Positions 1-48,260 of a DNA stretch of 48,260 bases are shown in pieces. A model generated the notes under the pieces. It did not search any database. It was not told where the DNA came from and saw nothing but the letters and a program-made list of their open reading frames with translations. Position numbers and translations under genes: made by a program. Origin of the DNA: an uncultured Bacteroidota bacterium (GTDB lineage Bacteria; Bacteroidota; Bacteroidia; Chitinophagales; Saprospiraceae); the NCBI GenBank assembly GCA_903933805.1, contig CAIZLM010000236.1:1-48260 (forward strand), written 5' to 3'. Every line of letters begins with the position of its first letter. Positions within the stretch are counted from its first letter, which is position 1.

Positions 1-315
1 CGAGGTGCTGTAACGGGCAACCGGAACGACAAGGGTAAATTCAGGTCTCCTACCTTGCGCAATATTGCCATGAGTGCGCCTTATATGCACGATGGGCGTT
101 TTCTTACGCTGGAAGAAGCTGTTGCGCAGTATGCAGACAATGGTTTTGGCGTAGAAAATGAAGATATTTTTATCGGTCAAATGGGTTTTCCCCTGGGCAA
201 TGGCCAGTACTCCGAATTGACGGCGTACCATAAAAATGCACTCGTAAAATTTCTACATACCCTCACGGATACCACGTTTGTCAACAATCCGGACATAAAG
301 AATCCGTTCCATTGA
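1..315 (+). CDS. Di-haem cytochrome c peroxidase (MauG/CcpA family), C-terminal part
   Basis: The frame is open from base 1 to the TGA at 313-315, so the gene begins before the window and only about 104 C-terminal residues are seen. The segment SPTLRNIAMSAPYMHDGRF is the typical C-terminal signature of bacterial di-haem cytochrome c peroxidases and MauG-like proteins, followed by LEEAV and a Tyr/Gly-rich turn. These periplasmic enzymes reduce hydrogen peroxide with electrons from small cytochromes or quinols. The haem-binding CXXCH motifs would lie upstream and are not visible, so the exact subfamily cannot be set. A 13-bp hairpin and a terminator follow the stop. Confidence 0.85.
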   Translation, partial: RGAVTGNRNDKGKFRSPTLRNIAMSAPYMHDGRFLTLEEAVAQYADNGFGVENEDIFIGQMGFPLGNGQYSELTAYHKNALVKFLHTLTDTTFVNNPDIKNPFH

Positions 316-327
316 AAATAGCACCAC

Positions 328-362
328 CGGTGTAGCACAGGCTTTTGATCTGTGCTACACCG
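328..362. repeat. Perfect 13-bp inverted repeat after the peroxidase gene
   Basis: Arms 328-340 and 350-362 are perfectly complementary around a 9-nt loop. No T-run follows, so it is more likely a 3' mRNA-stabilising or processing hairpin than an intrinsic terminator. It lies 12 bp after the peroxidase stop codon. Confidence 0.6.
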
Positions 363-364
363 AT

Positions 365-441
365 GAACTGGTTAGTTGGTCGCTTCTGAGACAAAAAAAT
401 AGGCCTTTTAGGGCCAGACAGCGTGCGACCAAACCAATTAC
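365..441 (-). mobile_element. MITE-like palindromic element, short form, copy 1 (reverse orientation)
   Basis: Short form of the dispersed element, with the CTGAGAC end first and the GGGCCAGACAGCGTG end second, closing with CCAATTAC. The first terminal base pair is damaged (GAACTGG for GTAACTGG) and no target duplication is visible, so this looks like an old copy. It sits between the peroxidase and the protease, both on the plus strand. Confidence 0.8.
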
Positions 442-465
442 TATTCTGGAAATACCCTAATAAAC

Positions 466-492
466 AAGCGGCTCAGGCCGCTTTTCTTTTTT
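466..492 (+). terminator. Intrinsic terminator
   Basis: A GC-rich 7-bp stem (AAGCGGC / GCCGCTT, 466-472 and 477-483) with a TCAG loop is followed by a T-rich tract. It would end transcription from the peroxidase gene before the protease gene. Confidence 0.75.
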
Positions 493-567
493 TTATGGCT
501 TTTTTTCGTCTATTGTAGCTACTTTTACGTAATCTTCCTAAGTTATCCATAATCTAACACGTTACTT

Positions 568-2508
568 ATGCGTTTTAACATCACATTACTGGCCATATTG
601 GTGGTTTTTTCCGCCAAGGCACAAGTCAGCGGGGGCGGTTTTCCGCCCAGTTTTGATCCTGCTTATCAAGCCCTTTTTTCCAACCAAAACACGCCTATTG
701 TCTCACTAGCATCGGTTGACAGAGTTGCACTGATGGCAGAAGACGCCCATTCGCCCCTGCAAACCCGTTTCGCCGCGCCCGTTTCAGCAGATATTTCGAT
801 GCAAAACGCGGGGAAATGGACCACGCTTCCCGATGGTAGTAAGTTGTGGCAATGTGCCCTGCGTTCTCCGGGCGGGCTGGGTCTCACGCTCTTGTTTGAT
901 CAGTTTTTGTTGCCGGACAATGTTAAGTTTTACGCTTATGCTGCCGATCATCAGCGGGTATTGGGGTGTTACACCTCAGAAAGTTGTTTGCCCTCCGGAA
1001 AATTTTTAATCGGTATTGTGCCCGGTGAAACCGTTTATATGGAGTGCGTAATGCCGGCGGATGTTGTGGGAGCAACGCTTGTACACCTCTATCGGGCGGA
1101 TGTAGCGTATGACAGCCATGCGATGAACGGGGCGGATTTTGATTTTGGAGGTTCGTCGCCCTGCAATGTCAACGTGAATTGCCCAACCGGGAACAACTGG
1201 CAAGCAGAGAAAAAAGGCATTGCACGCATCCTTATGGTGTTTCAGGGTGGAGAGGCTTGGTGTAGTGGTACTTTGATCGCCAATACCGCTGGTACTTTTG
1301 ACCCGTATTTGCTCACAGCCCAACACTGCCAACTGCTGTTGCCAAATCCCGAATTTGATCTCTGGCGCTTTGACTTTAATTACGAGGCCCCCGGTTGCAC
1401 CAATCCAGCAACCGAACCTGCTCCAAAATCAGTACTGGGCTGTACGCGGATTTCTTACCGGGCTGAAACAGATTTTATGTTGTTGAAAACCAATCCCATA
1501 CCTGTCAACTACGATGTGTATTTCAATGGCTGGGATCGGGACAACACCACCACCACGCTGTCACCCAATACCGTGATGATCCACCATCCTTTTGGCGATA
1601 TTAAAAAAATAACGGTTGATACCCAGTCGGCAATTATTCATCCAAACCAACTCAATTGGGGGAGCGTTTATGGTATAAGTCCAACCAATACACACTGGAA
1701 AACGGTCCCGGATATTGGCATCCAACAACCGGGCTCTTCCGGAAGCCCGCTTTTTGATGCCAGCAAGCGCATTCGTGGCCAATTGCACGGCGGCAGCGTG
1801 AGCCCATCCAACCCATGCATCATGACGGGTGTTTATTACGGGAGATTCAACCAATCTTGGGATCAAGCAGGCACCAACAGCACCAACCGCCTTCGGGAGT
1901 GGCTGGATCCGGCTGGCACCAATGTGGTGACCCAAAATGGCTATGTGCGCCCTTTGCCGGTTGGATTTAAGGTAAGTGGTACCGTGACCACCCATTGGGG
2001 TATTCCGATGCCCAACACCACCGTGCGGTTGACGGAATCAAGTGGCACATCTGTTGTCGTTGTCACGGACACATTGGGTCGGTTCGTTTTTGAAAATGTA
2101 GCGGGAGGAGGCTCCTATAGTGTTCTGCCCGAGCGGGACATCAACGACCTGAATGGCATCACGACCCTCGACATGGTGCTCATATCAAAGCATATTTTGG
2201 GCATCCAGTCGCTGAATTCTCCTTGGAAGATGATTGCGGCAGACGTCAACAACAGCAAATCCATTACGACTTTCGATATTGTGGAGGCCCGAAAGGTGCT
2301 CTTGGGCATCTATCCGGCAATCCCGGCCACCAGTTCGTGGCGGTTTTTACCGGCAGCCACGGTGTTCTCCGATCCAAACAATCCGTTTAATGGCACGCCT
2401 GCTCCTGAAACTATTACGATTACCAACTTGCAGGCAGATTATTTACAGGCCAATTTTAAGGGGATAAAAATAGCTGATGTCAACAATTCCGCAGATCCGG
2501 GACAGTGA
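568..2508 (+). CDS. Secreted lysyl-endopeptidase-like serine protease with C-terminal dockerin-like module
   Basis: 646 residues. An N-terminal Sec signal peptide (Met-Arg then a hydrophobic stretch ending near AKAQ) directs export. A chymotrypsin-fold (S1) protease domain follows, with the likely triad His253 (LLTAQHC), Asp302 (TDFMLLK) and Ser391 (PGSSGSP). The GSSGSP serine motif and the nearby GQLHGG resemble Achromobacter lysyl endopeptidase, so Lys specificity is plausible but inferred. From about residue 468 comes a carboxypeptidase-regulatory-like beta-sandwich, then two dockerin-like Asp/Asn helices (about 525-580) ending in a KIADVNNSA motif. The same module occurs in the 1150-residue protein at 26228-29680, but here there is no type IX sorting domain after it. 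Stands alone; probably acts in external protein degradation. Confidence 0.85.
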   Translation: MRFNITLLAILVVFSAKAQVSGGGFPPSFDPAYQALFSNQNTPIVSLASVDRVALMAEDAHSPLQTRFAAPVSADISMQNAGKWTTLPDGSKLWQCALRSPGGLGLTLLFDQFLLPDNVKFYAYAADHQRVLGCYTSESCLPSGKFLIGIVPGETVYMECVMPADVVGATLVHLYRADVAYDSHAMNGADFDFGGSSPCNVNVNCPTGNNWQAEKKGIARILMVFQGGEAWCSGTLIANTAGTFDPYLLTAQHCQLLLPNPEFDLWRFDFNYEAPGCTNPATEPAPKSVLGCTRISYRAETDFMLLKTNPIPVNYDVYFNGWDRDNTTTTLSPNTVMIHHPFGDIKKITVDTQSAIIHPNQLNWGSVYGISPTNTHWKTVPDIGIQQPGSSGSPLFDASKRIRGQLHGGSVSPSNPCIMTGVYYGRFNQSWDQAGTNSTNRLREWLDPAGTNVVTQNGYVRPLPVGFKVSGTVTTHWGIPMPNTTVRLTESSGTSVVVVTDTLGRFVFENVAGGGSYSVLPERDINDLNGITTLDMVLISKHILGIQSLNSPWKMIAADVNNSKSITTFDIVEARKVLLGIYPAIPATSSWRFLPAATVFSDPNNPFNGTPAPETITITNLQADYLQANFKGIKIADVNNSADPGQ

Positions 2509-2591
2509 ACACAGTCACTTGGTGGTGTATCATCCCAAGGTTTTTTACCTTAGCGGCTTACAATTGTTTTTGAGACAATCCATAGAATATC

Positions 2592-3842
2592 ATGCCTACA
2601 CCGACTTTTCAGCACAGCGCCAAAGAGCGCTTTTTACACTACGTCACCATTGATACGCAAAGTGACCCGGACAGCCCCACCTGTCCCAGCACAGAAAAAC
2701 AAAAAAATCTTGGCAAAGTGCTGGTAGCAGAACTATTGTCCATGGGTATCAGCGACGCACACCTCGATGAACATGGGTATGTATATGCCACTATTCCGGC
2801 CAATACCGAAAAAAAAGTATCCGTAATTTGTTTCTGCTCGCACATGGATACGTCACCTGACTGTTCGGGTGACGGTGTAAAGCCACTGGTGCACCACAAT
2901 TACCAGGGAGAAGACTTGGTTTTGCCCGACGACAACACTGTGGTGATACGCATGGCAGAACATGAGGATCTACAGCACCAAATGGGCCATGATATTGTTA
3001 CAGCCAGTGGTACCACGCTCTTGGGTGCTGACAACAAAGCAGGTGTGGCAGCCATCATGGATGCGACCAATTTGCTGCTCCAACATCCCCACCTAAAACA
3101 CGGTAAAATTCGTATTTTGTTTACCCCGGATGAGGAAATCGGCCGCGGAGTTGACAAGGTAGATATGAAAAAACTAGGGGCTAAATTTGGCTACACCATT
3201 GATGGTGAGACGGCAGGCAGCCTTGAAAACGAAACCTTCAGTGCGGATGGTGCGGTGATTACCATCCACGGGGTATCGTCACACCCGGGCTTTGCCAAGG
3301 GGAAAATGGAAAATGCCCTGAAAATTGCCGCGCGTATTGTCGCCAAATTCCCCGATAAGTTGAGTCCCGAACACACCGAAAGTAAGCAAGGTTTTATCCA
3401 CCCAGTGCATTTTGAAGGGAACATTGAAAAAGCGACCATCAAATGTATCATCCGGGATTTTACCGAGGCGGGTCTAAAACGTCATGCTAAAACACTTCAA
3501 AACATCGTGGACAACGCAATCAAGCCGTTTCCCAACAGCCGCGCTGAAATCAAAATTTCAGAACAGTACCGGAATATGGGCAAGATGCTTCGTCGTCACC
3601 CGCAGGTCGTCGCCAATGCCCTAGAGGCGCTGCAACGTGCAGGATTCGACCAGCCAAAAATGAGTTCTATTCGGGGTGGTACAGACGGATCCCGGTTGTC
3701 CTTCATGGGGCTCCCCTGTCCCAATCTTTTCGCTGGGGAACATGCGTTTCACTCCAAGCAGGAGTGGGTGTCCATTCAGGACATGGAAAAAGCAGCCGAA
3801 ACCATCGTTCATTTGGCGCAGGTTTGGGAGGAGCGGTCCTAG
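2592..3842 (+). CDS. pepT: Peptidase T (tripeptide aminopeptidase, M20B)
   Basis: 416 residues, the normal length for PepT, a cytoplasmic di-zinc aminopeptidase that releases the N-terminal residue of tripeptides. Visible metal and catalytic residues match the family: His84 and Asp86 in SHMDTSPD, Asp147 in LLGADNKAG, the general base Glu181 and ligand Glu182 in TPDEEIG, Asp204 in DGET, and a His near 387 in EHAFHSKQEW. No signal peptide. The ATG at 2592 precedes the conserved start of the domain. It follows the secreted protease by 83 bp on the same strand, fitting use of peptides released outside the cell, though co-transcription is not shown. Confidence 0.93.
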   Translation: MPTPTFQHSAKERFLHYVTIDTQSDPDSPTCPSTEKQKNLGKVLVAELLSMGISDAHLDEHGYVYATIPANTEKKVSVICFCSHMDTSPDCSGDGVKPLVHHNYQGEDLVLPDDNTVVIRMAEHEDLQHQMGHDIVTASGTTLLGADNKAGVAAIMDATNLLLQHPHLKHGKIRILFTPDEEIGRGVDKVDMKKLGAKFGYTIDGETAGSLENETFSADGAVITIHGVSSHPGFAKGKMENALKIAARIVAKFPDKLSPEHTESKQGFIHPVHFEGNIEKATIKCIIRDFTEAGLKRHAKTLQNIVDNAIKPFPNSRAEIKISEQYRNMGKMLRRHPQVVANALEALQRAGFDQPKMSSIRGGTDGSRLSFMGLPCPNLFAGEHAFHSKQEWVSIQDMEKAAETIVHLAQVWEERS

Positions 3843-4031
3843 CGATTGGTCAATTAAGCGATTAAGAGAATGTGGTTTTTTGGTTAATTCGAATGGTTTA
3901 GGTCTTTTTTTTGTGAAAAAATACGTACCTTTTAGCCTATTTTCTCGTGTTCAGTCAAAGGATGCATGGTTTTGCTTTCGTTTTTCTGTGACGAGCACAC
4001 GCTATTTTCACCTATAAACAAACCATTTGCC

Positions 4032-4445
4032 ATGGACAACGTATTGAAAAACTTGACAGACTCCGCCAAAGATTTTGCAGAGAAAGCTGCCGAAAAGTTG
4101 CATGAATTGAAAGAAACAGCCACCGAAAAAGTGGAGGAGTGGAGCGAAAAAGCGGAACATTTGGCCGCTGACGTAAAACAAGAAGCTGCTGAAAAACTTG
4201 CAGAAGCGCAGGCCGCTGGGGAAAAAATCGCCCAGCACGAAGGCGGTGCCTTGGGTTACTTATCTGAAAAAGCCAGGGAAATTGCGGAAGATGTAAAAGA
4301 AGAGGCCAATGAATTGGCGGAAGAAGGGAAGGATTTCTGGCAAAAAGCAAAAGAATTTGCCGGGGGCAAGGCGCCTGAAAAACCAGAAAGTACCGTGGCA
4401 GAGGAAGACTCAACGGTGCCGCCGAACAACGGAAGCGCTGTTTAG
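4032..4445 (+). CDS. Small amphipathic helical protein (LEA/apolipoprotein-like)
   Basis: 137 residues from the ATG at 4032. An upstream in-frame ATG at 3966 would add a non-conserved stretch with no helical pattern, so the internal start is preferred. Almost the whole chain is Lys/Glu/Ala-rich with an 11-residue-like periodicity (AEKAAEKLHELKETATEKVE and similar), predicting long charged amphipathic helices, then a Pro/Ser/Thr/Asn tail. No signal peptide or membrane span. Such proteins resemble LEA, YtxH or apolipoprotein-type stress proteins that bind membranes or stay disordered until dried; the function here is unknown. Converges with the aldolase gene at 4530. Confidence 0.7.
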   Translation: MDNVLKNLTDSAKDFAEKAAEKLHELKETATEKVEEWSEKAEHLAADVKQEAAEKLAEAQAAGEKIAQHEGGALGYLSEKAREIAEDVKEEANELAEEGKDFWQKAKEFAGGKAPEKPESTVAEEDSTVPPNNGSAV

Positions 4446-4529
4446 CATCCTGAAAATCCACATCCAGTCATTGAAACCTGTAAGATTGTTCAAAGACTGG
4501 ATGTGGCATTTTATCAGGAGCAATGTGGA

Positions 4530-5192
4530 CTATCCGTTCGATTTTTTGTGGTCGGACAGGAATTTTGCCAAGCCAATATCGGTGAGCGGGTGGTTGAGTA
4601 GTCCCAAGATGGCTGAAAGGGGGCAAGTAACCACATCTGCGCCGGCTTTTGCGGCTTGAACGATGTGCAAGGGGGTTCGAATACTGGCAGCGAGAATGGC
4701 TGTTTCGTAGCCTTGTCCGGTGTAAATTTCAAAAATTTCTTTGATCAGCGCAATACCATCCCAGGTGATATCGTCCACACGGCCGACGAAAGGGGAGAGG
4801 TAAGTAGCGCCGGCTTTAGCGGCAAGAATTGCTTGGCCTGCTGAAAACACAAGGGTGCAGTTGGTTCTAATTTCGGCTTCAGAAAAGTGTGCGATGGCTT
4901 TAATGCCGTCGCGGATCATCGGCACTTTCACCACGATGTTGGGGTGAAGCTCGGCGAGTTTTTTCCCTTCAGAGATCATTCCCGCGTAATCAGTGCTGAT
5001 TACTTCAGCGCTGACGTCTTTGCCTGGGCCAAGAATTTCACAGATATCACGGTAGTGTTGTAGAATGGCTTTTTCTCCGGAGATGCCCTCCTTGGCCATG
5101 AGCGATGGATTGGTGGTGACGCCGTCGAGAATACCAAGTTCGGCTGCTTCTCGGATATCGTCAAGGTTGGCAGTATCTATGAAAAATTGCAT
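4530..5192 (-). CDS. tal: Transaldolase / fructose-6-phosphate aldolase-like protein
   Basis: 220 residues, the length of the small transaldolase (type 3B/TalC/FSA) family of TIM-barrel class I aldolases. The opening FFIDTANLDDI, GVTTNPSLMAKEG, the Schiff-base Lys89 in VVKVPM, TNCTLVFSAGQA, SPFVGRVDD and the C-terminal AGADVVTCP are all family signatures. These enzymes move dihydroxyacetone units in the pentose phosphate pathway or cleave fructose 6-phosphate; sequence alone does not separate the two activities. It lies downstream of the SRP RNA on the same strand with a hairpin between them. Confidence 0.92.
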   Translation of the reverse strand: MQFFIDTANLDDIREAAELGILDGVTTNPSLMAKEGISGEKAILQHYRDICEILGPGKDVSAEVISTDYAGMISEGKKLAELHPNIVVKVPMIRDGIKAIAHFSEAEIRTNCTLVFSAGQAILAAKAGATYLSPFVGRVDDITWDGIALIKEIFEIYTGQGYETAILAASIRTPLHIVQAAKAGADVVTCPLSAILGLLNHPLTDIGLAKFLSDHKKSNG

Positions 5193-5221
5193 GATAAATG
5201 TGTGTTTTGAACATTAAGAAA

Positions 5222-5256
5222 ATGTGCCAATGTGCAGGATTAGCACATTGGCACAT
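5222..5256 (-). terminator. Terminator-like hairpin between SRP RNA and tal
   Basis: Perfect 14-bp arms (5222-5235 and 5243-5256) surround a 7-nt loop. On the minus strand the stem is followed by TTTTCTT. It lies 3' of the SRP RNA and 30 bp before the tal start, so it could back up SRP RNA termination or act in the tal leader. Confidence 0.55.
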
Positions 5257-5271
5257 CATTGGGTTGGTAAA

Positions 5272-5360
5272 AAAAGTGCCGAACACACCGCTACGACCAC
5301 ATATCCTTGCTGCATTTCTGCCCTGGGGAGGTTTTGCAGGAGCTGGTCGCCCGGCACGCC
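5272..5360 (-). ncRNA. ffs: Small signal recognition particle RNA (4.5S type)
   Basis: Read on the minus strand, the RNA folds into one long hairpin. Near the ends GUGCCG (5357-5352) pairs with CGGCAC (5281-5276), and CGACCA pairs with UGGUCG further in. The tip carries the SRP domain IV pattern: CCCCAGG, a short GCA/UGC stem closed by a GAAA tetraloop, then AGCAAGG. This CAGG/AGCA internal loop is the Ffh (SRP54) binding site. A run of seven U follows the last pair, and a TATCTTTG promoter box sits just upstream. About 90 nt, right for the small bacterial type. It would act with Ffh and FtsY in membrane protein targeting. Ends are approximate. Confidence 0.85.
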
Positions 5361-5361
5361 A

Positions 5362-5369
5362 CAAAGATA
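5362..5369 (-). promoter_or_regulatory. -7 box (TATCTTTG) of the SRP RNA gene
   Basis: A perfect Bacteroidota TAnnTTTG box on the minus strand, placed so that transcription would begin at or next to the first base of the SRP RNA. A T-rich stretch about 14-20 nt further upstream may serve as the -33 element. Confidence 0.75.
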
Positions 5370-5429
5370 CAAGCAGTATTGGTAAAAAAGGACGATTGTG
5401 TCAGAAAAATTTGATTGGTTGTTAATTGA

Positions 5430-5470
5430 AAAACACCTCGTTTTTGCCGGAGGCAAAAACGAGGTGTTTT
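5430..5470. terminator. Bidirectional intrinsic terminator
   Basis: Perfect 19-bp arms (5430-5448 and 5452-5470) with a GGA loop, flanked by A-runs on one side and T-runs on the other. It would end the ABC-F transcript on the minus strand and keep it out of the SRP RNA promoter. Confidence 0.8.
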
Positions 5471-5481
5471 GTTGTCGTTTT

Positions 5482-5644
5482 GTAAGTGGTTGGGTGGTAC
5501 GCTGTCTGGCCCAAAAAGGCCCATTTTCCGCCATTTTCCGCAGATTTTTTTGACCGTAGCGCTGCTACGGCCTACAAAAATCCGCTTCGTTTGGCAAAAA
5601 ATGGTCACTTTTTTGTCTCAGACGCGACCAAGCCAACCAGTTAC
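5482..5644 (+). mobile_element. MITE-like palindromic element, long form, copy 2, with 8-bp target duplication
   Basis: 163 bp from GTAAGTGG to CCAGTTAC. The flanks are perfect 8-bp direct repeats, GTCGTTTT at 5474-5481 and 5645-5652, the mark of transposition. The middle carries a smaller palindrome around GTAGCGCTGCTAC. It lies between the terminator at 5430-5470 and the 3' end of the ABC-F gene. Confidence 0.9.
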
Positions 5645-5688
5645 GTCGTTTTTTGATTTTTTGAGGCAGCAGAAAACCCCAACAGCAC

Positions 5689-7596
5689 TTAGGCCAGTCG
5701 TTCTACGGCTTTTTCCCAATCGGCATATTCTGTGGCCAGTGTATTTTTCAAAGTGGTGTATTTTTTCAAATGGTCGTTAGAATCGGGTCGGTTGTAAAAC
5801 TCCGGGTCGGCCATTTTGTGTTCATATTGTTTCACTTCTGATTCCAGTTCAGCGATGCGTTTTTCAGCTTTTTGGACGGCGCGTTCGAGTTGTTTTTTTT
5901 CTTCAGAACCCAGAACAGGCACGCCGTTATCGGTTGATTTTTGGCCGCCAGAAGTTTTGGTTCTTTTTTCGACGTCGCGCATGTTGTCGAGACGGCGTTT
6001 TTCGAGAAAATAATTTACATCTCCGAGGTGTTCATAGAGGTGTCCATCCCGGAATTCAATGGTACGGGAAGTCAGTTCGGAAAGGAATTCGCGGTCGTGG
6101 CTTACCACCAAAAGGGTTCCGTTGTATTCGGCAAGTGCTTGTTTCAGGACATCTTTGGAGAGCATGTCTAGGTGATTGGTCGGCTCATCGAGGAGGAGCA
6201 GGTTGAAGGGGCGGAGCAGCATGCAGGCGAGTGCCAGGCGTGCGCGTTCGCCACCGGAGAGCGCCACCACTTTTTTATCGACATCTTCGCCGCTGAACAG
6301 GAATGCGCCGAGAATACTGCGGAGTTTGGTTCTCATTTCCTCCGGAGAGTTCTGCTCCATGGTTTGGAGCAGGGTGAGTTTTGGGTCTAGGTTTTCTGCT
6401 TGGTTTTGGGCGTAATATCCAATGCTGACGTTGTGGCCGAGGGTTACCTTTCCGGAGGAAGCAGTTTCGGCGCCGGTCAGGATTTTTGCCAAGGTCGTTT
6501 TACCTTGACCATTTTGGCCGACAAAAGCCACACGTTCTCCGCGTAGGATTTCGAAGTCAACATGATCCAAGACTTTTATCTGGCCGTATTTTTTGCTCAG
6601 GTGTTCTGCTTTTGCGACAACTTCACCGGATCGTGGGGCATCAGGGAAGCGAATGCGCATGATGGAGGTATCGGTGTCGTCAATTTCGATCCGGTCCATT
6701 TTGTCCAGTTGCTTTTGCATAGACTGGGCCATTTTGGTCTTGGAAGCTTTCGCCATAAAACGCGAGATGGTGCGTTCTTTTTCGGTGATGACACGCTGTT
6801 GGTTTTCGTAGGCCGCAGACATTTGTTCGCGGCGTTCTGTGCTGAGTTCTACGTACCTGGTGTAAGAGGCTTTGTAGTCGTAAATTTTGCCCAGTACGAT
6901 TTCTGCTGTGCGGTTGGTCACGTTGTCGAGGAAACGACGGTCGTGGCTGATCACGATGACCATGCCGGGGTAATTGAAGAGCCAGTCTTCCAGCCAAAGA
7001 ATACTTTCAATGTCAAGGTGATTGGTCGGCTCATCGAGCAGCAGCAAGTCTGGTCGGCGCAGGAGCATTTTGGCCAGTTCGATACGCATTTGCCAACCAC
7101 CGCTGAATTCATCGGTCATTCTATCCATGTCGGAAGCGGCAAAACCTAGTCCACCCAACACCTTTTCAGCGTCCACCTGGCTGGTAGCGCCCCCCAAGTG
7201 GTGGAGGTGTTCGGTCACATCGCCCATCTGTTCGATGAGTTTGTTGTAACTTTCAGACTCGTAGTCGTCCCGGGCTGCAAGTTCTTCGCCAATGTGGATG
7301 AGTTCTTGTTCCAGTGCGATAATTTCGGCAAAGGCACTCATGGTTTCATCAATGACTGTTTTGCCCTTGGGCATCAACATATCTTGGTGAAGATACCCAA
7401 GCGTAAAGTGGCTGGGCACCACAACCTCGCCCTCTTGGGGCGTCATTTCTTTGGCGATGATTTTGAGTAGGGTGGATTTTCCGGCGCCATTTCTCCCTAC
7501 GAGACCTACCCGTTCACCGGGTTTTAGGATGAAATTGACACTGTCGAGGAGAATACGGTTGCCGTATTGGATGTAAACGTTGGATAGGCTGAGCAT
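5689..7596 (-). CDS. ABC-F family ATPase (Uup/EttA-like)
   Basis: 635 residues from the ATG at 7596; a longer frame upstream is ruled out because a TACCTTTG promoter box lies at 7605-7612. Two ABC cassettes without membrane spans: Walker A GRNGAGKST and GQNGQGKTT, signature motifs FSGGW and LSGGE, and two copies of LLLLDEPTNHLD. A linker between the cassettes and a C-terminal coiled coil (about the last 80 residues, rich in Lys/Glu) are as in Uup/YbiT-type proteins. ABC-F proteins bind the ribosomal E site and influence translation or antibiotic resistance; housekeeping is likely here. The very short leader suggests near-leaderless translation. Confidence 0.92.
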   Translation of the reverse strand: MLSLSNVYIQYGNRILLDSVNFILKPGERVGLVGRNGAGKSTLLKIIAKEMTPQEGEVVVPSHFTLGYLHQDMLMPKGKTVIDETMSAFAEIIALEQELIHIGEELAARDDYESESYNKLIEQMGDVTEHLHHLGGATSQVDAEKVLGGLGFAASDMDRMTDEFSGGWQMRIELAKMLLRRPDLLLLDEPTNHLDIESILWLEDWLFNYPGMVIVISHDRRFLDNVTNRTAEIVLGKIYDYKASYTRYVELSTERREQMSAAYENQQRVITEKERTISRFMAKASKTKMAQSMQKQLDKMDRIEIDDTDTSIMRIRFPDAPRSGEVVAKAEHLSKKYGQIKVLDHVDFEILRGERVAFVGQNGQGKTTLAKILTGAETASSGKVTLGHNVSIGYYAQNQAENLDPKLTLLQTMEQNSPEEMRTKLRSILGAFLFSGEDVDKKVVALSGGERARLALACMLLRPFNLLLLDEPTNHLDMLSKDVLKQALAEYNGTLLVVSHDREFLSELTSRTIEFRDGHLYEHLGDVNYFLEKRRLDNMRDVEKRTKTSGGQKSTDNGVPVLGSEEKKQLERAVQKAEKRIAELESEVKQYEHKMADPEFYNRPDSNDHLKKYTTLKNTLATEYADWEKAVERLA

Positions 7597-7604
7597 AACG
7601 GCCG

Positions 7605-7612
7605 CAAAGGTA
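7605..7612 (-). promoter_or_regulatory. -7 box (TACCTTTG) of the ABC-F gene
   Basis: Perfect TAnnTTTG box on the minus strand, with a TTTG 16 bp further upstream as a possible -33 element. It lies only 8 bp before the ATG, which fixes the ABC-F start at 7596. Confidence 0.65.
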
Positions 7613-7733
7613 CGAAAATCATTGCGACCAAACGTACTATACAACACAATCAACTGTTAACCTATGCAATAGATGGAGAAAAAGTCTGTTTATTGGACCT
7701 TAATAGCCGTTTTACCCAATATTATTATGAAAC

Positions 7734-7812
7734 GTAACTGGTTGGGGAGTACGCTGTCTGGCCCAAAAAGGCCCATTTTTTCGTCTCAGACGCGACCACG
7801 CTAACCAGTTAC
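7734..7812 (+). mobile_element. MITE-like palindromic element, short form, copy 3
   Basis: 79 bp from GTAACTGG to CCAGTTAC, the best-kept short form. Flanks TATGAAAC (7726-7733) and TAGGAAAT (7813-7820) agree at 6 of 8 positions, as for a worn target duplication. Its last base is the first base of the triplet complementary to the symporter stop codon, so the insertion defines the 3' end of that gene. Confidence 0.88.
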
Positions 7813-9272
7813 TAGGAAATTTCGTTTGCTGCAACATCATCAAATTCGCCTTCCCAGCGTGCCACCACCGCTGAAGCGAGGCAGTTTCCAACCAGGTTGA
7901 CACAGGTGCGGCCCATGTCCATCAGGGCATCTACGCCCAGGATGACCGCGATGGGCCATTCAGGAATACCAAATTGCCCTACCGTCGCCGTTAGGATCAC
8001 CAGAGAAGCCCTGGGCACCGCCGCCACGCCTTTCGAGGTGAGTAGCAACGTCGCCATCATGATCAATTGTTTGTCCCAAGTGAACTGGTCCATCAATCCT
8101 GCTGCTTGGGCGCAAAAAACAGAGGCCAATGCGAGGTACAAGGTAGAGCCATCCAAGTTAAAACTGTATCCGGTTGGAATGACAAAAGACACAATTTTAC
8201 GGGGGACGCCAAATTTTTCCATGGCTTTCATGGCCTGCGGCAAAGCTGCCTCAGAACTGGCGGTGGCAAAAGCCAGCGACGCTGGTTCGTACACTGCTTT
8301 GAAAAACTTTTTGATCGGTATCCTGAAAAAAAACATCACCGGAATAAAAACGATCAGGATGAAAACAAACAGCGCAACATAAAGTGTCCCCAAGAGTTTG
8401 GCCAGGTTGAGCATCACCCCCAAGCCTTTGTCGCCAATGGTGGATGCCAGCGCACCACCCACGGCAAAGGGCGCAAAATACATGATCAGCCCAACAAATT
8501 TAAACATCACTTCGGAGAGGGATTCACACCACTCAATCATAAACTTCCGCTGCCGGCTTTCTACCTGGCGCAGCCCTAATCCGAAGAACAAACTGAACAC
8601 AACGATCTGCAAAATGGCGTTTTCGTACATCATTTTGGCAGCGTTTTCGGGAAAGGTGTGCAGCAAGGTCTGTTTCCAGTCAAGTTTGTTGGATGGGGGT
8701 TTCAAGGCCAATACCTTGTCGTTGAACCGAAATTCGACTTCGTTCTTTTTGGTATTGATGCTGGCCATCATGCTGTCGGCAGATACTTGTACCGTTGTGC
8801 TTGATTCGGGTTGTATGCCCATTCCAGCTTTAGAATAGTTGATGGCCACAAGCCCTACCATGAGTGCAATGGATGTTGCCGCCAAAAAATAAGCAAAGGC
8901 TTTGACCGCGATCCGCCCCATTTGTTTGGCATTTTCCTGACCAGCAATGGCAATTACAAGCGTGGAAAACAGGAGTGGACCCACAACCGTTTTGATCATT
9001 CGAATGAAAATGGAACTGAGTACATCCAAGTCTTTGGCGGACTTGCCTAGGTCGAGGCCCACTTCAAATCCGATGACCATACTCAACAATATCCAGGTGT
9101 TGAGTGACTGGTTTTGCCAGCCATAGAAGCACAAAGCACCCACGGCCCACCATCTAGCACCCGTGAGTACAGCAGGGTCAATGGACATTCCGACCATGGG
9201 CGGGACGAGATGAAGGCCAGCCACTGCGGCTACACTGAACAAGGCAAACCAAAGCGCATTACTGAATTTCAT
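7812..9272 (-). CDS. Dicarboxylate/amino acid:cation symporter (DAACS family)
   Basis: 486 residues with multiple hydrophobic spans. The re-entrant-loop serine motif TASSEAALPQAM, the transport-core signature PTGYSFNLDGSTLYLALA, and GVDALMDMGRTCVNLVGN near the C-terminus identify the GltP/DctA/SdcS family of inner-membrane carriers that take up glutamate, aspartate or C4-dicarboxylates with H+ or Na+. A large loop around residues 150-230 is more hydrophilic than usual for the family. Substrate cannot be assigned. Its stop codon is immediately next to a MITE insertion at 7734-7812, so the last residues may have been altered by it. Confidence 0.92.
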   Translation of the reverse strand: MKFSNALWFALFSVAAVAGLHLVPPMVGMSIDPAVLTGARWWAVGALCFYGWQNQSLNTWILLSMVIGFEVGLDLGKSAKDLDVLSSIFIRMIKTVVGPLLFSTLVIAIAGQENAKQMGRIAVKAFAYFLAATSIALMVGLVAINYSKAGMGIQPESSTTVQVSADSMMASINTKKNEVEFRFNDKVLALKPPSNKLDWKQTLLHTFPENAAKMMYENAILQIVVFSLFFGLGLRQVESRQRKFMIEWCESLSEVMFKFVGLIMYFAPFAVGGALASTIGDKGLGVMLNLAKLLGTLYVALFVFILIVFIPVMFFFRIPIKKFFKAVYEPASLAFATASSEAALPQAMKAMEKFGVPRKIVSFVIPTGYSFNLDGSTLYLALASVFCAQAAGLMDQFTWDKQLIMMATLLLTSKGVAAVPRASLVILTATVGQFGIPEWPIAVILGVDALMDMGRTCVNLVGNCLASAVVARWEGEFDDVAANEIS

Positions 9273-9431
9273 ACTAGTAGAGGATTTTGTCCGGCCAATG
9301 TACGGAAAAGGGTAATACTATCACAATGGTCCGTTCATTACAAAGGAATAAAGAGCGTATCAGTGGTCAGGAATGCTTGGTTGTGGTGGGAAATTCGCGA
9401 AGCGTGTAGCACGGGGTACCACATAAAAGTA

Positions 9432-9587
9432 TTAAGGCACTTCAAAGCAATAAATATTTTCATTGGAATCGGTCACGTAGATCTTTTTTTCGAATGGATC
9501 GGCAAAAAAACTCGTGATGTTGGCGTCGGTCAGCATTAAAACGAACTTTGGTGACATCAATTACTGACTGTGTGGCCAACTTTGATG
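9432..9587 (-). pseudogene. Possible remnant of a coding region (C-terminal fragment)
   Basis: On the minus strand after the histidine kinase, one frame reads DANITSFFADPFEKKIYV and on to CFEVP before a TAA at 9432-9434, while the part just upstream reads sensibly in another frame (LATQSVIDVTKVRFNAD). The joined text looks like the end of a beta-propeller-type protein broken by a frameshift. The longest intact ATG frame is only 41 codons (9555-9557 start). I see nothing recognisable in 9273-9431. Function and even coding status are uncertain. Confidence 0.35.
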
Positions 9588-10637
9588 TTAAACATCCAGA
9601 TTCAGGTCTAATGTAACTTCGAAGAACCCGTTTTCTCGTTTTGTGTTCAAATGATAATGCCCGGCGTACAGTAGATCCAGTTGCCGTTGTACGTTTTGCA
9701 AGCCAATACCGTTACCGGGTGGTGTAGCATCAGAATCACGGTCAACCGTATTTTTCACGATAAAAGTGAGTTGGTTGTTAGAAAGTGTGATCATGATTTG
9801 GATGATAACAGCGCCAGTGGTGCTGTTGGCGCCGTGTTTGAAACTGTTTTCAACAAAAGGCAAGAGCAGCAGCGGCGCAATAGAAGCATCATTTGGATGT
9901 GCCATATTTTCTTGATAATCAATGGTTAATCGTTTGTTGTAGCGCAATTTTTCCAATTCGATATAATCATGGATTACCTTGACTTCTTCGGAAAGTGCGA
10001 TACGGGGTTGACGGCATTCATACAGCATGAATCGCATAATTTTAGACAACATCAGGATAGCATCTGCTGTATGGTCTGATTTTTTACGTGCGAGTACGAA
10101 AAGGTTGTTGAGGGTGTTGAACAGGAAATGGGGGTTGGTTTGCGACCGCAGGTAATTGAGTTCAGACTGCAGTTTTTCACGCATCAATTCTTGTTCGTGT
10201 TCGATGCTTTTATAGTGCACCCGTATCATTTTAAAAGTCGCGGCGGCGGCCGTTGTGATGAATAGATCAAACTGGGTGAGTACCAGGCCCGTGAGGTTAA
10301 AAACGACGAAGTTGCGCTCCGGCTCAAATATTTTGAAATAGATCAGACCGACAAATAGTCGGTAAAACAAGGTGGCAACCAGCACAGCAACCAGGGTGAG
10401 CAGCACAAGTTTGGTAATTTTACGTCGATCCAGGTAGAGCGGGATGATGTAGTAGAATATGAAGTAAACAAGGGCGATTTTCGGTGGCAGGCTAAACACC
10501 TCTGCGAGCATCGCCCTGGGCAGATTTTCCAAGGTTGGCACCCGGTCATAAATGGTGCTGAGAACACCGTTCAAGAGGATGTAAACCACCCAAAAAAGCA
10601 AGTGTAGGCCAATTCTACGCCAATTTATCCGTGCCAT
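9588..10637 (-). CDS. LytS/YehU-type sensor histidine kinase
   Basis: 349 residues. Four hydrophobic segments in the first about 135 residues form the membrane sensor, followed by a short coiled linker and a His_kinase (PF06580-type) domain with the phospho-acceptor His170 in QTNPHFLFNTLNNLF, then a HATPase region with NSFKHG and a GNGIGLQNV glycine motif. Such kinases normally signal to a LytTR-type response regulator, but none is encoded next to it. The ATG at 10637 lies inside the 3' end of the upstream GH31 gene (13-bp overlap), so the two are translationally coupled and the kinase may monitor sugar or envelope status. Confidence 0.92.
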   Translation of the reverse strand: MARINWRRIGLHLLFWVVYILLNGVLSTIYDRVPTLENLPRAMLAEVFSLPPKIALVYFIFYYIIPLYLDRRKITKLVLLTLVAVLVATLFYRLFVGLIYFKIFEPERNFVVFNLTGLVLTQFDLFITTAAAATFKMIRVHYKSIEHEQELMREKLQSELNYLRSQTNPHFLFNTLNNLFVLARKKSDHTADAILMLSKIMRFMLYECRQPRIALSEEVKVIHDYIELEKLRYNKRLTIDYQENMAHPNDASIAPLLLLPFVENSFKHGANSTTGAVIIQIMITLSNNQLTFIVKNTVDRDSDATPPGNGIGLQNVQRQLDLLYAGHYHLNTKRENGFFEVTLDLNLDV

Positions 10638-13165
10638 TCTATGGTCTGAAAGTCTGGGGGTAAATGCAGGGTGTACAAAGATCGATCCCGCAACCGGATT
10701 TCCTTGATGGGTATTTCAACGCCTTCTACCGTGCATTTTTTCACATACGTTGGGAAGCCAACGAGGTAAATTTTTACGACGTCGTAGGATGGTTTAAAAG
10801 TTCCTTCTTGGCGTTGTCTAAGAGTAAAAACATTGTTTTGTCCAGATGTTTCGAATAATTTAAGGCAAAACGCGCCATCCAAGTGGTCGTAACCTTCTCC
10901 GGTATCCTCGTAGAGGTGGCTGGTTTCGATACCGTTTTTATAGTAAACATAAAGGGTTAGCGCTGAGATAGCCTCTCCGGTGTGTTGGCGGGTTGGATAG
11001 ATGGGTAGTACGGCGCCCTCACGGACAAAGAAAGGCACCTGCTCCGGCATTACGTTTACAAATACTTCTCCGTTGCCCGGCTGGCCAGTCCAAAAATAAT
11101 ACCAATTTCCTTTGGGTAAATATACCCCTTGGCGCTGTATTTTGGGTTGAATAACCGGACTGACGAGGAGGTGCTCGCCAAAAAGGAAATCGCGTTCCTG
11201 ATCCCAGAGTTTAGGATCGGCGACATCGGCAAACAACAGGTGCCGAATGACGGGTGTACCATCGAGTGTGTGCAGCCACAAGGCCGAATACAAGGCTGGT
11301 AACAAGCAATAGCGAAGTTCTATTGCTTTTTTGGCCCAGTCTGCGTATTTTTCTCCAAAAGACCAAGGCTCTTGATCTGAAATATGCAGGGATGGATCTG
11401 TTAGCAGCGCTTCGTCTGCGGGCAGGGAGTCACCACTCGCGTGTTGTCCCATGCTGTGAACACGCATCAAAGGATGGAACACCGACAATTGGAGCCAACG
11501 CAAAAACAATTCTCCATCGGCATTGCCCGCAAAGCCACCAACATCGGTTCCGCAAAATGAAAATCCTGAAATAGACAGACGCTGGCATTGAATATTGGCA
11601 ATTTGGAGGTGCTCCCACGTGGAGAAGTTGTCGCCAGTCCAAATGGCGCCAAATCGTTGGCTGCCACTAAAAGCTGCGCGGGTGAGCAGGAAGGGCCGTT
11701 TGTTCGGTTTCATTTTCTTGAAACCCTCCCAAGAGGCGCGGCACATCTGCTGACCATATATATTGTGTGCCTTACGGTGACTGCTGCCATAGCCTTCATA
11801 GTTGTGCATCACAGTATCCGGTAGGGTTTTGTGGTTGACGTGAAAAACCGCGGGCTCGTTCATATCGTTCCAAAAACCGCTCATTCCCACCTTTTCATAG
11901 AGATCTACATACAGTTGGCCCCACCATTCCCGCACCCGAGGGTTGGTAAAATCGGGAAACGCGCAAAATCCTGGCCAAACAGGCCCCTTGGCAACGTCTC
12001 CGTCGGGCGTCATGACGAACATCCCCTTTTCGAGACCTTCTGCGTACACATGGTAGGCTGGGTCTTCTTTTATTCCCGGGTCGATCATGGCGACTGTTTG
12101 GAAGCCTTGTGCTCGAAGTGAATCTACCAGTCTCTTCGGATCCGGGAAGTGCTTTTTGTTCCAAGTGAAACAACGATACCCGTCCATATAGTCTATGTCC
12201 AAGTAAATGGCATCACAGGGTATTGCTCTACGGCGAAATTCGCCGGCAATTTCCTGCACGCGGTTTTCGGGGTAATAGCTCCAACGGCACTGGTGGTAAC
12301 CCAAAGACCACATCGGGGGCAACTCATGTGTACCGGTCAAGCGGGCATAACTACGGGCAACATCCAATAGCCCGGGGCCGTACATGAAGTAGTAGTCCAT
12401 CTCGCCGCCCTCCGCTGAAAAACGGGTAATGCCGGTCTCCGCACAATCAAAATCGAAGTGGGAGCGGAAGCTGTTGTTCAAAAAAATACCGTAAGCGACC
12501 TCTTGGTTCACCACATAATAGAATGGTACAGCGCGGTACATGGCATCGCTGTCTCTGCCAAATCCATACGCATCGGTGCACCAGTTTTCAAATTTTTTTC
12601 CGGCTAGGTTGGTGCCGCAGGCCTTGTCGCCCAATCCCAGATAAAGGGCTTTTTTGGGATTTCTTTTCGCTATTTGAAGGTCACACCAACCTTTCATCAC
12701 CGTTCGTTTGGCAGAAAACCCGCCCTCGTCTTCACAAATGATTCGGTCGGACTGGTCGTAAAACTTTACCCGCAAGTCGATTTTTGAAATGACCACTTGC
12801 AACAATTCCGATTCCAACAGGTACTCGCTGTTGTTTTCGTTGAGGGTTATCGTGATTTTCTCCGCTTCAAAAGCAGGATCAAGCCCGTAGGAAAAATCCG
12901 GTCCAAAGTTGCCATCCGGGGCATAACGCAATCGGACGATACCCGATGCGGGTACTTGAACGCGGAGGCTGACGCCGTTGGTGCAAACAAATTCATACGA
13001 TCCTTCGCGCCATCGAACAATGGCTATGGCACTGGGTGTGATGGTTTGGAAAATATCATCGTAGCGCTCGCTCACACTGGCCTCCTCAAAAGATATTGAC
13101 GCAGGCTTGACGTTGCTGTTAAGCGGTGGTGTTTCCTCGGGTATCGTGTTGGGCGATTCGTGCAT
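10625..13165 (-). CDS. Glycoside hydrolase family 31 (alpha-glucosidase-like)
   Basis: 846 residues, typical for GH31. The catalytic nucleophile is Asp434 in GFWNDMNEPAVF and the acid/base is Asp541 in FCGTDVGGFAG; WSLGYHQCRWSYYPE and the YLDIDYMDGYR strand are also family hallmarks. An N-terminal beta-sandwich precedes the barrel and two small beta domains follow it. GH31 enzymes hydrolyse terminal alpha-glucosidic (or xylosidic) bonds of maltose- and starch-like oligosaccharides. No signal peptide is seen (the N-terminus is hydrophilic, MHESPNTIPEE), so it is probably cytoplasmic. First gene of a two-gene unit with the overlapping histidine kinase. Confidence 0.95.
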   Translation of the reverse strand: MHESPNTIPEETPPLNSNVKPASISFEEASVSERYDDIFQTITPSAIAIVRWREGSYEFVCTNGVSLRVQVPASGIVRLRYAPDGNFGPDFSYGLDPAFEAEKITITLNENNSEYLLESELLQVVISKIDLRVKFYDQSDRIICEDEGGFSAKRTVMKGWCDLQIAKRNPKKALYLGLGDKACGTNLAGKKFENWCTDAYGFGRDSDAMYRAVPFYYVVNQEVAYGIFLNNSFRSHFDFDCAETGITRFSAEGGEMDYYFMYGPGLLDVARSYARLTGTHELPPMWSLGYHQCRWSYYPENRVQEIAGEFRRRAIPCDAIYLDIDYMDGYRCFTWNKKHFPDPKRLVDSLRAQGFQTVAMIDPGIKEDPAYHVYAEGLEKGMFVMTPDGDVAKGPVWPGFCAFPDFTNPRVREWWGQLYVDLYEKVGMSGFWNDMNEPAVFHVNHKTLPDTVMHNYEGYGSSHRKAHNIYGQQMCRASWEGFKKMKPNKRPFLLTRAAFSGSQRFGAIWTGDNFSTWEHLQIANIQCQRLSISGFSFCGTDVGGFAGNADGELFLRWLQLSVFHPLMRVHSMGQHASGDSLPADEALLTDPSLHISDQEPWSFGEKYADWAKKAIELRYCLLPALYSALWLHTLDGTPVIRHLLFADVADPKLWDQERDFLFGEHLLVSPVIQPKIQRQGVYLPKGNWYYFWTGQPGNGEVFVNVMPEQVPFFVREGAVLPIYPTRQHTGEAISALTLYVYYKNGIETSHLYEDTGEGYDHLDGAFCLKLFETSGQNNVFTLRQRQEGTFKPSYDVVKIYLVGFPTYVKKCTVEGVEIPIKEIRLRDRSLYTLHLPPDFQTIEWHG

Positions 13166-13337
13166 GCTCTACTTTTTGAACGTCGTGGGTGGTTGGAGTA
13201 CTTTTTTTTGTCGCAAAACCGACATTCTGAAAAACTGGCATACTTTTAGCCAATGCTTTGTTGCCTTGTCATCCTAAAAAAGGCTGTATTTCCCCTACAT
13301 ATTTCAGCAATACTTTAATCCGATTTTTAAGTATGGC
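13166..13337. other. Intergenic region upstream of GH31
   Basis: The start of a 361-bp gap. It should hold the GH31 promoter, but I see no good TAnnTTTG box on the minus strand. The rest of the gap (13338-13526) is filled by two hairpins and a MITE copy listed separately. Confidence 0.4.
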
Positions 13338-13374
13338 AAAACCGGCAGTTTCGAGTTATCGAACTGCCGGTTTT
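13338..13374. terminator. Hairpin terminator
   Basis: Perfect 13-bp arms (13338-13350 and 13362-13374), AAAACCGGCAGTT and its complement, with an 11-nt loop. T-rich sequence follows on the plus strand and TTTT on the minus strand, so it could work both ways; it is the likely end of the OmpA transcript. Confidence 0.65.
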
Positions 13375-13380
13375 TGTTTT

Positions 13381-13456
13381 GTAACTGGTTAGGTGGCACG
13401 CTTTATTGCCCAAAAAGCGGCCATTTTTTTTCTCAGACGCGACCACCAAACCAGTT
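13381..13456 (+). mobile_element. MITE-like palindromic element, short form, copy 4
   Basis: Starts GTAACTGGTTAGGTGGCACG and ends with ACCAAACCAGTT; the last two bases of the right end and several internal bases have diverged (CTTTATTGCCC for CTGTCTGGCCC). No clear target duplication, suggesting an older copy. Confidence 0.8.
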
Positions 13457-13475
13457 TTCAGTTTTTTTCTGATCA

Positions 13476-13512
13476 ATATTGCCGGGGCGAAGCTGCCTTG
13501 CCCCGGCAATAT
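13476..13512. repeat. 13-bp GC-rich hairpin after the OmpA gene
   Basis: Arms 13476-13488 and 13500-13512 (ATATTGCCGGGGC and complement) are perfect with an 11-nt loop. It lies 15 bp after the OmpA stop codon on the minus strand. There is no U-run on that strand, so it may protect the mRNA 3' end rather than terminate. Confidence 0.55.
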
Positions 13513-13526
13513 CAATTTCTGTTGGA

Positions 13527-16154
13527 TCAATCGAGCAGTAATTCAAACTCTACACGACGGTTTAGGTCACGGCCTTCTGCGGTCAGGTTATCGGCAATGG
13601 GTCGGCTTTCTCCAAATCCGGCATGGCGCAGTCGTTCGGTCTTGATACCTCTGAACACCAAGTAATCGTAGCACGTTTTGGCGCGATCCTGCGATAGGGT
13701 GAGATTCCGTTCTTCACCACCGATATCATCGGTGTAACCGCTGATCGAGAGGGTGTATGCTGGGTTTTCGCGCATAATGATCACAATTTCATCCAAGATA
13801 TCGTAGGACTGGTTTTTCAAAATCGCACGACCTGTTTCAAACTGTACCGCCCTGGCAGCATATGCCAGTCGCTCTTTTACCTCTTTTTTTACCTCTGGGC
13901 AGCCAAAATTGCTGGCAGGACCAAATGCCGCTGGACATTTGTCAATATTATCAGCAACCTTGTCGCCATCGGTGTCGGGGCAACCTCCATAGGTGCCTGC
14001 TTTGTCGGGGCATGGATCCGTCTTGTCCGGAACACCGTCACCATCGCGGTCTGCTTCAGATTTCAACTCCGGGCATCCGTTGTTCTTGACCGTTCCCGGT
14101 TTGCTGGGGCACTTGTCATCCTTGTCAGCAACGCCATCGCCGTCTGTATCCGGACAACCACGGAGCGATCCGGCAACATTGGGACATTGGTCTGTGTCGT
14201 CTGTGAAGCCGTCGCTGTCAGCGTCGCGAATGGGGCATCCTTTGTTGGCCAGGGTACCGGGCTCGTTGGGACATTTATCCTCTTTGTCCGTTATACCATC
14301 GCCATCAGCATCGCGTATGGGGCATCCCATATTTGAAACAGGTCCTGCCTCATTCGGGCATTTATCGTCTTTGTCTGTGATACCATCCCCATCTGCGTCG
14401 CGCATTGGGCAACCATTGTTTTTCAAGGTGCCTGCTTCATTGGGACATTTGTCGTCTTTGTCGGCAATACCATCACCATCTGCATCTCGTACTGGGCAAC
14501 CGTTGTTTGCGACCGTACCTGCCTCGTTGGGGCATTTGTCGTCTTTGTCCAAGATGCCATCGCCATCGGTGTCTCGTACTGGGCAACCGTTGTTTGCGAC
14601 CGTACCTGCCTCATTGGGGCATTTGTCGTCTTTATCAAAGATGCCATCGCCATCGGTGTCTTTTACCGGGCAACCGTTGTTGGCAGCGGTACCGGCTTCA
14701 TTGGGGCATTTATCGTCTTTGTCCAAGATGCCATCGCCATCGGTGTCTTTTACCGGGCAACCGTTGTTGGCAGCGTTACCTGCCTCATTGGGGCATTTAT
14801 CGTCTTTGTCTAAGATGCCATCGCCATCGGTGTCTTTTACCGGGCAACCGTTGTTGGCAGCGGTACCGGCTTCATTGGGGCATTTGTCGTCTTTGTCTAA
14901 GATGCCATCGCCATCGGTGTCTTTTACCGGGCAACCGTTGTTGGCAGCGGTACCGGCCTCATTGGGGCATTTATCGTCTTTGTCCAAGATGCCATCGCCA
15001 TCGGTGTCTTTTACCGGGCAACCGTTGTTGGCAGCGGTACCGGCTTCATTGGGGCATTTGTCGTCTTTGTCTAAGATGCCATCGCTGTCGGCATCGAGCA
15101 CAGGAGGGCAACCGTTGTTGGCAGCGGTACCGGCTTCGTTGGGGCATTTGTCGTCTTTATCGGCAACACCATCACCGTCTGCATCTGGGCAACCTTTGAG
15201 TTTGCCTGCTTCATTGGGGCAAAGATCAATGTTATCTGCTACTCCATCACGGTCTGTATCGGCAGAAGGGGGGCAACCTTTGTTGTCCGACGTACCCGGT
15301 TCTGTGGGGCATTTGTCATCTTTGTTTGGGATGCCATCAAAATCCGTATCCGGGCAACCTTTGATGGTACCGGCTTCTGTCGGGCAGTCGTCGGTTGCAT
15401 TGGCAACACCGTCTTTGTCATAGTCCGGGCAACCTTTTGTATCGAGAACGCCAGCTTCATCGGGGCAGAGATCATCCGAATCTGCCACGCCATCGCTGTC
15501 ACGGTCTGGGCAACCAAGGGTTGTAGCAGGGCCGGCATCGTTGGGGCATTTGTCGATTTTGTTGACGACGCCATCTTTATCGTCGTCTATGGAGAAGGTT
15601 GCGGGCTTAGCCGCGGGTTTAGCGGGTGGTTTTTCAGCGACGTGGAATACATAAACACAACCCACGCCAAATTGCAAATTATCGCGATCACTGACGATGG
15701 ATTTTCGGTATTCCGCTTGCAGGCTGAGGTAGGTATTTTTTGAAACAAGAAAATGTACCCCTCCGCCCAGCGGGAATTGAAGATGTCCATTTTCAAAGCC
15801 CTCCAGCACATAACCTGCACCTGCGCAGGCGAATGGCACAATTTTGCTGTCACTGCCCATGTTCTCGAAGCGCAGTACGAAGTCTGCGCTGGTGATGACC
15901 GTATTGATGGTTGCGCCAGCCAATTTGGCCAAGCCAAGTTTTACAGGTATTCCCAAGTTGATATTAGGCGCAACATTTCGGAAGTAACCGAATTCAAATT
16001 GCTGGCCGACGTTTACCTTGCCGTTGTACAACAATCCGTAGTCAATGGCATTTAATTTGACATGGAAAGCGTTGGGGTTGGCTGAGTTTTGGGAAAAAAC
16101 GTGTGTTAAAAATAGGCAAAAAGCCAATGGAAGGAGTAAACTGAATTTTCGCAT
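13527..16154 (-). CDS. OmpA-family outer membrane protein with 20 thrombospondin type 3 repeats
   Basis: 875 residues from the ATG at 16154, which begins a clear signal peptide (MRKFSLLLPLAFCLF, cut near VFSQ); upstream in-frame ATGs would put a second hydrophobic stretch in front. An N-terminal beta-barrel-like domain (about 25-190) is followed by 20 calcium-binding TSP3 units of the form D-x-D-x-DG-xx-D-xx-D-x-CP ending in GCP, then an OmpA peptidoglycan-binding domain (ARAVQFETGRAIL, SGYTDDIGG, NRRVEFELLL). It should tether the outer membrane to the cell wall through a long Ca2+-stiffened linker. Several central repeats are almost identical in DNA. A shorter paralogue with six repeats lies at 31543-32949. 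Confidence 0.93.
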   Translation of the reverse strand: MRKFSLLLPLAFCLFLTHVFSQNSANPNAFHVKLNAIDYGLLYNGKVNVGQQFEFGYFRNVAPNINLGIPVKLGLAKLAGATINTVITSADFVLRFENMGSDSKIVPFACAGAGYVLEGFENGHLQFPLGGGVHFLVSKNTYLSLQAEYRKSIVSDRDNLQFGVGCVYVFHVAEKPPAKPAAKPATFSIDDDKDGVVNKIDKCPNDAGPATTLGCPDRDSDGVADSDDLCPDEAGVLDTKGCPDYDKDGVANATDDCPTEAGTIKGCPDTDFDGIPNKDDKCPTEPGTSDNKGCPPSADTDRDGVADNIDLCPNEAGKLKGCPDADGDGVADKDDKCPNEAGTAANNGCPPVLDADSDGILDKDDKCPNEAGTAANNGCPVKDTDGDGILDKDDKCPNEAGTAANNGCPVKDTDGDGILDKDDKCPNEAGTAANNGCPVKDTDGDGILDKDDKCPNEAGNAANNGCPVKDTDGDGILDKDDKCPNEAGTAANNGCPVKDTDGDGIFDKDDKCPNEAGTVANNGCPVRDTDGDGILDKDDKCPNEAGTVANNGCPVRDADGDGIADKDDKCPNEAGTLKNNGCPMRDADGDGITDKDDKCPNEAGPVSNMGCPIRDADGDGITDKEDKCPNEPGTLANKGCPIRDADSDGFTDDTDQCPNVAGSLRGCPDTDGDGVADKDDKCPSKPGTVKNNGCPELKSEADRDGDGVPDKTDPCPDKAGTYGGCPDTDGDKVADNIDKCPAAFGPASNFGCPEVKKEVKERLAYAARAVQFETGRAILKNQSYDILDEIVIIMRENPAYTLSISGYTDDIGGEERNLTLSQDRAKTCYDYLVFRGIKTERLRHAGFGESRPIADNLTAEGRDLNRRVEFELLLD
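14480..15105 (-). repeat. Tandem 87-bp repeats inside the OmpA/TSP3 gene
   Basis: An 87-bp unit (29 codons) recurs with constant spacing; the same marker sequence CGGTGTC falls at 14567, 14654, 14741, 14828, 14915 and 15002. The units differ by only a few bases, while the outer TSP3 units of the gene are much more diverged. This is recent unequal duplication within a coding region and a likely place for length change or assembly error. Confidence 0.93.
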
Positions 16155-16285
16155 TTCGTTTCTGAATGATATGTTGTGTACTTGAATCAAAACAAGTGCC
16201 AATAACGCAAAAAGTGAGGTAATATTTATTTTTTGATGGTAAATGATACGCATCAACGCCTACAATTGTTCATAGTAGACCAATA

Positions 16286-16618
16286 TTACCCGTTAGAGCT
16301 GTGTTTACAAGGGAAATCTTTTTCAATTAATATCTTCAAAGAAAGTCCCTTTTGCGTCAAGGGTATGGTTTCGTAGAGGCCAATTTCGTCTGTTTGGATC
16401 CAATGGTTCGCCAGATTGTCGGGCATTTCCACGGTAATGCTCTCTTCATCCAAAAAAGCGGTCAGGGTATTACAAGTATTGGTCATGAGCAGTTTGAACG
16501 TCAAAGATCCCTGGGGCAAATGTAGGGTTTCAGCGACAAATCCCTGCTTGTGGAGTTTTTCAAGATCAGCTTCACTGAGCCGCAGCCTGATGGATTGATG
16601 GTCAATGCGCAGTTTCAT
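16286..16618 (-). CDS. Small conserved hypothetical protein translationally coupled to fdhD
   Basis: 110 residues, no signal peptide or membrane span. It opens MKLRIDHQSIRLRLSEADLE and has an alternating beta-strand pattern with a short helix. From memory, proteins with this opening are found in Bacteroidota as a DUF (possibly DUF7009), but this was not checked. Its ATG overlaps the fdhD stop in an ATGA arrangement (16615-16618), so it is the second gene of an operon and probably made in step with FdhD. A role linked to molybdenum cofactor or formate dehydrogenase maturation is an inference from position only. Confidence 0.75.
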   Translation of the reverse strand: MKLRIDHQSIRLRLSEADLEKLHKQGFVAETLHLPQGSLTFKLLMTNTCNTLTAFLDEESITVEMPDNLANHWIQTDEIGLYETIPLTQKGLSLKILIEKDFPCKHSSNG

Positions 16619-17430
16619 GGTTGAATAATTCGTTCAGCGCCGCAATATAAGTTGAATCCGTCTTGTCGCACAAATCCGCAGACGGTTATTCCATAAGCTT
16701 CGGCCATTTCCAATGCAGCACTGGAGGGTGCGCCGATGGAACACAGGATTTGAATGCCGCCTACAATGGATTTTTGGACGAGCTCGTGTCCCAATCGCCC
16801 GCTGAAAACAGCCATCGTCTGGTGCAGGGGAAATTGGTTTTGGCGGAGCATGGCGCCGAGTAATTTGTCCAGGGCATTGTGCCTTCCAACATCTTCACAC
16901 CGTTTCAGGAGGGTTCCTGCGCCATCGGTCAACGCCACAGCGTGCGCGCCACCGGTGGCACTGAAAAGTCCCTGTCCTTCACGCAGCATGTTCGGTAAGG
17001 ATCGGACACAGTCGCTGGTAACCTGCAAGGTGTGGGGAACAACGCGGGCTGGTGCATCGGAATTGTCTTGGCGGCCGCACCACCCACAGGCAGAACTGAT
17101 GGGGAAGCGTCGCTGTTTTTCTTCGGGTGAAAAAGGCACGGTTGGTGATAGCTCCACCAATATAGTGTCTGAATTGCCCCAATATCGAATCTGTTGTATA
17201 TCTGAGGCGCTGTAAACAATGCCCTCCGCCAGTAGCCACCCGGCCACAAGGTTAAAATCGTCGCCGGGGGTTCGCAGCGTTGCAGCGATGGGCGCCCGAT
17301 GTCGTTTTCCTCCGGCAGAATAGCCGATCAATATTTCCAAAGGAGCTTCCACGACGATGCAATCATCTACTGATTGGCGGTCGTGTAGGTGTTTGATGCG
17401 GATAATCTGGCGGATAATGGTGGCGGACAT
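16615..17430 (-). CDS. fdhD: Formate dehydrogenase accessory sulfurtransferase FdhD
   Basis: 271 residues from the ATG at 17430 (MSATIIRQIIRIK); the longer frame upstream has no family similarity. FdhD passes sulfur from IscS to the molybdenum cofactor of formate dehydrogenase. The essential cysteine pair is present in SACGWCGR, with EAPLEILIGY, RTPGDDFNLVAGWLLAEGI, the FSATGGAHAVAL loop and EDVGRHNALDKLLG as further family signatures. No formate dehydrogenase is in this window. Its start lies 125 bp from the oppositely directed mfd start, so the two share a divergent promoter region. Confidence 0.93.
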   Translation of the reverse strand: MSATIIRQIIRIKHLHDRQSVDDCIVVEAPLEILIGYSAGGKRHRAPIAATLRTPGDDFNLVAGWLLAEGIVYSASDIQQIRYWGNSDTILVELSPTVPFSPEEKQRRFPISSACGWCGRQDNSDAPARVVPHTLQVTSDCVRSLPNMLREGQGLFSATGGAHAVALTDGAGTLLKRCEDVGRHNALDKLLGAMLRQNQFPLHQTMAVFSGRLGHELVQKSIVGGIQILCSIGAPSSAALEMAEAYGITVCGFVRQDGFNLYCGAERIIQP

Positions 17431-17555
17431 AGCAGTTAACGTGGTTGCGCGCAGGCAACAATAGACTTTGTGAGCGGGGCAGATGCCGGATGAACCATTG
17501 AAAAAACGAGATTGAAAGATTAAGCTGTAGATTTGTACCTCATAATTCTGCCGCG

Positions 17556-19982
17556 ATGCAACCATCCAGTACGAACCCAGCCGGTGTAGCCACCATCGAC
17601 TTCCATGCCCAGCCCCAGCCGTCGTTTAACAAGAACTTCGACTTGCTCATCCGTCAGCTACACCAGTACAAAGCTGCCGGGTATGAGACGTATATTTGCT
17701 CTGACAACCCAAAGCAGTTTGACCGATTGGCCACCATCTTTCGCGAACTGAAAGCAAAAGTCGAGTTTTTGCCGGTAAATACCGCCATTCATGAAGGCTT
17801 TGTTGACGATGACCTCAAAATTGCCGTACTGACGGATCATCAAATTTTTCAGCGCTACCACCAATACCGAATCCGTCAGGGGTTTTCTAAGGAACAATCA
17901 CTCAATACCAGGCTGCTCCGCGAACTCGTGCCGGGCGATTTTGTGACCCACATTGACCATGGTATAGGAAAATTTGCCGGCTTGCAGAAAATTGAAATTG
18001 GTGGCCAGATGCAAGAAGCGGTGCGGCTGATCTACAAAAACAATGATATTCTTTATGTCAGCATTCATTCCCTTCACAAGATAGCAAAATTTGTGGGACA
18101 GGAGGGAACACCGCCCATGCTTTCAAAAATCGGGTCGGATGCTTGGAAGCAGTTGAAAAACCGCACCAAAAAGAAAATTAAAGACATCGCGGCAGAGCTC
18201 ATTAAATTATATGCCGGGCGTCGGGCGGCAAAGGGCCATGCGTTCCCCCCCGATGGCTACCTACAAAATGAGTTGGAGGCAAGTTTTATTTACGAGGATA
18301 CCCCCGACCAAATAAAATCAACCAACGATGTTAAAGCCGACATGGAAAAAGAGTATCCCATGGATCGGCTTATCTGCGGCGATGTGGGTTTTGGGAAAAC
18401 CGAAGTCGCCATCCGTGCCGCCTTCAAGGCCGTATGTGATGGAAAACAAGTGGCTATTCTGGTGCCAACCACCATCTTGGCACTTCAACACGCAAAAACT
18501 ATTTCAGAGCGTTTGTCCGAATTCCCTGTAACGGTCGATTACCTCAACCGATTTCGCACCGCCAAGGAACGGAAAGCGATCCTGGAAAATTTGAAAAACG
18601 GCAAAATTGACATCATTATTGGAACACAGGCCCTCCTGAGCAAAGAAGTCGCATTCCACGACTTGGGCCTTTTGATTGTGGACGAAGAGCAGAAATTCGG
18701 CGTCGCCAGCAAAGAAAAATTGCGCGCCATCAAAATAAATGTTGACACACTGACCCTTACGGCCACGCCCATACCCCGTACCCTCCAATTCTCCCTCATG
18801 GCTGCACGGGATCTGTCGGTAATACGCACGCCGCCGCCCAACAGACAGCCCATACACACGGAAATAAGGGTCTTTGACGAGGAGCTTATCCGCGAAACCA
18901 TCATGACGGAAATAAGCCGCAGCGGGCAAGTTTTTTTTGTCCACAACCGCGTCCTCGATTTGCCGGGCATTGTCGAAACACTGCACCGACTTTGTCCGGG
19001 TGTTGATGTCGCCATGGCCCATGGCCAAATGGATGCAGAGCATCTCGAACAGGTATTGGTGGATTTCATTGACAAGAAATTTGATGTGTTGGTGTGTACC
19101 AACATCATTGAAACCGGGCTTGATATTTCAAATGCCAATACCATCATCATCAACCGGGCGGATATGTTTGGTCTCAGCGATCTGCACCAATTGAGGGGTA
19201 GGGTAGGGCGATCCAACCAAAAAGCGTATTGCTATCTCTTTGCGCCACCCATGTCGGTGCTTACCCAGGAGGCACGAAAAAGACTGAAAACCATCGAAGA
19301 ATTCAGTGAATTGGGTTCGGGTTTTGCGGTAGCCATGCGCGATCTCGACATCCGTGGCGCCGGGAACCTGCTTGGAGGAGAGCAGTCCGGATTTATTGCC
19401 GACATCGGTTTTGAAACGTATCAGAAAATTTTGGACGAGGCCATTCAGGAATTAAAAGAGACGGATTTTAAAGATGTTTTCAAGGAAGAGATTGCGCAGC
19501 GTGGATCTTATGTGCGCGATGTAACCATTGAAACAGACGTTGAAATGCTTATTCCGGATGAATATGTCAGCAACACACAGGAGCGCTTGAGCCTGTACAC
19601 CGAATTAAATACCATCGAAGATGAAGACGGTATTACGGCGTATGCCAAGCGCTTAGAAGATCGTTTTGGCAAAATACCCAAGCAGGTGAACGCACTTTTT
19701 GACGGATTACGGCTTCAGTGGTTGTGTAAAAAAATTGGCTTTGAGCGCCTAATTCTCAAGGGGGGAAAACTCCGGTGCTACTTCCTAAGCGATCCGCAGT
19801 CTTCATTTTTTGAAACCGATAAATTTGGCAAGACCTTGGCGTTTTTGCAAAAACACGGTCGTATGATGGGTGTTTCCATCAAGCAAACCACGAAAGAACT
19901 CATTTTGGTGCAGGATGACGTTCGGGGCGGAATAAAGGGCGTAAAAGGCGTACTGGAGCAGATTGCCGGCGCAGCATCATAA
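17556..19982 (+). CDS. mfd: Transcription-repair coupling factor Mfd lacking the UvrB-like N-terminal module
   Basis: 808 residues against about 1100-1150 usual for Mfd. The protein starts near domain 3 (DFHAQPQPSFNKNFDLL at about residue 15) and continues through the RNA polymerase interaction domain (GDFVTHIDHGIGKFAGL), the motor with Walker A GDVGFGKT (275-282), DEEQ (376-379), TATPIPRTL, the RGRVGRS motif and the translocation motif, and a full C-terminal D7. The UvrB-homology domains D1a-D2-D1b, which bind UvrA, are missing. A possible TAGATTTG box at 17528-17535 sits before the ATG, and no Mfd-like text can be read upstream, so the gene seems truly truncated. It could still displace stalled polymerase. 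Confidence 0.9.
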   Translation: MQPSSTNPAGVATIDFHAQPQPSFNKNFDLLIRQLHQYKAAGYETYICSDNPKQFDRLATIFRELKAKVEFLPVNTAIHEGFVDDDLKIAVLTDHQIFQRYHQYRIRQGFSKEQSLNTRLLRELVPGDFVTHIDHGIGKFAGLQKIEIGGQMQEAVRLIYKNNDILYVSIHSLHKIAKFVGQEGTPPMLSKIGSDAWKQLKNRTKKKIKDIAAELIKLYAGRRAAKGHAFPPDGYLQNELEASFIYEDTPDQIKSTNDVKADMEKEYPMDRLICGDVGFGKTEVAIRAAFKAVCDGKQVAILVPTTILALQHAKTISERLSEFPVTVDYLNRFRTAKERKAILENLKNGKIDIIIGTQALLSKEVAFHDLGLLIVDEEQKFGVASKEKLRAIKINVDTLTLTATPIPRTLQFSLMAARDLSVIRTPPPNRQPIHTEIRVFDEELIRETIMTEISRSGQVFFVHNRVLDLPGIVETLHRLCPGVDVAMAHGQMDAEHLEQVLVDFIDKKFDVLVCTNIIETGLDISNANTIIINRADMFGLSDLHQLRGRVGRSNQKAYCYLFAPPMSVLTQEARKRLKTIEEFSELGSGFAVAMRDLDIRGAGNLLGGEQSGFIADIGFETYQKILDEAIQELKETDFKDVFKEEIAQRGSYVRDVTIETDVEMLIPDEYVSNTQERLSLYTELNTIEDEDGITAYAKRLEDRFGKIPKQVNALFDGLRLQWLCKKIGFERLILKGGKLRCYFLSDPQSSFFETDKFGKTLAFLQKHGRMMGVSIKQTTKELILVQDDVRGGIKGVKGVLEQIAGAAS

Positions 19983-20020
19983 CCCCCCCCCCTCACACGA
20001 ATAAAATTGAGCCACAGCTT

Positions 20021-20080
20021 AAAACGCGCAACTGGTTGGGCGACGACCCCACCCAACCAGTTGCGCGTTTTATTTATTTG
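20021..20080 (+). terminator. Strong intrinsic terminator of mfd with MITE-end-like stem
   Basis: Perfect 20-bp arms (20021-20040 and 20052-20071) around an 11-nt loop, followed by a T-rich tract. The stem contains GCAACTGGTTGGG and its complement, the terminal sequence of the dispersed MITE family, so it may be an element reduced to its two ends. Ten C residues at 19983-19992 follow the mfd stop. Confidence 0.8.
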
Positions 20081-20113
20081 TAGTTCAATTTATGCTTGAT
20101 TGAAACGAAACGC

Positions 20114-20121
20114 TATCTTTG
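20114..20121 (+). promoter_or_regulatory. -7 box (TATCTTTG) before the TonB receptor gene
   Basis: Perfect TAnnTTTG box 31 bp before the ATG at 20153. No standard TTG at 17-23 bp spacing is seen, so the -33 part is weak. Confidence 0.5.
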
Positions 20122-20152
20122 CGGAATCGTTTATTAAGTCTAAATAAGTTTT

Positions 20153-22330
20153 ATGCGCTTGTCTCTTCCATTGGTATGTTTCTTTTGGGCAATCAAACTT
20201 GTTGCAGTTTTTCCACAAACCCAATTCAACATTGATTCAACCCAGCAACAGGAAATTCCCGAGGTAACGGTTGTGTCAAAAAAAGATCGATTGTTCAGTG
20301 GGGTTCCAGGGTCTGTATTTTTATTGAATGCAGCGCAGTTGACGCGCATAGCCCCTCTGACGGGAAATGAGGTTTTTAAAAAGATTCCTGGTGTACACGT
20401 GGTAGATGAAGAGGGGCTGGGCCTGCGGGCAAATATTGGTATTCGGGGTCTTGATCCGGATCGAAGCAGCAGTGTACTCATTTTGGAAGATGGCATTCCA
20501 GTACAGTTGAACCCTTATGGTGAGCCGGAGTTGTACTATACCCCCTCGATTGACAGGATGTCGGCCATAGAAATTCTAAAAGGAAGTGGACAAATTATGT
20601 TCGGTCCTCGTACCATTGGAGGTGTGATCAATTATATCACGGCGGATCCGCCGCAACAACCCGAAACCAACGTGACGCTCCGTGGTGGATCTGGCGGTTT
20701 TTTGGGGACTCAACTGGGTTATGGAAACACGTATGGGAATATTGGAATAAGGCTTCAATACGATCACAAAAGAGCGGATAAAATTGGGGTTACAGGCATT
20801 GAAACGCATGATTTTAACGCTAAATTGCGGTTAATACTTGGTGCTAAGTCGAGTTTGATGCTTAAAATGCAATGGTATGATGAATGGACCAACGCCACGT
20901 ATCTCGGACTAAATCAGTCGATGTATGACCAAAAGGACTATTACCCCAATATGGCGCCGGATGATCAACTGAACGTTCGCCGCTACGCCTTGAGTACAAC
21001 ACACAAGTATTTGATTCATAAAAGGTTAAAGCTTATTACCACGGGTTACACCTATACCACCGATAGAAATTGGCGGCGGCAAACTTTTTCGGTTAATCCT
21101 TCAGCACCACTGCTAACAGGCGTCGTATGGGGTGATTCAAGTATAGCGAATGGAGCCGTTTATATGCAATCACAATCACTGCACCGCAATCGATCTTTTA
21201 GGGTTGCAGGGGTTGAGTCACACCTGGTTTGGACATACAACATCCAAAAAATGGCCAATCAGCTGGATGTAGGCGTGCGGTTTTTAAGGGAGGGTGCCAT
21301 GGAGCAAGAATTGCTGGGTTCTAGTCCCCAAGCGATTGCAGGCGTGCTGGTTAGAAATGAAAAACGCCCGGGCTCCGCGATGAGCGGGTATGTACAAAAC
21401 AAATTTGGATTAACAGACCGACTGGCTGTTACGGCGGGTATTCGCTTGGAGGACTACCATTTTGAACGCGGTGTGTACTTGTACAAAACTGTTTCAAACG
21501 TGTACCGCGATACGATCATAGCAGCATCAAGCCATATTCGGGCGTTGATACCGGGCCTTGGATTGGTATTTCAAGGTGGCAAAAACGTCGTTTTTTTTCT
21601 GGGTGTCCACAAAGGTATTGCGCCACCAGCGATCAAAAACTCCGTTTCAGCAACGGGAGAGGTTTTTGCGCTGGATACCCAAGACAGTTGGAACTATGAA
21701 TTGGGGACTAGGTTTAATTACCAAAAAGGAATGGCGGGAGAGTTTACGCTTTTTTACCTCGACTTTGGCAAACAAGTTATTGCTATTTCTGAATCTTCGG
21801 GGGGCACCGGCAGTGGATTTTCGAATGCGGGTGCTACCCGGCATGCCGGCCTAGAAACGTCATTCAAGGTTGATTTTGGTACACTATTTGAGTGGAAATA
21901 TCTTGATTATCTGCAATCCAGCGCTACATTTTCCCGCGCTACGTATGCCTCAGATCGTTTTGTCGGTCCTAAAAAGACCAATGTCCGGGAAAATTTATTG
22001 CCCTACGCGCCGCTTTGGATGGTTACTCAAACAATGGGTTTTACCTTGCCCGCGCATGTTGAAATACAACTGAGTGGAAACTATGTTGCGCCACAATTTA
22101 CCGATGAGCTGAATACCCAACTGCCCAGCGCCGATGGCCGTTCTGGCTTAATCGAGGCTTATTTCGCAGCGGATGCGGTTGTGCGGTGGGGTATTCCTGC
22201 TTGGAAATCAATATTTACAGCCAGTGTCAAGAACCTTACAGATGCAAGATATATTGTTTCCAGAAGGCCACAGGGGATCAAGATGGGAATACCAAGAACC
22301 CTCATTTTTGGTATAACCAGTGTGTTTTAG
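20153..22330 (+). CDS. TonB-dependent outer membrane receptor, FecA-like
   Basis: 725 residues: signal peptide (MRLSLPLVCFFWAIKLVAVF), a TonB box-like segment (EIPEVTVVSKK), a plug domain with ANIGIRGLDPDRSSSVLILEDGIP and IEILKGSGQIMFGPRTIGGVINYIT, and a C-terminal beta-barrel ending in an aromatic strand (LIFGITSVF). The plug is closest to ferric dicitrate receptors (FecA). No N-terminal FecR-signalling extension and no carboxypeptidase-like domain of the SusC type are seen, and there is no SusD partner. Likely takes up ferric chelates across the outer membrane using TonB energy; substrate is inferred. Confidence 0.9.
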   Translation: MRLSLPLVCFFWAIKLVAVFPQTQFNIDSTQQQEIPEVTVVSKKDRLFSGVPGSVFLLNAAQLTRIAPLTGNEVFKKIPGVHVVDEEGLGLRANIGIRGLDPDRSSSVLILEDGIPVQLNPYGEPELYYTPSIDRMSAIEILKGSGQIMFGPRTIGGVINYITADPPQQPETNVTLRGGSGGFLGTQLGYGNTYGNIGIRLQYDHKRADKIGVTGIETHDFNAKLRLILGAKSSLMLKMQWYDEWTNATYLGLNQSMYDQKDYYPNMAPDDQLNVRRYALSTTHKYLIHKRLKLITTGYTYTTDRNWRRQTFSVNPSAPLLTGVVWGDSSIANGAVYMQSQSLHRNRSFRVAGVESHLVWTYNIQKMANQLDVGVRFLREGAMEQELLGSSPQAIAGVLVRNEKRPGSAMSGYVQNKFGLTDRLAVTAGIRLEDYHFERGVYLYKTVSNVYRDTIIAASSHIRALIPGLGLVFQGGKNVVFFLGVHKGIAPPAIKNSVSATGEVFALDTQDSWNYELGTRFNYQKGMAGEFTLFYLDFGKQVIAISESSGGTGSGFSNAGATRHAGLETSFKVDFGTLFEWKYLDYLQSSATFSRATYASDRFVGPKKTNVRENLLPYAPLWMVTQTMGFTLPAHVEIQLSGNYVAPQFTDELNTQLPSADGRSGLIEAYFAADAVVRWGIPAWKSIFTASVKNLTDARYIVSRRPQGIKMGIPRTLIFGITSVF

Positions 22331-22354
22331 CAGAAGCCAAACGGTTACAAAGCA

Positions 22355-23788
22355 TTAGACATTCAAACTCATTTGTAGTTTCTTCTCCACCTCTTCTACA
22401 GTGTCTTTGAATATAATGTCGGTATCCATCATATCTTGAACGGCTTTACAAGAATAAATGACTGTGCTGTGATCCCTTCCGCCGAACTGTTCGCCAATGG
22501 CTTTCAGGGACTTGTTGGTCAGTTTTTTTGCGAGATACATGGACAGCTGTCGGGCAATCACAATCTTGCGTTTCCGCGTTTCAAGGTGGAGTTTTTCAAC
22601 GGGCACCTCAAAGTGTTCGGCCACCAGTAACTGGATAAATTCTACCGTTATTTCTTTGTTGATCGTGGTAACGAAATTCCTGATCACCTCTTTTGCCAGG
22701 TCGAGGTCAATATCGCGCCGTATCAGGGTGCTTTGCGCCAACAGCGACACCATTACACCTTCCAATTCTCGTATGTTGTTTTTGATGTTGTAGCAAATAA
22801 ATTCCAAGACATTCTGCGGGATTCCAACGCCTTCACCCTCCATTTTTGAGCCCAATATGGCCATCCGGGTTTCAAGGTCAGGCGACTGCAGGTCAGCGGT
22901 TAGTCCCCACTTAAAGCGCGAGATCAATCGGTCTTCCATGCCCTCCAGATCTTTGGGCGGACGGTCGGAAGTCAGGATAATTTGCTTGCCATTCTGGTGG
23001 AGTTGATTGAAAATATGGAAGAAAATTTCCTGTGTTTTTTGCTTTCCGGAAAGAAATTGAATGTCGTCAATGATCAGTACGTCAATCATTTGGTAGAAAT
23101 TGACAAAGTCGTTGACGGAGTTGTTCTTTATTGCTTGGATGATTTGGTTCGTAAACTTTTCAGAAGAAACATAGAGAACAGCCTTGTCCTGCATCTTGGA
23201 CACAATATCATTCCCGATGGCATGGGCCAAGTGGGTTTTACCCAAGCCTACATTCCCGAAAATAACCAAGGGGTTGAAGGCCGTCCCACCGGGACGGTTG
23301 GCAATGGCAATACCAGCGTTGCGGGCCAACTGGTTGCAATCGCCCTCAATAAAATTGTCGAAGGTGTAATTGGGATTGAGCTGTGGCTCTACTTTAAACC
23401 GTTTAATGCCCGGAATAATGAACGGGTTTTTGATCATTTCAGCGTCAAAAACACCCGGAATGGGTTCATTGTCTTTTTCTGAAGACGGCCTTAAACTGGC
23501 TTTTGCTTGTTGATTTCTAGCGTTTTCCAAAGCCCCGTTCTCGGGAATGTGGTACACCAAGCGCGCCCGTTCGCCCAATTCTTGCCGAATACTCTTTTTC
23601 AAAAGTTGTACATAGTGCTCTTCAATCCACTCGAAGAAAAATTTATTGGGAACCTGAATGGTCAATACCTCATTGTCTAACTGAACCGGTTTGATCGGTT
23701 CAAACCAAGTTTTAAAACTCTGTGGGCTAACATTTTTTTTGATGATACGGAGACAATCGTCCCATACCATTTGGCTGTCTTTAGTCAT
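22355..23788 (-). CDS. dnaA: Chromosomal replication initiator protein DnaA
   Basis: 477 residues. Domain I opens with the short helix VWDDCLRIIKKNVSPQSFKTWF; a linker runs to about residue 130; the AAA+ domain has Walker A GNVGLGKT (178-185), Walker B LIIDDIQFL (Asp241-Asp242) and sensor regions; the C-terminal DNA-binding domain carries the DnaA signature GGRDHSTV near residue 445. DnaA binds DnaA boxes and opens the origin. It converges with the TonB receptor gene with 24 bp between stops. The upstream 254-bp gap is AT-rich in part, but I found no convincing DnaA box cluster. Confidence 0.97.
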   Translation of the reverse strand: MTKDSQMVWDDCLRIIKKNVSPQSFKTWFEPIKPVQLDNEVLTIQVPNKFFFEWIEEHYVQLLKKSIRQELGERARLVYHIPENGALENARNQQAKASLRPSSEKDNEPIPGVFDAEMIKNPFIIPGIKRFKVEPQLNPNYTFDNFIEGDCNQLARNAGIAIANRPGGTAFNPLVIFGNVGLGKTHLAHAIGNDIVSKMQDKAVLYVSSEKFTNQIIQAIKNNSVNDFVNFYQMIDVLIIDDIQFLSGKQKTQEIFFHIFNQLHQNGKQIILTSDRPPKDLEGMEDRLISRFKWGLTADLQSPDLETRMAILGSKMEGEGVGIPQNVLEFICYNIKNNIRELEGVMVSLLAQSTLIRRDIDLDLAKEVIRNFVTTINKEITVEFIQLLVAEHFEVPVEKLHLETRKRKIVIARQLSMYLAKKLTNKSLKAIGEQFGGRDHSTVIYSCKAVQDMMDTDIIFKDTVEEVEKKLQMSLNV

Positions 23789-24042
23789 ACCTATTGGTCA
23801 CGTGTTAGGATAAGGGAATAAACCTTTCCGGAATATACATTAAACGTCGAGCGTTGAGCGGAGGACAAAGGTGCTGATTCCTGCTGACTAAATGAAGCAG
23901 AAATACTTTTTTTAGGACAATTATTTTCCAAGGTACTCGAACAGATTGGTAATCAATTGTTTTTAAAAAAAACGCGTAATTGTATTGTTATTTTGAAAAA
24001 AATAATAACACGTACGTTATCAAGACATTAGATTAGCCAGTC
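23789..24042. other. AT-rich intergenic region upstream of dnaA
   Basis: 254 bp between dnaA and the next gene, both on the minus strand. The part from about 23940 to 24020 is very A/T-rich with runs of A and an ACGTACGT palindrome. It must hold the dnaA promoter. Only a weak DnaA-box-like sequence was noticed, so a replication origin here is not supported. Confidence 0.3.
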
Positions 24043-24564
24043 TTAAAACAGTTGGCCTGCTTCGGTACGGATTGCGATGATCGCCTTTTGGAGGGTTGGA
24101 GGTTGTTGGGCTTCGAGGGCTTCCAACAGGGCGGAGAATAGGAGTTCCGCATCAGCGTTTGGATCGAGATCCATACCTGCCGAGGTGACCATGGATAGGG
24201 TATCATGCTTGGCAAACTGGATGATTTGCCACAGTGTTTCAGATACGTAGAGCTGTTGGGAAGTATTGTGGTCGAACTCCTGGCTGATGGCGAGCATCAA
24301 GGCTGTGCGGAGATCGCGCACTTTCATGCCGTGCGCTCGAACGCGGAAGAGGGTGTTGACCACGCCGGCACGATCGCAGAGGAGTGTCAGGCGTTCATAG
24401 GCTTGGAGTCGTATAGGAAGGGTGATCTTTTGTGCATCGTTGCGCAGGATGGCCCGATCAATTCTTTGCCGCTCATCCAGCAGTAATTTAAGCAGGTAAT
24501 AGGCGGTGGCGAAAACCACCAGCGCCGGAATGGTGTATTTCAGAACTTCGAAAAATAATTCCAT
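24043..24564 (-). CDS. Membrane-anchored conserved hypothetical protein
   Basis: 173 residues. One N-terminal membrane helix (YTIPALVVFATAYYLLKLLL) is followed by a soluble helical domain with Arg/Glu-rich helices (LPIRLQAYERLTLLCDRAG, LYVSETLWQIIQFAK). I do not recognise a characterised family, though the compact helical layout after a single anchor looks like a Bacteroidota-specific conserved protein. A TACCTTTG box at 24626-24633 lies upstream on the same strand. The start at 24564 begins directly at the membrane helix. Function unknown. Confidence 0.75.
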   Translation of the reverse strand: MELFFEVLKYTIPALVVFATAYYLLKLLLDERQRIDRAILRNDAQKITLPIRLQAYERLTLLCDRAGVVNTLFRVRAHGMKVRDLRTALMLAISQEFDHNTSQQLYVSETLWQIIQFAKHDTLSMVTSAGMDLDPNADAELLFSALLEALEAQQPPTLQKAIIAIRTEAGQLF

Positions 24565-24625
24565 CTTGGATACAGGAAAGTTGAAACGTCAGAAAGGCCG
24601 TAGGAGCCTTTTGTAATACTCCCGG

Positions 24626-24633
24626 CAAAGGTA
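24626..24633 (-). promoter_or_regulatory. -7 box (TACCTTTG) before the membrane-anchored hypothetical gene
   Basis: Perfect TAnnTTTG box on the minus strand, 61 bp before the ATG at 24564, with a TTTG 14 bp further upstream (shorter than the usual spacing). Confidence 0.5.
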
Positions 24634-24700
24634 AACCAGAATTTTGTCAAAAACGGAGGTTAGACGTTAAACAATACCGGTCAATTGTAGTTATTATGCT

Positions 24701-24708
24701 TACTTTTG
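24701..24708 (+). promoter_or_regulatory. -7 box (TACTTTTG) before the Fe-S carrier gene
   Basis: Perfect TAnnTTTG box 26 bp before the ATG at 24735. No good -33 TTG at normal spacing. Confidence 0.5.
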
Positions 24709-24734
24709 CACCGCACCTTTAATGCCTCTTTTTC

Positions 24735-25097
24735 ATGGAAACTTTGCTCCACGACCCTGTCACCGTTTCTTCGCCCATCGCCATCACACCCGGTGCTGTC
24801 GAACAATTGAATCTTATTCGCCAGCAGGAAAATATTCCCGCCGATTACGCGCTTCGCGTCGGGGTGAAAGGTGGCGGTTGTTCCGGCTTTACCTATGTGC
24901 TCGGTTTCGACGTTCCCCACGACAATGACGAACATTTTGACATGGAAGGCCTCCATGTGGTTATGAACAAAGCCCACGCCATCTACCTCTTGGGGATGCA
25001 AGTGGATTTTGTTTCAGGACTTGACAACAGGGGTTTCACGTTTGACAATCCCAATGCAACAAGTACTTGCGGTTGTGGTACATCCTTTTCCGCATAA
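24735..25097 (+). CDS. A-type iron-sulfur cluster carrier (IscA/SufA/ErpA family)
   Basis: 120 residues. The three conserved cysteines are Cys49 in GGGCSGFTY and Cys112/Cys114 in TCGCGTSF, which hold a [2Fe-2S] or [4Fe-4S] cluster for transfer to client proteins. The opening SPIAITPGAVEQLNLI is also typical. It is not flanked by other suf or isc genes, so the exact family name cannot be set. It converges with rlpA across a long palindromic terminator. A cytoplasmic housekeeping role, for example in supplying the Fe-S clusters of ActB-like proteins, is plausible. Confidence 0.93.
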   Translation: METLLHDPVTVSSPIAITPGAVEQLNLIRQQENIPADYALRVGVKGGGCSGFTYVLGFDVPHDNDEHFDMEGLHVVMNKAHAIYLLGMQVDFVSGLDNRGFTFDNPNATSTCGCGTSFSA

Positions 25098-25108
25098 CAC
25101 CCAATAAT

Positions 25109-25167
25109 GGTTGTTGTACAAAAAAAGTCCGGCTGATCATCAGCCGGACTTTTTTTGTACAACAACC
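25109..25167. terminator. 59-bp perfect palindrome, bidirectional terminator
   Basis: Arms 25109-25137 and 25139-25167 are 29 bp and fully complementary around a single central base. A7 and T7 runs flank the GC-rich core (GTCCGGCTGAT), so it can end transcription from both the Fe-S carrier gene and rlpA, which converge here. Confidence 0.88.
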
Positions 25168-25182
25168 AAACATTCATAGTAA

Positions 25183-25246
25183 CAACTGGTTTGGGTGTCG
25201 CGTCTGATACAAAAAAGTAGCCTTTTTGGGGCCAGACAGCGTGGTT
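25183..25246 (-). mobile_element. MITE-like element fragment, copy 5 (reverse orientation)
   Basis: Begins CAACTGGTTTGGGTGTCGCG, continues with CTGATACAAAAAAGTAG and GGCCAGACAGCGTGG, but the second terminal repeat (AACCAGTTAC) has been lost next to the rlpA stop codon. No target duplication remains. Confidence 0.75.
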
Positions 25247-25250
25247 CTTT

Positions 25251-26087
25251 TTATAACGCACCAAGATCTACGAGGAAGCAACCTTTGTAACCTTTTTTGA
25301 TGGCCAGTTTTTGCTGTCCCTCTGTTGTTTTTTTGTCAGTGAATGGTCCGACAATCACTTTATACGTGGTAATTTTATCGGTTTCATTTTTTTCGACCAG
25401 CACCAACGATTTGTTTGGCCATTCTTTCTGTAGTTTTCTCAACACAGGCAATACATTGTCTGCATCGTAGAGGGTACTTACCTGAACGCCGAAACCAACT
25501 TTTTCAGCACCTTGCAGGTCAATTTTAAAAAGCTCTGTGGTGGTTTTTACCGATGATGTTTTGCTGGAGGTCGCTGGTTCGGGGTCAGAATTGTTGGCAG
25601 CGACGGTTTTGACTGATTTGGCATTGGTGGTCGGCTCCTTTGCTGTCAATTTGGGCTCATCTTGCGCCAATAGGAGTTTGGTGCTTCCGTCGGTTTTCGA
25701 AGCTTCTTTGGGTGGATCATTGGATTCCAAGACCTCCAGTTTGACCCTGGTGACGCCCTCCCTTACTAGACCGATTTCTTCGGCTGCACGGCGAGATATA
25801 TCCACCACATAGCCTTCTACAAATGGTCCACGGTCATTGACACGTACGACCACTGATTTTTGGTTGTCGAGCCGAGTGACGCGTACCGGTGTTCCGAAGG
25901 GAAGTGTTTTGTGGGCACAGGTAAGTTCATTTTTGTCGTAAATTTCGCCGCTGGCAGTTCTACGACCATGTAGTGCATCGGCATAGTAGCCAGCTTTGCC
26001 AAATTCATCCTGAGCAAACAGTGGTCGGAAAGAACTCAACAGAACGGCAATGGCAAGAAAAGTGAAGGCGGATAATATCTGGCGCAT
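25251..26087 (-). CDS. rlpA: RlpA-like septal ring lytic transglycosylase/SPOR protein
   Basis: 278 residues: signal peptide (through about SSFRPLFAQ), a double-psi beta-barrel RlpA domain (GKAGYYADALHGRRTASGE, TCAHKTLPFGTPVRVTRL, VRVNDRGPFVEGYVVDISRRAAEEIGL), a Ser/Thr/Lys-rich linker of about 75 residues, and a C-terminal SPOR domain (GFGVQVSTLYDADN to CFLVDL) that binds denuded peptidoglycan at the division site. The GHRTASGE-type motif with catalytic Asp in the NDRGP loop fits lytic transglycosylase activity, but activity is not proven for all family members. Confidence 0.92.
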   Translation of the reverse strand: MRQILSAFTFLAIAVLLSSFRPLFAQDEFGKAGYYADALHGRRTASGEIYDKNELTCAHKTLPFGTPVRVTRLDNQKSVVVRVNDRGPFVEGYVVDISRRAAEEIGLVREGVTRVKLEVLESNDPPKEASKTDGSTKLLLAQDEPKLTAKEPTTNAKSVKTVAANNSDPEPATSSKTSSVKTTTELFKIDLQGAEKVGFGVQVSTLYDADNVLPVLRKLQKEWPNKSLVLVEKNETDKITTYKVIVGPFTDKKTTEGQQKLAIKKGYKGCFLVDLGAL

Positions 26088-26152
26088 TGTTAACAGTATT
26101 TAGGTGATGTAGTAGTAGTTGTTGTAGAATGTTGGGCACTGTTTTTTGATTG

Positions 26153-26220
26153 GTAACTGGTTATGTGGCGCGCTGTCTGGCCCAAAAAAGCCCACTTTTA
26201 CGCCTCAGACGCGACCATCC
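26153..26220 (+). mobile_element. MITE-like element, copy 6, right end decayed
   Basis: Starts GTAACTGGTTATGTGGCGCG, then CTGTCTGGCCC and CTCAGACGCGACCA; the terminal AACCAGTTAC has been lost, ending 8 bp before the stop codon of the 1150-residue protein gene. It lies between rlpA (5' side) and that gene (3' side). Confidence 0.78.
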
Positions 26221-26227
26221 ATCAAAT

Positions 26228-29200
26228 TTAAGGTGCAAAAATCAATTTTCCAAATTTTTCTCCCCCATTCAACCGCCAAAAAAACATTCCTTGATGTGGG
26301 AAAATACTAGGATCAATGTGGATACTTTGGTGCGTGGTCAGGTATTTATGAAACAATACCCTTCCCTGTACGTCCAATATTTCGAGCAATCCTTCCAGGG
26401 GATTGCTTTCTTCCAACGAAGTTTCAACACTTAACCATGTGCCCGATCCTCCGAAGGGGTTTGGTGTAAAACTGACGGTGCTGTTCTGTGTGGTCGCCCA
26501 GAGGGTGGGGCTCCAAGCGTGACCTGTTGCGTCAAATGCCAAGGCTGGTGTTGGCCAGGCACTGATTTGTAGCGATTCTCGGAGCCGGCCGGGTCTTTTT
26601 GCTTTAAAAACAAGGGAAAAAAGTGGGGTTTCTGCTGTTAATACCTGCCCTTCCGTTGTAATGGAAATGGAAAGGAGCCCTTGTTGCAGGTGGGTTGTGC
26701 CAAAATTATCCTGCGTAATACTCGGAGACCAGGGTTCCATGGTTTCAAAAGTCAATTGCGCCGTGTCAAACCGTAAAGTGAGTTGCCAAGCAACGATGTC
26801 CTCAGGAACACCCATAAATGGCACAACAATTTTATCATGGCCATCAAAAACAATATCTTTGACCATCAGGGATTTTGTGCCCTGCGTTCTTTCGGTAACC
26901 ATGCCGGTGGCGTTTGTTGCTGCGCTGTTGTTTACATCACCCACTTTTATGGCGGTAAACAACAGGTCATCAACTGGCGAAGCAAGCAGTGTTGTTGTGA
27001 TGGCTTCGGGGAAGGAGTCTATGAATGGATTGCTGTTGCTGGTGAATAGGAAGTTTCGGGGTACAAAACGCCAGGAGGTATTGTTTGCCAATACGGTATC
27101 GATGCCGAGGATCAATTTTCGGAAAGATACGATGTCAAAGGTGGTAATGGTGTTGGAGCGGTTGGCATCAGCAGCGATCATTTTGTAGGGTGACCCCAAT
27201 GATTCTATTCCCAAAATATGTTTGCTGATGAGCACTAGGTCGTAAGTAGTCAGTCCGTTCAATGGATTGTCGTTGCGGTTTGGTACCAGCGTATAATCTG
27301 CGCAACCTACAACACCATCTACTTGAAAGGAGCCGTCGCTACCACTTTTTTCTGTGTCCACGGTTACATTTCCGACTCCTTCGCCGCTTTCGGTGTTGAT
27401 AGCGCCGGAAACATGGACGAGTACTGCCGGTTGTTGCAAAAAAACAGAGTCGAGTGGAAAGGTCCAGATACCGCGTGCAAAGGTTGCGGCCACAAGTTCG
27501 TTGCGGACGGGGTTTTGTTCGAGGTCAAAAACTGGGATAACGGGCATGTTTCCACCCAACCGCGCCCAGTACACGCCGCTGTTTTTGGTGAAATACACCC
27601 CGGCATCGGTGGCGGCAAACAGCACAGAATCAGCATGGTTGGGCCATATAAACAGGTCGTTCACAGGCATTTGAGGCAGATTTCCAGAGATGTCAACCCA
27701 GTGTGCTCCGTTGTCGTCAGAACGGTGAATATGGGGTATGTACTCGTCGTTTCTGAAACCGGAATGGGTGACGAAAAGCCGCTGTTGGAGGGTAGTAGAG
27801 GGTTGTACGGAGGTGACGTATCGATCGGGCAAGGCCCCCGTAATATTGATCCAGTTGCCAGTCGGCTCCCTCCGCCAAACATTGCCATCAGATGTTCCGG
27901 CCATCAATTTGTCGGCTAGAATCGGGGATTCCTGGAGGGCCGAAACGGTGTGAAAACGGGGGGTATAAACAATACCATCGGTTAGATCGGGGGAAATGGC
28001 GCCCCAACCGCTGCCGGCTGAGACATAAGCGCGGTATGTGGCGGCAAATAGTTTGGTGGTCCCAAAACGACTTAGGAAAAATGGGGCATCCCAATTGCAG
28101 CGGTCTGTTGAGCCCAAATTGGCGGTGCCAAATTGCCAGGTAGCACCGCCATCGGTGGTTTTGTGGATGGTACCGTTCTGTGTTTCTACCCAAAAAGTCA
28201 TGGGGTCAACAGGGTCAAAGGCACACCGAAAGCCATCGGCTGAAAACACCTGTGCCCAGTTGTTGATCCCCGTTCCGCCAACGCCTTTCTGTACGCCATT
28301 GTCCTGGGCACCAGCCCAATAGACATTCGGCTGATGGGGATTGTACGTGGTTCGATAACACTGCGTTACCGGTAGATTTTTCGATTTGGTCCAAGCGATC
28401 AGCCCGTTGTCGTTCCGATAAACGCCGCCGTCATTGGCCCAATACCGCCGGCCAGACGGGGTGAAAACCAGGTCGTGACAGTCGGCATGCCCACCACCGG
28501 CTGCCAGCCAACTGTTGCTGCCGGCCTGTTTGCGGTACAAGAGAATGGCCAAGAAATACAGGTCTTCATCGTTGACAGGGTTGATGCGAATTTTACCAAA
28601 ATACCAGCCAAAGTCCCCACAGGCATCTTCCAGCGAACCGATGTTGACGGAAGTCCAACTGGCGCCACCATCGGTGGTTTTGTACAATCCGCCTGGGGTG
28701 GAAAGTGAGTCAACGTACAGAACGTAAGCTTTGTTGGGGTTTTGCTGTGAAATGGCGAGCCCGGTGCGTCCCATGACACCGGTGGGTAGTCCGCCACCCA
28801 TCAGGGTCCAGGTGTCGCCGCCGTCAACAGATTTATACACTTTTGCGTTGGGGCCATAGACAATGGATTCTACGTTGCTGCGAATTCGATCCCAGAAGGA
28901 AGCGAACAAGATGTTCGGGTTGGTGGGTGATTGCACCAAATCACTGGCGCCGGCTTGGTTGCTCACGAAAAGTACTTGCTCCCAAGTGGTGCCGCCATCG
29001 GTACTTTTATAGATGCCGCGCTCGTTGTCGCGGATGTATGGATTGCCCATTGCAGCCACCAGGAGGGTGTTGGGCGCAGTCGGGTGTACGACTACTTTTG
29101 AAATGATGCCTTGGTCTGATAAGCCAAGGTATTGCCATGTTTCTCCGGCATCGGCACTCTTGTACACGCCGTCACCATTGAAAACAATTGCGGGCACATT

Positions 29201-29680
29201 GGGGTCTCCGGTGCCCGCATACACCACGTTGGGGTTGCTCGGGTCGAAGGTGATATCGCCAATGCACAATTCCAAGTGGTCGTCAAACACAGGCCGCCAG
29301 TTGACGCCACCGTTGGTGGATTTGAAGATGCCGCCGCCGGAGAAACCCGCCAGAACGGTGTTTTCATCGTCGGGCTTGACCGCCAGTGTGTTGCACCTCG
29401 CGCCCACATTGGCGGGCCCTTGCTCCGTCCAGGCACTTACATTGCCGGCACAGTCAGTCATTTTGGCCTCATACGTAGCGGTGGTATGGATGGAAGCCAG
29501 GGCATTTTTCCACCCGCGCCAGTCGAAATTGTTGTCTGGAAAAGATCGCTGAAAGGCAAACTGGTCGTAGGGTTCACAGTGTTGCGCCAAGGTGTTCTGG
29601 TGCACCGCCATGGACGAGCGGCATGATAATAGCAGACCAACAGCAAAGAGCGTAAGGGAGAGGAGTCGAATTTGTTGCAT
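26228..29680 (-). CDS. Type IX secreted BNR/sortilin-type beta-propeller protein with dockerin-like and cohesin-like modules
   Basis: 1150 residues. N-terminal export signal (MQQIRLLSLTLFAVGLLLSC; a lipobox-like LLSC is present). About 90-760: two propeller-type domains with at least eight Asp-box/BNR repeats (STNGGVNW, SADAGETW, STDGGTTW, SVDGGDTW, TTDGGASW, TTDGGATW, SDDNGAHW and similar). About 800-870: a dockerin-like module (NPLNGLTTYDLVLISKHILG) ending in KVGDVNNSA. About 940-1065: a cohesin-like beta-sandwich. Last about 80 residues: a type A type IX sorting domain (NPFGGSG, LLEILDVQGRVLF, FFWRLNG). It should be exported across the outer membrane and held at or released from the surface. 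Sugar-binding or glucanase-like function is possible but unproven. Confidence 0.88.
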   Translation of the reverse strand: MQQIRLLSLTLFAVGLLLSCRSSMAVHQNTLAQHCEPYDQFAFQRSFPDNNFDWRGWKNALASIHTTATYEAKMTDCAGNVSAWTEQGPANVGARCNTLAVKPDDENTVLAGFSGGGIFKSTNGGVNWRPVFDDHLELCIGDITFDPSNPNVVYAGTGDPNVPAIVFNGDGVYKSADAGETWQYLGLSDQGIISKVVVHPTAPNTLLVAAMGNPYIRDNERGIYKSTDGGTTWEQVLFVSNQAGASDLVQSPTNPNILFASFWDRIRSNVESIVYGPNAKVYKSVDGGDTWTLMGGGLPTGVMGRTGLAISQQNPNKAYVLYVDSLSTPGGLYKTTDGGASWTSVNIGSLEDACGDFGWYFGKIRINPVNDEDLYFLAILLYRKQAGSNSWLAAGGGHADCHDLVFTPSGRRYWANDGGVYRNDNGLIAWTKSKNLPVTQCYRTTYNPHQPNVYWAGAQDNGVQKGVGGTGINNWAQVFSADGFRCAFDPVDPMTFWVETQNGTIHKTTDGGATWQFGTANLGSTDRCNWDAPFFLSRFGTTKLFAATYRAYVSAGSGWGAISPDLTDGIVYTPRFHTVSALQESPILADKLMAGTSDGNVWRREPTGNWINITGALPDRYVTSVQPSTTLQQRLFVTHSGFRNDEYIPHIHRSDDNGAHWVDISGNLPQMPVNDLFIWPNHADSVLFAATDAGVYFTKNSGVYWARLGGNMPVIPVFDLEQNPVRNELVAATFARGIWTFPLDSVFLQQPAVLVHVSGAINTESGEGVGNVTVDTEKSGSDGSFQVDGVVGCADYTLVPNRNDNPLNGLTTYDLVLISKHILGIESLGSPYKMIAADANRSNTITTFDIVSFRKLILGIDTVLANNTSWRFVPRNFLFTSNSNPFIDSFPEAITTTLLASPVDDLLFTAIKVGDVNNSAATNATGMVTERTQGTKSLMVKDIVFDGHDKIVVPFMGVPEDIVAWQLTLRFDTAQLTFETMEPWSPSITQDNFGTTHLQQGLLSISITTEGQVLTAETPLFSLVFKAKRPGRLRESLQISAWPTPALAFDATGHAWSPTLWATTQNSTVSFTPNPFGGSGTWLSVETSLEESNPLEGLLEILDVQGRVLFHKYLTTHQSIHIDPSIFPHQGMFFWRLNGGEKFGKLIFAP

Positions 29681-29712
29681 GGTTGTACAGTAAGTTCAAG
29701 GGTAATAAAGCC

Positions 29713-29790
29713 GTAACTGGGTGGGTGGGAAGCTGACTGGCCCAAAAAGGACTACTTTTTTGTCTCAGACGCATCCACCCAACCAGTTAC
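29713..29790 (+). mobile_element. MITE-like palindromic element, short form, copy 7, with 8-bp target duplication
   Basis: 78 bp from GTAACTGG to CCAGTTAC, flanked by perfect direct repeats ATAAAGCC at 29705-29712 and 29791-29798. It lies between the divergent starts of the 1150-residue protein gene and the DMT transporter gene, that is within the regulatory region of both. Confidence 0.93.
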
Positions 29791-29824
29791 ATAAAGCCTA
29801 TCTTTCCGCCAAAATTACAACTGA

Positions 29825-30703
29825 ATGTTCTATCTTTTTCTGGCAGTCTTCTGTTCTGTCTTATTGGGCTTTATTTTTAAACTGTTTGTTCGATTTGGCG
29901 TGGACAGCTTCCAAGCCATCGTATTCAACTACCTGACGTGTTTTTGTTGTGGCTGGTTGCATTTGGGCCGATTTCCGGTGACAAATGAGCATTTTGATAC
30001 CCCTTGGATGCCGTATGCTTTGGTGTTGGGGGTGATATTTATCAGTGGATTTAACATGACTGCCCTCACCGTACGGTATTTTGGTGTGACGATCAGCCAG
30101 ATCATGCAAAAAATGTCGATACTGATGACGGTTCCTTTTGCGGTGTTGGTGTACGGAGAGTCGTCAGGATTTGGCAAAATAGCTGGTTTTTTGCTTGCAT
30201 TGACATCTATTGTATTGGTGAATTGGCCGTCTGGAAAGCCGATTGCGCCGGAAACATCGGAAAAAAATGCGAACAGATTGCTATGGCTTCCCATACTAAC
30301 GTGGCTCTTGGCAGGTATTTTGGAAGTGTTGTTCGTTGTGGTACAGAAAGAAGGCTACACAGACATGAACGACCCAACATTCATTGTTGCTGTTTTTGGA
30401 TCGGCGGGGATATTGGGATTTGCCATGGCTGCTTGGGGTTGGATGAACCGACGATTGGTGTTTTCTTGGAAAAATGTATTGGGTGGGATCCTATTGGGCG
30501 TTCCAAACTACGGGTCTATGCTTTTTTTACTCTGGGCGCTCAACAGTGGGCTCGAAGGTTCCTTTGTTTTTCCGGTGACGAACGTTGCCATTATCGTGAT
30601 GACAACCATTGGGGCCGTTGCATTGTTTCAGGAACGTCTTTCACGGGTAAACTGGATCGGCATCTGTCTGGCGGTTGTAGCCATCGGACTTATTTCAATG
30701 TAA
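29825..30703 (+). CDS. EamA/DMT-family transporter
   Basis: 292 residues with about ten hydrophobic helices in two EamA-like halves, an inner-membrane drug/metabolite transporter layout. Conserved features include the polar first helix, the GVTISQIMQKMSILMTVPFAVL stretch in the first half and the FPVTNVAIIVMTTIGAVALFQERLS repeat end in the second. Substrates of this family range from amino acids to cofactors, so none is assigned. A near-match TATCTTTC box at 29799-29806 begins one base after the MITE target duplication, so the promoter may have been remodelled by the insertion. Confidence 0.88.
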   Translation: MFYLFLAVFCSVLLGFIFKLFVRFGVDSFQAIVFNYLTCFCCGWLHLGRFPVTNEHFDTPWMPYALVLGVIFISGFNMTALTVRYFGVTISQIMQKMSILMTVPFAVLVYGESSGFGKIAGFLLALTSIVLVNWPSGKPIAPETSEKNANRLLWLPILTWLLAGILEVLFVVVQKEGYTDMNDPTFIVAVFGSAGILGFAMAAWGWMNRRLVFSWKNVLGGILLGVPNYGSMLFLLWALNSGLEGSFVFPVTNVAIIVMTTIGAVALFQERLSRVNWIGICLAVVAIGLISM

Positions 30704-30704
30704 A

Positions 30705-30716
30705 TTAACCAGTTAC
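30705..30716 (-). mobile_element. Single MITE terminal repeat
   Basis: TTAACCAGTTAC, an element right end standing alone 11 bp before the complete copy at 30728-30806. It may be left from an earlier insertion or a nested deletion. Confidence 0.5.
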
Positions 30717-30727
30717 GCTGTAATAAA

Positions 30728-30806
30728 GTAACTGGATAGCGTGGTCGCGTCTGAGACAAAAAAGTGGACCTTTTTGGGCCAGACAGCGTGCCACTTAACC
30801 AGTTAC
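30728..30806 (-). mobile_element. MITE-like palindromic element, short form, copy 8 (reverse), with 8-bp target duplication
   Basis: 79 bp from GTAACTGG to CCAGTTAC in reverse orientation (CTGAGAC end first). Perfect direct repeats GTAATAAA flank it at 30720-30727 and 30807-30814. It sits between the transporter and oxidase subunit genes, 18 bp before the latter's ATG. Confidence 0.93.
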
Positions 30807-30824
30807 GTAATAAAATAAAAAATC

Positions 30825-31418
30825 ATGGAGCAAAAAGACGAACTAATTTTCCATCCAAAGCGTATCATGCTGTTCATTTTACTGTTTGGGCTCTCTTTTT
30901 TATTTTTAGCGCTGACGGTATCGTATGTTTATATTCGGGTAATCAATGCCGTGCCTCCGGTACAGGTTCCTTGGTTGTTTGTCTTGAACACCCTCGTCTT
31001 ACTCGCCAGCAGTTGGACGATGGTACGGGCAAAAAAGGCCTATTTAAACGACGAAACAGCGCAATACCAACAGTATTTGTTGCGTACCCTGCAACTTTCA
31101 GTGGTTTTTATGTGTATGCAAATCATTGCTTGGTACCTATTGATTCAGAGTAATATCCACCTGGGATCCTCTACCACAGTCGCTTTTTTGTACGTCATTT
31201 CGTTTGTCCACTTGGTGCACGTTTTGGCGGGTATTCCCTTTTTATACCTGTTTTATCGGGCTGCAAAAAAGCGAATGGTAGATCCCGTTACGGTGCTAGT
31301 TTACTTTTCTGATCCGGAAAAGCAGTTAAAGCTCCGATTGTTGACCATTTATTGGCATTTTCTTGATTTTTTATGGGTCTATCTGGTGTTGTTTTTTGTC
31401 GTTAATGTACTGATTTAA
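30825..31418 (+). CDS. Haem-copper oxidase subunit III-like protein
   Basis: 197 residues with five hydrophobic helices. SFVHLVHVLAGIPFLYLFYR and YWHFLDFLWVYLVLFFVV at the C-terminus are typical of cytochrome c or quinol oxidase subunit III. Subunit III stabilises the oxidase core and helps proton supply. No subunit I, II or IV gene is next to it, so it is a lone copy; the main oxidase genes are presumably elsewhere. The MITE copy at 30728-30806 and its duplication end 10 bp before the ATG, so the ribosome-binding region is partly element-derived. Confidence 0.88.
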   Translation: MEQKDELIFHPKRIMLFILLFGLSFLFLALTVSYVYIRVINAVPPVQVPWLFVLNTLVLLASSWTMVRAKKAYLNDETAQYQQYLLRTLQLSVVFMCMQIIAWYLLIQSNIHLGSSTTVAFLYVISFVHLVHVLAGIPFLYLFYRAAKKRMVDPVTVLVYFSDPEKQLKLRLLTIYWHFLDFLWVYLVLFFVVNVLI

Positions 31419-31476
31419 TGCCCTTCCATACGAATCACGGTCAAGGGTAAACAGATAATTTATGCAATTATTCTAC

Positions 31477-31484
31477 TATTTTTG
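31477..31484 (+). promoter_or_regulatory. -7 box (TATTTTTG) before the second OmpA gene
   Basis: TAnnTTTG match 58 bp before the ATG at 31543; no clear -33 TTG. Confidence 0.4.
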
Positions 31485-31542
31485 TCGCTGTTTGTACATT
31501 TGGGTCACCCATGGCCAATTCACACATTAAAATCAACTTGAT

Positions 31543-32949
31543 ATGAAGCAAATTTTTACTATTTTCTGTTTGGCTATAGTCGTATTGCTAGCCCAGCAGG
31601 GCGCTTTCGCACAGCCTACTGATGGGATTACTTTTCGGCAAAACTGGTACAACTACGTTGCACCAAATCCTGCTTGGGAAGATTGGAACGATGTGTACGA
31701 AAAGGTCGATGGACGCGGTTTTGAAATAGGCTACAACCGCAATCTTTCTAAACACACTTGGTTGTATGTACCTGCCAAAATTGGTGTGGCGCAATTCGCC
31801 GCAGGCCGCAAAAATGAACTGGGTGGCAACCTTGACGTCATTTTCCAAAACAATCTCTTTCGCCACGGCGCCCTCATCAATCCGACAGTTTCTCTTGGCG
31901 TGGGTACAACGTACAATTTTGGCGCAAAAGAGTTCGATGTGAACATTCCAGCCTCGATTGGCCTCAACATTCGTCTGATGTCCAATCTGTACGCCAATGT
32001 ACAATCTCAATACCGCTTCTCACTGGACAGCCGCCCGGGATGGCATCACGGTGTTGGCCTTGTCACGTACTTCGGAGAATCCAACCCCGACCGCGACAAA
32101 GATGGCATCGCCGACAAAGATGATACATGTCCCGATGTGCCCGGTGTTGCAGCCATGTTGGGTTGCCCGGACAAAGATGGTGATATGATCACCGATGCCG
32201 AAGACGACTGCCCCGATGTAAAAGGCCTCGCGGCTTTTAAAGGATGCCCCGATACCGACAATGACGGCATCAAAGACGCGGACGATAAATGCCCACTCGA
32301 AGCTGGTCCTGCGGCCAACAACGGCTGCCCTGTGCTCGACCGTGATGGCGACGGCATCAACGACAACGTTGACAAGTGCCCGGATGCCAAAGGCCCTGCG
32401 GCTACTGGAGGATGCCCGGATCGCGATGCAGATGGCGTAGCCGACAAAGACGATGCTTGTCCAGATAAAAAAGGCACTTCAATGCACAAAGGTTGCCCGG
32501 ATACGGATGGTGATGGTATTTATGACAACGATGACCGTTGCCCTGAAAAGCCAGGTGTCGCCGCATTAAACGGCTGCCCAGAAGTTAAAAAAGAAGACAA
32601 AGCCAAATTAGAGCGCGCTGTGAAACTCGTGCAGTTCGAACTTGGCAAGGATGTGTTGCTCGCCACCTCATTCCCAATACTTGACGAAGTAGTATCGGTG
32701 ATGAAACAATACAGCGAGTACAGCCTCAGCATCACAGGTCACACAGACAACCAAGGTGATGACAAACTAAACCTGGATCTGTCACAACGCCGTGCAAAGC
32801 GTTGCTATGACTACCTGTTGACCAAGGGCGTTGCAGCTACTCGGATGTCGTTCACCGGATTGGGCGAAACCCAGCCGGCTGGTGACAACAAAACGGCCGC
32901 CGGCCGCGAACAAAACCGCCGTGTGGTGTTTGAGTTGTTCGTAAAATAA
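31543..32949 (+). CDS. OmpA-family protein with six thrombospondin type 3 repeats
   Basis: 468 residues: signal peptide (MKQIFTIFCLAIVVLLAQQG, cut near AFAQ), an N-terminal beta-barrel-like domain (about 25-180), six TSP3 calcium-binding units (DRDKDGIADKDDTCP and relatives) and a C-terminal OmpA domain (VKLVQFELGKDVLL, ITGHTDNQG, SQRRAKRCYDYL, NRRVVFELFV) that binds peptidoglycan. It is a paralogue of the 875-residue protein at 13527-16154 with the same architecture but far fewer repeats. A hairpin terminator follows at 32976-33014. Confidence 0.94.
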   Translation: MKQIFTIFCLAIVVLLAQQGAFAQPTDGITFRQNWYNYVAPNPAWEDWNDVYEKVDGRGFEIGYNRNLSKHTWLYVPAKIGVAQFAAGRKNELGGNLDVIFQNNLFRHGALINPTVSLGVGTTYNFGAKEFDVNIPASIGLNIRLMSNLYANVQSQYRFSLDSRPGWHHGVGLVTYFGESNPDRDKDGIADKDDTCPDVPGVAAMLGCPDKDGDMITDAEDDCPDVKGLAAFKGCPDTDNDGIKDADDKCPLEAGPAANNGCPVLDRDGDGINDNVDKCPDAKGPAATGGCPDRDADGVADKDDACPDKKGTSMHKGCPDTDGDGIYDNDDRCPEKPGVAALNGCPEVKKEDKAKLERAVKLVQFELGKDVLLATSFPILDEVVSVMKQYSEYSLSITGHTDNQGDDKLNLDLSQRRAKRCYDYLLTKGVAATRMSFTGLGETQPAGDNKTAAGREQNRRVVFELFVK

Positions 32950-32975
32950 CCACTCAACTGCGTCATGATTACTCG

Positions 32976-33014
32976 AAAAGCGCCACTCCGGATTGTACGG
33001 GGTGGCGCTTTTCT
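32976..33014. terminator. Intrinsic terminator of the second OmpA gene
   Basis: 15-bp arms (32976-32990 and 32998-33012) starting AAAAGCGCCAC with one G-T pair, followed by TTCTG. A/T runs on both sides allow use from the BrkB side too. Confidence 0.75.
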
Positions 33015-33045
33015 GTGTCAAACGCGACCACGCTAACCAGGTACC
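33015..33045 (+). mobile_element. MITE right-end fragment
   Basis: GTGTCAAACGCGACCACGCT followed by AACCAGGTAC, matching the right end of the dispersed element; the left half is absent. Confidence 0.6.
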
Positions 33046-33059
33046 TTTTTTGTGGCGTA

Positions 33060-34037
33060 TCAGGATATAACGGTGTTTTCTCGTTCATACCGCTGGTCCC
33101 GCAACACCGTAATACCGGCGTTCAACTCAAATCCGATCAGCAAGATCATGCAGTTGAGTTGTATCCAGATCATTAATACAATCAGTGCGCCGATGGAACC
33201 GTAGAGCGCATTGTACGTGCCAAAATTATCGACATAAAAAGAAAATCCCCAGGAAGTCAGGATAGACAGGATGGTTGCCAACATGGCTCCCGGATTAAAA
33301 AAAGAAATTCGCCGCTTGGTGGAGGCTCCAAACCGGTAAATCGTTGAAAAAGTGGTGTAAAAGAGGAGTATGACGACCGCCCAACGGAATGAAAAAAGCA
33401 ACATCCTTGTCAGGTAATCCGCTTTGATATAGTGAAAAACGAACCCCAGAATGGTGTTGCCAAGTACTACAAAGACAACGGAACCCACCAACACCATCCC
33501 AATCAGAAATGTGAGTTGAATGGCAACCAAGCGGGTTTGTAACGCATTGCGTTTTTTAAAACTTCGGTAGTTTTTTTCCATCCCTTCCATCATCGACACC
33601 ATGCTGTTGGAGGCAAACCAAATGGCCAAGAAAAAACCAACAGAAAACAGGCCACTGCGTGGTTTGGTGGCTATTTCTTTGATGGTGCTGAACAACATGT
33701 CACCAGCTGCACCAGGCATTACCTCGGAGATGTTGCTGCGCAACAGATCCTGAAATTGGGCCGAGCCACCATTGACAGTGACTTGCATCTCATAAAATGG
33801 TGTGTACGGAAGCAGTGTAAAAAGGGCAATGATAGCCGGAAAGATGGCCATAAAAAAATTGAATGCCATGGAATCTGCACGCGTTTGTATGGCATCCGCT
33901 TTTAGCTCTTTGTCGATGAAAACAAACAGATTGTAGAGCGGAATGCGTTTGAAACCCGGGAAAGAATGTGTCTTCGACCAATGCACCAAGCCCAACCAAA
34001 CCGGATGGCGGGTAAAAAACCGGCTGAATTGGTCCAT
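33060..34037 (-). CDS. YihY/BrkB-family inner membrane protein
   Basis: 325 residues from the ATG at 34037; a longer frame would have to begin inside a MITE copy (34149-34311) and lacks similarity. The family (once called ribonuclease BN) has six hydrophobic helices; seen here are ADSMAFNFFMAIFPAIIALFTLLPYTP at the start, FLAIWFASNSMVSMMEGMEKNY in the middle and a C-terminal FYVDNFGTYNALYGSIGALIVLMIWIQLNC segment, which is the most conserved part. Its true function is unknown; a transport role is often proposed. Faces the OmpA gene across a terminator. Confidence 0.9.
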   Translation of the reverse strand: MDQFSRFFTRHPVWLGLVHWSKTHSFPGFKRIPLYNLFVFIDKELKADAIQTRADSMAFNFFMAIFPAIIALFTLLPYTPFYEMQVTVNGGSAQFQDLLRSNISEVMPGAAGDMLFSTIKEIATKPRSGLFSVGFFLAIWFASNSMVSMMEGMEKNYRSFKKRNALQTRLVAIQLTFLIGMVLVGSVVFVVLGNTILGFVFHYIKADYLTRMLLFSFRWAVVILLFYTTFSTIYRFGASTKRRISFFNPGAMLATILSILTSWGFSFYVDNFGTYNALYGSIGALIVLMIWIQLNCMILLIGFELNAGITVLRDQRYERENTVIS

Positions 34038-34148
34038 GTATTTTGCTGGCTTCAAAGGAATATATGGTTTGAATGTGTGAAGGCGGACGAAAAAAAGGCA
34101 ACTGTAGTGCAGGTATTGAGACCGAACAACGCGCAACACGCTTAAAAA

Positions 34149-34311
34149 GCAACTGGTTAGATGGTACGCTGTCTGGCCCAAAAAGGCCCATTTTCCGCCA
34201 TACTTTGCAGATTTTTTTGACCGTAGCGCTGCTATGGCCTACAAAAATCCACTTCGTCTGGCAAAAAATGGCCACTTTTTTGTCTCAGACGCGACCACGC
34301 TAACCAGTTAC
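34149..34311 (+). mobile_element. MITE-like palindromic element, long form, copy 9, with 8-bp target duplication
   Basis: 163 bp from GCAACTGG to CCAGTTAC, same length as copy 2 and nearly identical to it inside (the GTAGCGCTGCTA core and TTTTTTTGACC). Perfect direct repeats CTTAAAAA flank it at 34141-34148 and 34312-34319. It ends next to the thioesterase stop codon (34313), so the right target copy lies inside that gene's 3' end. Confidence 0.94.
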
Positions 34312-34312
34312 C

Positions 34313-34720
34313 TTAAAAATACGGTGCCAATTTTTCCAATACGTATTCTGGCGCTGGCACCACTTTTTTCAAGGTGGCATCAAAAAAACATAGTTTGACG
34401 CGACCTGCATTGATGCGTTTTTTTTGTTCGTTGAACAACTCAACATGGAATGTGATGTACGCATCGGGCAAAGCATGAATTTCTGTGCGCACCGTAATCA
34501 AATCGTCGTAATAGGCCGGACGGATGAAGCGCATCTCCAAGTTTACCACCGGCAGCCAAATTCCATGCTCCTCTTCCAGGGCTTTATAGGAAATCCCCAA
34601 AGAGCGAATGGTTTCTACACGCCCTACCTCATAATATTCGGCGTAATTACCGTAATACAGGTAGCCCATCTGGTCGGTTTCGCCATAGCGAACACGTATG
34701 ATCGTTTCGAACGAATACAT
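34313..34720 (-). CDS. Acyl-CoA thioesterase (YbgC/4HBT hotdog family)
   Basis: 135 residues from the ATG at 34720. A GTG 21 bp upstream is rejected because it overlaps a TACTTTTG promoter box at 34741-34748. The hotdog signature VRYGETDQMGYLYYGNYAEYYEVGR contains the catalytic Asp in TDQMG, as in 4-hydroxybenzoyl-CoA and YbgC thioesterases, which cleave acyl-CoA thioesters in the cytoplasm. VNLEMRFIRPAYYDD and the RVKLCFFD strand complete the fold. Substrate unknown. The 3' end was touched by a MITE insertion whose target duplication reaches into the last codons. Confidence 0.9.
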   Translation of the reverse strand: MYSFETIIRVRYGETDQMGYLYYGNYAEYYEVGRVETIRSLGISYKALEEEHGIWLPVVNLEMRFIRPAYYDDLITVRTEIHALPDAYITFHVELFNEQKKRINAGRVKLCFFDATLKKVVPAPEYVLEKLAPYF

Positions 34721-34740
34721 TTTTTTGCTCTTTTCAAACA

Positions 34741-34748
34741 CAAAAGTA
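34741..34748 (-). promoter_or_regulatory. -7 box (TACTTTTG) of the thioesterase gene
   Basis: Perfect TAnnTTTG box on the minus strand, 20 bp before the ATG at 34720, which decides the start. Confidence 0.6.
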
Positions 34749-34922
34749 CAATTTTTGTTTGACCTCTCGGTGCTCCATCCGTATTGACGATGGAAGTGCC
34801 ATGTCGAGGCTGTAGTTGTTTTGTTACTGGTTGCGTTATTTTACGCGATCTTCAAAGCAGTTGCGCATTACCCGCGTTGTCATAAAATCCACTACGTTTG
34901 CAGCAATAATCTACATAAAATT

Positions 34923-35606
34923 ATGAATATCGTTATCACAGGTGCTGGAAAGGGCATAGGACTGGCGTTGGTACGCCGCTTTCTGACGTTTCCAGAACAC
35001 CGCGTTTGGGCTTGTTCCCGCGATGTTTCCGCGCTGTTGGCCCTGGAAGCACCGAGGCTTTCCGTGGAGGTGCTCGATGTTGCAGGTGCGACCGCAGCAA
35101 CAATACACCGCCAGGTTTCGGACTGTTTTAGCCAGGTGGATATTTTGATCCACAATGCCGGTGTATTGATCAACAAGCCCTTTGAATCAACAGATTTGGA
35201 CGATTGGCAGCAGGTTTTTAACGTAAACCTGTTTTCAGCCGTGAAAATAAACCAAGCATTGTTGCCACTGCTGTGCAGCAGTGGCGCTGCACACATTGTC
35301 CACATCGGGAGTATGGGCGGCGTACAAGGCGCCTCAAAATTCCCAGGACTTTCGGCGTATAGCGCCAGCAAAGCGGCCCTTGCCAACCTAACAGAATGTA
35401 TGGCAGAGGAGTTGAAATCAACTGGCATTCACGTCAATTGTTTGGCTTTGGGAGCCGTCGATACGGAGATGCTTCGGAGCGCTTTCCCCAACTATACAGC
35501 AGAAATGAGCAGCGATCAAATGGCAGAATTTATCTGTGATTTCAGCCTGAACGGCCGTGCTTTTTTCAACGGTAAAATTTTGCCTGTTGCCACATCCACC
35601 CCCTGA
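34923..35606 (+). CDS. Short-chain dehydrogenase/reductase
   Basis: 227 residues from the ATG at 34923, which begins directly with the Rossmann strand (MNIVITGAGKGIG, nucleotide-binding TGxxxGxG at 6-13). NAG follows the fourth strand, the catalytic Ser is in HIGSMGG, and Tyr146/Lys150 form YxxxK in AYSASKAAL. This classical SDR would use NAD(P)H on an unidentified carbonyl or alcohol; the LALGAVDTEML region after the fifth strand is typical of FabG-like members. Single gene, not clearly linked to its neighbours. Confidence 0.92.
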   Translation: MNIVITGAGKGIGLALVRRFLTFPEHRVWACSRDVSALLALEAPRLSVEVLDVAGATAATIHRQVSDCFSQVDILIHNAGVLINKPFESTDLDDWQQVFNVNLFSAVKINQALLPLLCSSGAAHIVHIGSMGGVQGASKFPGLSAYSASKAALANLTECMAEELKSTGIHVNCLALGAVDTEMLRSAFPNYTAEMSSDQMAEFICDFSLNGRAFFNGKILPVATSTP

Positions 35607-35712
35607 TGCTGTTACACCAGTGGTTAACATCCGCTGATAAAAACGACAGGGCAATACCGACAGACGGCCTTTCCAGAACAATTATGCCCTAAATACGAAA
35701 AAAACGCTTATT

Positions 35713-36489
35713 ATGAAGCATTTGAACAAAGAAAACGTACTTTTCCTGGTGTTGGCCTGCTTTTTTATCGGCAACACCCTCATCGCCGAAGTCATTGGTC
35801 CCAAGATGTTTTCACTGGAAAAATCATTTGGATTCCAACCCGTTGACTGGACCCTATTTGGTATTGAACATTTGTCTTTCAATTTTTCAGCAGGATCTAT
35901 TCTTTGGCCCTTGGTCTTTGTGATGACGGATGTAATCAATGAATACTATGGGAAAAGGGGGGTGAGATTCTTGACGTACATGGCGGTTGGCGTTATTGCC
36001 TATGCCTTTTTGATGTTGATGCTGACCACCAAGGCTGCTCCTGCCGACTTTTGGGTGGCCATCAATCAAGACATTAAGCCGGACATCAACACCGCTTTCA
36101 ATCGTATTTTCAGCACAGGAATGTTGATTATTTTGGGGTCACTCTCCGCTTTTTTGGTTTCTCAGTTGATGGATGCCTATATTTTTCATCAGTTCAAGAA
36201 GGCCACCGGAGACAGGCTTGTTTGGTTGCGGGCAACAGGTTCTACGGTAGTATCGCAGTTGCTGGACAGTTTTATCATCTTGATCATTGTTTTTTACATT
36301 GGCGCTGACGCAGAGCACCGCTGGTCGTGGAATCAGATAGCGGCAATTGGCCTCATGGGATACGCGTATAAGGTTCTGACTGCGGTTGTACTTACCCCCA
36401 TGTTGTATTTTGTACACGCCATCATTGCCCGGTATTTGGGTCATGAACTCGCTGAAAGTCTAAAAAAATCGGCGGTAGATCCGGTATAG
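35713..36489 (+). CDS. yhhQ: Queuosine precursor transporter (YhhQ/QPTR family)
   Basis: 258 residues with six or more hydrophobic helices. The family marks VFVMTDVINEYYGKRGVR, SLSAFLVSQLMDAYIFHQFKK and RATGSTVVSQLLDSFIILI are all present. YhhQ-type proteins bring preQ0/preQ1 or related queuine precursors across the inner membrane for tRNA modification. No other queuosine genes are in the window. An RNA leader of the preQ1 type was looked for in the 106 bp upstream but no recognisable structure was seen. Confidence 0.92.
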   Translation: MKHLNKENVLFLVLACFFIGNTLIAEVIGPKMFSLEKSFGFQPVDWTLFGIEHLSFNFSAGSILWPLVFVMTDVINEYYGKRGVRFLTYMAVGVIAYAFLMLMLTTKAAPADFWVAINQDIKPDINTAFNRIFSTGMLIILGSLSAFLVSQLMDAYIFHQFKKATGDRLVWLRATGSTVVSQLLDSFIILIIVFYIGADAEHRWSWNQIAAIGLMGYAYKVLTAVVLTPMLYFVHAIIARYLGHELAESLKKSAVDPV

Positions 36490-36542
36490 ACGCGGCAAAG
36501 CCAGCACCGCTGTAGAACGATTTTTTTCGCAAGATCCCTGAC

Positions 36543-37343
36543 ATGATAACCCTTACCTATATTATTACCACGTACAATCGTCAGGTCTTGTTGGAAAGGG
36601 CGATTGGATACGTTGCACGCGAAAGGTGTGCCGGAAGTGAGTTGATTGTGGTGGATGACAACAGTCTAGAGCGGGTTATCTTGCCAAAACAGGCGCTAGA
36701 GGCTTTTCCGGAAGCTTGTCAATTGATCCGAAACCCGATTAATTTGGGGGTTATTGGCGCGAGGAATGTTGGGATAGCGGCGGCCAGGGGCCAGTTTCTC
36801 CTTTTTTTGGACGATGATGACGAGAGTTTTACAAATCGAACCAGCGATTTACTTGCGGGCATAAACCACACCGACCTTGATTTCGTTGCGGCTCGGTCAT
36901 TGATGGCAACCGGAGATACGGAGAAAACAGTGCCGGCTCAAGCGGGGTTCATACTGACGCCGCAATTACTTTTGCTGCATCCGCCCCACATCAATGCCGT
37001 TCTGTGGCGTAGAGCGACGTTTTTTGCTGGCTTAGACGGAAGAATTCCGTATTTTGGAGAGCATATTTCCATGATATTGTGCTTGTTGCGCGGAGGCAAA
37101 GCCTGGCTTTCACCAGCGGTCGTCGCCAAGTTTCGGTACATTGATGCCGGACTTACCTTGCGAACACAACAACAACGAACCTTACAGGGTTACCTGACCG
37201 ACATGTATAGGTTGTTGTTGGCGGAGAGCAATACAACGGCGTTCCGCCAATGGTGTGAAAGGGTTTTGCAGCTGCTGAATCAGGAAGAAATTCGTGATTT
37301 TGACGATTACCTGTGTCATTTGCAACCCTTGATGGAGCCGTAA
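36543..37343 (+). CDS. Glycosyltransferase family 2
   Basis: 266 residues, GT-A fold. LTYIITTYNRQVLLERAI at the N-terminus, ELIVVDDNS, NLGVIGARNVGIAAARGQFLLFLDDDDE (the DxD-type metal/nucleotide-sugar site) identify an inverting GT2 enzyme. The C-terminal part has no long hydrophobic helix, so it is probably a cytoplasmic enzyme that adds a sugar to a lipid or polysaccharide. Donor and acceptor unknown. It starts 53 bp after yhhQ on the same strand and may be co-transcribed. Confidence 0.88.
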   Translation: MITLTYIITTYNRQVLLERAIGYVARERCAGSELIVVDDNSLERVILPKQALEAFPEACQLIRNPINLGVIGARNVGIAAARGQFLLFLDDDDESFTNRTSDLLAGINHTDLDFVAARSLMATGDTEKTVPAQAGFILTPQLLLLHPPHINAVLWRRATFFAGLDGRIPYFGEHISMILCLLRGGKAWLSPAVVAKFRYIDAGLTLRTQQQRTLQGYLTDMYRLLLAESNTTAFRQWCERVLQLLNQEEIRDFDDYLCHLQPLMEP

Positions 37344-37503
37344 CAGGGTCTGAGCAATAGAAGCCCAGACCGCCATCCAGTGGTTTTTATGACAGGGTTG
37401 GGCAGCGACAGATAACTTCCGTGGCACCCGTTGATTGGTTGTTGACACCTTCCGCACGCAGTGTACACCACGGTACTGAGCAGCTCAATCGCCAAAAAAT
37501 CGC

Positions 37504-38772
37504 TCAAAGTTCCTCTCTTTCAATGGGGCAAGTCATGCAGTGACTGCCACCCCTGGCGCGTGACAATTCATTGGAAGGGATGGTAATGATGGTGTTTTCC
37601 ACCTTTTCTGGATCCACCTTGCCATTTTCGATATCCCGCAGTAGTTTCTGCGCGCCGACCACCTTGTATCCGAAGTCTTTGAATGCTTTTTCCGTGATGG
37701 GATTTCGGTCGTAGGTGATTGCTACGCCGGGTTTCAAGGCAACCAGGTTGCAGCCGTCGGTCCATTGTTCGCGCTCTTGATAAGGCGTTTCCCCGCGACC
37801 AGCCCAGATAAACTCCATTTTCGGGTTTATTTCTGCCAGTAAAAAATCTTTCAGGCAAGCGTATTCAACCTCTTCACCATTGGATCGGTGTACCTCCACG
37901 TAAGATCCCAGACCGTCTTGAACAATGGGTTTATACCCCACCATGTGGTTGACATTGATTTGGGAAAATACCGTATCAATGTGCATATAAGTTCGCTCAG
38001 CGGGTATGTTTACTTGCACCACATTGTTGATAATACCGCGTTCGAACAGGTAGTTTTTCACCATTTGGAAGGCATATTCGTTGGTGCGTTCGGAGCAGCC
38101 AATGAGCAGGTAATCTTTGTGGAGCATCATGACGTCACCGCCTTCGATGCTGATGGTTTCTCCGCGTTTGTTGGGGGGGAATTTGTCTACCCGGTTCAGG
38201 TTGATGGTTTTTCCATCGGCTTTCAGGCGTCGGAAGATGGGGTGGCTGCTAAAAATAAGCCTCGTGAGAAAATTTTCCCGAAAGCGGGCTGATTTATTGG
38301 CCTTGGTAATGATCACATGGTCTTTGACCGTGACTGCGATGTCACGGGTAAAGATAAGATTTGGAATGGGGTCAAATAAAATACGATCTTCCGGCTCCAG
38401 GTAGCCGGTGATGAGCGTATCGGCCAATTGTTCGGGCGAGAGCCCGGCCAGTCGGGGTATGAATGAGTAAGGCAGTTCCTCAAAATCGGTGATTTTATTG
38501 ATCACCTCGTACCTGCTCTCTTCGTTTCGGGTGCTTTCTGCGAGTAAATCGCGGACTTCAAATACATTTTCCTTGCCGAGAAAAGCTTGTAGTACGCCGA
38601 CAAAAATATCGTGTTCTTCCTGCATATTGGGCAGGTGTACAATGTCGTCGAAAAGAAGCTCGCCCGCCCGCTTGGGGGTGATCCGCGCGATCCCTTCGTC
38701 GGGCCGGTGTACAATGACTTTTTTCAGTTTTCCGATTTCAGATTCAACGTAAATGCGGCTATTTGCGTCCAT
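37504..38772 (-). CDS. arcA: Arginine deiminase
   Basis: 422 residues. ADI converts arginine to citrulline and ammonia. Guanidinium-binding and catalytic segments are present: IFTRDIAVTV, EGGDVMMLH, the His in YMHIDTVFSQI, and the nucleophile Cys412 in GGSHCMTCPIERE near the C-terminus. No carbamate kinase or ornithine carbamoyltransferase gene is beside it, so it may not form the classical arcABC energy pathway; arginine use or pH defence is possible. Transcription probably starts at the TACTTTTG box at 38834-38841. Confidence 0.93.
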   Translation of the reverse strand: MDANSRIYVESEIGKLKKVIVHRPDEGIARITPKRAGELLFDDIVHLPNMQEEHDIFVGVLQAFLGKENVFEVRDLLAESTRNEESRYEVINKITDFEELPYSFIPRLAGLSPEQLADTLITGYLEPEDRILFDPIPNLIFTRDIAVTVKDHVIITKANKSARFRENFLTRLIFSSHPIFRRLKADGKTINLNRVDKFPPNKRGETISIEGGDVMMLHKDYLLIGCSERTNEYAFQMVKNYLFERGIINNVVQVNIPAERTYMHIDTVFSQINVNHMVGYKPIVQDGLGSYVEVHRSNGEEVEYACLKDFLLAEINPKMEFIWAGRGETPYQEREQWTDGCNLVALKPGVAITYDRNPITEKAFKDFGYKVVGAQKLLRDIENGKVDPEKVENTIITIPSNELSRARGGSHCMTCPIEREEL

Positions 38773-38833
38773 AATTTTTTTATGATTAACTTTGGTAGGG
38801 CTGTCTCCTCGGTTTTGTCAGAGGATACGACCA

Positions 38834-38841
38834 CAAAAGTA
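38834..38841 (-). promoter_or_regulatory. -7 box (TACTTTTG) of arcA
   Basis: Perfect TAnnTTTG box on the minus strand, 61 bp before the arcA ATG. A TTTTC about 20 bp upstream may serve as -33. The remaining gap to 39063 shows no gene that I can support. Confidence 0.55.
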
Positions 38842-39063
38842 GATCGAATATTCGGTCAAGTGAAAACTAGTACCGCGTCCAGTGAATAATATTACAACAC
38901 ATACGGCAAATGGTTGGTTTATCTGGGCTTGAAGCAGGCAAAATACTGGACAATTAAGCGTTACGGGGAAACAATATCCACTTGTTGTGGGAATATGCAA
39001 GGTGGCGGCATATAGTAGTTGTCTCGATTGAGCACGTTTTATCAATTGCCTCCCAATTGGTTT

Positions 39064-39228
39064 GTAATTGGTTGGGTGGCACGCTGTCTGGCCCAAAAAG
39101 GCCCATTTTCCGCCAGATTTCGCCCATTTTTTTGACCGTATCGCTGCTATGACCTACAAAAATGGACGCTGTCTGGCAAAAAAAATGGCCACTTTGTTGT
39201 CTCAGGCGCGACCACGCTAACCAGTTAC
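39064..39228 (+). mobile_element. MITE-like palindromic element, long form, copy 10, with 8-bp target duplication
   Basis: 165 bp from GTAATTGG to CCAGTTAC. Perfect direct repeats ATTGGTTT at 39056-39063 and 39229-39236. The inner part repeats the left-end motif (ACGCTGTCTGGC at about 39167), showing how the long form contains a second copy of an end segment. The right duplication ends 3 bp before the TACCTTTG promoter box of the FG-GAP gene. Confidence 0.94.
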
Positions 39229-39238
39229 ATTGGTTTTA

Positions 39239-39246
39239 TACCTTTG
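39239..39246 (+). promoter_or_regulatory. -7 box (TACCTTTG) before the FG-GAP lipoprotein gene
   Basis: Perfect TAnnTTTG box 29 bp before the ATG at 39275. The position where the -33 element should lie is now the right end of the MITE copy, so the insertion may have changed promoter strength. Confidence 0.6.
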
Positions 39247-39274
39247 TGGCTCTAATTTAATTTATCAGAAACGT

Positions 39275-41572
39275 ATGAGCCTTCCATTCATCTGTATCAA
39301 ATACCAACGGGCCATCCCATTTATTTTCTTTTGTGGGTTAATGTTGCTCGGAGGGGCCTCTTGTAAGCACCAAGATGATCCTAAAAACGGTGAAAAGCAG
39401 CCTGCATCGCACCAAAAAATGATTGCAATCCTGGCTGGCGTTGCGCAACAACTCAACAACCCGCAAAACAATTATGCCGCCGATGCCAAGTTGGCCAAGT
39501 GCAATGCCATGTTGGCGGCAAACAAAAATCCCGTTGATCAAATAAACCTCTTGTCTCAAAAATCAAATATTCTCCTGGAGCTCGGTGATGAGGCAGAGGC
39601 CGTTAAAATAATGGAACAACTCAAGGTGCTGCTGAAAAGTGATCCAGCAGGCCTAAAACAGGTATATCCTGTATTGGGTATGGCGTATTTGCGCTTGGCC
39701 GAACGCAACAACTGCATCAACAACCAAAGCCAGGAATCCTGTATTATGCCGATACAGGGGAAGGGCGTTCACCAAGACAAAGCGCCGTCCAGAAAAGCAG
39801 TAAATGCCTTTGAAATGGCCATGTCCCTGAATCCTGACGACCTCGATTCGCGCTGGTTGTTGAATATCGCCTACATGACGCTTGGTGAGTACCCCGGAAA
39901 AGTCCCCAAGGCATGGCTGATCCCAGGATTAGACAATGCTGGCGCCGTTCGGGTGAAACCTTTTTCCGATATGGCCGGCGATTTGGGCATCGGCGTCAAA
40001 AATCGCGGCGGCGGCAACATTGTAGAGGATTTCAACAACGACGGATACCTCGACATTGTGAGCTCCGCCTGGGGACTCGATGACCCCATCCACTATTACA
40101 AAAACAATGGTGATGGCACTTTTAAAGACGTCTCCCGCGCGTCTGGCTTGAGTGCAATCATGGGTGGACTCAATATGATTCAAGCAGATTACAACAACGA
40201 CGGATGGATGGATATATTTGTGTTGCGTGGCGCCTGGCAAGGGCAAACAGGCTTTGGCGAACAACCCAATTCACTGCTCCGCAACAACGGAAACGGCACC
40301 TTCACCGACGTAACCATTGACGCCGGATTGTTGACCTATCAACCTACGCAGACGGGCACTTGGAATGATTTCAACCACGATGGATGGATTGATTTGTTTA
40401 TCGGCAACGAGAGTACCAATCCCAACGACCTTCACCCGTGTGAGTTTTTTATCAACAACGGCGATGGCACTTTTGATAACATCTCTACCCAAGGCAGTGT
40501 CTTTTATATTTCCAAGTTTGTAAAAGGGGTTGCATCCGGTGATTACGACAACGATGGCTGGGTGGATATTTTCTTGTCGTGCTTCAGTGGAGAAAAAATT
40601 CTGCTGCGCAACAAAGGCATTGCCGGCAAGGTCCCTGCGTTTGAAGATGTTTCTGCGCAAGCCGGTTTCACAGGTCTAAATTCCCGTACATTTCCAACCT
40701 GGTTTTTTGATTATGACAATGATGGCTGGCTTGATATTTTCACGTGCAACTACGAATTTGGTCGACCACTATCCTATTATGCCGCCAAAGAAGCCCTCAA
40801 ACCTTCCAGCGATATGTCGGGCAAAATATACCTGTACCACAACAATGGCAACGGGACGTTCACAGACAAGAGCCCGACGATGCACGTAAATCAGGTTTGC
40901 TTTGCGATGGGGGCCAATTTTGGTGATATTGACAACGATGGCTTTTTGGATTTCTACCTTTCTACCGGAAACCCTAATTTTCAGTCGCTGGTGCCCAACA
41001 GGTTGTACAAAAATATGGGCGGTAAGGATTTTGCCGATGTTTCGGTGTCTTCCCGAACGGCCAATTTACAAAAAGGGCATGCTGTTTCATTTGCCGACAT
41101 CAACAACAACGGTGACCAGGATATCTCTGTCGATATGGGTGGTGCTTACCGGGGAGACGCCTTCTACAGTTCTTTGTTCCTCAATCCCGGCCAAAACAAC
41201 AACAACTGGATCTGTATAAAACTGGAGGGAACATCCTCAAATCGGGCGGCCATTGGCGCAAAGCTTGCGTTGAAATTTCGGGAGAATGGTGTTGAACGCA
41301 CCGTTTACCGGGACGTCAACTCCGGTGGCAGTTTCGGCTGCTCCCCACTTCGACGAGAAATAGGCATCGGACAAGCCACGGTAATTGATGAAATTAATGT
41401 CTTTTGGCCGGCAAGTGGTATCCGACAGGTGCTGAAAAACGTGCATCCCAACCAGTTCATCCAACTCAAAGAAGGACAGGAGGGGTTTTCCACCGTCCCC
41501 TTAAAAGCCCTGGTGTTCAAGAGGATTGACGGCACCATACCCATGTGCGCCAATCCAGCACTAGGCCAGTAG
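39275..41572 (+). CDS. FG-GAP/VCBS repeat lipoprotein with ASPIC/UnbV C-terminal domain
   Basis: 765 residues from the ATG at 39275. Lipoprotein-type signal (PFIFFCGLMLLGGASC) predicts anchoring at an outer membrane. Residues about 35-230 look helical (TPR-like); the middle carries at least seven calcium-binding FG-GAP blades with D-x-[DN]-x-DG-xx-D motifs (DFNNDGYLDI, DYNNDGWMDI, DFNHDGWIDL, DYDNDGWVDI, DYDNDGWLDI, DIDNDGFLDF, DINNNGDQDI), a beta-propeller; the end (GAKLALKF, GCSPLRREIGIG, IDEINVFWPASG) is an ASPIC/UnbV domain as in CRTAC1-like proteins. Likely surface binding or adhesion; no enzyme site seen. Confidence 0.9.
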   Translation: MSLPFICIKYQRAIPFIFFCGLMLLGGASCKHQDDPKNGEKQPASHQKMIAILAGVAQQLNNPQNNYAADAKLAKCNAMLAANKNPVDQINLLSQKSNILLELGDEAEAVKIMEQLKVLLKSDPAGLKQVYPVLGMAYLRLAERNNCINNQSQESCIMPIQGKGVHQDKAPSRKAVNAFEMAMSLNPDDLDSRWLLNIAYMTLGEYPGKVPKAWLIPGLDNAGAVRVKPFSDMAGDLGIGVKNRGGGNIVEDFNNDGYLDIVSSAWGLDDPIHYYKNNGDGTFKDVSRASGLSAIMGGLNMIQADYNNDGWMDIFVLRGAWQGQTGFGEQPNSLLRNNGNGTFTDVTIDAGLLTYQPTQTGTWNDFNHDGWIDLFIGNESTNPNDLHPCEFFINNGDGTFDNISTQGSVFYISKFVKGVASGDYDNDGWVDIFLSCFSGEKILLRNKGIAGKVPAFEDVSAQAGFTGLNSRTFPTWFFDYDNDGWLDIFTCNYEFGRPLSYYAAKEALKPSSDMSGKIYLYHNNGNGTFTDKSPTMHVNQVCFAMGANFGDIDNDGFLDFYLSTGNPNFQSLVPNRLYKNMGGKDFADVSVSSRTANLQKGHAVSFADINNNGDQDISVDMGGAYRGDAFYSSLFLNPGQNNNNWICIKLEGTSSNRAAIGAKLALKFRENGVERTVYRDVNSGGSFGCSPLRREIGIGQATVIDEINVFWPASGIRQVLKNVHPNQFIQLKEGQEGFSTVPLKALVFKRIDGTIPMCANPALGQ

Positions 41573-41650
41573 CACCACTATTGTACAGTAGCTTCCGGGG
41601 TAATGGCGTTCATTGGCTGCGGTAACAGGAAACTGATGTGGAGGCTTTTT

Positions 41651-41684
41651 CATGGGCGGTTCGGGATTTCTCGAACCGCCCATG
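41651..41684. terminator. Hairpin terminator between convergent genes
   Basis: Perfect 13-bp arms (41651-41663 and 41672-41684, CATGGGCGGTTCG and complement), 8-nt loop, preceded by CTTTTT on the plus strand. It separates the FG-GAP gene from the convergent beta-barrel gene. A smaller palindrome (41688-41704) overlaps the stop codon of the latter. Confidence 0.55.
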
Positions 41685-41699
41685 AGTAATAATGCGGCA

Positions 41700-42287
41700 T
41701 TATTTCTTGTTGTCCACGCCTATTCGATAACCAATTTTGAGGTTGATGGGCAAATCAAAGTTTACAAAAGGAACATCGGTGAGGTCTGCTTCATTTGTCC
41801 CATTCAGGTCTTCAAACTTGTACACGAATGCCCGACCAAAACCAATCCCCAAATCAAAAATTATACGCTCGTTTTTTGAAACAATTTTTCCGCCAATCAA
41901 AAATCCACCAGCGACACGTGTTGATTTAAATTCGTCTTTTTCGTTGGTGTCGGGGTTGGTAAAGGAATACTTTCCGCCGCCAAAACGGGTATAAGCACCG
42001 GCATAAAACCCGTTTAGCTTTTTCTCTGTCGGATTGAAGTAATACCGGCCATTGATACCAAGGCGCAAGGCACTGCCCTTGTAAATATTGTCGGATACCA
42101 AGGGGAGCCGTTTCCAGTCGGCGCCGCCGGTCAATTCAATGCCGACATTGGGGCTTGCACCGACTTCCACACCCATGTTAAAATTGTTAAACAAAAGACC
42201 CAAAGGCCCTACTTTGATGTCAATTTGTGCATAGATGGCACTGGTGGAGAGAATGGCCCAGGTAAAAAAAAGAATACTGCGTTTCAT
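41700..42287 (-). CDS. Small outer membrane beta-barrel protein
   Basis: 195 residues: signal peptide (MKRSILFFTWAILSTSAIYAQ) followed by alternating short beta-strand segments with aromatic ends (YYFNPTEKKLNGFYAGAYTRFG, FDLGIGFGRAFVYKF, INLKIGYRIG). This resembles the DUF3575/porin-family eight-stranded barrels common in Bacteroidota. No enzyme motif. A near-match TACTTTTC promoter box lies upstream on the minus strand. Function unknown; possibly an envelope structural or adhesion protein. Confidence 0.85.
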   Translation of the reverse strand: MKRSILFFTWAILSTSAIYAQIDIKVGPLGLLFNNFNMGVEVGASPNVGIELTGGADWKRLPLVSDNIYKGSALRLGINGRYYFNPTEKKLNGFYAGAYTRFGGGKYSFTNPDTNEKDEFKSTRVAGGFLIGGKIVSKNERIIFDLGIGFGRAFVYKFEDLNGTNEADLTDVPFVNFDLPINLKIGYRIGVDNKK

Positions 42288-42326
42288 ATAATTGGATTGT
42301 TTAGTGAAAAGTACATACGGATGAGG

Positions 42327-42390
42327 GAAGCTGTCTGGCCCAAAAAAGGCTATTTATTTTCAAATTACACAGGTTTTTAGACAGTATCAA
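42327..42390 (+). mobile_element. Decayed MITE fragment
   Basis: GAAGCTGTCTGGCCCAAAAA is the inner left arm of the dispersed element, followed by a poor match to the long-form middle; both terminal repeats are lost. Confidence 0.55.
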
Positions 42391-42703
42391 ACCGGGCTTG
42401 CTCAGAAAAGTTTGTCACACCGAACACAACGGAAAACCCTGGCTTCGTAGTGGCCGAACGTTTGTAGCAGAAAAGTAGTGTGTTTGTCATAGAAATAGTG
42501 TGAACCATGAAAAATATTTTTTATCCACCGGCGGTAACACGCCCTCAACATAGGCGTATGAAACGAGCAGGGTAGGGTGGAATTTCACGACAAAATAAAT
42601 TTCACGTTATTTTAATATATATGTTAATTTTATAATGTATATCATTTTAAGCGCTGCTGAAAACAGGATGTCAAATTTTGGGGTATTTTTTTTTAACGTT
42701 ACA

Positions 42704-42734
42704 TTTGGAAACGAGCAGTCCTTACATACCTTTG
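42704..42734 (+). promoter_or_regulatory. Upstream promoter P1 of the act operon
   Basis: TTTG at 42704-42707, 19-bp spacer, TACCTTTG at 42727-42734: a full match to the Bacteroidota sigma-A consensus. 189 bp before the actA ATG. Confidence 0.75.
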
Positions 42735-42818
42735 CGGCGTTTTTAAGGTCGAATGGATGGGCACTTTTTCGCGCTGATTTATAGACCATCTAAATAGGCG
42801 GTTTATCTGTCAAGTTTC

Positions 42819-42848
42819 TTTGTTAAGAAGGGCCGGTTTGTACCTTTG
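42819..42848 (+). promoter_or_regulatory. Downstream promoter P2 of the act operon
   Basis: TTTG at 42819-42822, 18-bp spacer, TACCTTTG at 42841-42848, giving a leader of about 70 nt before the actA ATG. Second full consensus promoter in tandem with P1. Confidence 0.8.
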
Positions 42849-42923
42849 CGCTGACAAAACACTGACAATTCAAATATTACCGTCAGAACCATTTTTTAAG
42901 AGAAATCAATTTATACCGCTGAT

Positions 42924-44333
42924 ATGCTGCTGAAACGCATTTGTTGGGTTTTCACGCTCGTACTTGCCACTTCATGCTCCCTGCTTGCAGGACCTACCAA
43001 AGAAGCAGGCAAAGAACTTTTCTCCGGCAACTGTGCCTCCTGTCATGCAAAGGACATGAAGACGGCCTCTACGGGTCCTGCCCTGGCTGGTTTGGAGGAT
43101 CGCTGGAGTACTTTTCCACGGAAAGATCTGTATTCTTGGATACGCAACTCTCAGGCAATGATTGCCAGCGGTCATCCCCGCGCCACGGAGTTGTGGGCGA
43201 AGTACAAGCCTACCATGATGAGTTCATTCCCAGGTTTAACGGATGAGCAAATCGAGAGTATTATTCTCTATGTAAATGATCCAGGCGCGCCCAAGGTGGA
43301 TGCTGCCAATACTGGCGCCCAGACGGTTGCCAGTGAGCCTGGGCTTCCTTGGACGTACATTGGGTTGGCCAGTGTACTGCTCTTGTTGGCTTTTGCTTTA
43401 ATGCGCATCGTGAACAACCTCATCAACGTAACACGCGTTCGTGATGGACTTCAGCCAATCGAGAAAACAACCAAAGAAATTCTCACCACAAAAGGTGCAG
43501 TTGCTTTTTTTGTATTCTCCTTGGTCTTGATCTTTGGCTACAAAACGGTGGATAATGCCACCAAAATGGGCCGCGAACAGGGTTACGAACCAGATCAACC
43601 CATCGCATTCAGCCACAAAATACACGCGGGCATCAACAAGATTGATTGTCAGTATTGCCACGACACGGCACGCCGTTCAAAACATGCGTCTGTCCCGGCT
43701 ACCAATACTTGCATGAACTGCCACGCAGCCATCAAAAAAGGTACCATCTCCGGCACCAAGGAAATTACCAAAATTTTTGCCTCCATTGGCTACGACCCGA
43801 TGACCAATCGCTACATATCCGATTACGATACGTGGAGCGAAAAGCAAATCGAGGACTTGTACAAAAAATGGATCGGACAGGAGTACGTGTCCACCAACAG
43901 CCTTACATCCCTGGATGAAGCCGGTAAAAGTCTCGTAGAAAGCCAGTGGGACGGTATTGTGAAGGCCCTCCGCGATGATACAAATGGTAAAATACAGGGA
44001 CCAATCGAATGGACCCGTATCCACAACCTCCCAGACCACGCCTATTTTAACCATGCACAACACGTTTCTGTTGGTCAGGTCCAATGCCAAAAATGCCACG
44101 GTCCAGTCCAAGAAATGGATGTCGTGTACCAATATTCTACCCTCGGTATGGGCTGGTGTATCAGTTGCCACAAACAAACAGAGGTTAAATTTACAGACAA
44201 CCCATTCTACAAACAGTACAACCAGGAATACATCAAGTTCCACAAGAAAGAGGTTTCCAAGCCTGAATCTGAGATGGACAAAGTATTTGTGGAAGATATT
44301 GGCGGTCTGGAATGCCAAAAATGCCATTACTAA
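42924..44333 (+). CDS. actA: Alternative complex III cytochrome subunit ActA (with fused mono-haem domain)
   Basis: 469 residues with six CXXCH haem motifs: one in an N-terminal cytochrome c domain (Cys37-His41, CASCH) and five later (CQYCH 242-246, CMNCH 263-267, CQKCH 388-392, CISCH 412-416, CQKCH 464-468). Two membrane helices (about 138-165 and 190-210) lie between the two parts. The five-haem half matches ActA of alternative complex III; the N-terminal mono-haem domain resembles a separate ActE-type cytochrome, so the gene looks like a fusion. A lipobox-like LATSC is near the start. ACIII oxidises quinol and passes electrons to a terminal oxidase. First gene of the operon. Confidence 0.93.
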   Translation: MLLKRICWVFTLVLATSCSLLAGPTKEAGKELFSGNCASCHAKDMKTASTGPALAGLEDRWSTFPRKDLYSWIRNSQAMIASGHPRATELWAKYKPTMMSSFPGLTDEQIESIILYVNDPGAPKVDAANTGAQTVASEPGLPWTYIGLASVLLLLAFALMRIVNNLINVTRVRDGLQPIEKTTKEILTTKGAVAFFVFSLVLIFGYKTVDNATKMGREQGYEPDQPIAFSHKIHAGINKIDCQYCHDTARRSKHASVPATNTCMNCHAAIKKGTISGTKEITKIFASIGYDPMTNRYISDYDTWSEKQIEDLYKKWIGQEYVSTNSLTSLDEAGKSLVESQWDGIVKALRDDTNGKIQGPIEWTRIHNLPDHAYFNHAQHVSVGQVQCQKCHGPVQEMDVVYQYSTLGMGWCISCHKQTEVKFTDNPFYKQYNQEYIKFHKKEVSKPESEMDKVFVEDIGGLECQKCHY

Positions 44334-44356
44334 AAATTATTTATCATTCGAATAAT

Positions 44357-47300
44357 ATGCACCACGATAACGGTATTTGGGTAAGCTCCGAAGATTTGGC
44401 TCGGGAAGAGTCGTTTTTGCAATCTGCAGAACAAGAGTTTTCGGTTGAAAACATAGACCAAACCGACGGCAAATGGCAAACTGGCCGCCGCGACTTCTTA
44501 AAGTTGATGGGCTTTGGTCTCGGAGCGGCTACTGTAGCAGCCTCTTGCGAAATTCCAGTCAGAAAGGTTATTCCATACGTCACCAAACCCGACGAAATTG
44601 TGCCGGGAGTGGCCAACTATTTCGCTTCTAGTTTTGTCAATGGCGGTGACTATTGCGCTGTACTTGTTAAAACACGCGAAGGTCGCCCCATCAAAATCGA
44701 AGGCAATTCCCTGAGCACGGTCAGCCACGGAGGCACCAGCGCGCGCGCGCAGGCTTCCGTCTTGAGCCTTTACGACAGCCGCAGGCTTCAGTATGCCGGG
44801 AAAGTCAAAGAAGGACAAGTCGAAAAAATCGATTGGACCGCTCTGGACCGCGAGGTAAAAGCGAAACTTGCCGCCGGTGGCAACATTCGAATTATCTCCA
44901 ACACCATCATCAGCCCAACGGCCAAAAAAGCTTTGGGTGAATTTACTGCAAAATACCCGACAGCAACTGTCGTAACCTACGATCCTGTATCGAGTGCTGC
45001 CTTGTTGGCTGCAAATGAGCAGTGCTTCGGTGCCGCGGTAATTCCCAATTACAAATTTGAAGCAGCGGAAGTCATTGTTTCCTTCGGTGCTGATTTCCTC
45101 GGTACTTGGATCAGTCCTGTCGAATATGCCCGCGCTTATGCCAAAAATCGCAAGGTAGCTGGAAAGAAAGGCGCAAAAATGTCTCGCCACTACCAAGTGG
45201 AAAGCCACATGTCACTCACAGGTTCCAATGCCGACAACCGTTTGCTGATCAAACCCAGTGAAATGGGTGCAGCCATCGTGGCACTGTACAATGCTGTTTC
45301 CGGCAATACAGGTGGGCCCGTTCCCAACGAAAAAGTCGCTGCCGCAATGAAAAAAATTGCCGGTGAACTGACAAATGCAAAGGGAAAATCGCTCGTCGTG
45401 TGCGGCTCTAACAATGTCGCAGAACAAGTGATTGTCAATAAAATCAACGACTTACTGGGCAACCTGAATACAACGGTTGACTTCAGCGAAGCATCGTACC
45501 AACGCCAAGGCGACGACCGTCAGGTGGAGCGCCTCATTGGTGAAATGAACGCAGGACAGGTTGCCGTGGCCATTGTCTGGAACACAAATCCTGCATGGGA
45601 CGTTGCCGGCGATCAGTTTAAAGCCGCCTTCGCCAAAGTTGGAACAAGAATATCATTCAATGGTGTGATGGATGAAACGACCGCGCTGTGTACCCACGCA
45701 GCGCCTGCCCATCACTTCTTGGAATCTTGGGGCGATGTAGAGCCAAAGGCCGGAAAACTGGGCCTTGTGCAGCCAACCATTGCGCCGTTGTTTGAAACGC
45801 GTCAGGCCGAACACTCCTTGTTGGAATGGTCAGACAGCACCAATCTCAACCGTCAGGACCCCCAGCCGTACTACCAGTACTTGAAATCACATTGGGCAAG
45901 CGAGATTTTTAATCGTCAAACAAAATACGGAACGCCAGCGGCTTTCTGGGACATGAGTTTGCACGATGGCATCTTTGAATACGCCGCAAGTGGGGTATCA
46001 GCGGCTTTCAACCCAGCTGTTGCCGTGGATGTCAATGGTGTCTCCAAACCTGCTTCCGGTGAAGTTGAAATCTCTTTCTACGAAACAGTTAACATCGGCA
46101 ATGGCCAGTATGCCCACAATCCTTGGCTGCAGGAAATGCCCGACCCGGTCAACCGCACCGTTTGGGGCAACTACCTCAGCGTTCCGGTTGAATGGGATCA
46201 AAAGAACATCAATGGCTGGAAAGGCTTGGAGGATGGTCAGCAAGTAACGGTAGAAGCCAATGGAAAAAAAATCGTCTGTACGGTTGTCCGTACGTTCGGG
46301 CAGGCTCCCGGCTCTGTTGCCATTGCCCTTGGTGGCGGTCGCGAGCAGGGCGGTTGCGGTGTCGGCTATGGCGTCAATGTAAACCCCATGCTGAGAACGG
46401 AAGGTGGCTTCACCCAGTACTACGTTGCAGATGTAAAAGTTACGCCCACCGGTACGGTGGATAAAGATTATGCTTGTGTTCAACACCACCATACCATGGG
46501 GGTGAAGGGTTTGCAAGATGGCAAAATGATCAATGCAGATGAGGCGGTACTCGCCTTCCAAGGTTCATTGACAGACCGTTCCATTATTTTCCAGACCAAT
46601 TTGAAAGACCTTCAGAAACTGGAAGATCATCTGACGGAGTTTCACGAAGAAACCACACATTTGAACAGTCAAACCTTGTATCCAACGAATGAAGAGTTCT
46701 TTGGCACCGGTTTGAAATGGGGGATGTACGTGGATATGAATTCTTGTATCGGCTGTGGCGCTTGCCAAGTGGCCTGTGTGAGTGAGAACAACGTACCTGT
46801 TGTAGGCAAGAAAGAGGTGAAACGTCACCACGAAATGACTTGGCTTCGCATCGACCGGTATTTCTACGGCGATATCGAAAATCCGCGGGTGGTGTACCAA
46901 CCAATGATGTGCCAACACTGTGACAATGCGCCTTGCGAAAATGTTTGTCCGGTAAATGCGACCAACCACTCCATGGAGGGTGTCAACCAAATGGCATACA
47001 ACCGTTGTATCGGTACCCGTTACTGTGCCAACAACTGTCCGTACAAAGTACGCCGTTTCAACTGGCTTGACTATACCACCGCTGATTTATTCCCATCCAA
47101 CGAAGAGCGTGTTTTTCACGTAGAAGGCGAAAAAACGCCATACTATGCCGACAACCTCGTGCGTATGGTGCTCAATCCGGACGTAACGGTTCGCACCCGA
47201 GGCGTTATTGAGAAGTGCTCATTCTGTGTGCAACGCATCCAGGAGGGCAAGTTGACCGCCAAACAGGAAGGCCGTGCGATCATGGACAATGATGTGCGTA

Positions 47301-47491
47301 CTGCTTGTCAAACGGCTTGCCCAACGGGCGCCATTGTGTTTGGAAATATGAACAATCCGGAAAGTGAAGTCAGCAAAGCCACCAAGCATGCAGGTGAGTT
47401 GGCCTATAAAGTGTTGGAAGAAATCAACGTCCGTCCGGGCGTGAGTTATTCCGCAAAAATTATCAACACCAACGAAGAACTTTTTTCTTAA
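44357..47491 (+). CDS. actB: Alternative complex III iron-sulfur subunit ActB
   Basis: 1044 residues from the ATG at 44357, 23 bp after actA; an earlier ATG inside actA would add residues before the twin-arginine signal. The signal QTGRRDFLKLMGFGLGAA (Arg44-Arg45) ends at a lipobox-like AASC (Cys64), so export by Tat with a lipid anchor is likely. Residues about 70-780 are a molybdopterin-oxidoreductase-like region that in ActB proteins holds no cofactor. The C-terminal ferredoxin part has four cysteine clusters (CIGCGACQVAC from Cys797, CQHCDNAPCENVCP, CIGTRYCANNCP, CSFC with CQTACP). It forms the periplasmic electron path of the complex. Confidence 0.95.
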   Translation: MHHDNGIWVSSEDLAREESFLQSAEQEFSVENIDQTDGKWQTGRRDFLKLMGFGLGAATVAASCEIPVRKVIPYVTKPDEIVPGVANYFASSFVNGGDYCAVLVKTREGRPIKIEGNSLSTVSHGGTSARAQASVLSLYDSRRLQYAGKVKEGQVEKIDWTALDREVKAKLAAGGNIRIISNTIISPTAKKALGEFTAKYPTATVVTYDPVSSAALLAANEQCFGAAVIPNYKFEAAEVIVSFGADFLGTWISPVEYARAYAKNRKVAGKKGAKMSRHYQVESHMSLTGSNADNRLLIKPSEMGAAIVALYNAVSGNTGGPVPNEKVAAAMKKIAGELTNAKGKSLVVCGSNNVAEQVIVNKINDLLGNLNTTVDFSEASYQRQGDDRQVERLIGEMNAGQVAVAIVWNTNPAWDVAGDQFKAAFAKVGTRISFNGVMDETTALCTHAAPAHHFLESWGDVEPKAGKLGLVQPTIAPLFETRQAEHSLLEWSDSTNLNRQDPQPYYQYLKSHWASEIFNRQTKYGTPAAFWDMSLHDGIFEYAASGVSAAFNPAVAVDVNGVSKPASGEVEISFYETVNIGNGQYAHNPWLQEMPDPVNRTVWGNYLSVPVEWDQKNINGWKGLEDGQQVTVEANGKKIVCTVVRTFGQAPGSVAIALGGGREQGGCGVGYGVNVNPMLRTEGGFTQYYVADVKVTPTGTVDKDYACVQHHHTMGVKGLQDGKMINADEAVLAFQGSLTDRSIIFQTNLKDLQKLEDHLTEFHEETTHLNSQTLYPTNEEFFGTGLKWGMYVDMNSCIGCGACQVACVSENNVPVVGKKEVKRHHEMTWLRIDRYFYGDIENPRVVYQPMMCQHCDNAPCENVCPVNATNHSMEGVNQMAYNRCIGTRYCANNCPYKVRRFNWLDYTTADLFPSNEERVFHVEGEKTPYYADNLVRMVLNPDVTVRTRGVIEKCSFCVQRIQEGKLTAKQEGRAIMDNDVRTACQTACPTGAIVFGNMNNPESEVSKATKHAGELAYKVLEEINVRPGVSYSAKIINTNEELFS

Positions 47492-47581
47492 TGATCAATG
47501 GTGAATGATTGTCGAAGCACAACCGGTATGCGTACAGGAGCATGTTCAACGTAATCATCCATCATCCATACTGAAACAATT

Positions 47582-48260
47582 ATGTCTCAAGCAGTAGCGC
47601 CGGTCAGGCACATATTGATCGAAGGGAACAAATCCTACCATGATATTACGGAGGATTTGGTGTCGCCAACGGAGAAAACACCAACCCGAGAATGGGTCGT
47701 AGCATTTGCGCTTTCTTCGGCATTTTTGGCACTTTACGTATTTTCCATTACTTGGACGGTGTGGAAGGGTATCGGTGAATGGGGCGCGAATCGCACCATC
47801 AACTGGGCTTGGGACATCACCAACTTCGTTTGGTGGATCGGTATTGGTCACGCTGGAACCTTGATTTCGGCCATTCTGTTGCTTTTCCGCCAGCGTTGGC
47901 GGACGGGCGTAAACAGGGCTGCTGAGGCTATGACTATTTTTGCGGTAATATGTGCCGGTCAGTTCCCTATTTTTCACATGGGACGCGTATGGTTGGCATT
48001 TTTCATTTTTCCTTTCCCGAATACGCGTGGTCCGCTTTGGACAAACTTCAATTCGCCGTTGTTGTGGGACGTGTTTGCGATTTCAACGTACTTCTCGGTT
48101 TCCTTGCTGTTCTGGTACACGGGTTTGGTGCCTGATTTAGCGACTGTTCGTGACCGTGCCAAGGGCTTTCGTCGCAAGATGTACGAAAAATTCTCTTTTG
48201 GGTGGACAGGTAGCGCCAAGCACTGGCAGCGTTGGGAGGCACTTTCATTGGTATTGGCCG
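47582..48260 (+). CDS. actC: Alternative complex III quinol-binding subunit ActC (NrfD family), 5' part
   Basis: Open frame from the ATG at 47582 to the end of the window (226 codons seen), 90 bp after actB. It starts MSQAVAPVRHILIEGNKSYH and has several membrane helices (VVAFALSSAFLALYVFSITW, FVWWIGIGHAGTLISAILLL, MTIFAVICAGQFPIFHMGRVW). WDITNFVWWIGIGHAG and GRVWLAFFIFPFPNTRGPLW are characteristic of ActC, a polysulfide reductase NrfD-like subunit that binds quinol in the membrane. The gene is cut by the window edge; further act genes and a terminal oxidase are expected downstream. Confidence 0.95.
   Translation, partial: MSQAVAPVRHILIEGNKSYHDITEDLVSPTEKTPTREWVVAFALSSAFLALYVFSITWTVWKGIGEWGANRTINWAWDITNFVWWIGIGHAGTLISAILLLFRQRWRTGVNRAAEAMTIFAVICAGQFPIFHMGRVWLAFFIFPFPNTRGPLWTNFNSPLLWDVFAISTYFSVSLLFWYTGLVPDLATVRDRAKGFRRKMYEKFSFGWTGSAKHWQRWEALSLVLA

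Follow-up and report, generated by a model that had tools for sequence, protein, structure and literature searches.

What are the palindromes that recur throughout the 48,260-nt stretch of DNA analysed here (the window), and what has placed them there? The family occupies 12 places in the window by profile search, and eight of these are near-complete copies. The original prediction, which had listed these eight copies together with several fragments and had described perfect, mutually different 8-bp direct repeats at five of the copies, agrees with our re-examination of the sequence: every item could be located (the first copy at 366–441 by profile search), and five of the eight copies carry such repeats. 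These five are the long-type copies at 5482–5644 (plus strand; 5474–5652 with the duplications GTCGTTTT at 5474–5481 and 5645–5652), 34149–34311 (plus; 34141–34319 with CTTAAAAA) and 39064–39228 (plus; 39056–39236 with ATTGGTTT), and the short-type copies at 29713–29790 (plus; 29705–29798 with ATAAAGCC) and 30728–30806 (minus; 30720–30814 with GTAATAAA). The other three are of the short type: a copy of about 77 bp at 366–441 (minus) that retains no duplication (flank match 1/8 with the left end taken at 365), one at 7734–7812 (plus) with a duplication matching at 6/8 bases, and one at 13381–13456 (plus) whose duplication has decayed to 5/8. Less complete members are a short-type copy with a decayed right end (26153–26227, plus), a short-type fragment without one end (25184–25243, minus), a long-type right-arm fragment (33006–33044, plus), a left-arm fragment (42323–42359, plus) and a lone end remnant, TTAACCAGTTAC (30705–30716, no strand assigned), which lies 11 bp before the next copy and was missed by the profile search.

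The elements come in two lengths, a short type of 77–79 bp and a long type of 163 bp, neither of which has room for a transposase gene, and both types carry identical 12-bp outer ends, GTAACTGGTTAG, within a near-complete palindrome. Folding with RNA parameters turns almost the whole element into one long hairpin, with energies of about −45 kcal/mol for the short type and of −74 and −94 kcal/mol for the two strands of the long type. At the gathering score, Rfam returned no match to the elements in the window, the sole match there being a small SRP RNA at 5270–5360. Being short and transposase-free, with terminal inverted repeats, fixed 8-bp duplications, many dispersed copies and differences between lineages, the palindromes have the attributes of MITEs. 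MITEs are already known as a kind; it is the targeting habit of the present ones that is unusual. We consider it highly probable that the palindromes of the window are MITEs, small non-coding transposons in two size classes, that were moved in trans by an IS66-type, tnpC-only transposase recognising GTAACTGGTTAG.

A left-arm motif gave 605 matches in the whole genome (4.2 Mb) compared with 3 for a reversed control, and a profile search of 41 stretches (784,577 b, window included) found 185 places, compared with none in the reversed sequence. The resulting density, one per 4.2 kb, falls within the one per 4–5 kb originally predicted, and the very large copy number that had been anticipated is borne out by an estimate of 780–990 copies genome-wide. 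Plain extrapolation gives 992, which may be too high because the sampled contigs were not random (mostly long, and with earlier matches); estimates scaled by motif counts across the whole genome are 903 and 781. Some contig ends fall within copies of the element, a point of relevance to metagenome-derived genomes.

Both ends are preserved at 136 of the 185 places. At 35 of these 136 the flanks form a perfect 8-bp duplication, all 35 being different, compared with 0.07 expected from re-paired flanks, which excludes chance. At least seven of the eight bases agree at 60 of the 136 (0.8 for re-paired flanks); the other 76 fall below seven, which counts against our explanation. The peak at 8 bp is sharp, perfect repeats of 4, 5, 6, 7, 9, 10, 11 and 12 bp numbering 7, 4, 4, 3, 0, 0, 0 and 0, respectively. 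The target preference across 53 sites is for AT-rich DNA and is otherwise weak, with T just before and A or T just after the duplication. In addition, one copy is missing between the corresponding two genes of each of the four relatives that were fetched (G004, G019, G022 and G013), in which the intergenic sequence does not visibly align with that of our genome, so that the empty target itself is unseen. The 35 distinct duplications and this gene pair lacking the element uphold the earlier claim of transposition.

Judged against crude ORF calls, 140 of the 185 places are wholly intergenic, 38 lie across an ORF edge and 7 are inside a predicted ORF, compared with 8.4% intergenic for random placement. 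The view that the elements occur only between genes thus holds for most copies but not strictly. Genes flanking 164 of the places are arranged in tandem in 86 cases, convergently in 37 and divergently in 41, and these counts track the length of intergenic DNA available in each orientation (43.3, 22.1 and 22.5 kb, respectively), so there is no pull toward convergent 3′ ends; with no orientation bias, we rejected a terminator or orientation role. The intergenic placement and the near-full-length hairpin would both be expected of domesticated palindromic repeats, REP/BIME-like or terminator-like, that act in regulation at gene ends and whose mobility is historical. We regard this origin as very unlikely, given the 8-bp duplications, the orientations that follow intergenic length and the lack of an element at the matching gene pair of the four relatives fetched. 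REP and BIME elements are palindromes without a fixed target duplication, and the 8-bp duplications here set the MITEs apart from that class.

Which transposase, then, moved the MITEs? Ends of the GTAA type and 8-bp duplications fit the IS66 family, and the MITEs have both. Indeed, the 12-mer GTAACTGGTTAG is found exactly (12/12) at the ends of single-ORF IS66-type elements in three genomes, two of the host genus and one of another genus of the family (G009, G056 and G057). The proteins of all three match PF03050, and two of them (G009 and G057) pass NCBIfam NF033517 as well; the duplications are perfect in G009 (TTTTCAGA) and G057 (AAAAAAAT) and match at 6/8 bases in G056. The host genome itself contains a tnpC remnant (63% identity over 68 aa; contig C332) adjoining CTAACCAGTTAC, a fragment whose PF03050 score of 20.7 is below the curated cut-off of 23.1. 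Families such as IS1, ISL3 and IS256 also make 8-bp duplications, which are thus not exclusive to IS66, and one of these or a similar transposase could have moved the MITEs, with the shared 12-mer arising by convergence. PF03050 elements in three genomes have the identical 12-mer at their ends, and two of the three have perfect 8-bp duplications, which renders this alternative extremely improbable.

A canonical tnpABC IS66 element is present in the genome (contig C216), assembled in full, with end bases that match at 23 of 24 positions and an 8-bp duplication, CACCGGGA, and its transposase could work in trans. Its ends, GTAAGCCTCCCAC, share only GTAA with GTAACTGGTTAG and so are not the same terminal repeats, and recognition of ends by a transposase normally takes more than GTAA; that this element mobilised the MITEs is accordingly highly improbable. 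Sequence comparison thus supports an IS66 origin for the MITEs, as originally proposed, and narrows it to the single-ORF (tnpC-only) type. The term derivative in that proposal needs one correction: the comparison does not show internally deleted copies, since the MITE interiors have no clear similarity to the G009, G056 and G057 elements beyond 12–16 bp at the ends, although a deletion from some other parent is conceivable. In the mechanism that we propose, a single-ORF IS66-type DDE transposase would recognise GTAACTGGTTAG, cut AT-rich, mostly intergenic DNA with a stagger of 8 bp and move the MITEs in trans.

No intact element with GTAACTGGTTAG ends was found in the host genome, in 41 genomes of the same genus or in 398 genomes of the family. 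The PF03050 search covered the host genome and the 41 genomes of its genus, with ends scanned in 26 loci; the search with the G009 protein covered the 398 family genomes, with ends scanned in 18 loci, of which 3 were truncated, making the end search void for those 3. The G009 gene is interrupted by two IS1-like copies, that of G056 has an internal deletion and the C-terminal part of the G057 protein has no match to the family profile. Viral contigs contained no relative, and the 141 plasmid records, compared by identity rather than by ends, were all below 60% identity. We infer that a tnpC-only transposase was the agent of movement, the source having decayed in the meantime or being absent from the assembly. 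Precisely shared ends, 8-bp duplications and a fossil within this genome link a densely distributed family of bacterial MITEs to one particular group of transposases.

Sister MITEs with GTAACTGGTTAG ends are present in G014, where 10 of 12 loci examined are two-ended and 8 of the 10 have at least seven of eight duplication bases, and G021 contains a 174-bp MITE with a different interior, GTAACTGGTTAG ends and the duplication GTATTTTG. The two copies checked in G056 match at 2/8 and 3/8 duplication bases, which counts against our explanation. With the 79-bp query, 39 relatives gave short weak matches only (best E 0.01), one of them within a G014 sister MITE. Pairs of long-type ends were found among the 398 family genomes in G021 alone besides the host genome, in a search that required both 12-mers to be perfect; with this rule, and with G014 and ten other genus members absent from the set, relatives like G014 and G056 escape it. 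Among single-end 17-mer matches in other genus members, eight loci were viewed, of which two are MITEs (G056 and G014) and the rest are chance-like. A scan of named genomes gave at least two stretches among the matches listed; a Flavobacteriales bin (L201) contains a MITE-bearing contig that was probably assigned to it in error. Median divergence from the consensus is 5% for the long type and 15% for the short type, and the pairwise distance within the long type is 1.82 times the distance to the consensus; these values suggest that the MITEs spread in star-like bursts and that the short type is older.

A new finding concerns copies that lie closely end to end. Exactly 8 bp separates the elements at 11 of 13 such junctions, and wherever the arms are readable (nine junctions) the order is head-to-tail, which together suggest insertion beside resident ends: a newcomer would sometimes target the 8 bp adjoining a resident end, leaving head-to-tail neighbours 8 bp apart. 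The head-to-tail order at nine of nine junctions is also what would be expected if the pairs had been duplicated in tandem or had transposed as dimers. We think this unlikely, as the partners often differ in type or age (a long element with a short one or a fragment), a spacer of 7–8 bp, present at 12 junctions, matches a partner's outer flank (7–8 bases) at 10 of them, and the two outer flanks match each other (7/8) at only 1 of 13, although the outer ends of fragments are only loosely located. Insertion beside resident ends may reflect a habit of IS66-type transposition in this lineage, the capture of a resident end as target, with the 8 bp beside GTAACTGGTTAG as preferred site and the newcomer placed head-to-tail as if the transposase joined one newcomer end to the resident's opposite end; we see the case for this as about evenly poised. 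If correct, repeated end capture would build 8-bp-spaced arrays and would spare genes by steering insertions to intergenic spots already occupied, helping a MITE to reach many hundreds of copies without host death or a lasting parent. The head-to-tail neighbours at a fixed 8-bp spacing raise a concrete question, namely whether IS66-group DDE transposons treat their own ends as safe places to land.

In the titles and abstract openings of the papers that our searches returned, no IS66-type MITEs are reported. The tnpC-only subgroup of the IS66 family, which we take to be the ISBst12-like elements, has in common with the MITEs the GTAA ends, the 8-bp duplications and, within the same bacterial family, the exact 12-mer; unlike these elements, the MITEs have no transposase gene, share the ends alone and are present in many hundreds of copies rather than a few. 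Cardinium belongs to Bacteroidota, and its MITECca01 resembles the present MITEs in having a Bacteroidota host, an IS origin and mostly intergenic copies, whereas here the ends are of IS66 type, the copies several times more numerous and no intact parent was found. ISBst12-like is a subgroup name in a table of the IS66 family (PMC8024623), and MITECca01 of Cardinium cOegib is IS-derived and mostly intergenic, with 169 copies making up 3.5% of the chromosome and a parent, IS982, that is still intact there (PMC9769881). ERIC and Correia elements are high-copy intergenic MITEs, ERIC reaching 711 copies in Photorhabdus luminescens (PMC10969869), and most such MITEs have a 5′-TA-3′ terminal motif (PMC2229807); ours are similarly intergenic and numerous but differ in their ends, their 8-bp duplications and their link to an IS66-type transposase. 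Finally, IS30 targets its own inverted repeats (PMC9333248) and so resembles the MITEs in using a transposon end as target, whereas here the spacer is fixed at 8 bp, the length of the duplication, and the arrangement is head-to-tail.

All copies of the short, non-coding palindromic transposon (MITE) that the original prediction had named in the window proved real; as it had described, perfect flanking 8-bp repeats, each distinct, border five of the eight that are near-complete. A very large copy number genome-wide, which it had also anticipated, was borne out: in the host assembly (336 contigs, 4,206,178 bases; the window is contig C236) the arm ACGCTGTCTGGCCCAAAAA has 605 matches with at most three mismatches, versus 3 for the backwards pattern, and the end GTAACTGGTTNGNGTGG has 418 with at most one. 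At the same stringency, 41 other members of the genus have 0–3 matches each to this end (reversed controls, 0–5), and in the host the long-type spacing with both 12-bp ends perfect occurs at 69 places. A profile search of 41 stretches (784,577 bases) found 185 MITE places, which make up 2.6% of these bases; the reversed stretches gave none. Three scalings give genome-wide estimates of 781, 903 and 992 copies, of which 992 may be too high because the stretches behind it were drawn from contigs already known to have matches. Some contig ends fall within copies (for example C2:1–163), so part of the copies has probably been lost in assembly. These findings confirm a MITE family that is very abundant and has IS66-type ends.

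The family comprises two types with common arms: 66 aligned short copies give a 77-bp consensus and 70 long copies one of 163 bp, the long type having an extra palindromic middle. A single imperfect palindrome spans nearly the whole MITE, and both ends of the long consensus carry the same outer 12 bp, GTAACTGGTTAG. Among 136 two-ended copies, the 8-bp duplication is perfect in 35 (null expectation 0.07) and matches at seven or more of its bases in 60 (null expectation 0.8); the 35 perfect duplications are 35 different sequences with a G+C content of 21%. Perfect duplications flank 27 of the 70 long copies (median divergence from consensus 5%) and 8 of the 66 short copies (15%). Duplications decay as copies diverge; among long copies, those below 5% divergence have perfect ones in 19 of 35 cases and those above 12% in 0 of 13. 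The 70 long copies all differ from one another, so the latest burst was not extremely recent.

The claim that copies lie only between genes very nearly held: 140 of the 185 places are fully intergenic, as compared with 8.4% under random placement, but 7 lie inside ORFs predicted by crude calls. Just two ORFs of at least 500 codons hold a MITE (598 and 678 codons), near an edge in both, and gene orientation around copies tracks intergenic length. The MITE at 5482 has a small SRP RNA gene (RF00169; window 5270–5360, minus strand) ~120 bp away. Elsewhere in the window, protein-coding repeats of roughly 75–90 bp, presumably thrombospondin type-3-like, occupy 13917–15599 and 32085–32556 on opposite strands.

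For comparison with relatives, we used the host copy with duplication TTTATTTT, which sits between genes that we take, from their translations, to be purine nucleoside phosphorylase-like and bile-acid/sodium symporter-like. Among the matches listed, the two genes are adjacent in four relatives (G004, G019, G022 and G013), and neither GTAACTGG nor its complement occurs between them in any of these; a second copy's gene pair, in one stretch of one genome (G044), likewise has no MITE. Since the intergenic sequences of relatives and host have no visible alignment, the proposed comparison established absence of the MITE but not a bare target site.

The host genome contains three matches to the IS66-type transposase profile PF03050. 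The element on C216, of the complete three-gene type, has ends GTAAGCCTCCCAC and duplication CACCGGGA; these ends differ from those of the MITE. That on C180 is of the single-ORF type, with ends GTAACTATCCAGCC and without duplication, and direct repeats at 104-bp spacing lie just outside it (L086 3511–3750). The C186 match is decayed and related to C216. In addition, contig C332 contains half a MITE, a 163-bp MITE and a piece of the transposase gene tnpC, which has 63% identity over 68 aa to the protein of the relative G009 and scores 20.7 bits against PF03050, under the 23.1 cut-off. This piece terminates in CTAACCAGTTAC, indicating that the right transposase group was once present in this genome.

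IS66-type elements with terminal repeats matching those of the MITE, sought on the strength of the original prediction, were found in three other genomes. The single-ORF element of G009 (L189 594–3723) has ends GTAACTGGTTAGCCT and duplication TTTTCAGA; its gene is split by two inserted copies (690–1460 and 2826–3596) with identical proteins, which we take to be IS1-like. In G057, from another genus of the same family, an element (L235 3036–4589) shares these 12 bp at its ends and carries duplication AAAAAAAT, and the PF03050 match of its protein stops at position 246 of 284. In G056, a member of the host genus, the element (L234 350–1399) has the ends, a gene without its middle and a duplication matching at 6 of 8 bases. 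An end search of 18 loci found a pair of ends in 11, with a perfect 8-bp duplication in 5 of these (G057 included); 3 of the 7 loci without such a pair were incomplete, and most ends apart from those already described were GTAACTATTTAG, GTAACTATTCAG or near it.

Relatives also harbor sister families. G014 has a 162-bp family with the same ends and 66–74% identity over longer matches; both ends are present at 10 of 12 loci, 8 of these 10 having at least seven of eight duplication bases (4 perfect). A palindromic 174-bp MITE in G021 (L241 1501–1674, contig C3) combines the same 12-mer with another interior and duplication GTATTTTG, and G056 has one long copy (87% identical) and one short copy, neither with a duplication. 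Unlike interiors behind one end sequence are consistent with mobilisation in trans. A 4,096-bp contig of a Flavobacteriales bin (L201, CAJAVU010000113.1) starts inside a near-consensus long MITE; it is probably misbinned, from the host lineage.

A whole-genome scan of the host for pairs of outward ends, each a perfect 10-mer, at 0–30 bp spacing detected 13 junctions, and none in the reversed control. The spacer is exactly 8 bp in 11, 7 bp in one and 11 bp in one. All nine junctions with readable arms on either side are head-to-tail; the other four have only a lone end or fragment on one side, and by best score three of them read head-to-tail and one (C76, L250) as like ends facing each other. 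Of the 12 junctions whose spacer is 7–8 bp long, and with fragments' outer ends only loosely located, 10 have a spacer that matches a partner's outer flank at seven or more bases and two do not; at the 11-bp junction, this match is shifted by 3 bp. The partner whose outer flank matches the spacer is the later arrival. Alternatively, a dimer arriving as a unit could have produced the closely spaced pairs, but this predicts matching outer flanks, which were observed (7 of 8 bases) in 1 of 13 junctions. We favor a mechanism in which an incoming MITE would take the 8 bp adjoining a resident end as its target, and such target use, our findings suggest, accounts for the junction spacing. Of 17 neighbouring ends (at least 9 of 10 bases) in the sampled stretches, a count in which some pairs figure from both sides, 13 are at a distance of 7–8 bp, and the window copy at 30728 has an end remnant 11 bp away. 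At the L254 (C137) and L257 (C222) junctions, full copies are accompanied by mini-palindromes (about 35 and 41 bp) that consist of scarcely more than a back-to-back pair of GTAACTGGTT-like ends.

This 8-bp, head-to-tail landing is the part likely to surprise specialists, the MITE being an already known kind of element. No report of an IS66-type MITE was found by title or abstract start, in a search whose coverage excluded most subscription papers. Correia copies are even more numerous in N. meningitidis, and we therefore claim no copy-number record. Small mobile sequences have been reviewed (PMC2229807), an IS30 network is covered elsewhere (PMC9333248), and further related literature exists (PMC3852290, PMC8024623). 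A review that gives up to 711 copies for ERIC contains no mention of 'IS66' (PMC10969869). MITEs of P. syringae are linked to IS5 and Tn3 types (PMC3189936), and that of Cardinium is linked to IS982, with 169 copies (3.5%; PMC9769881).
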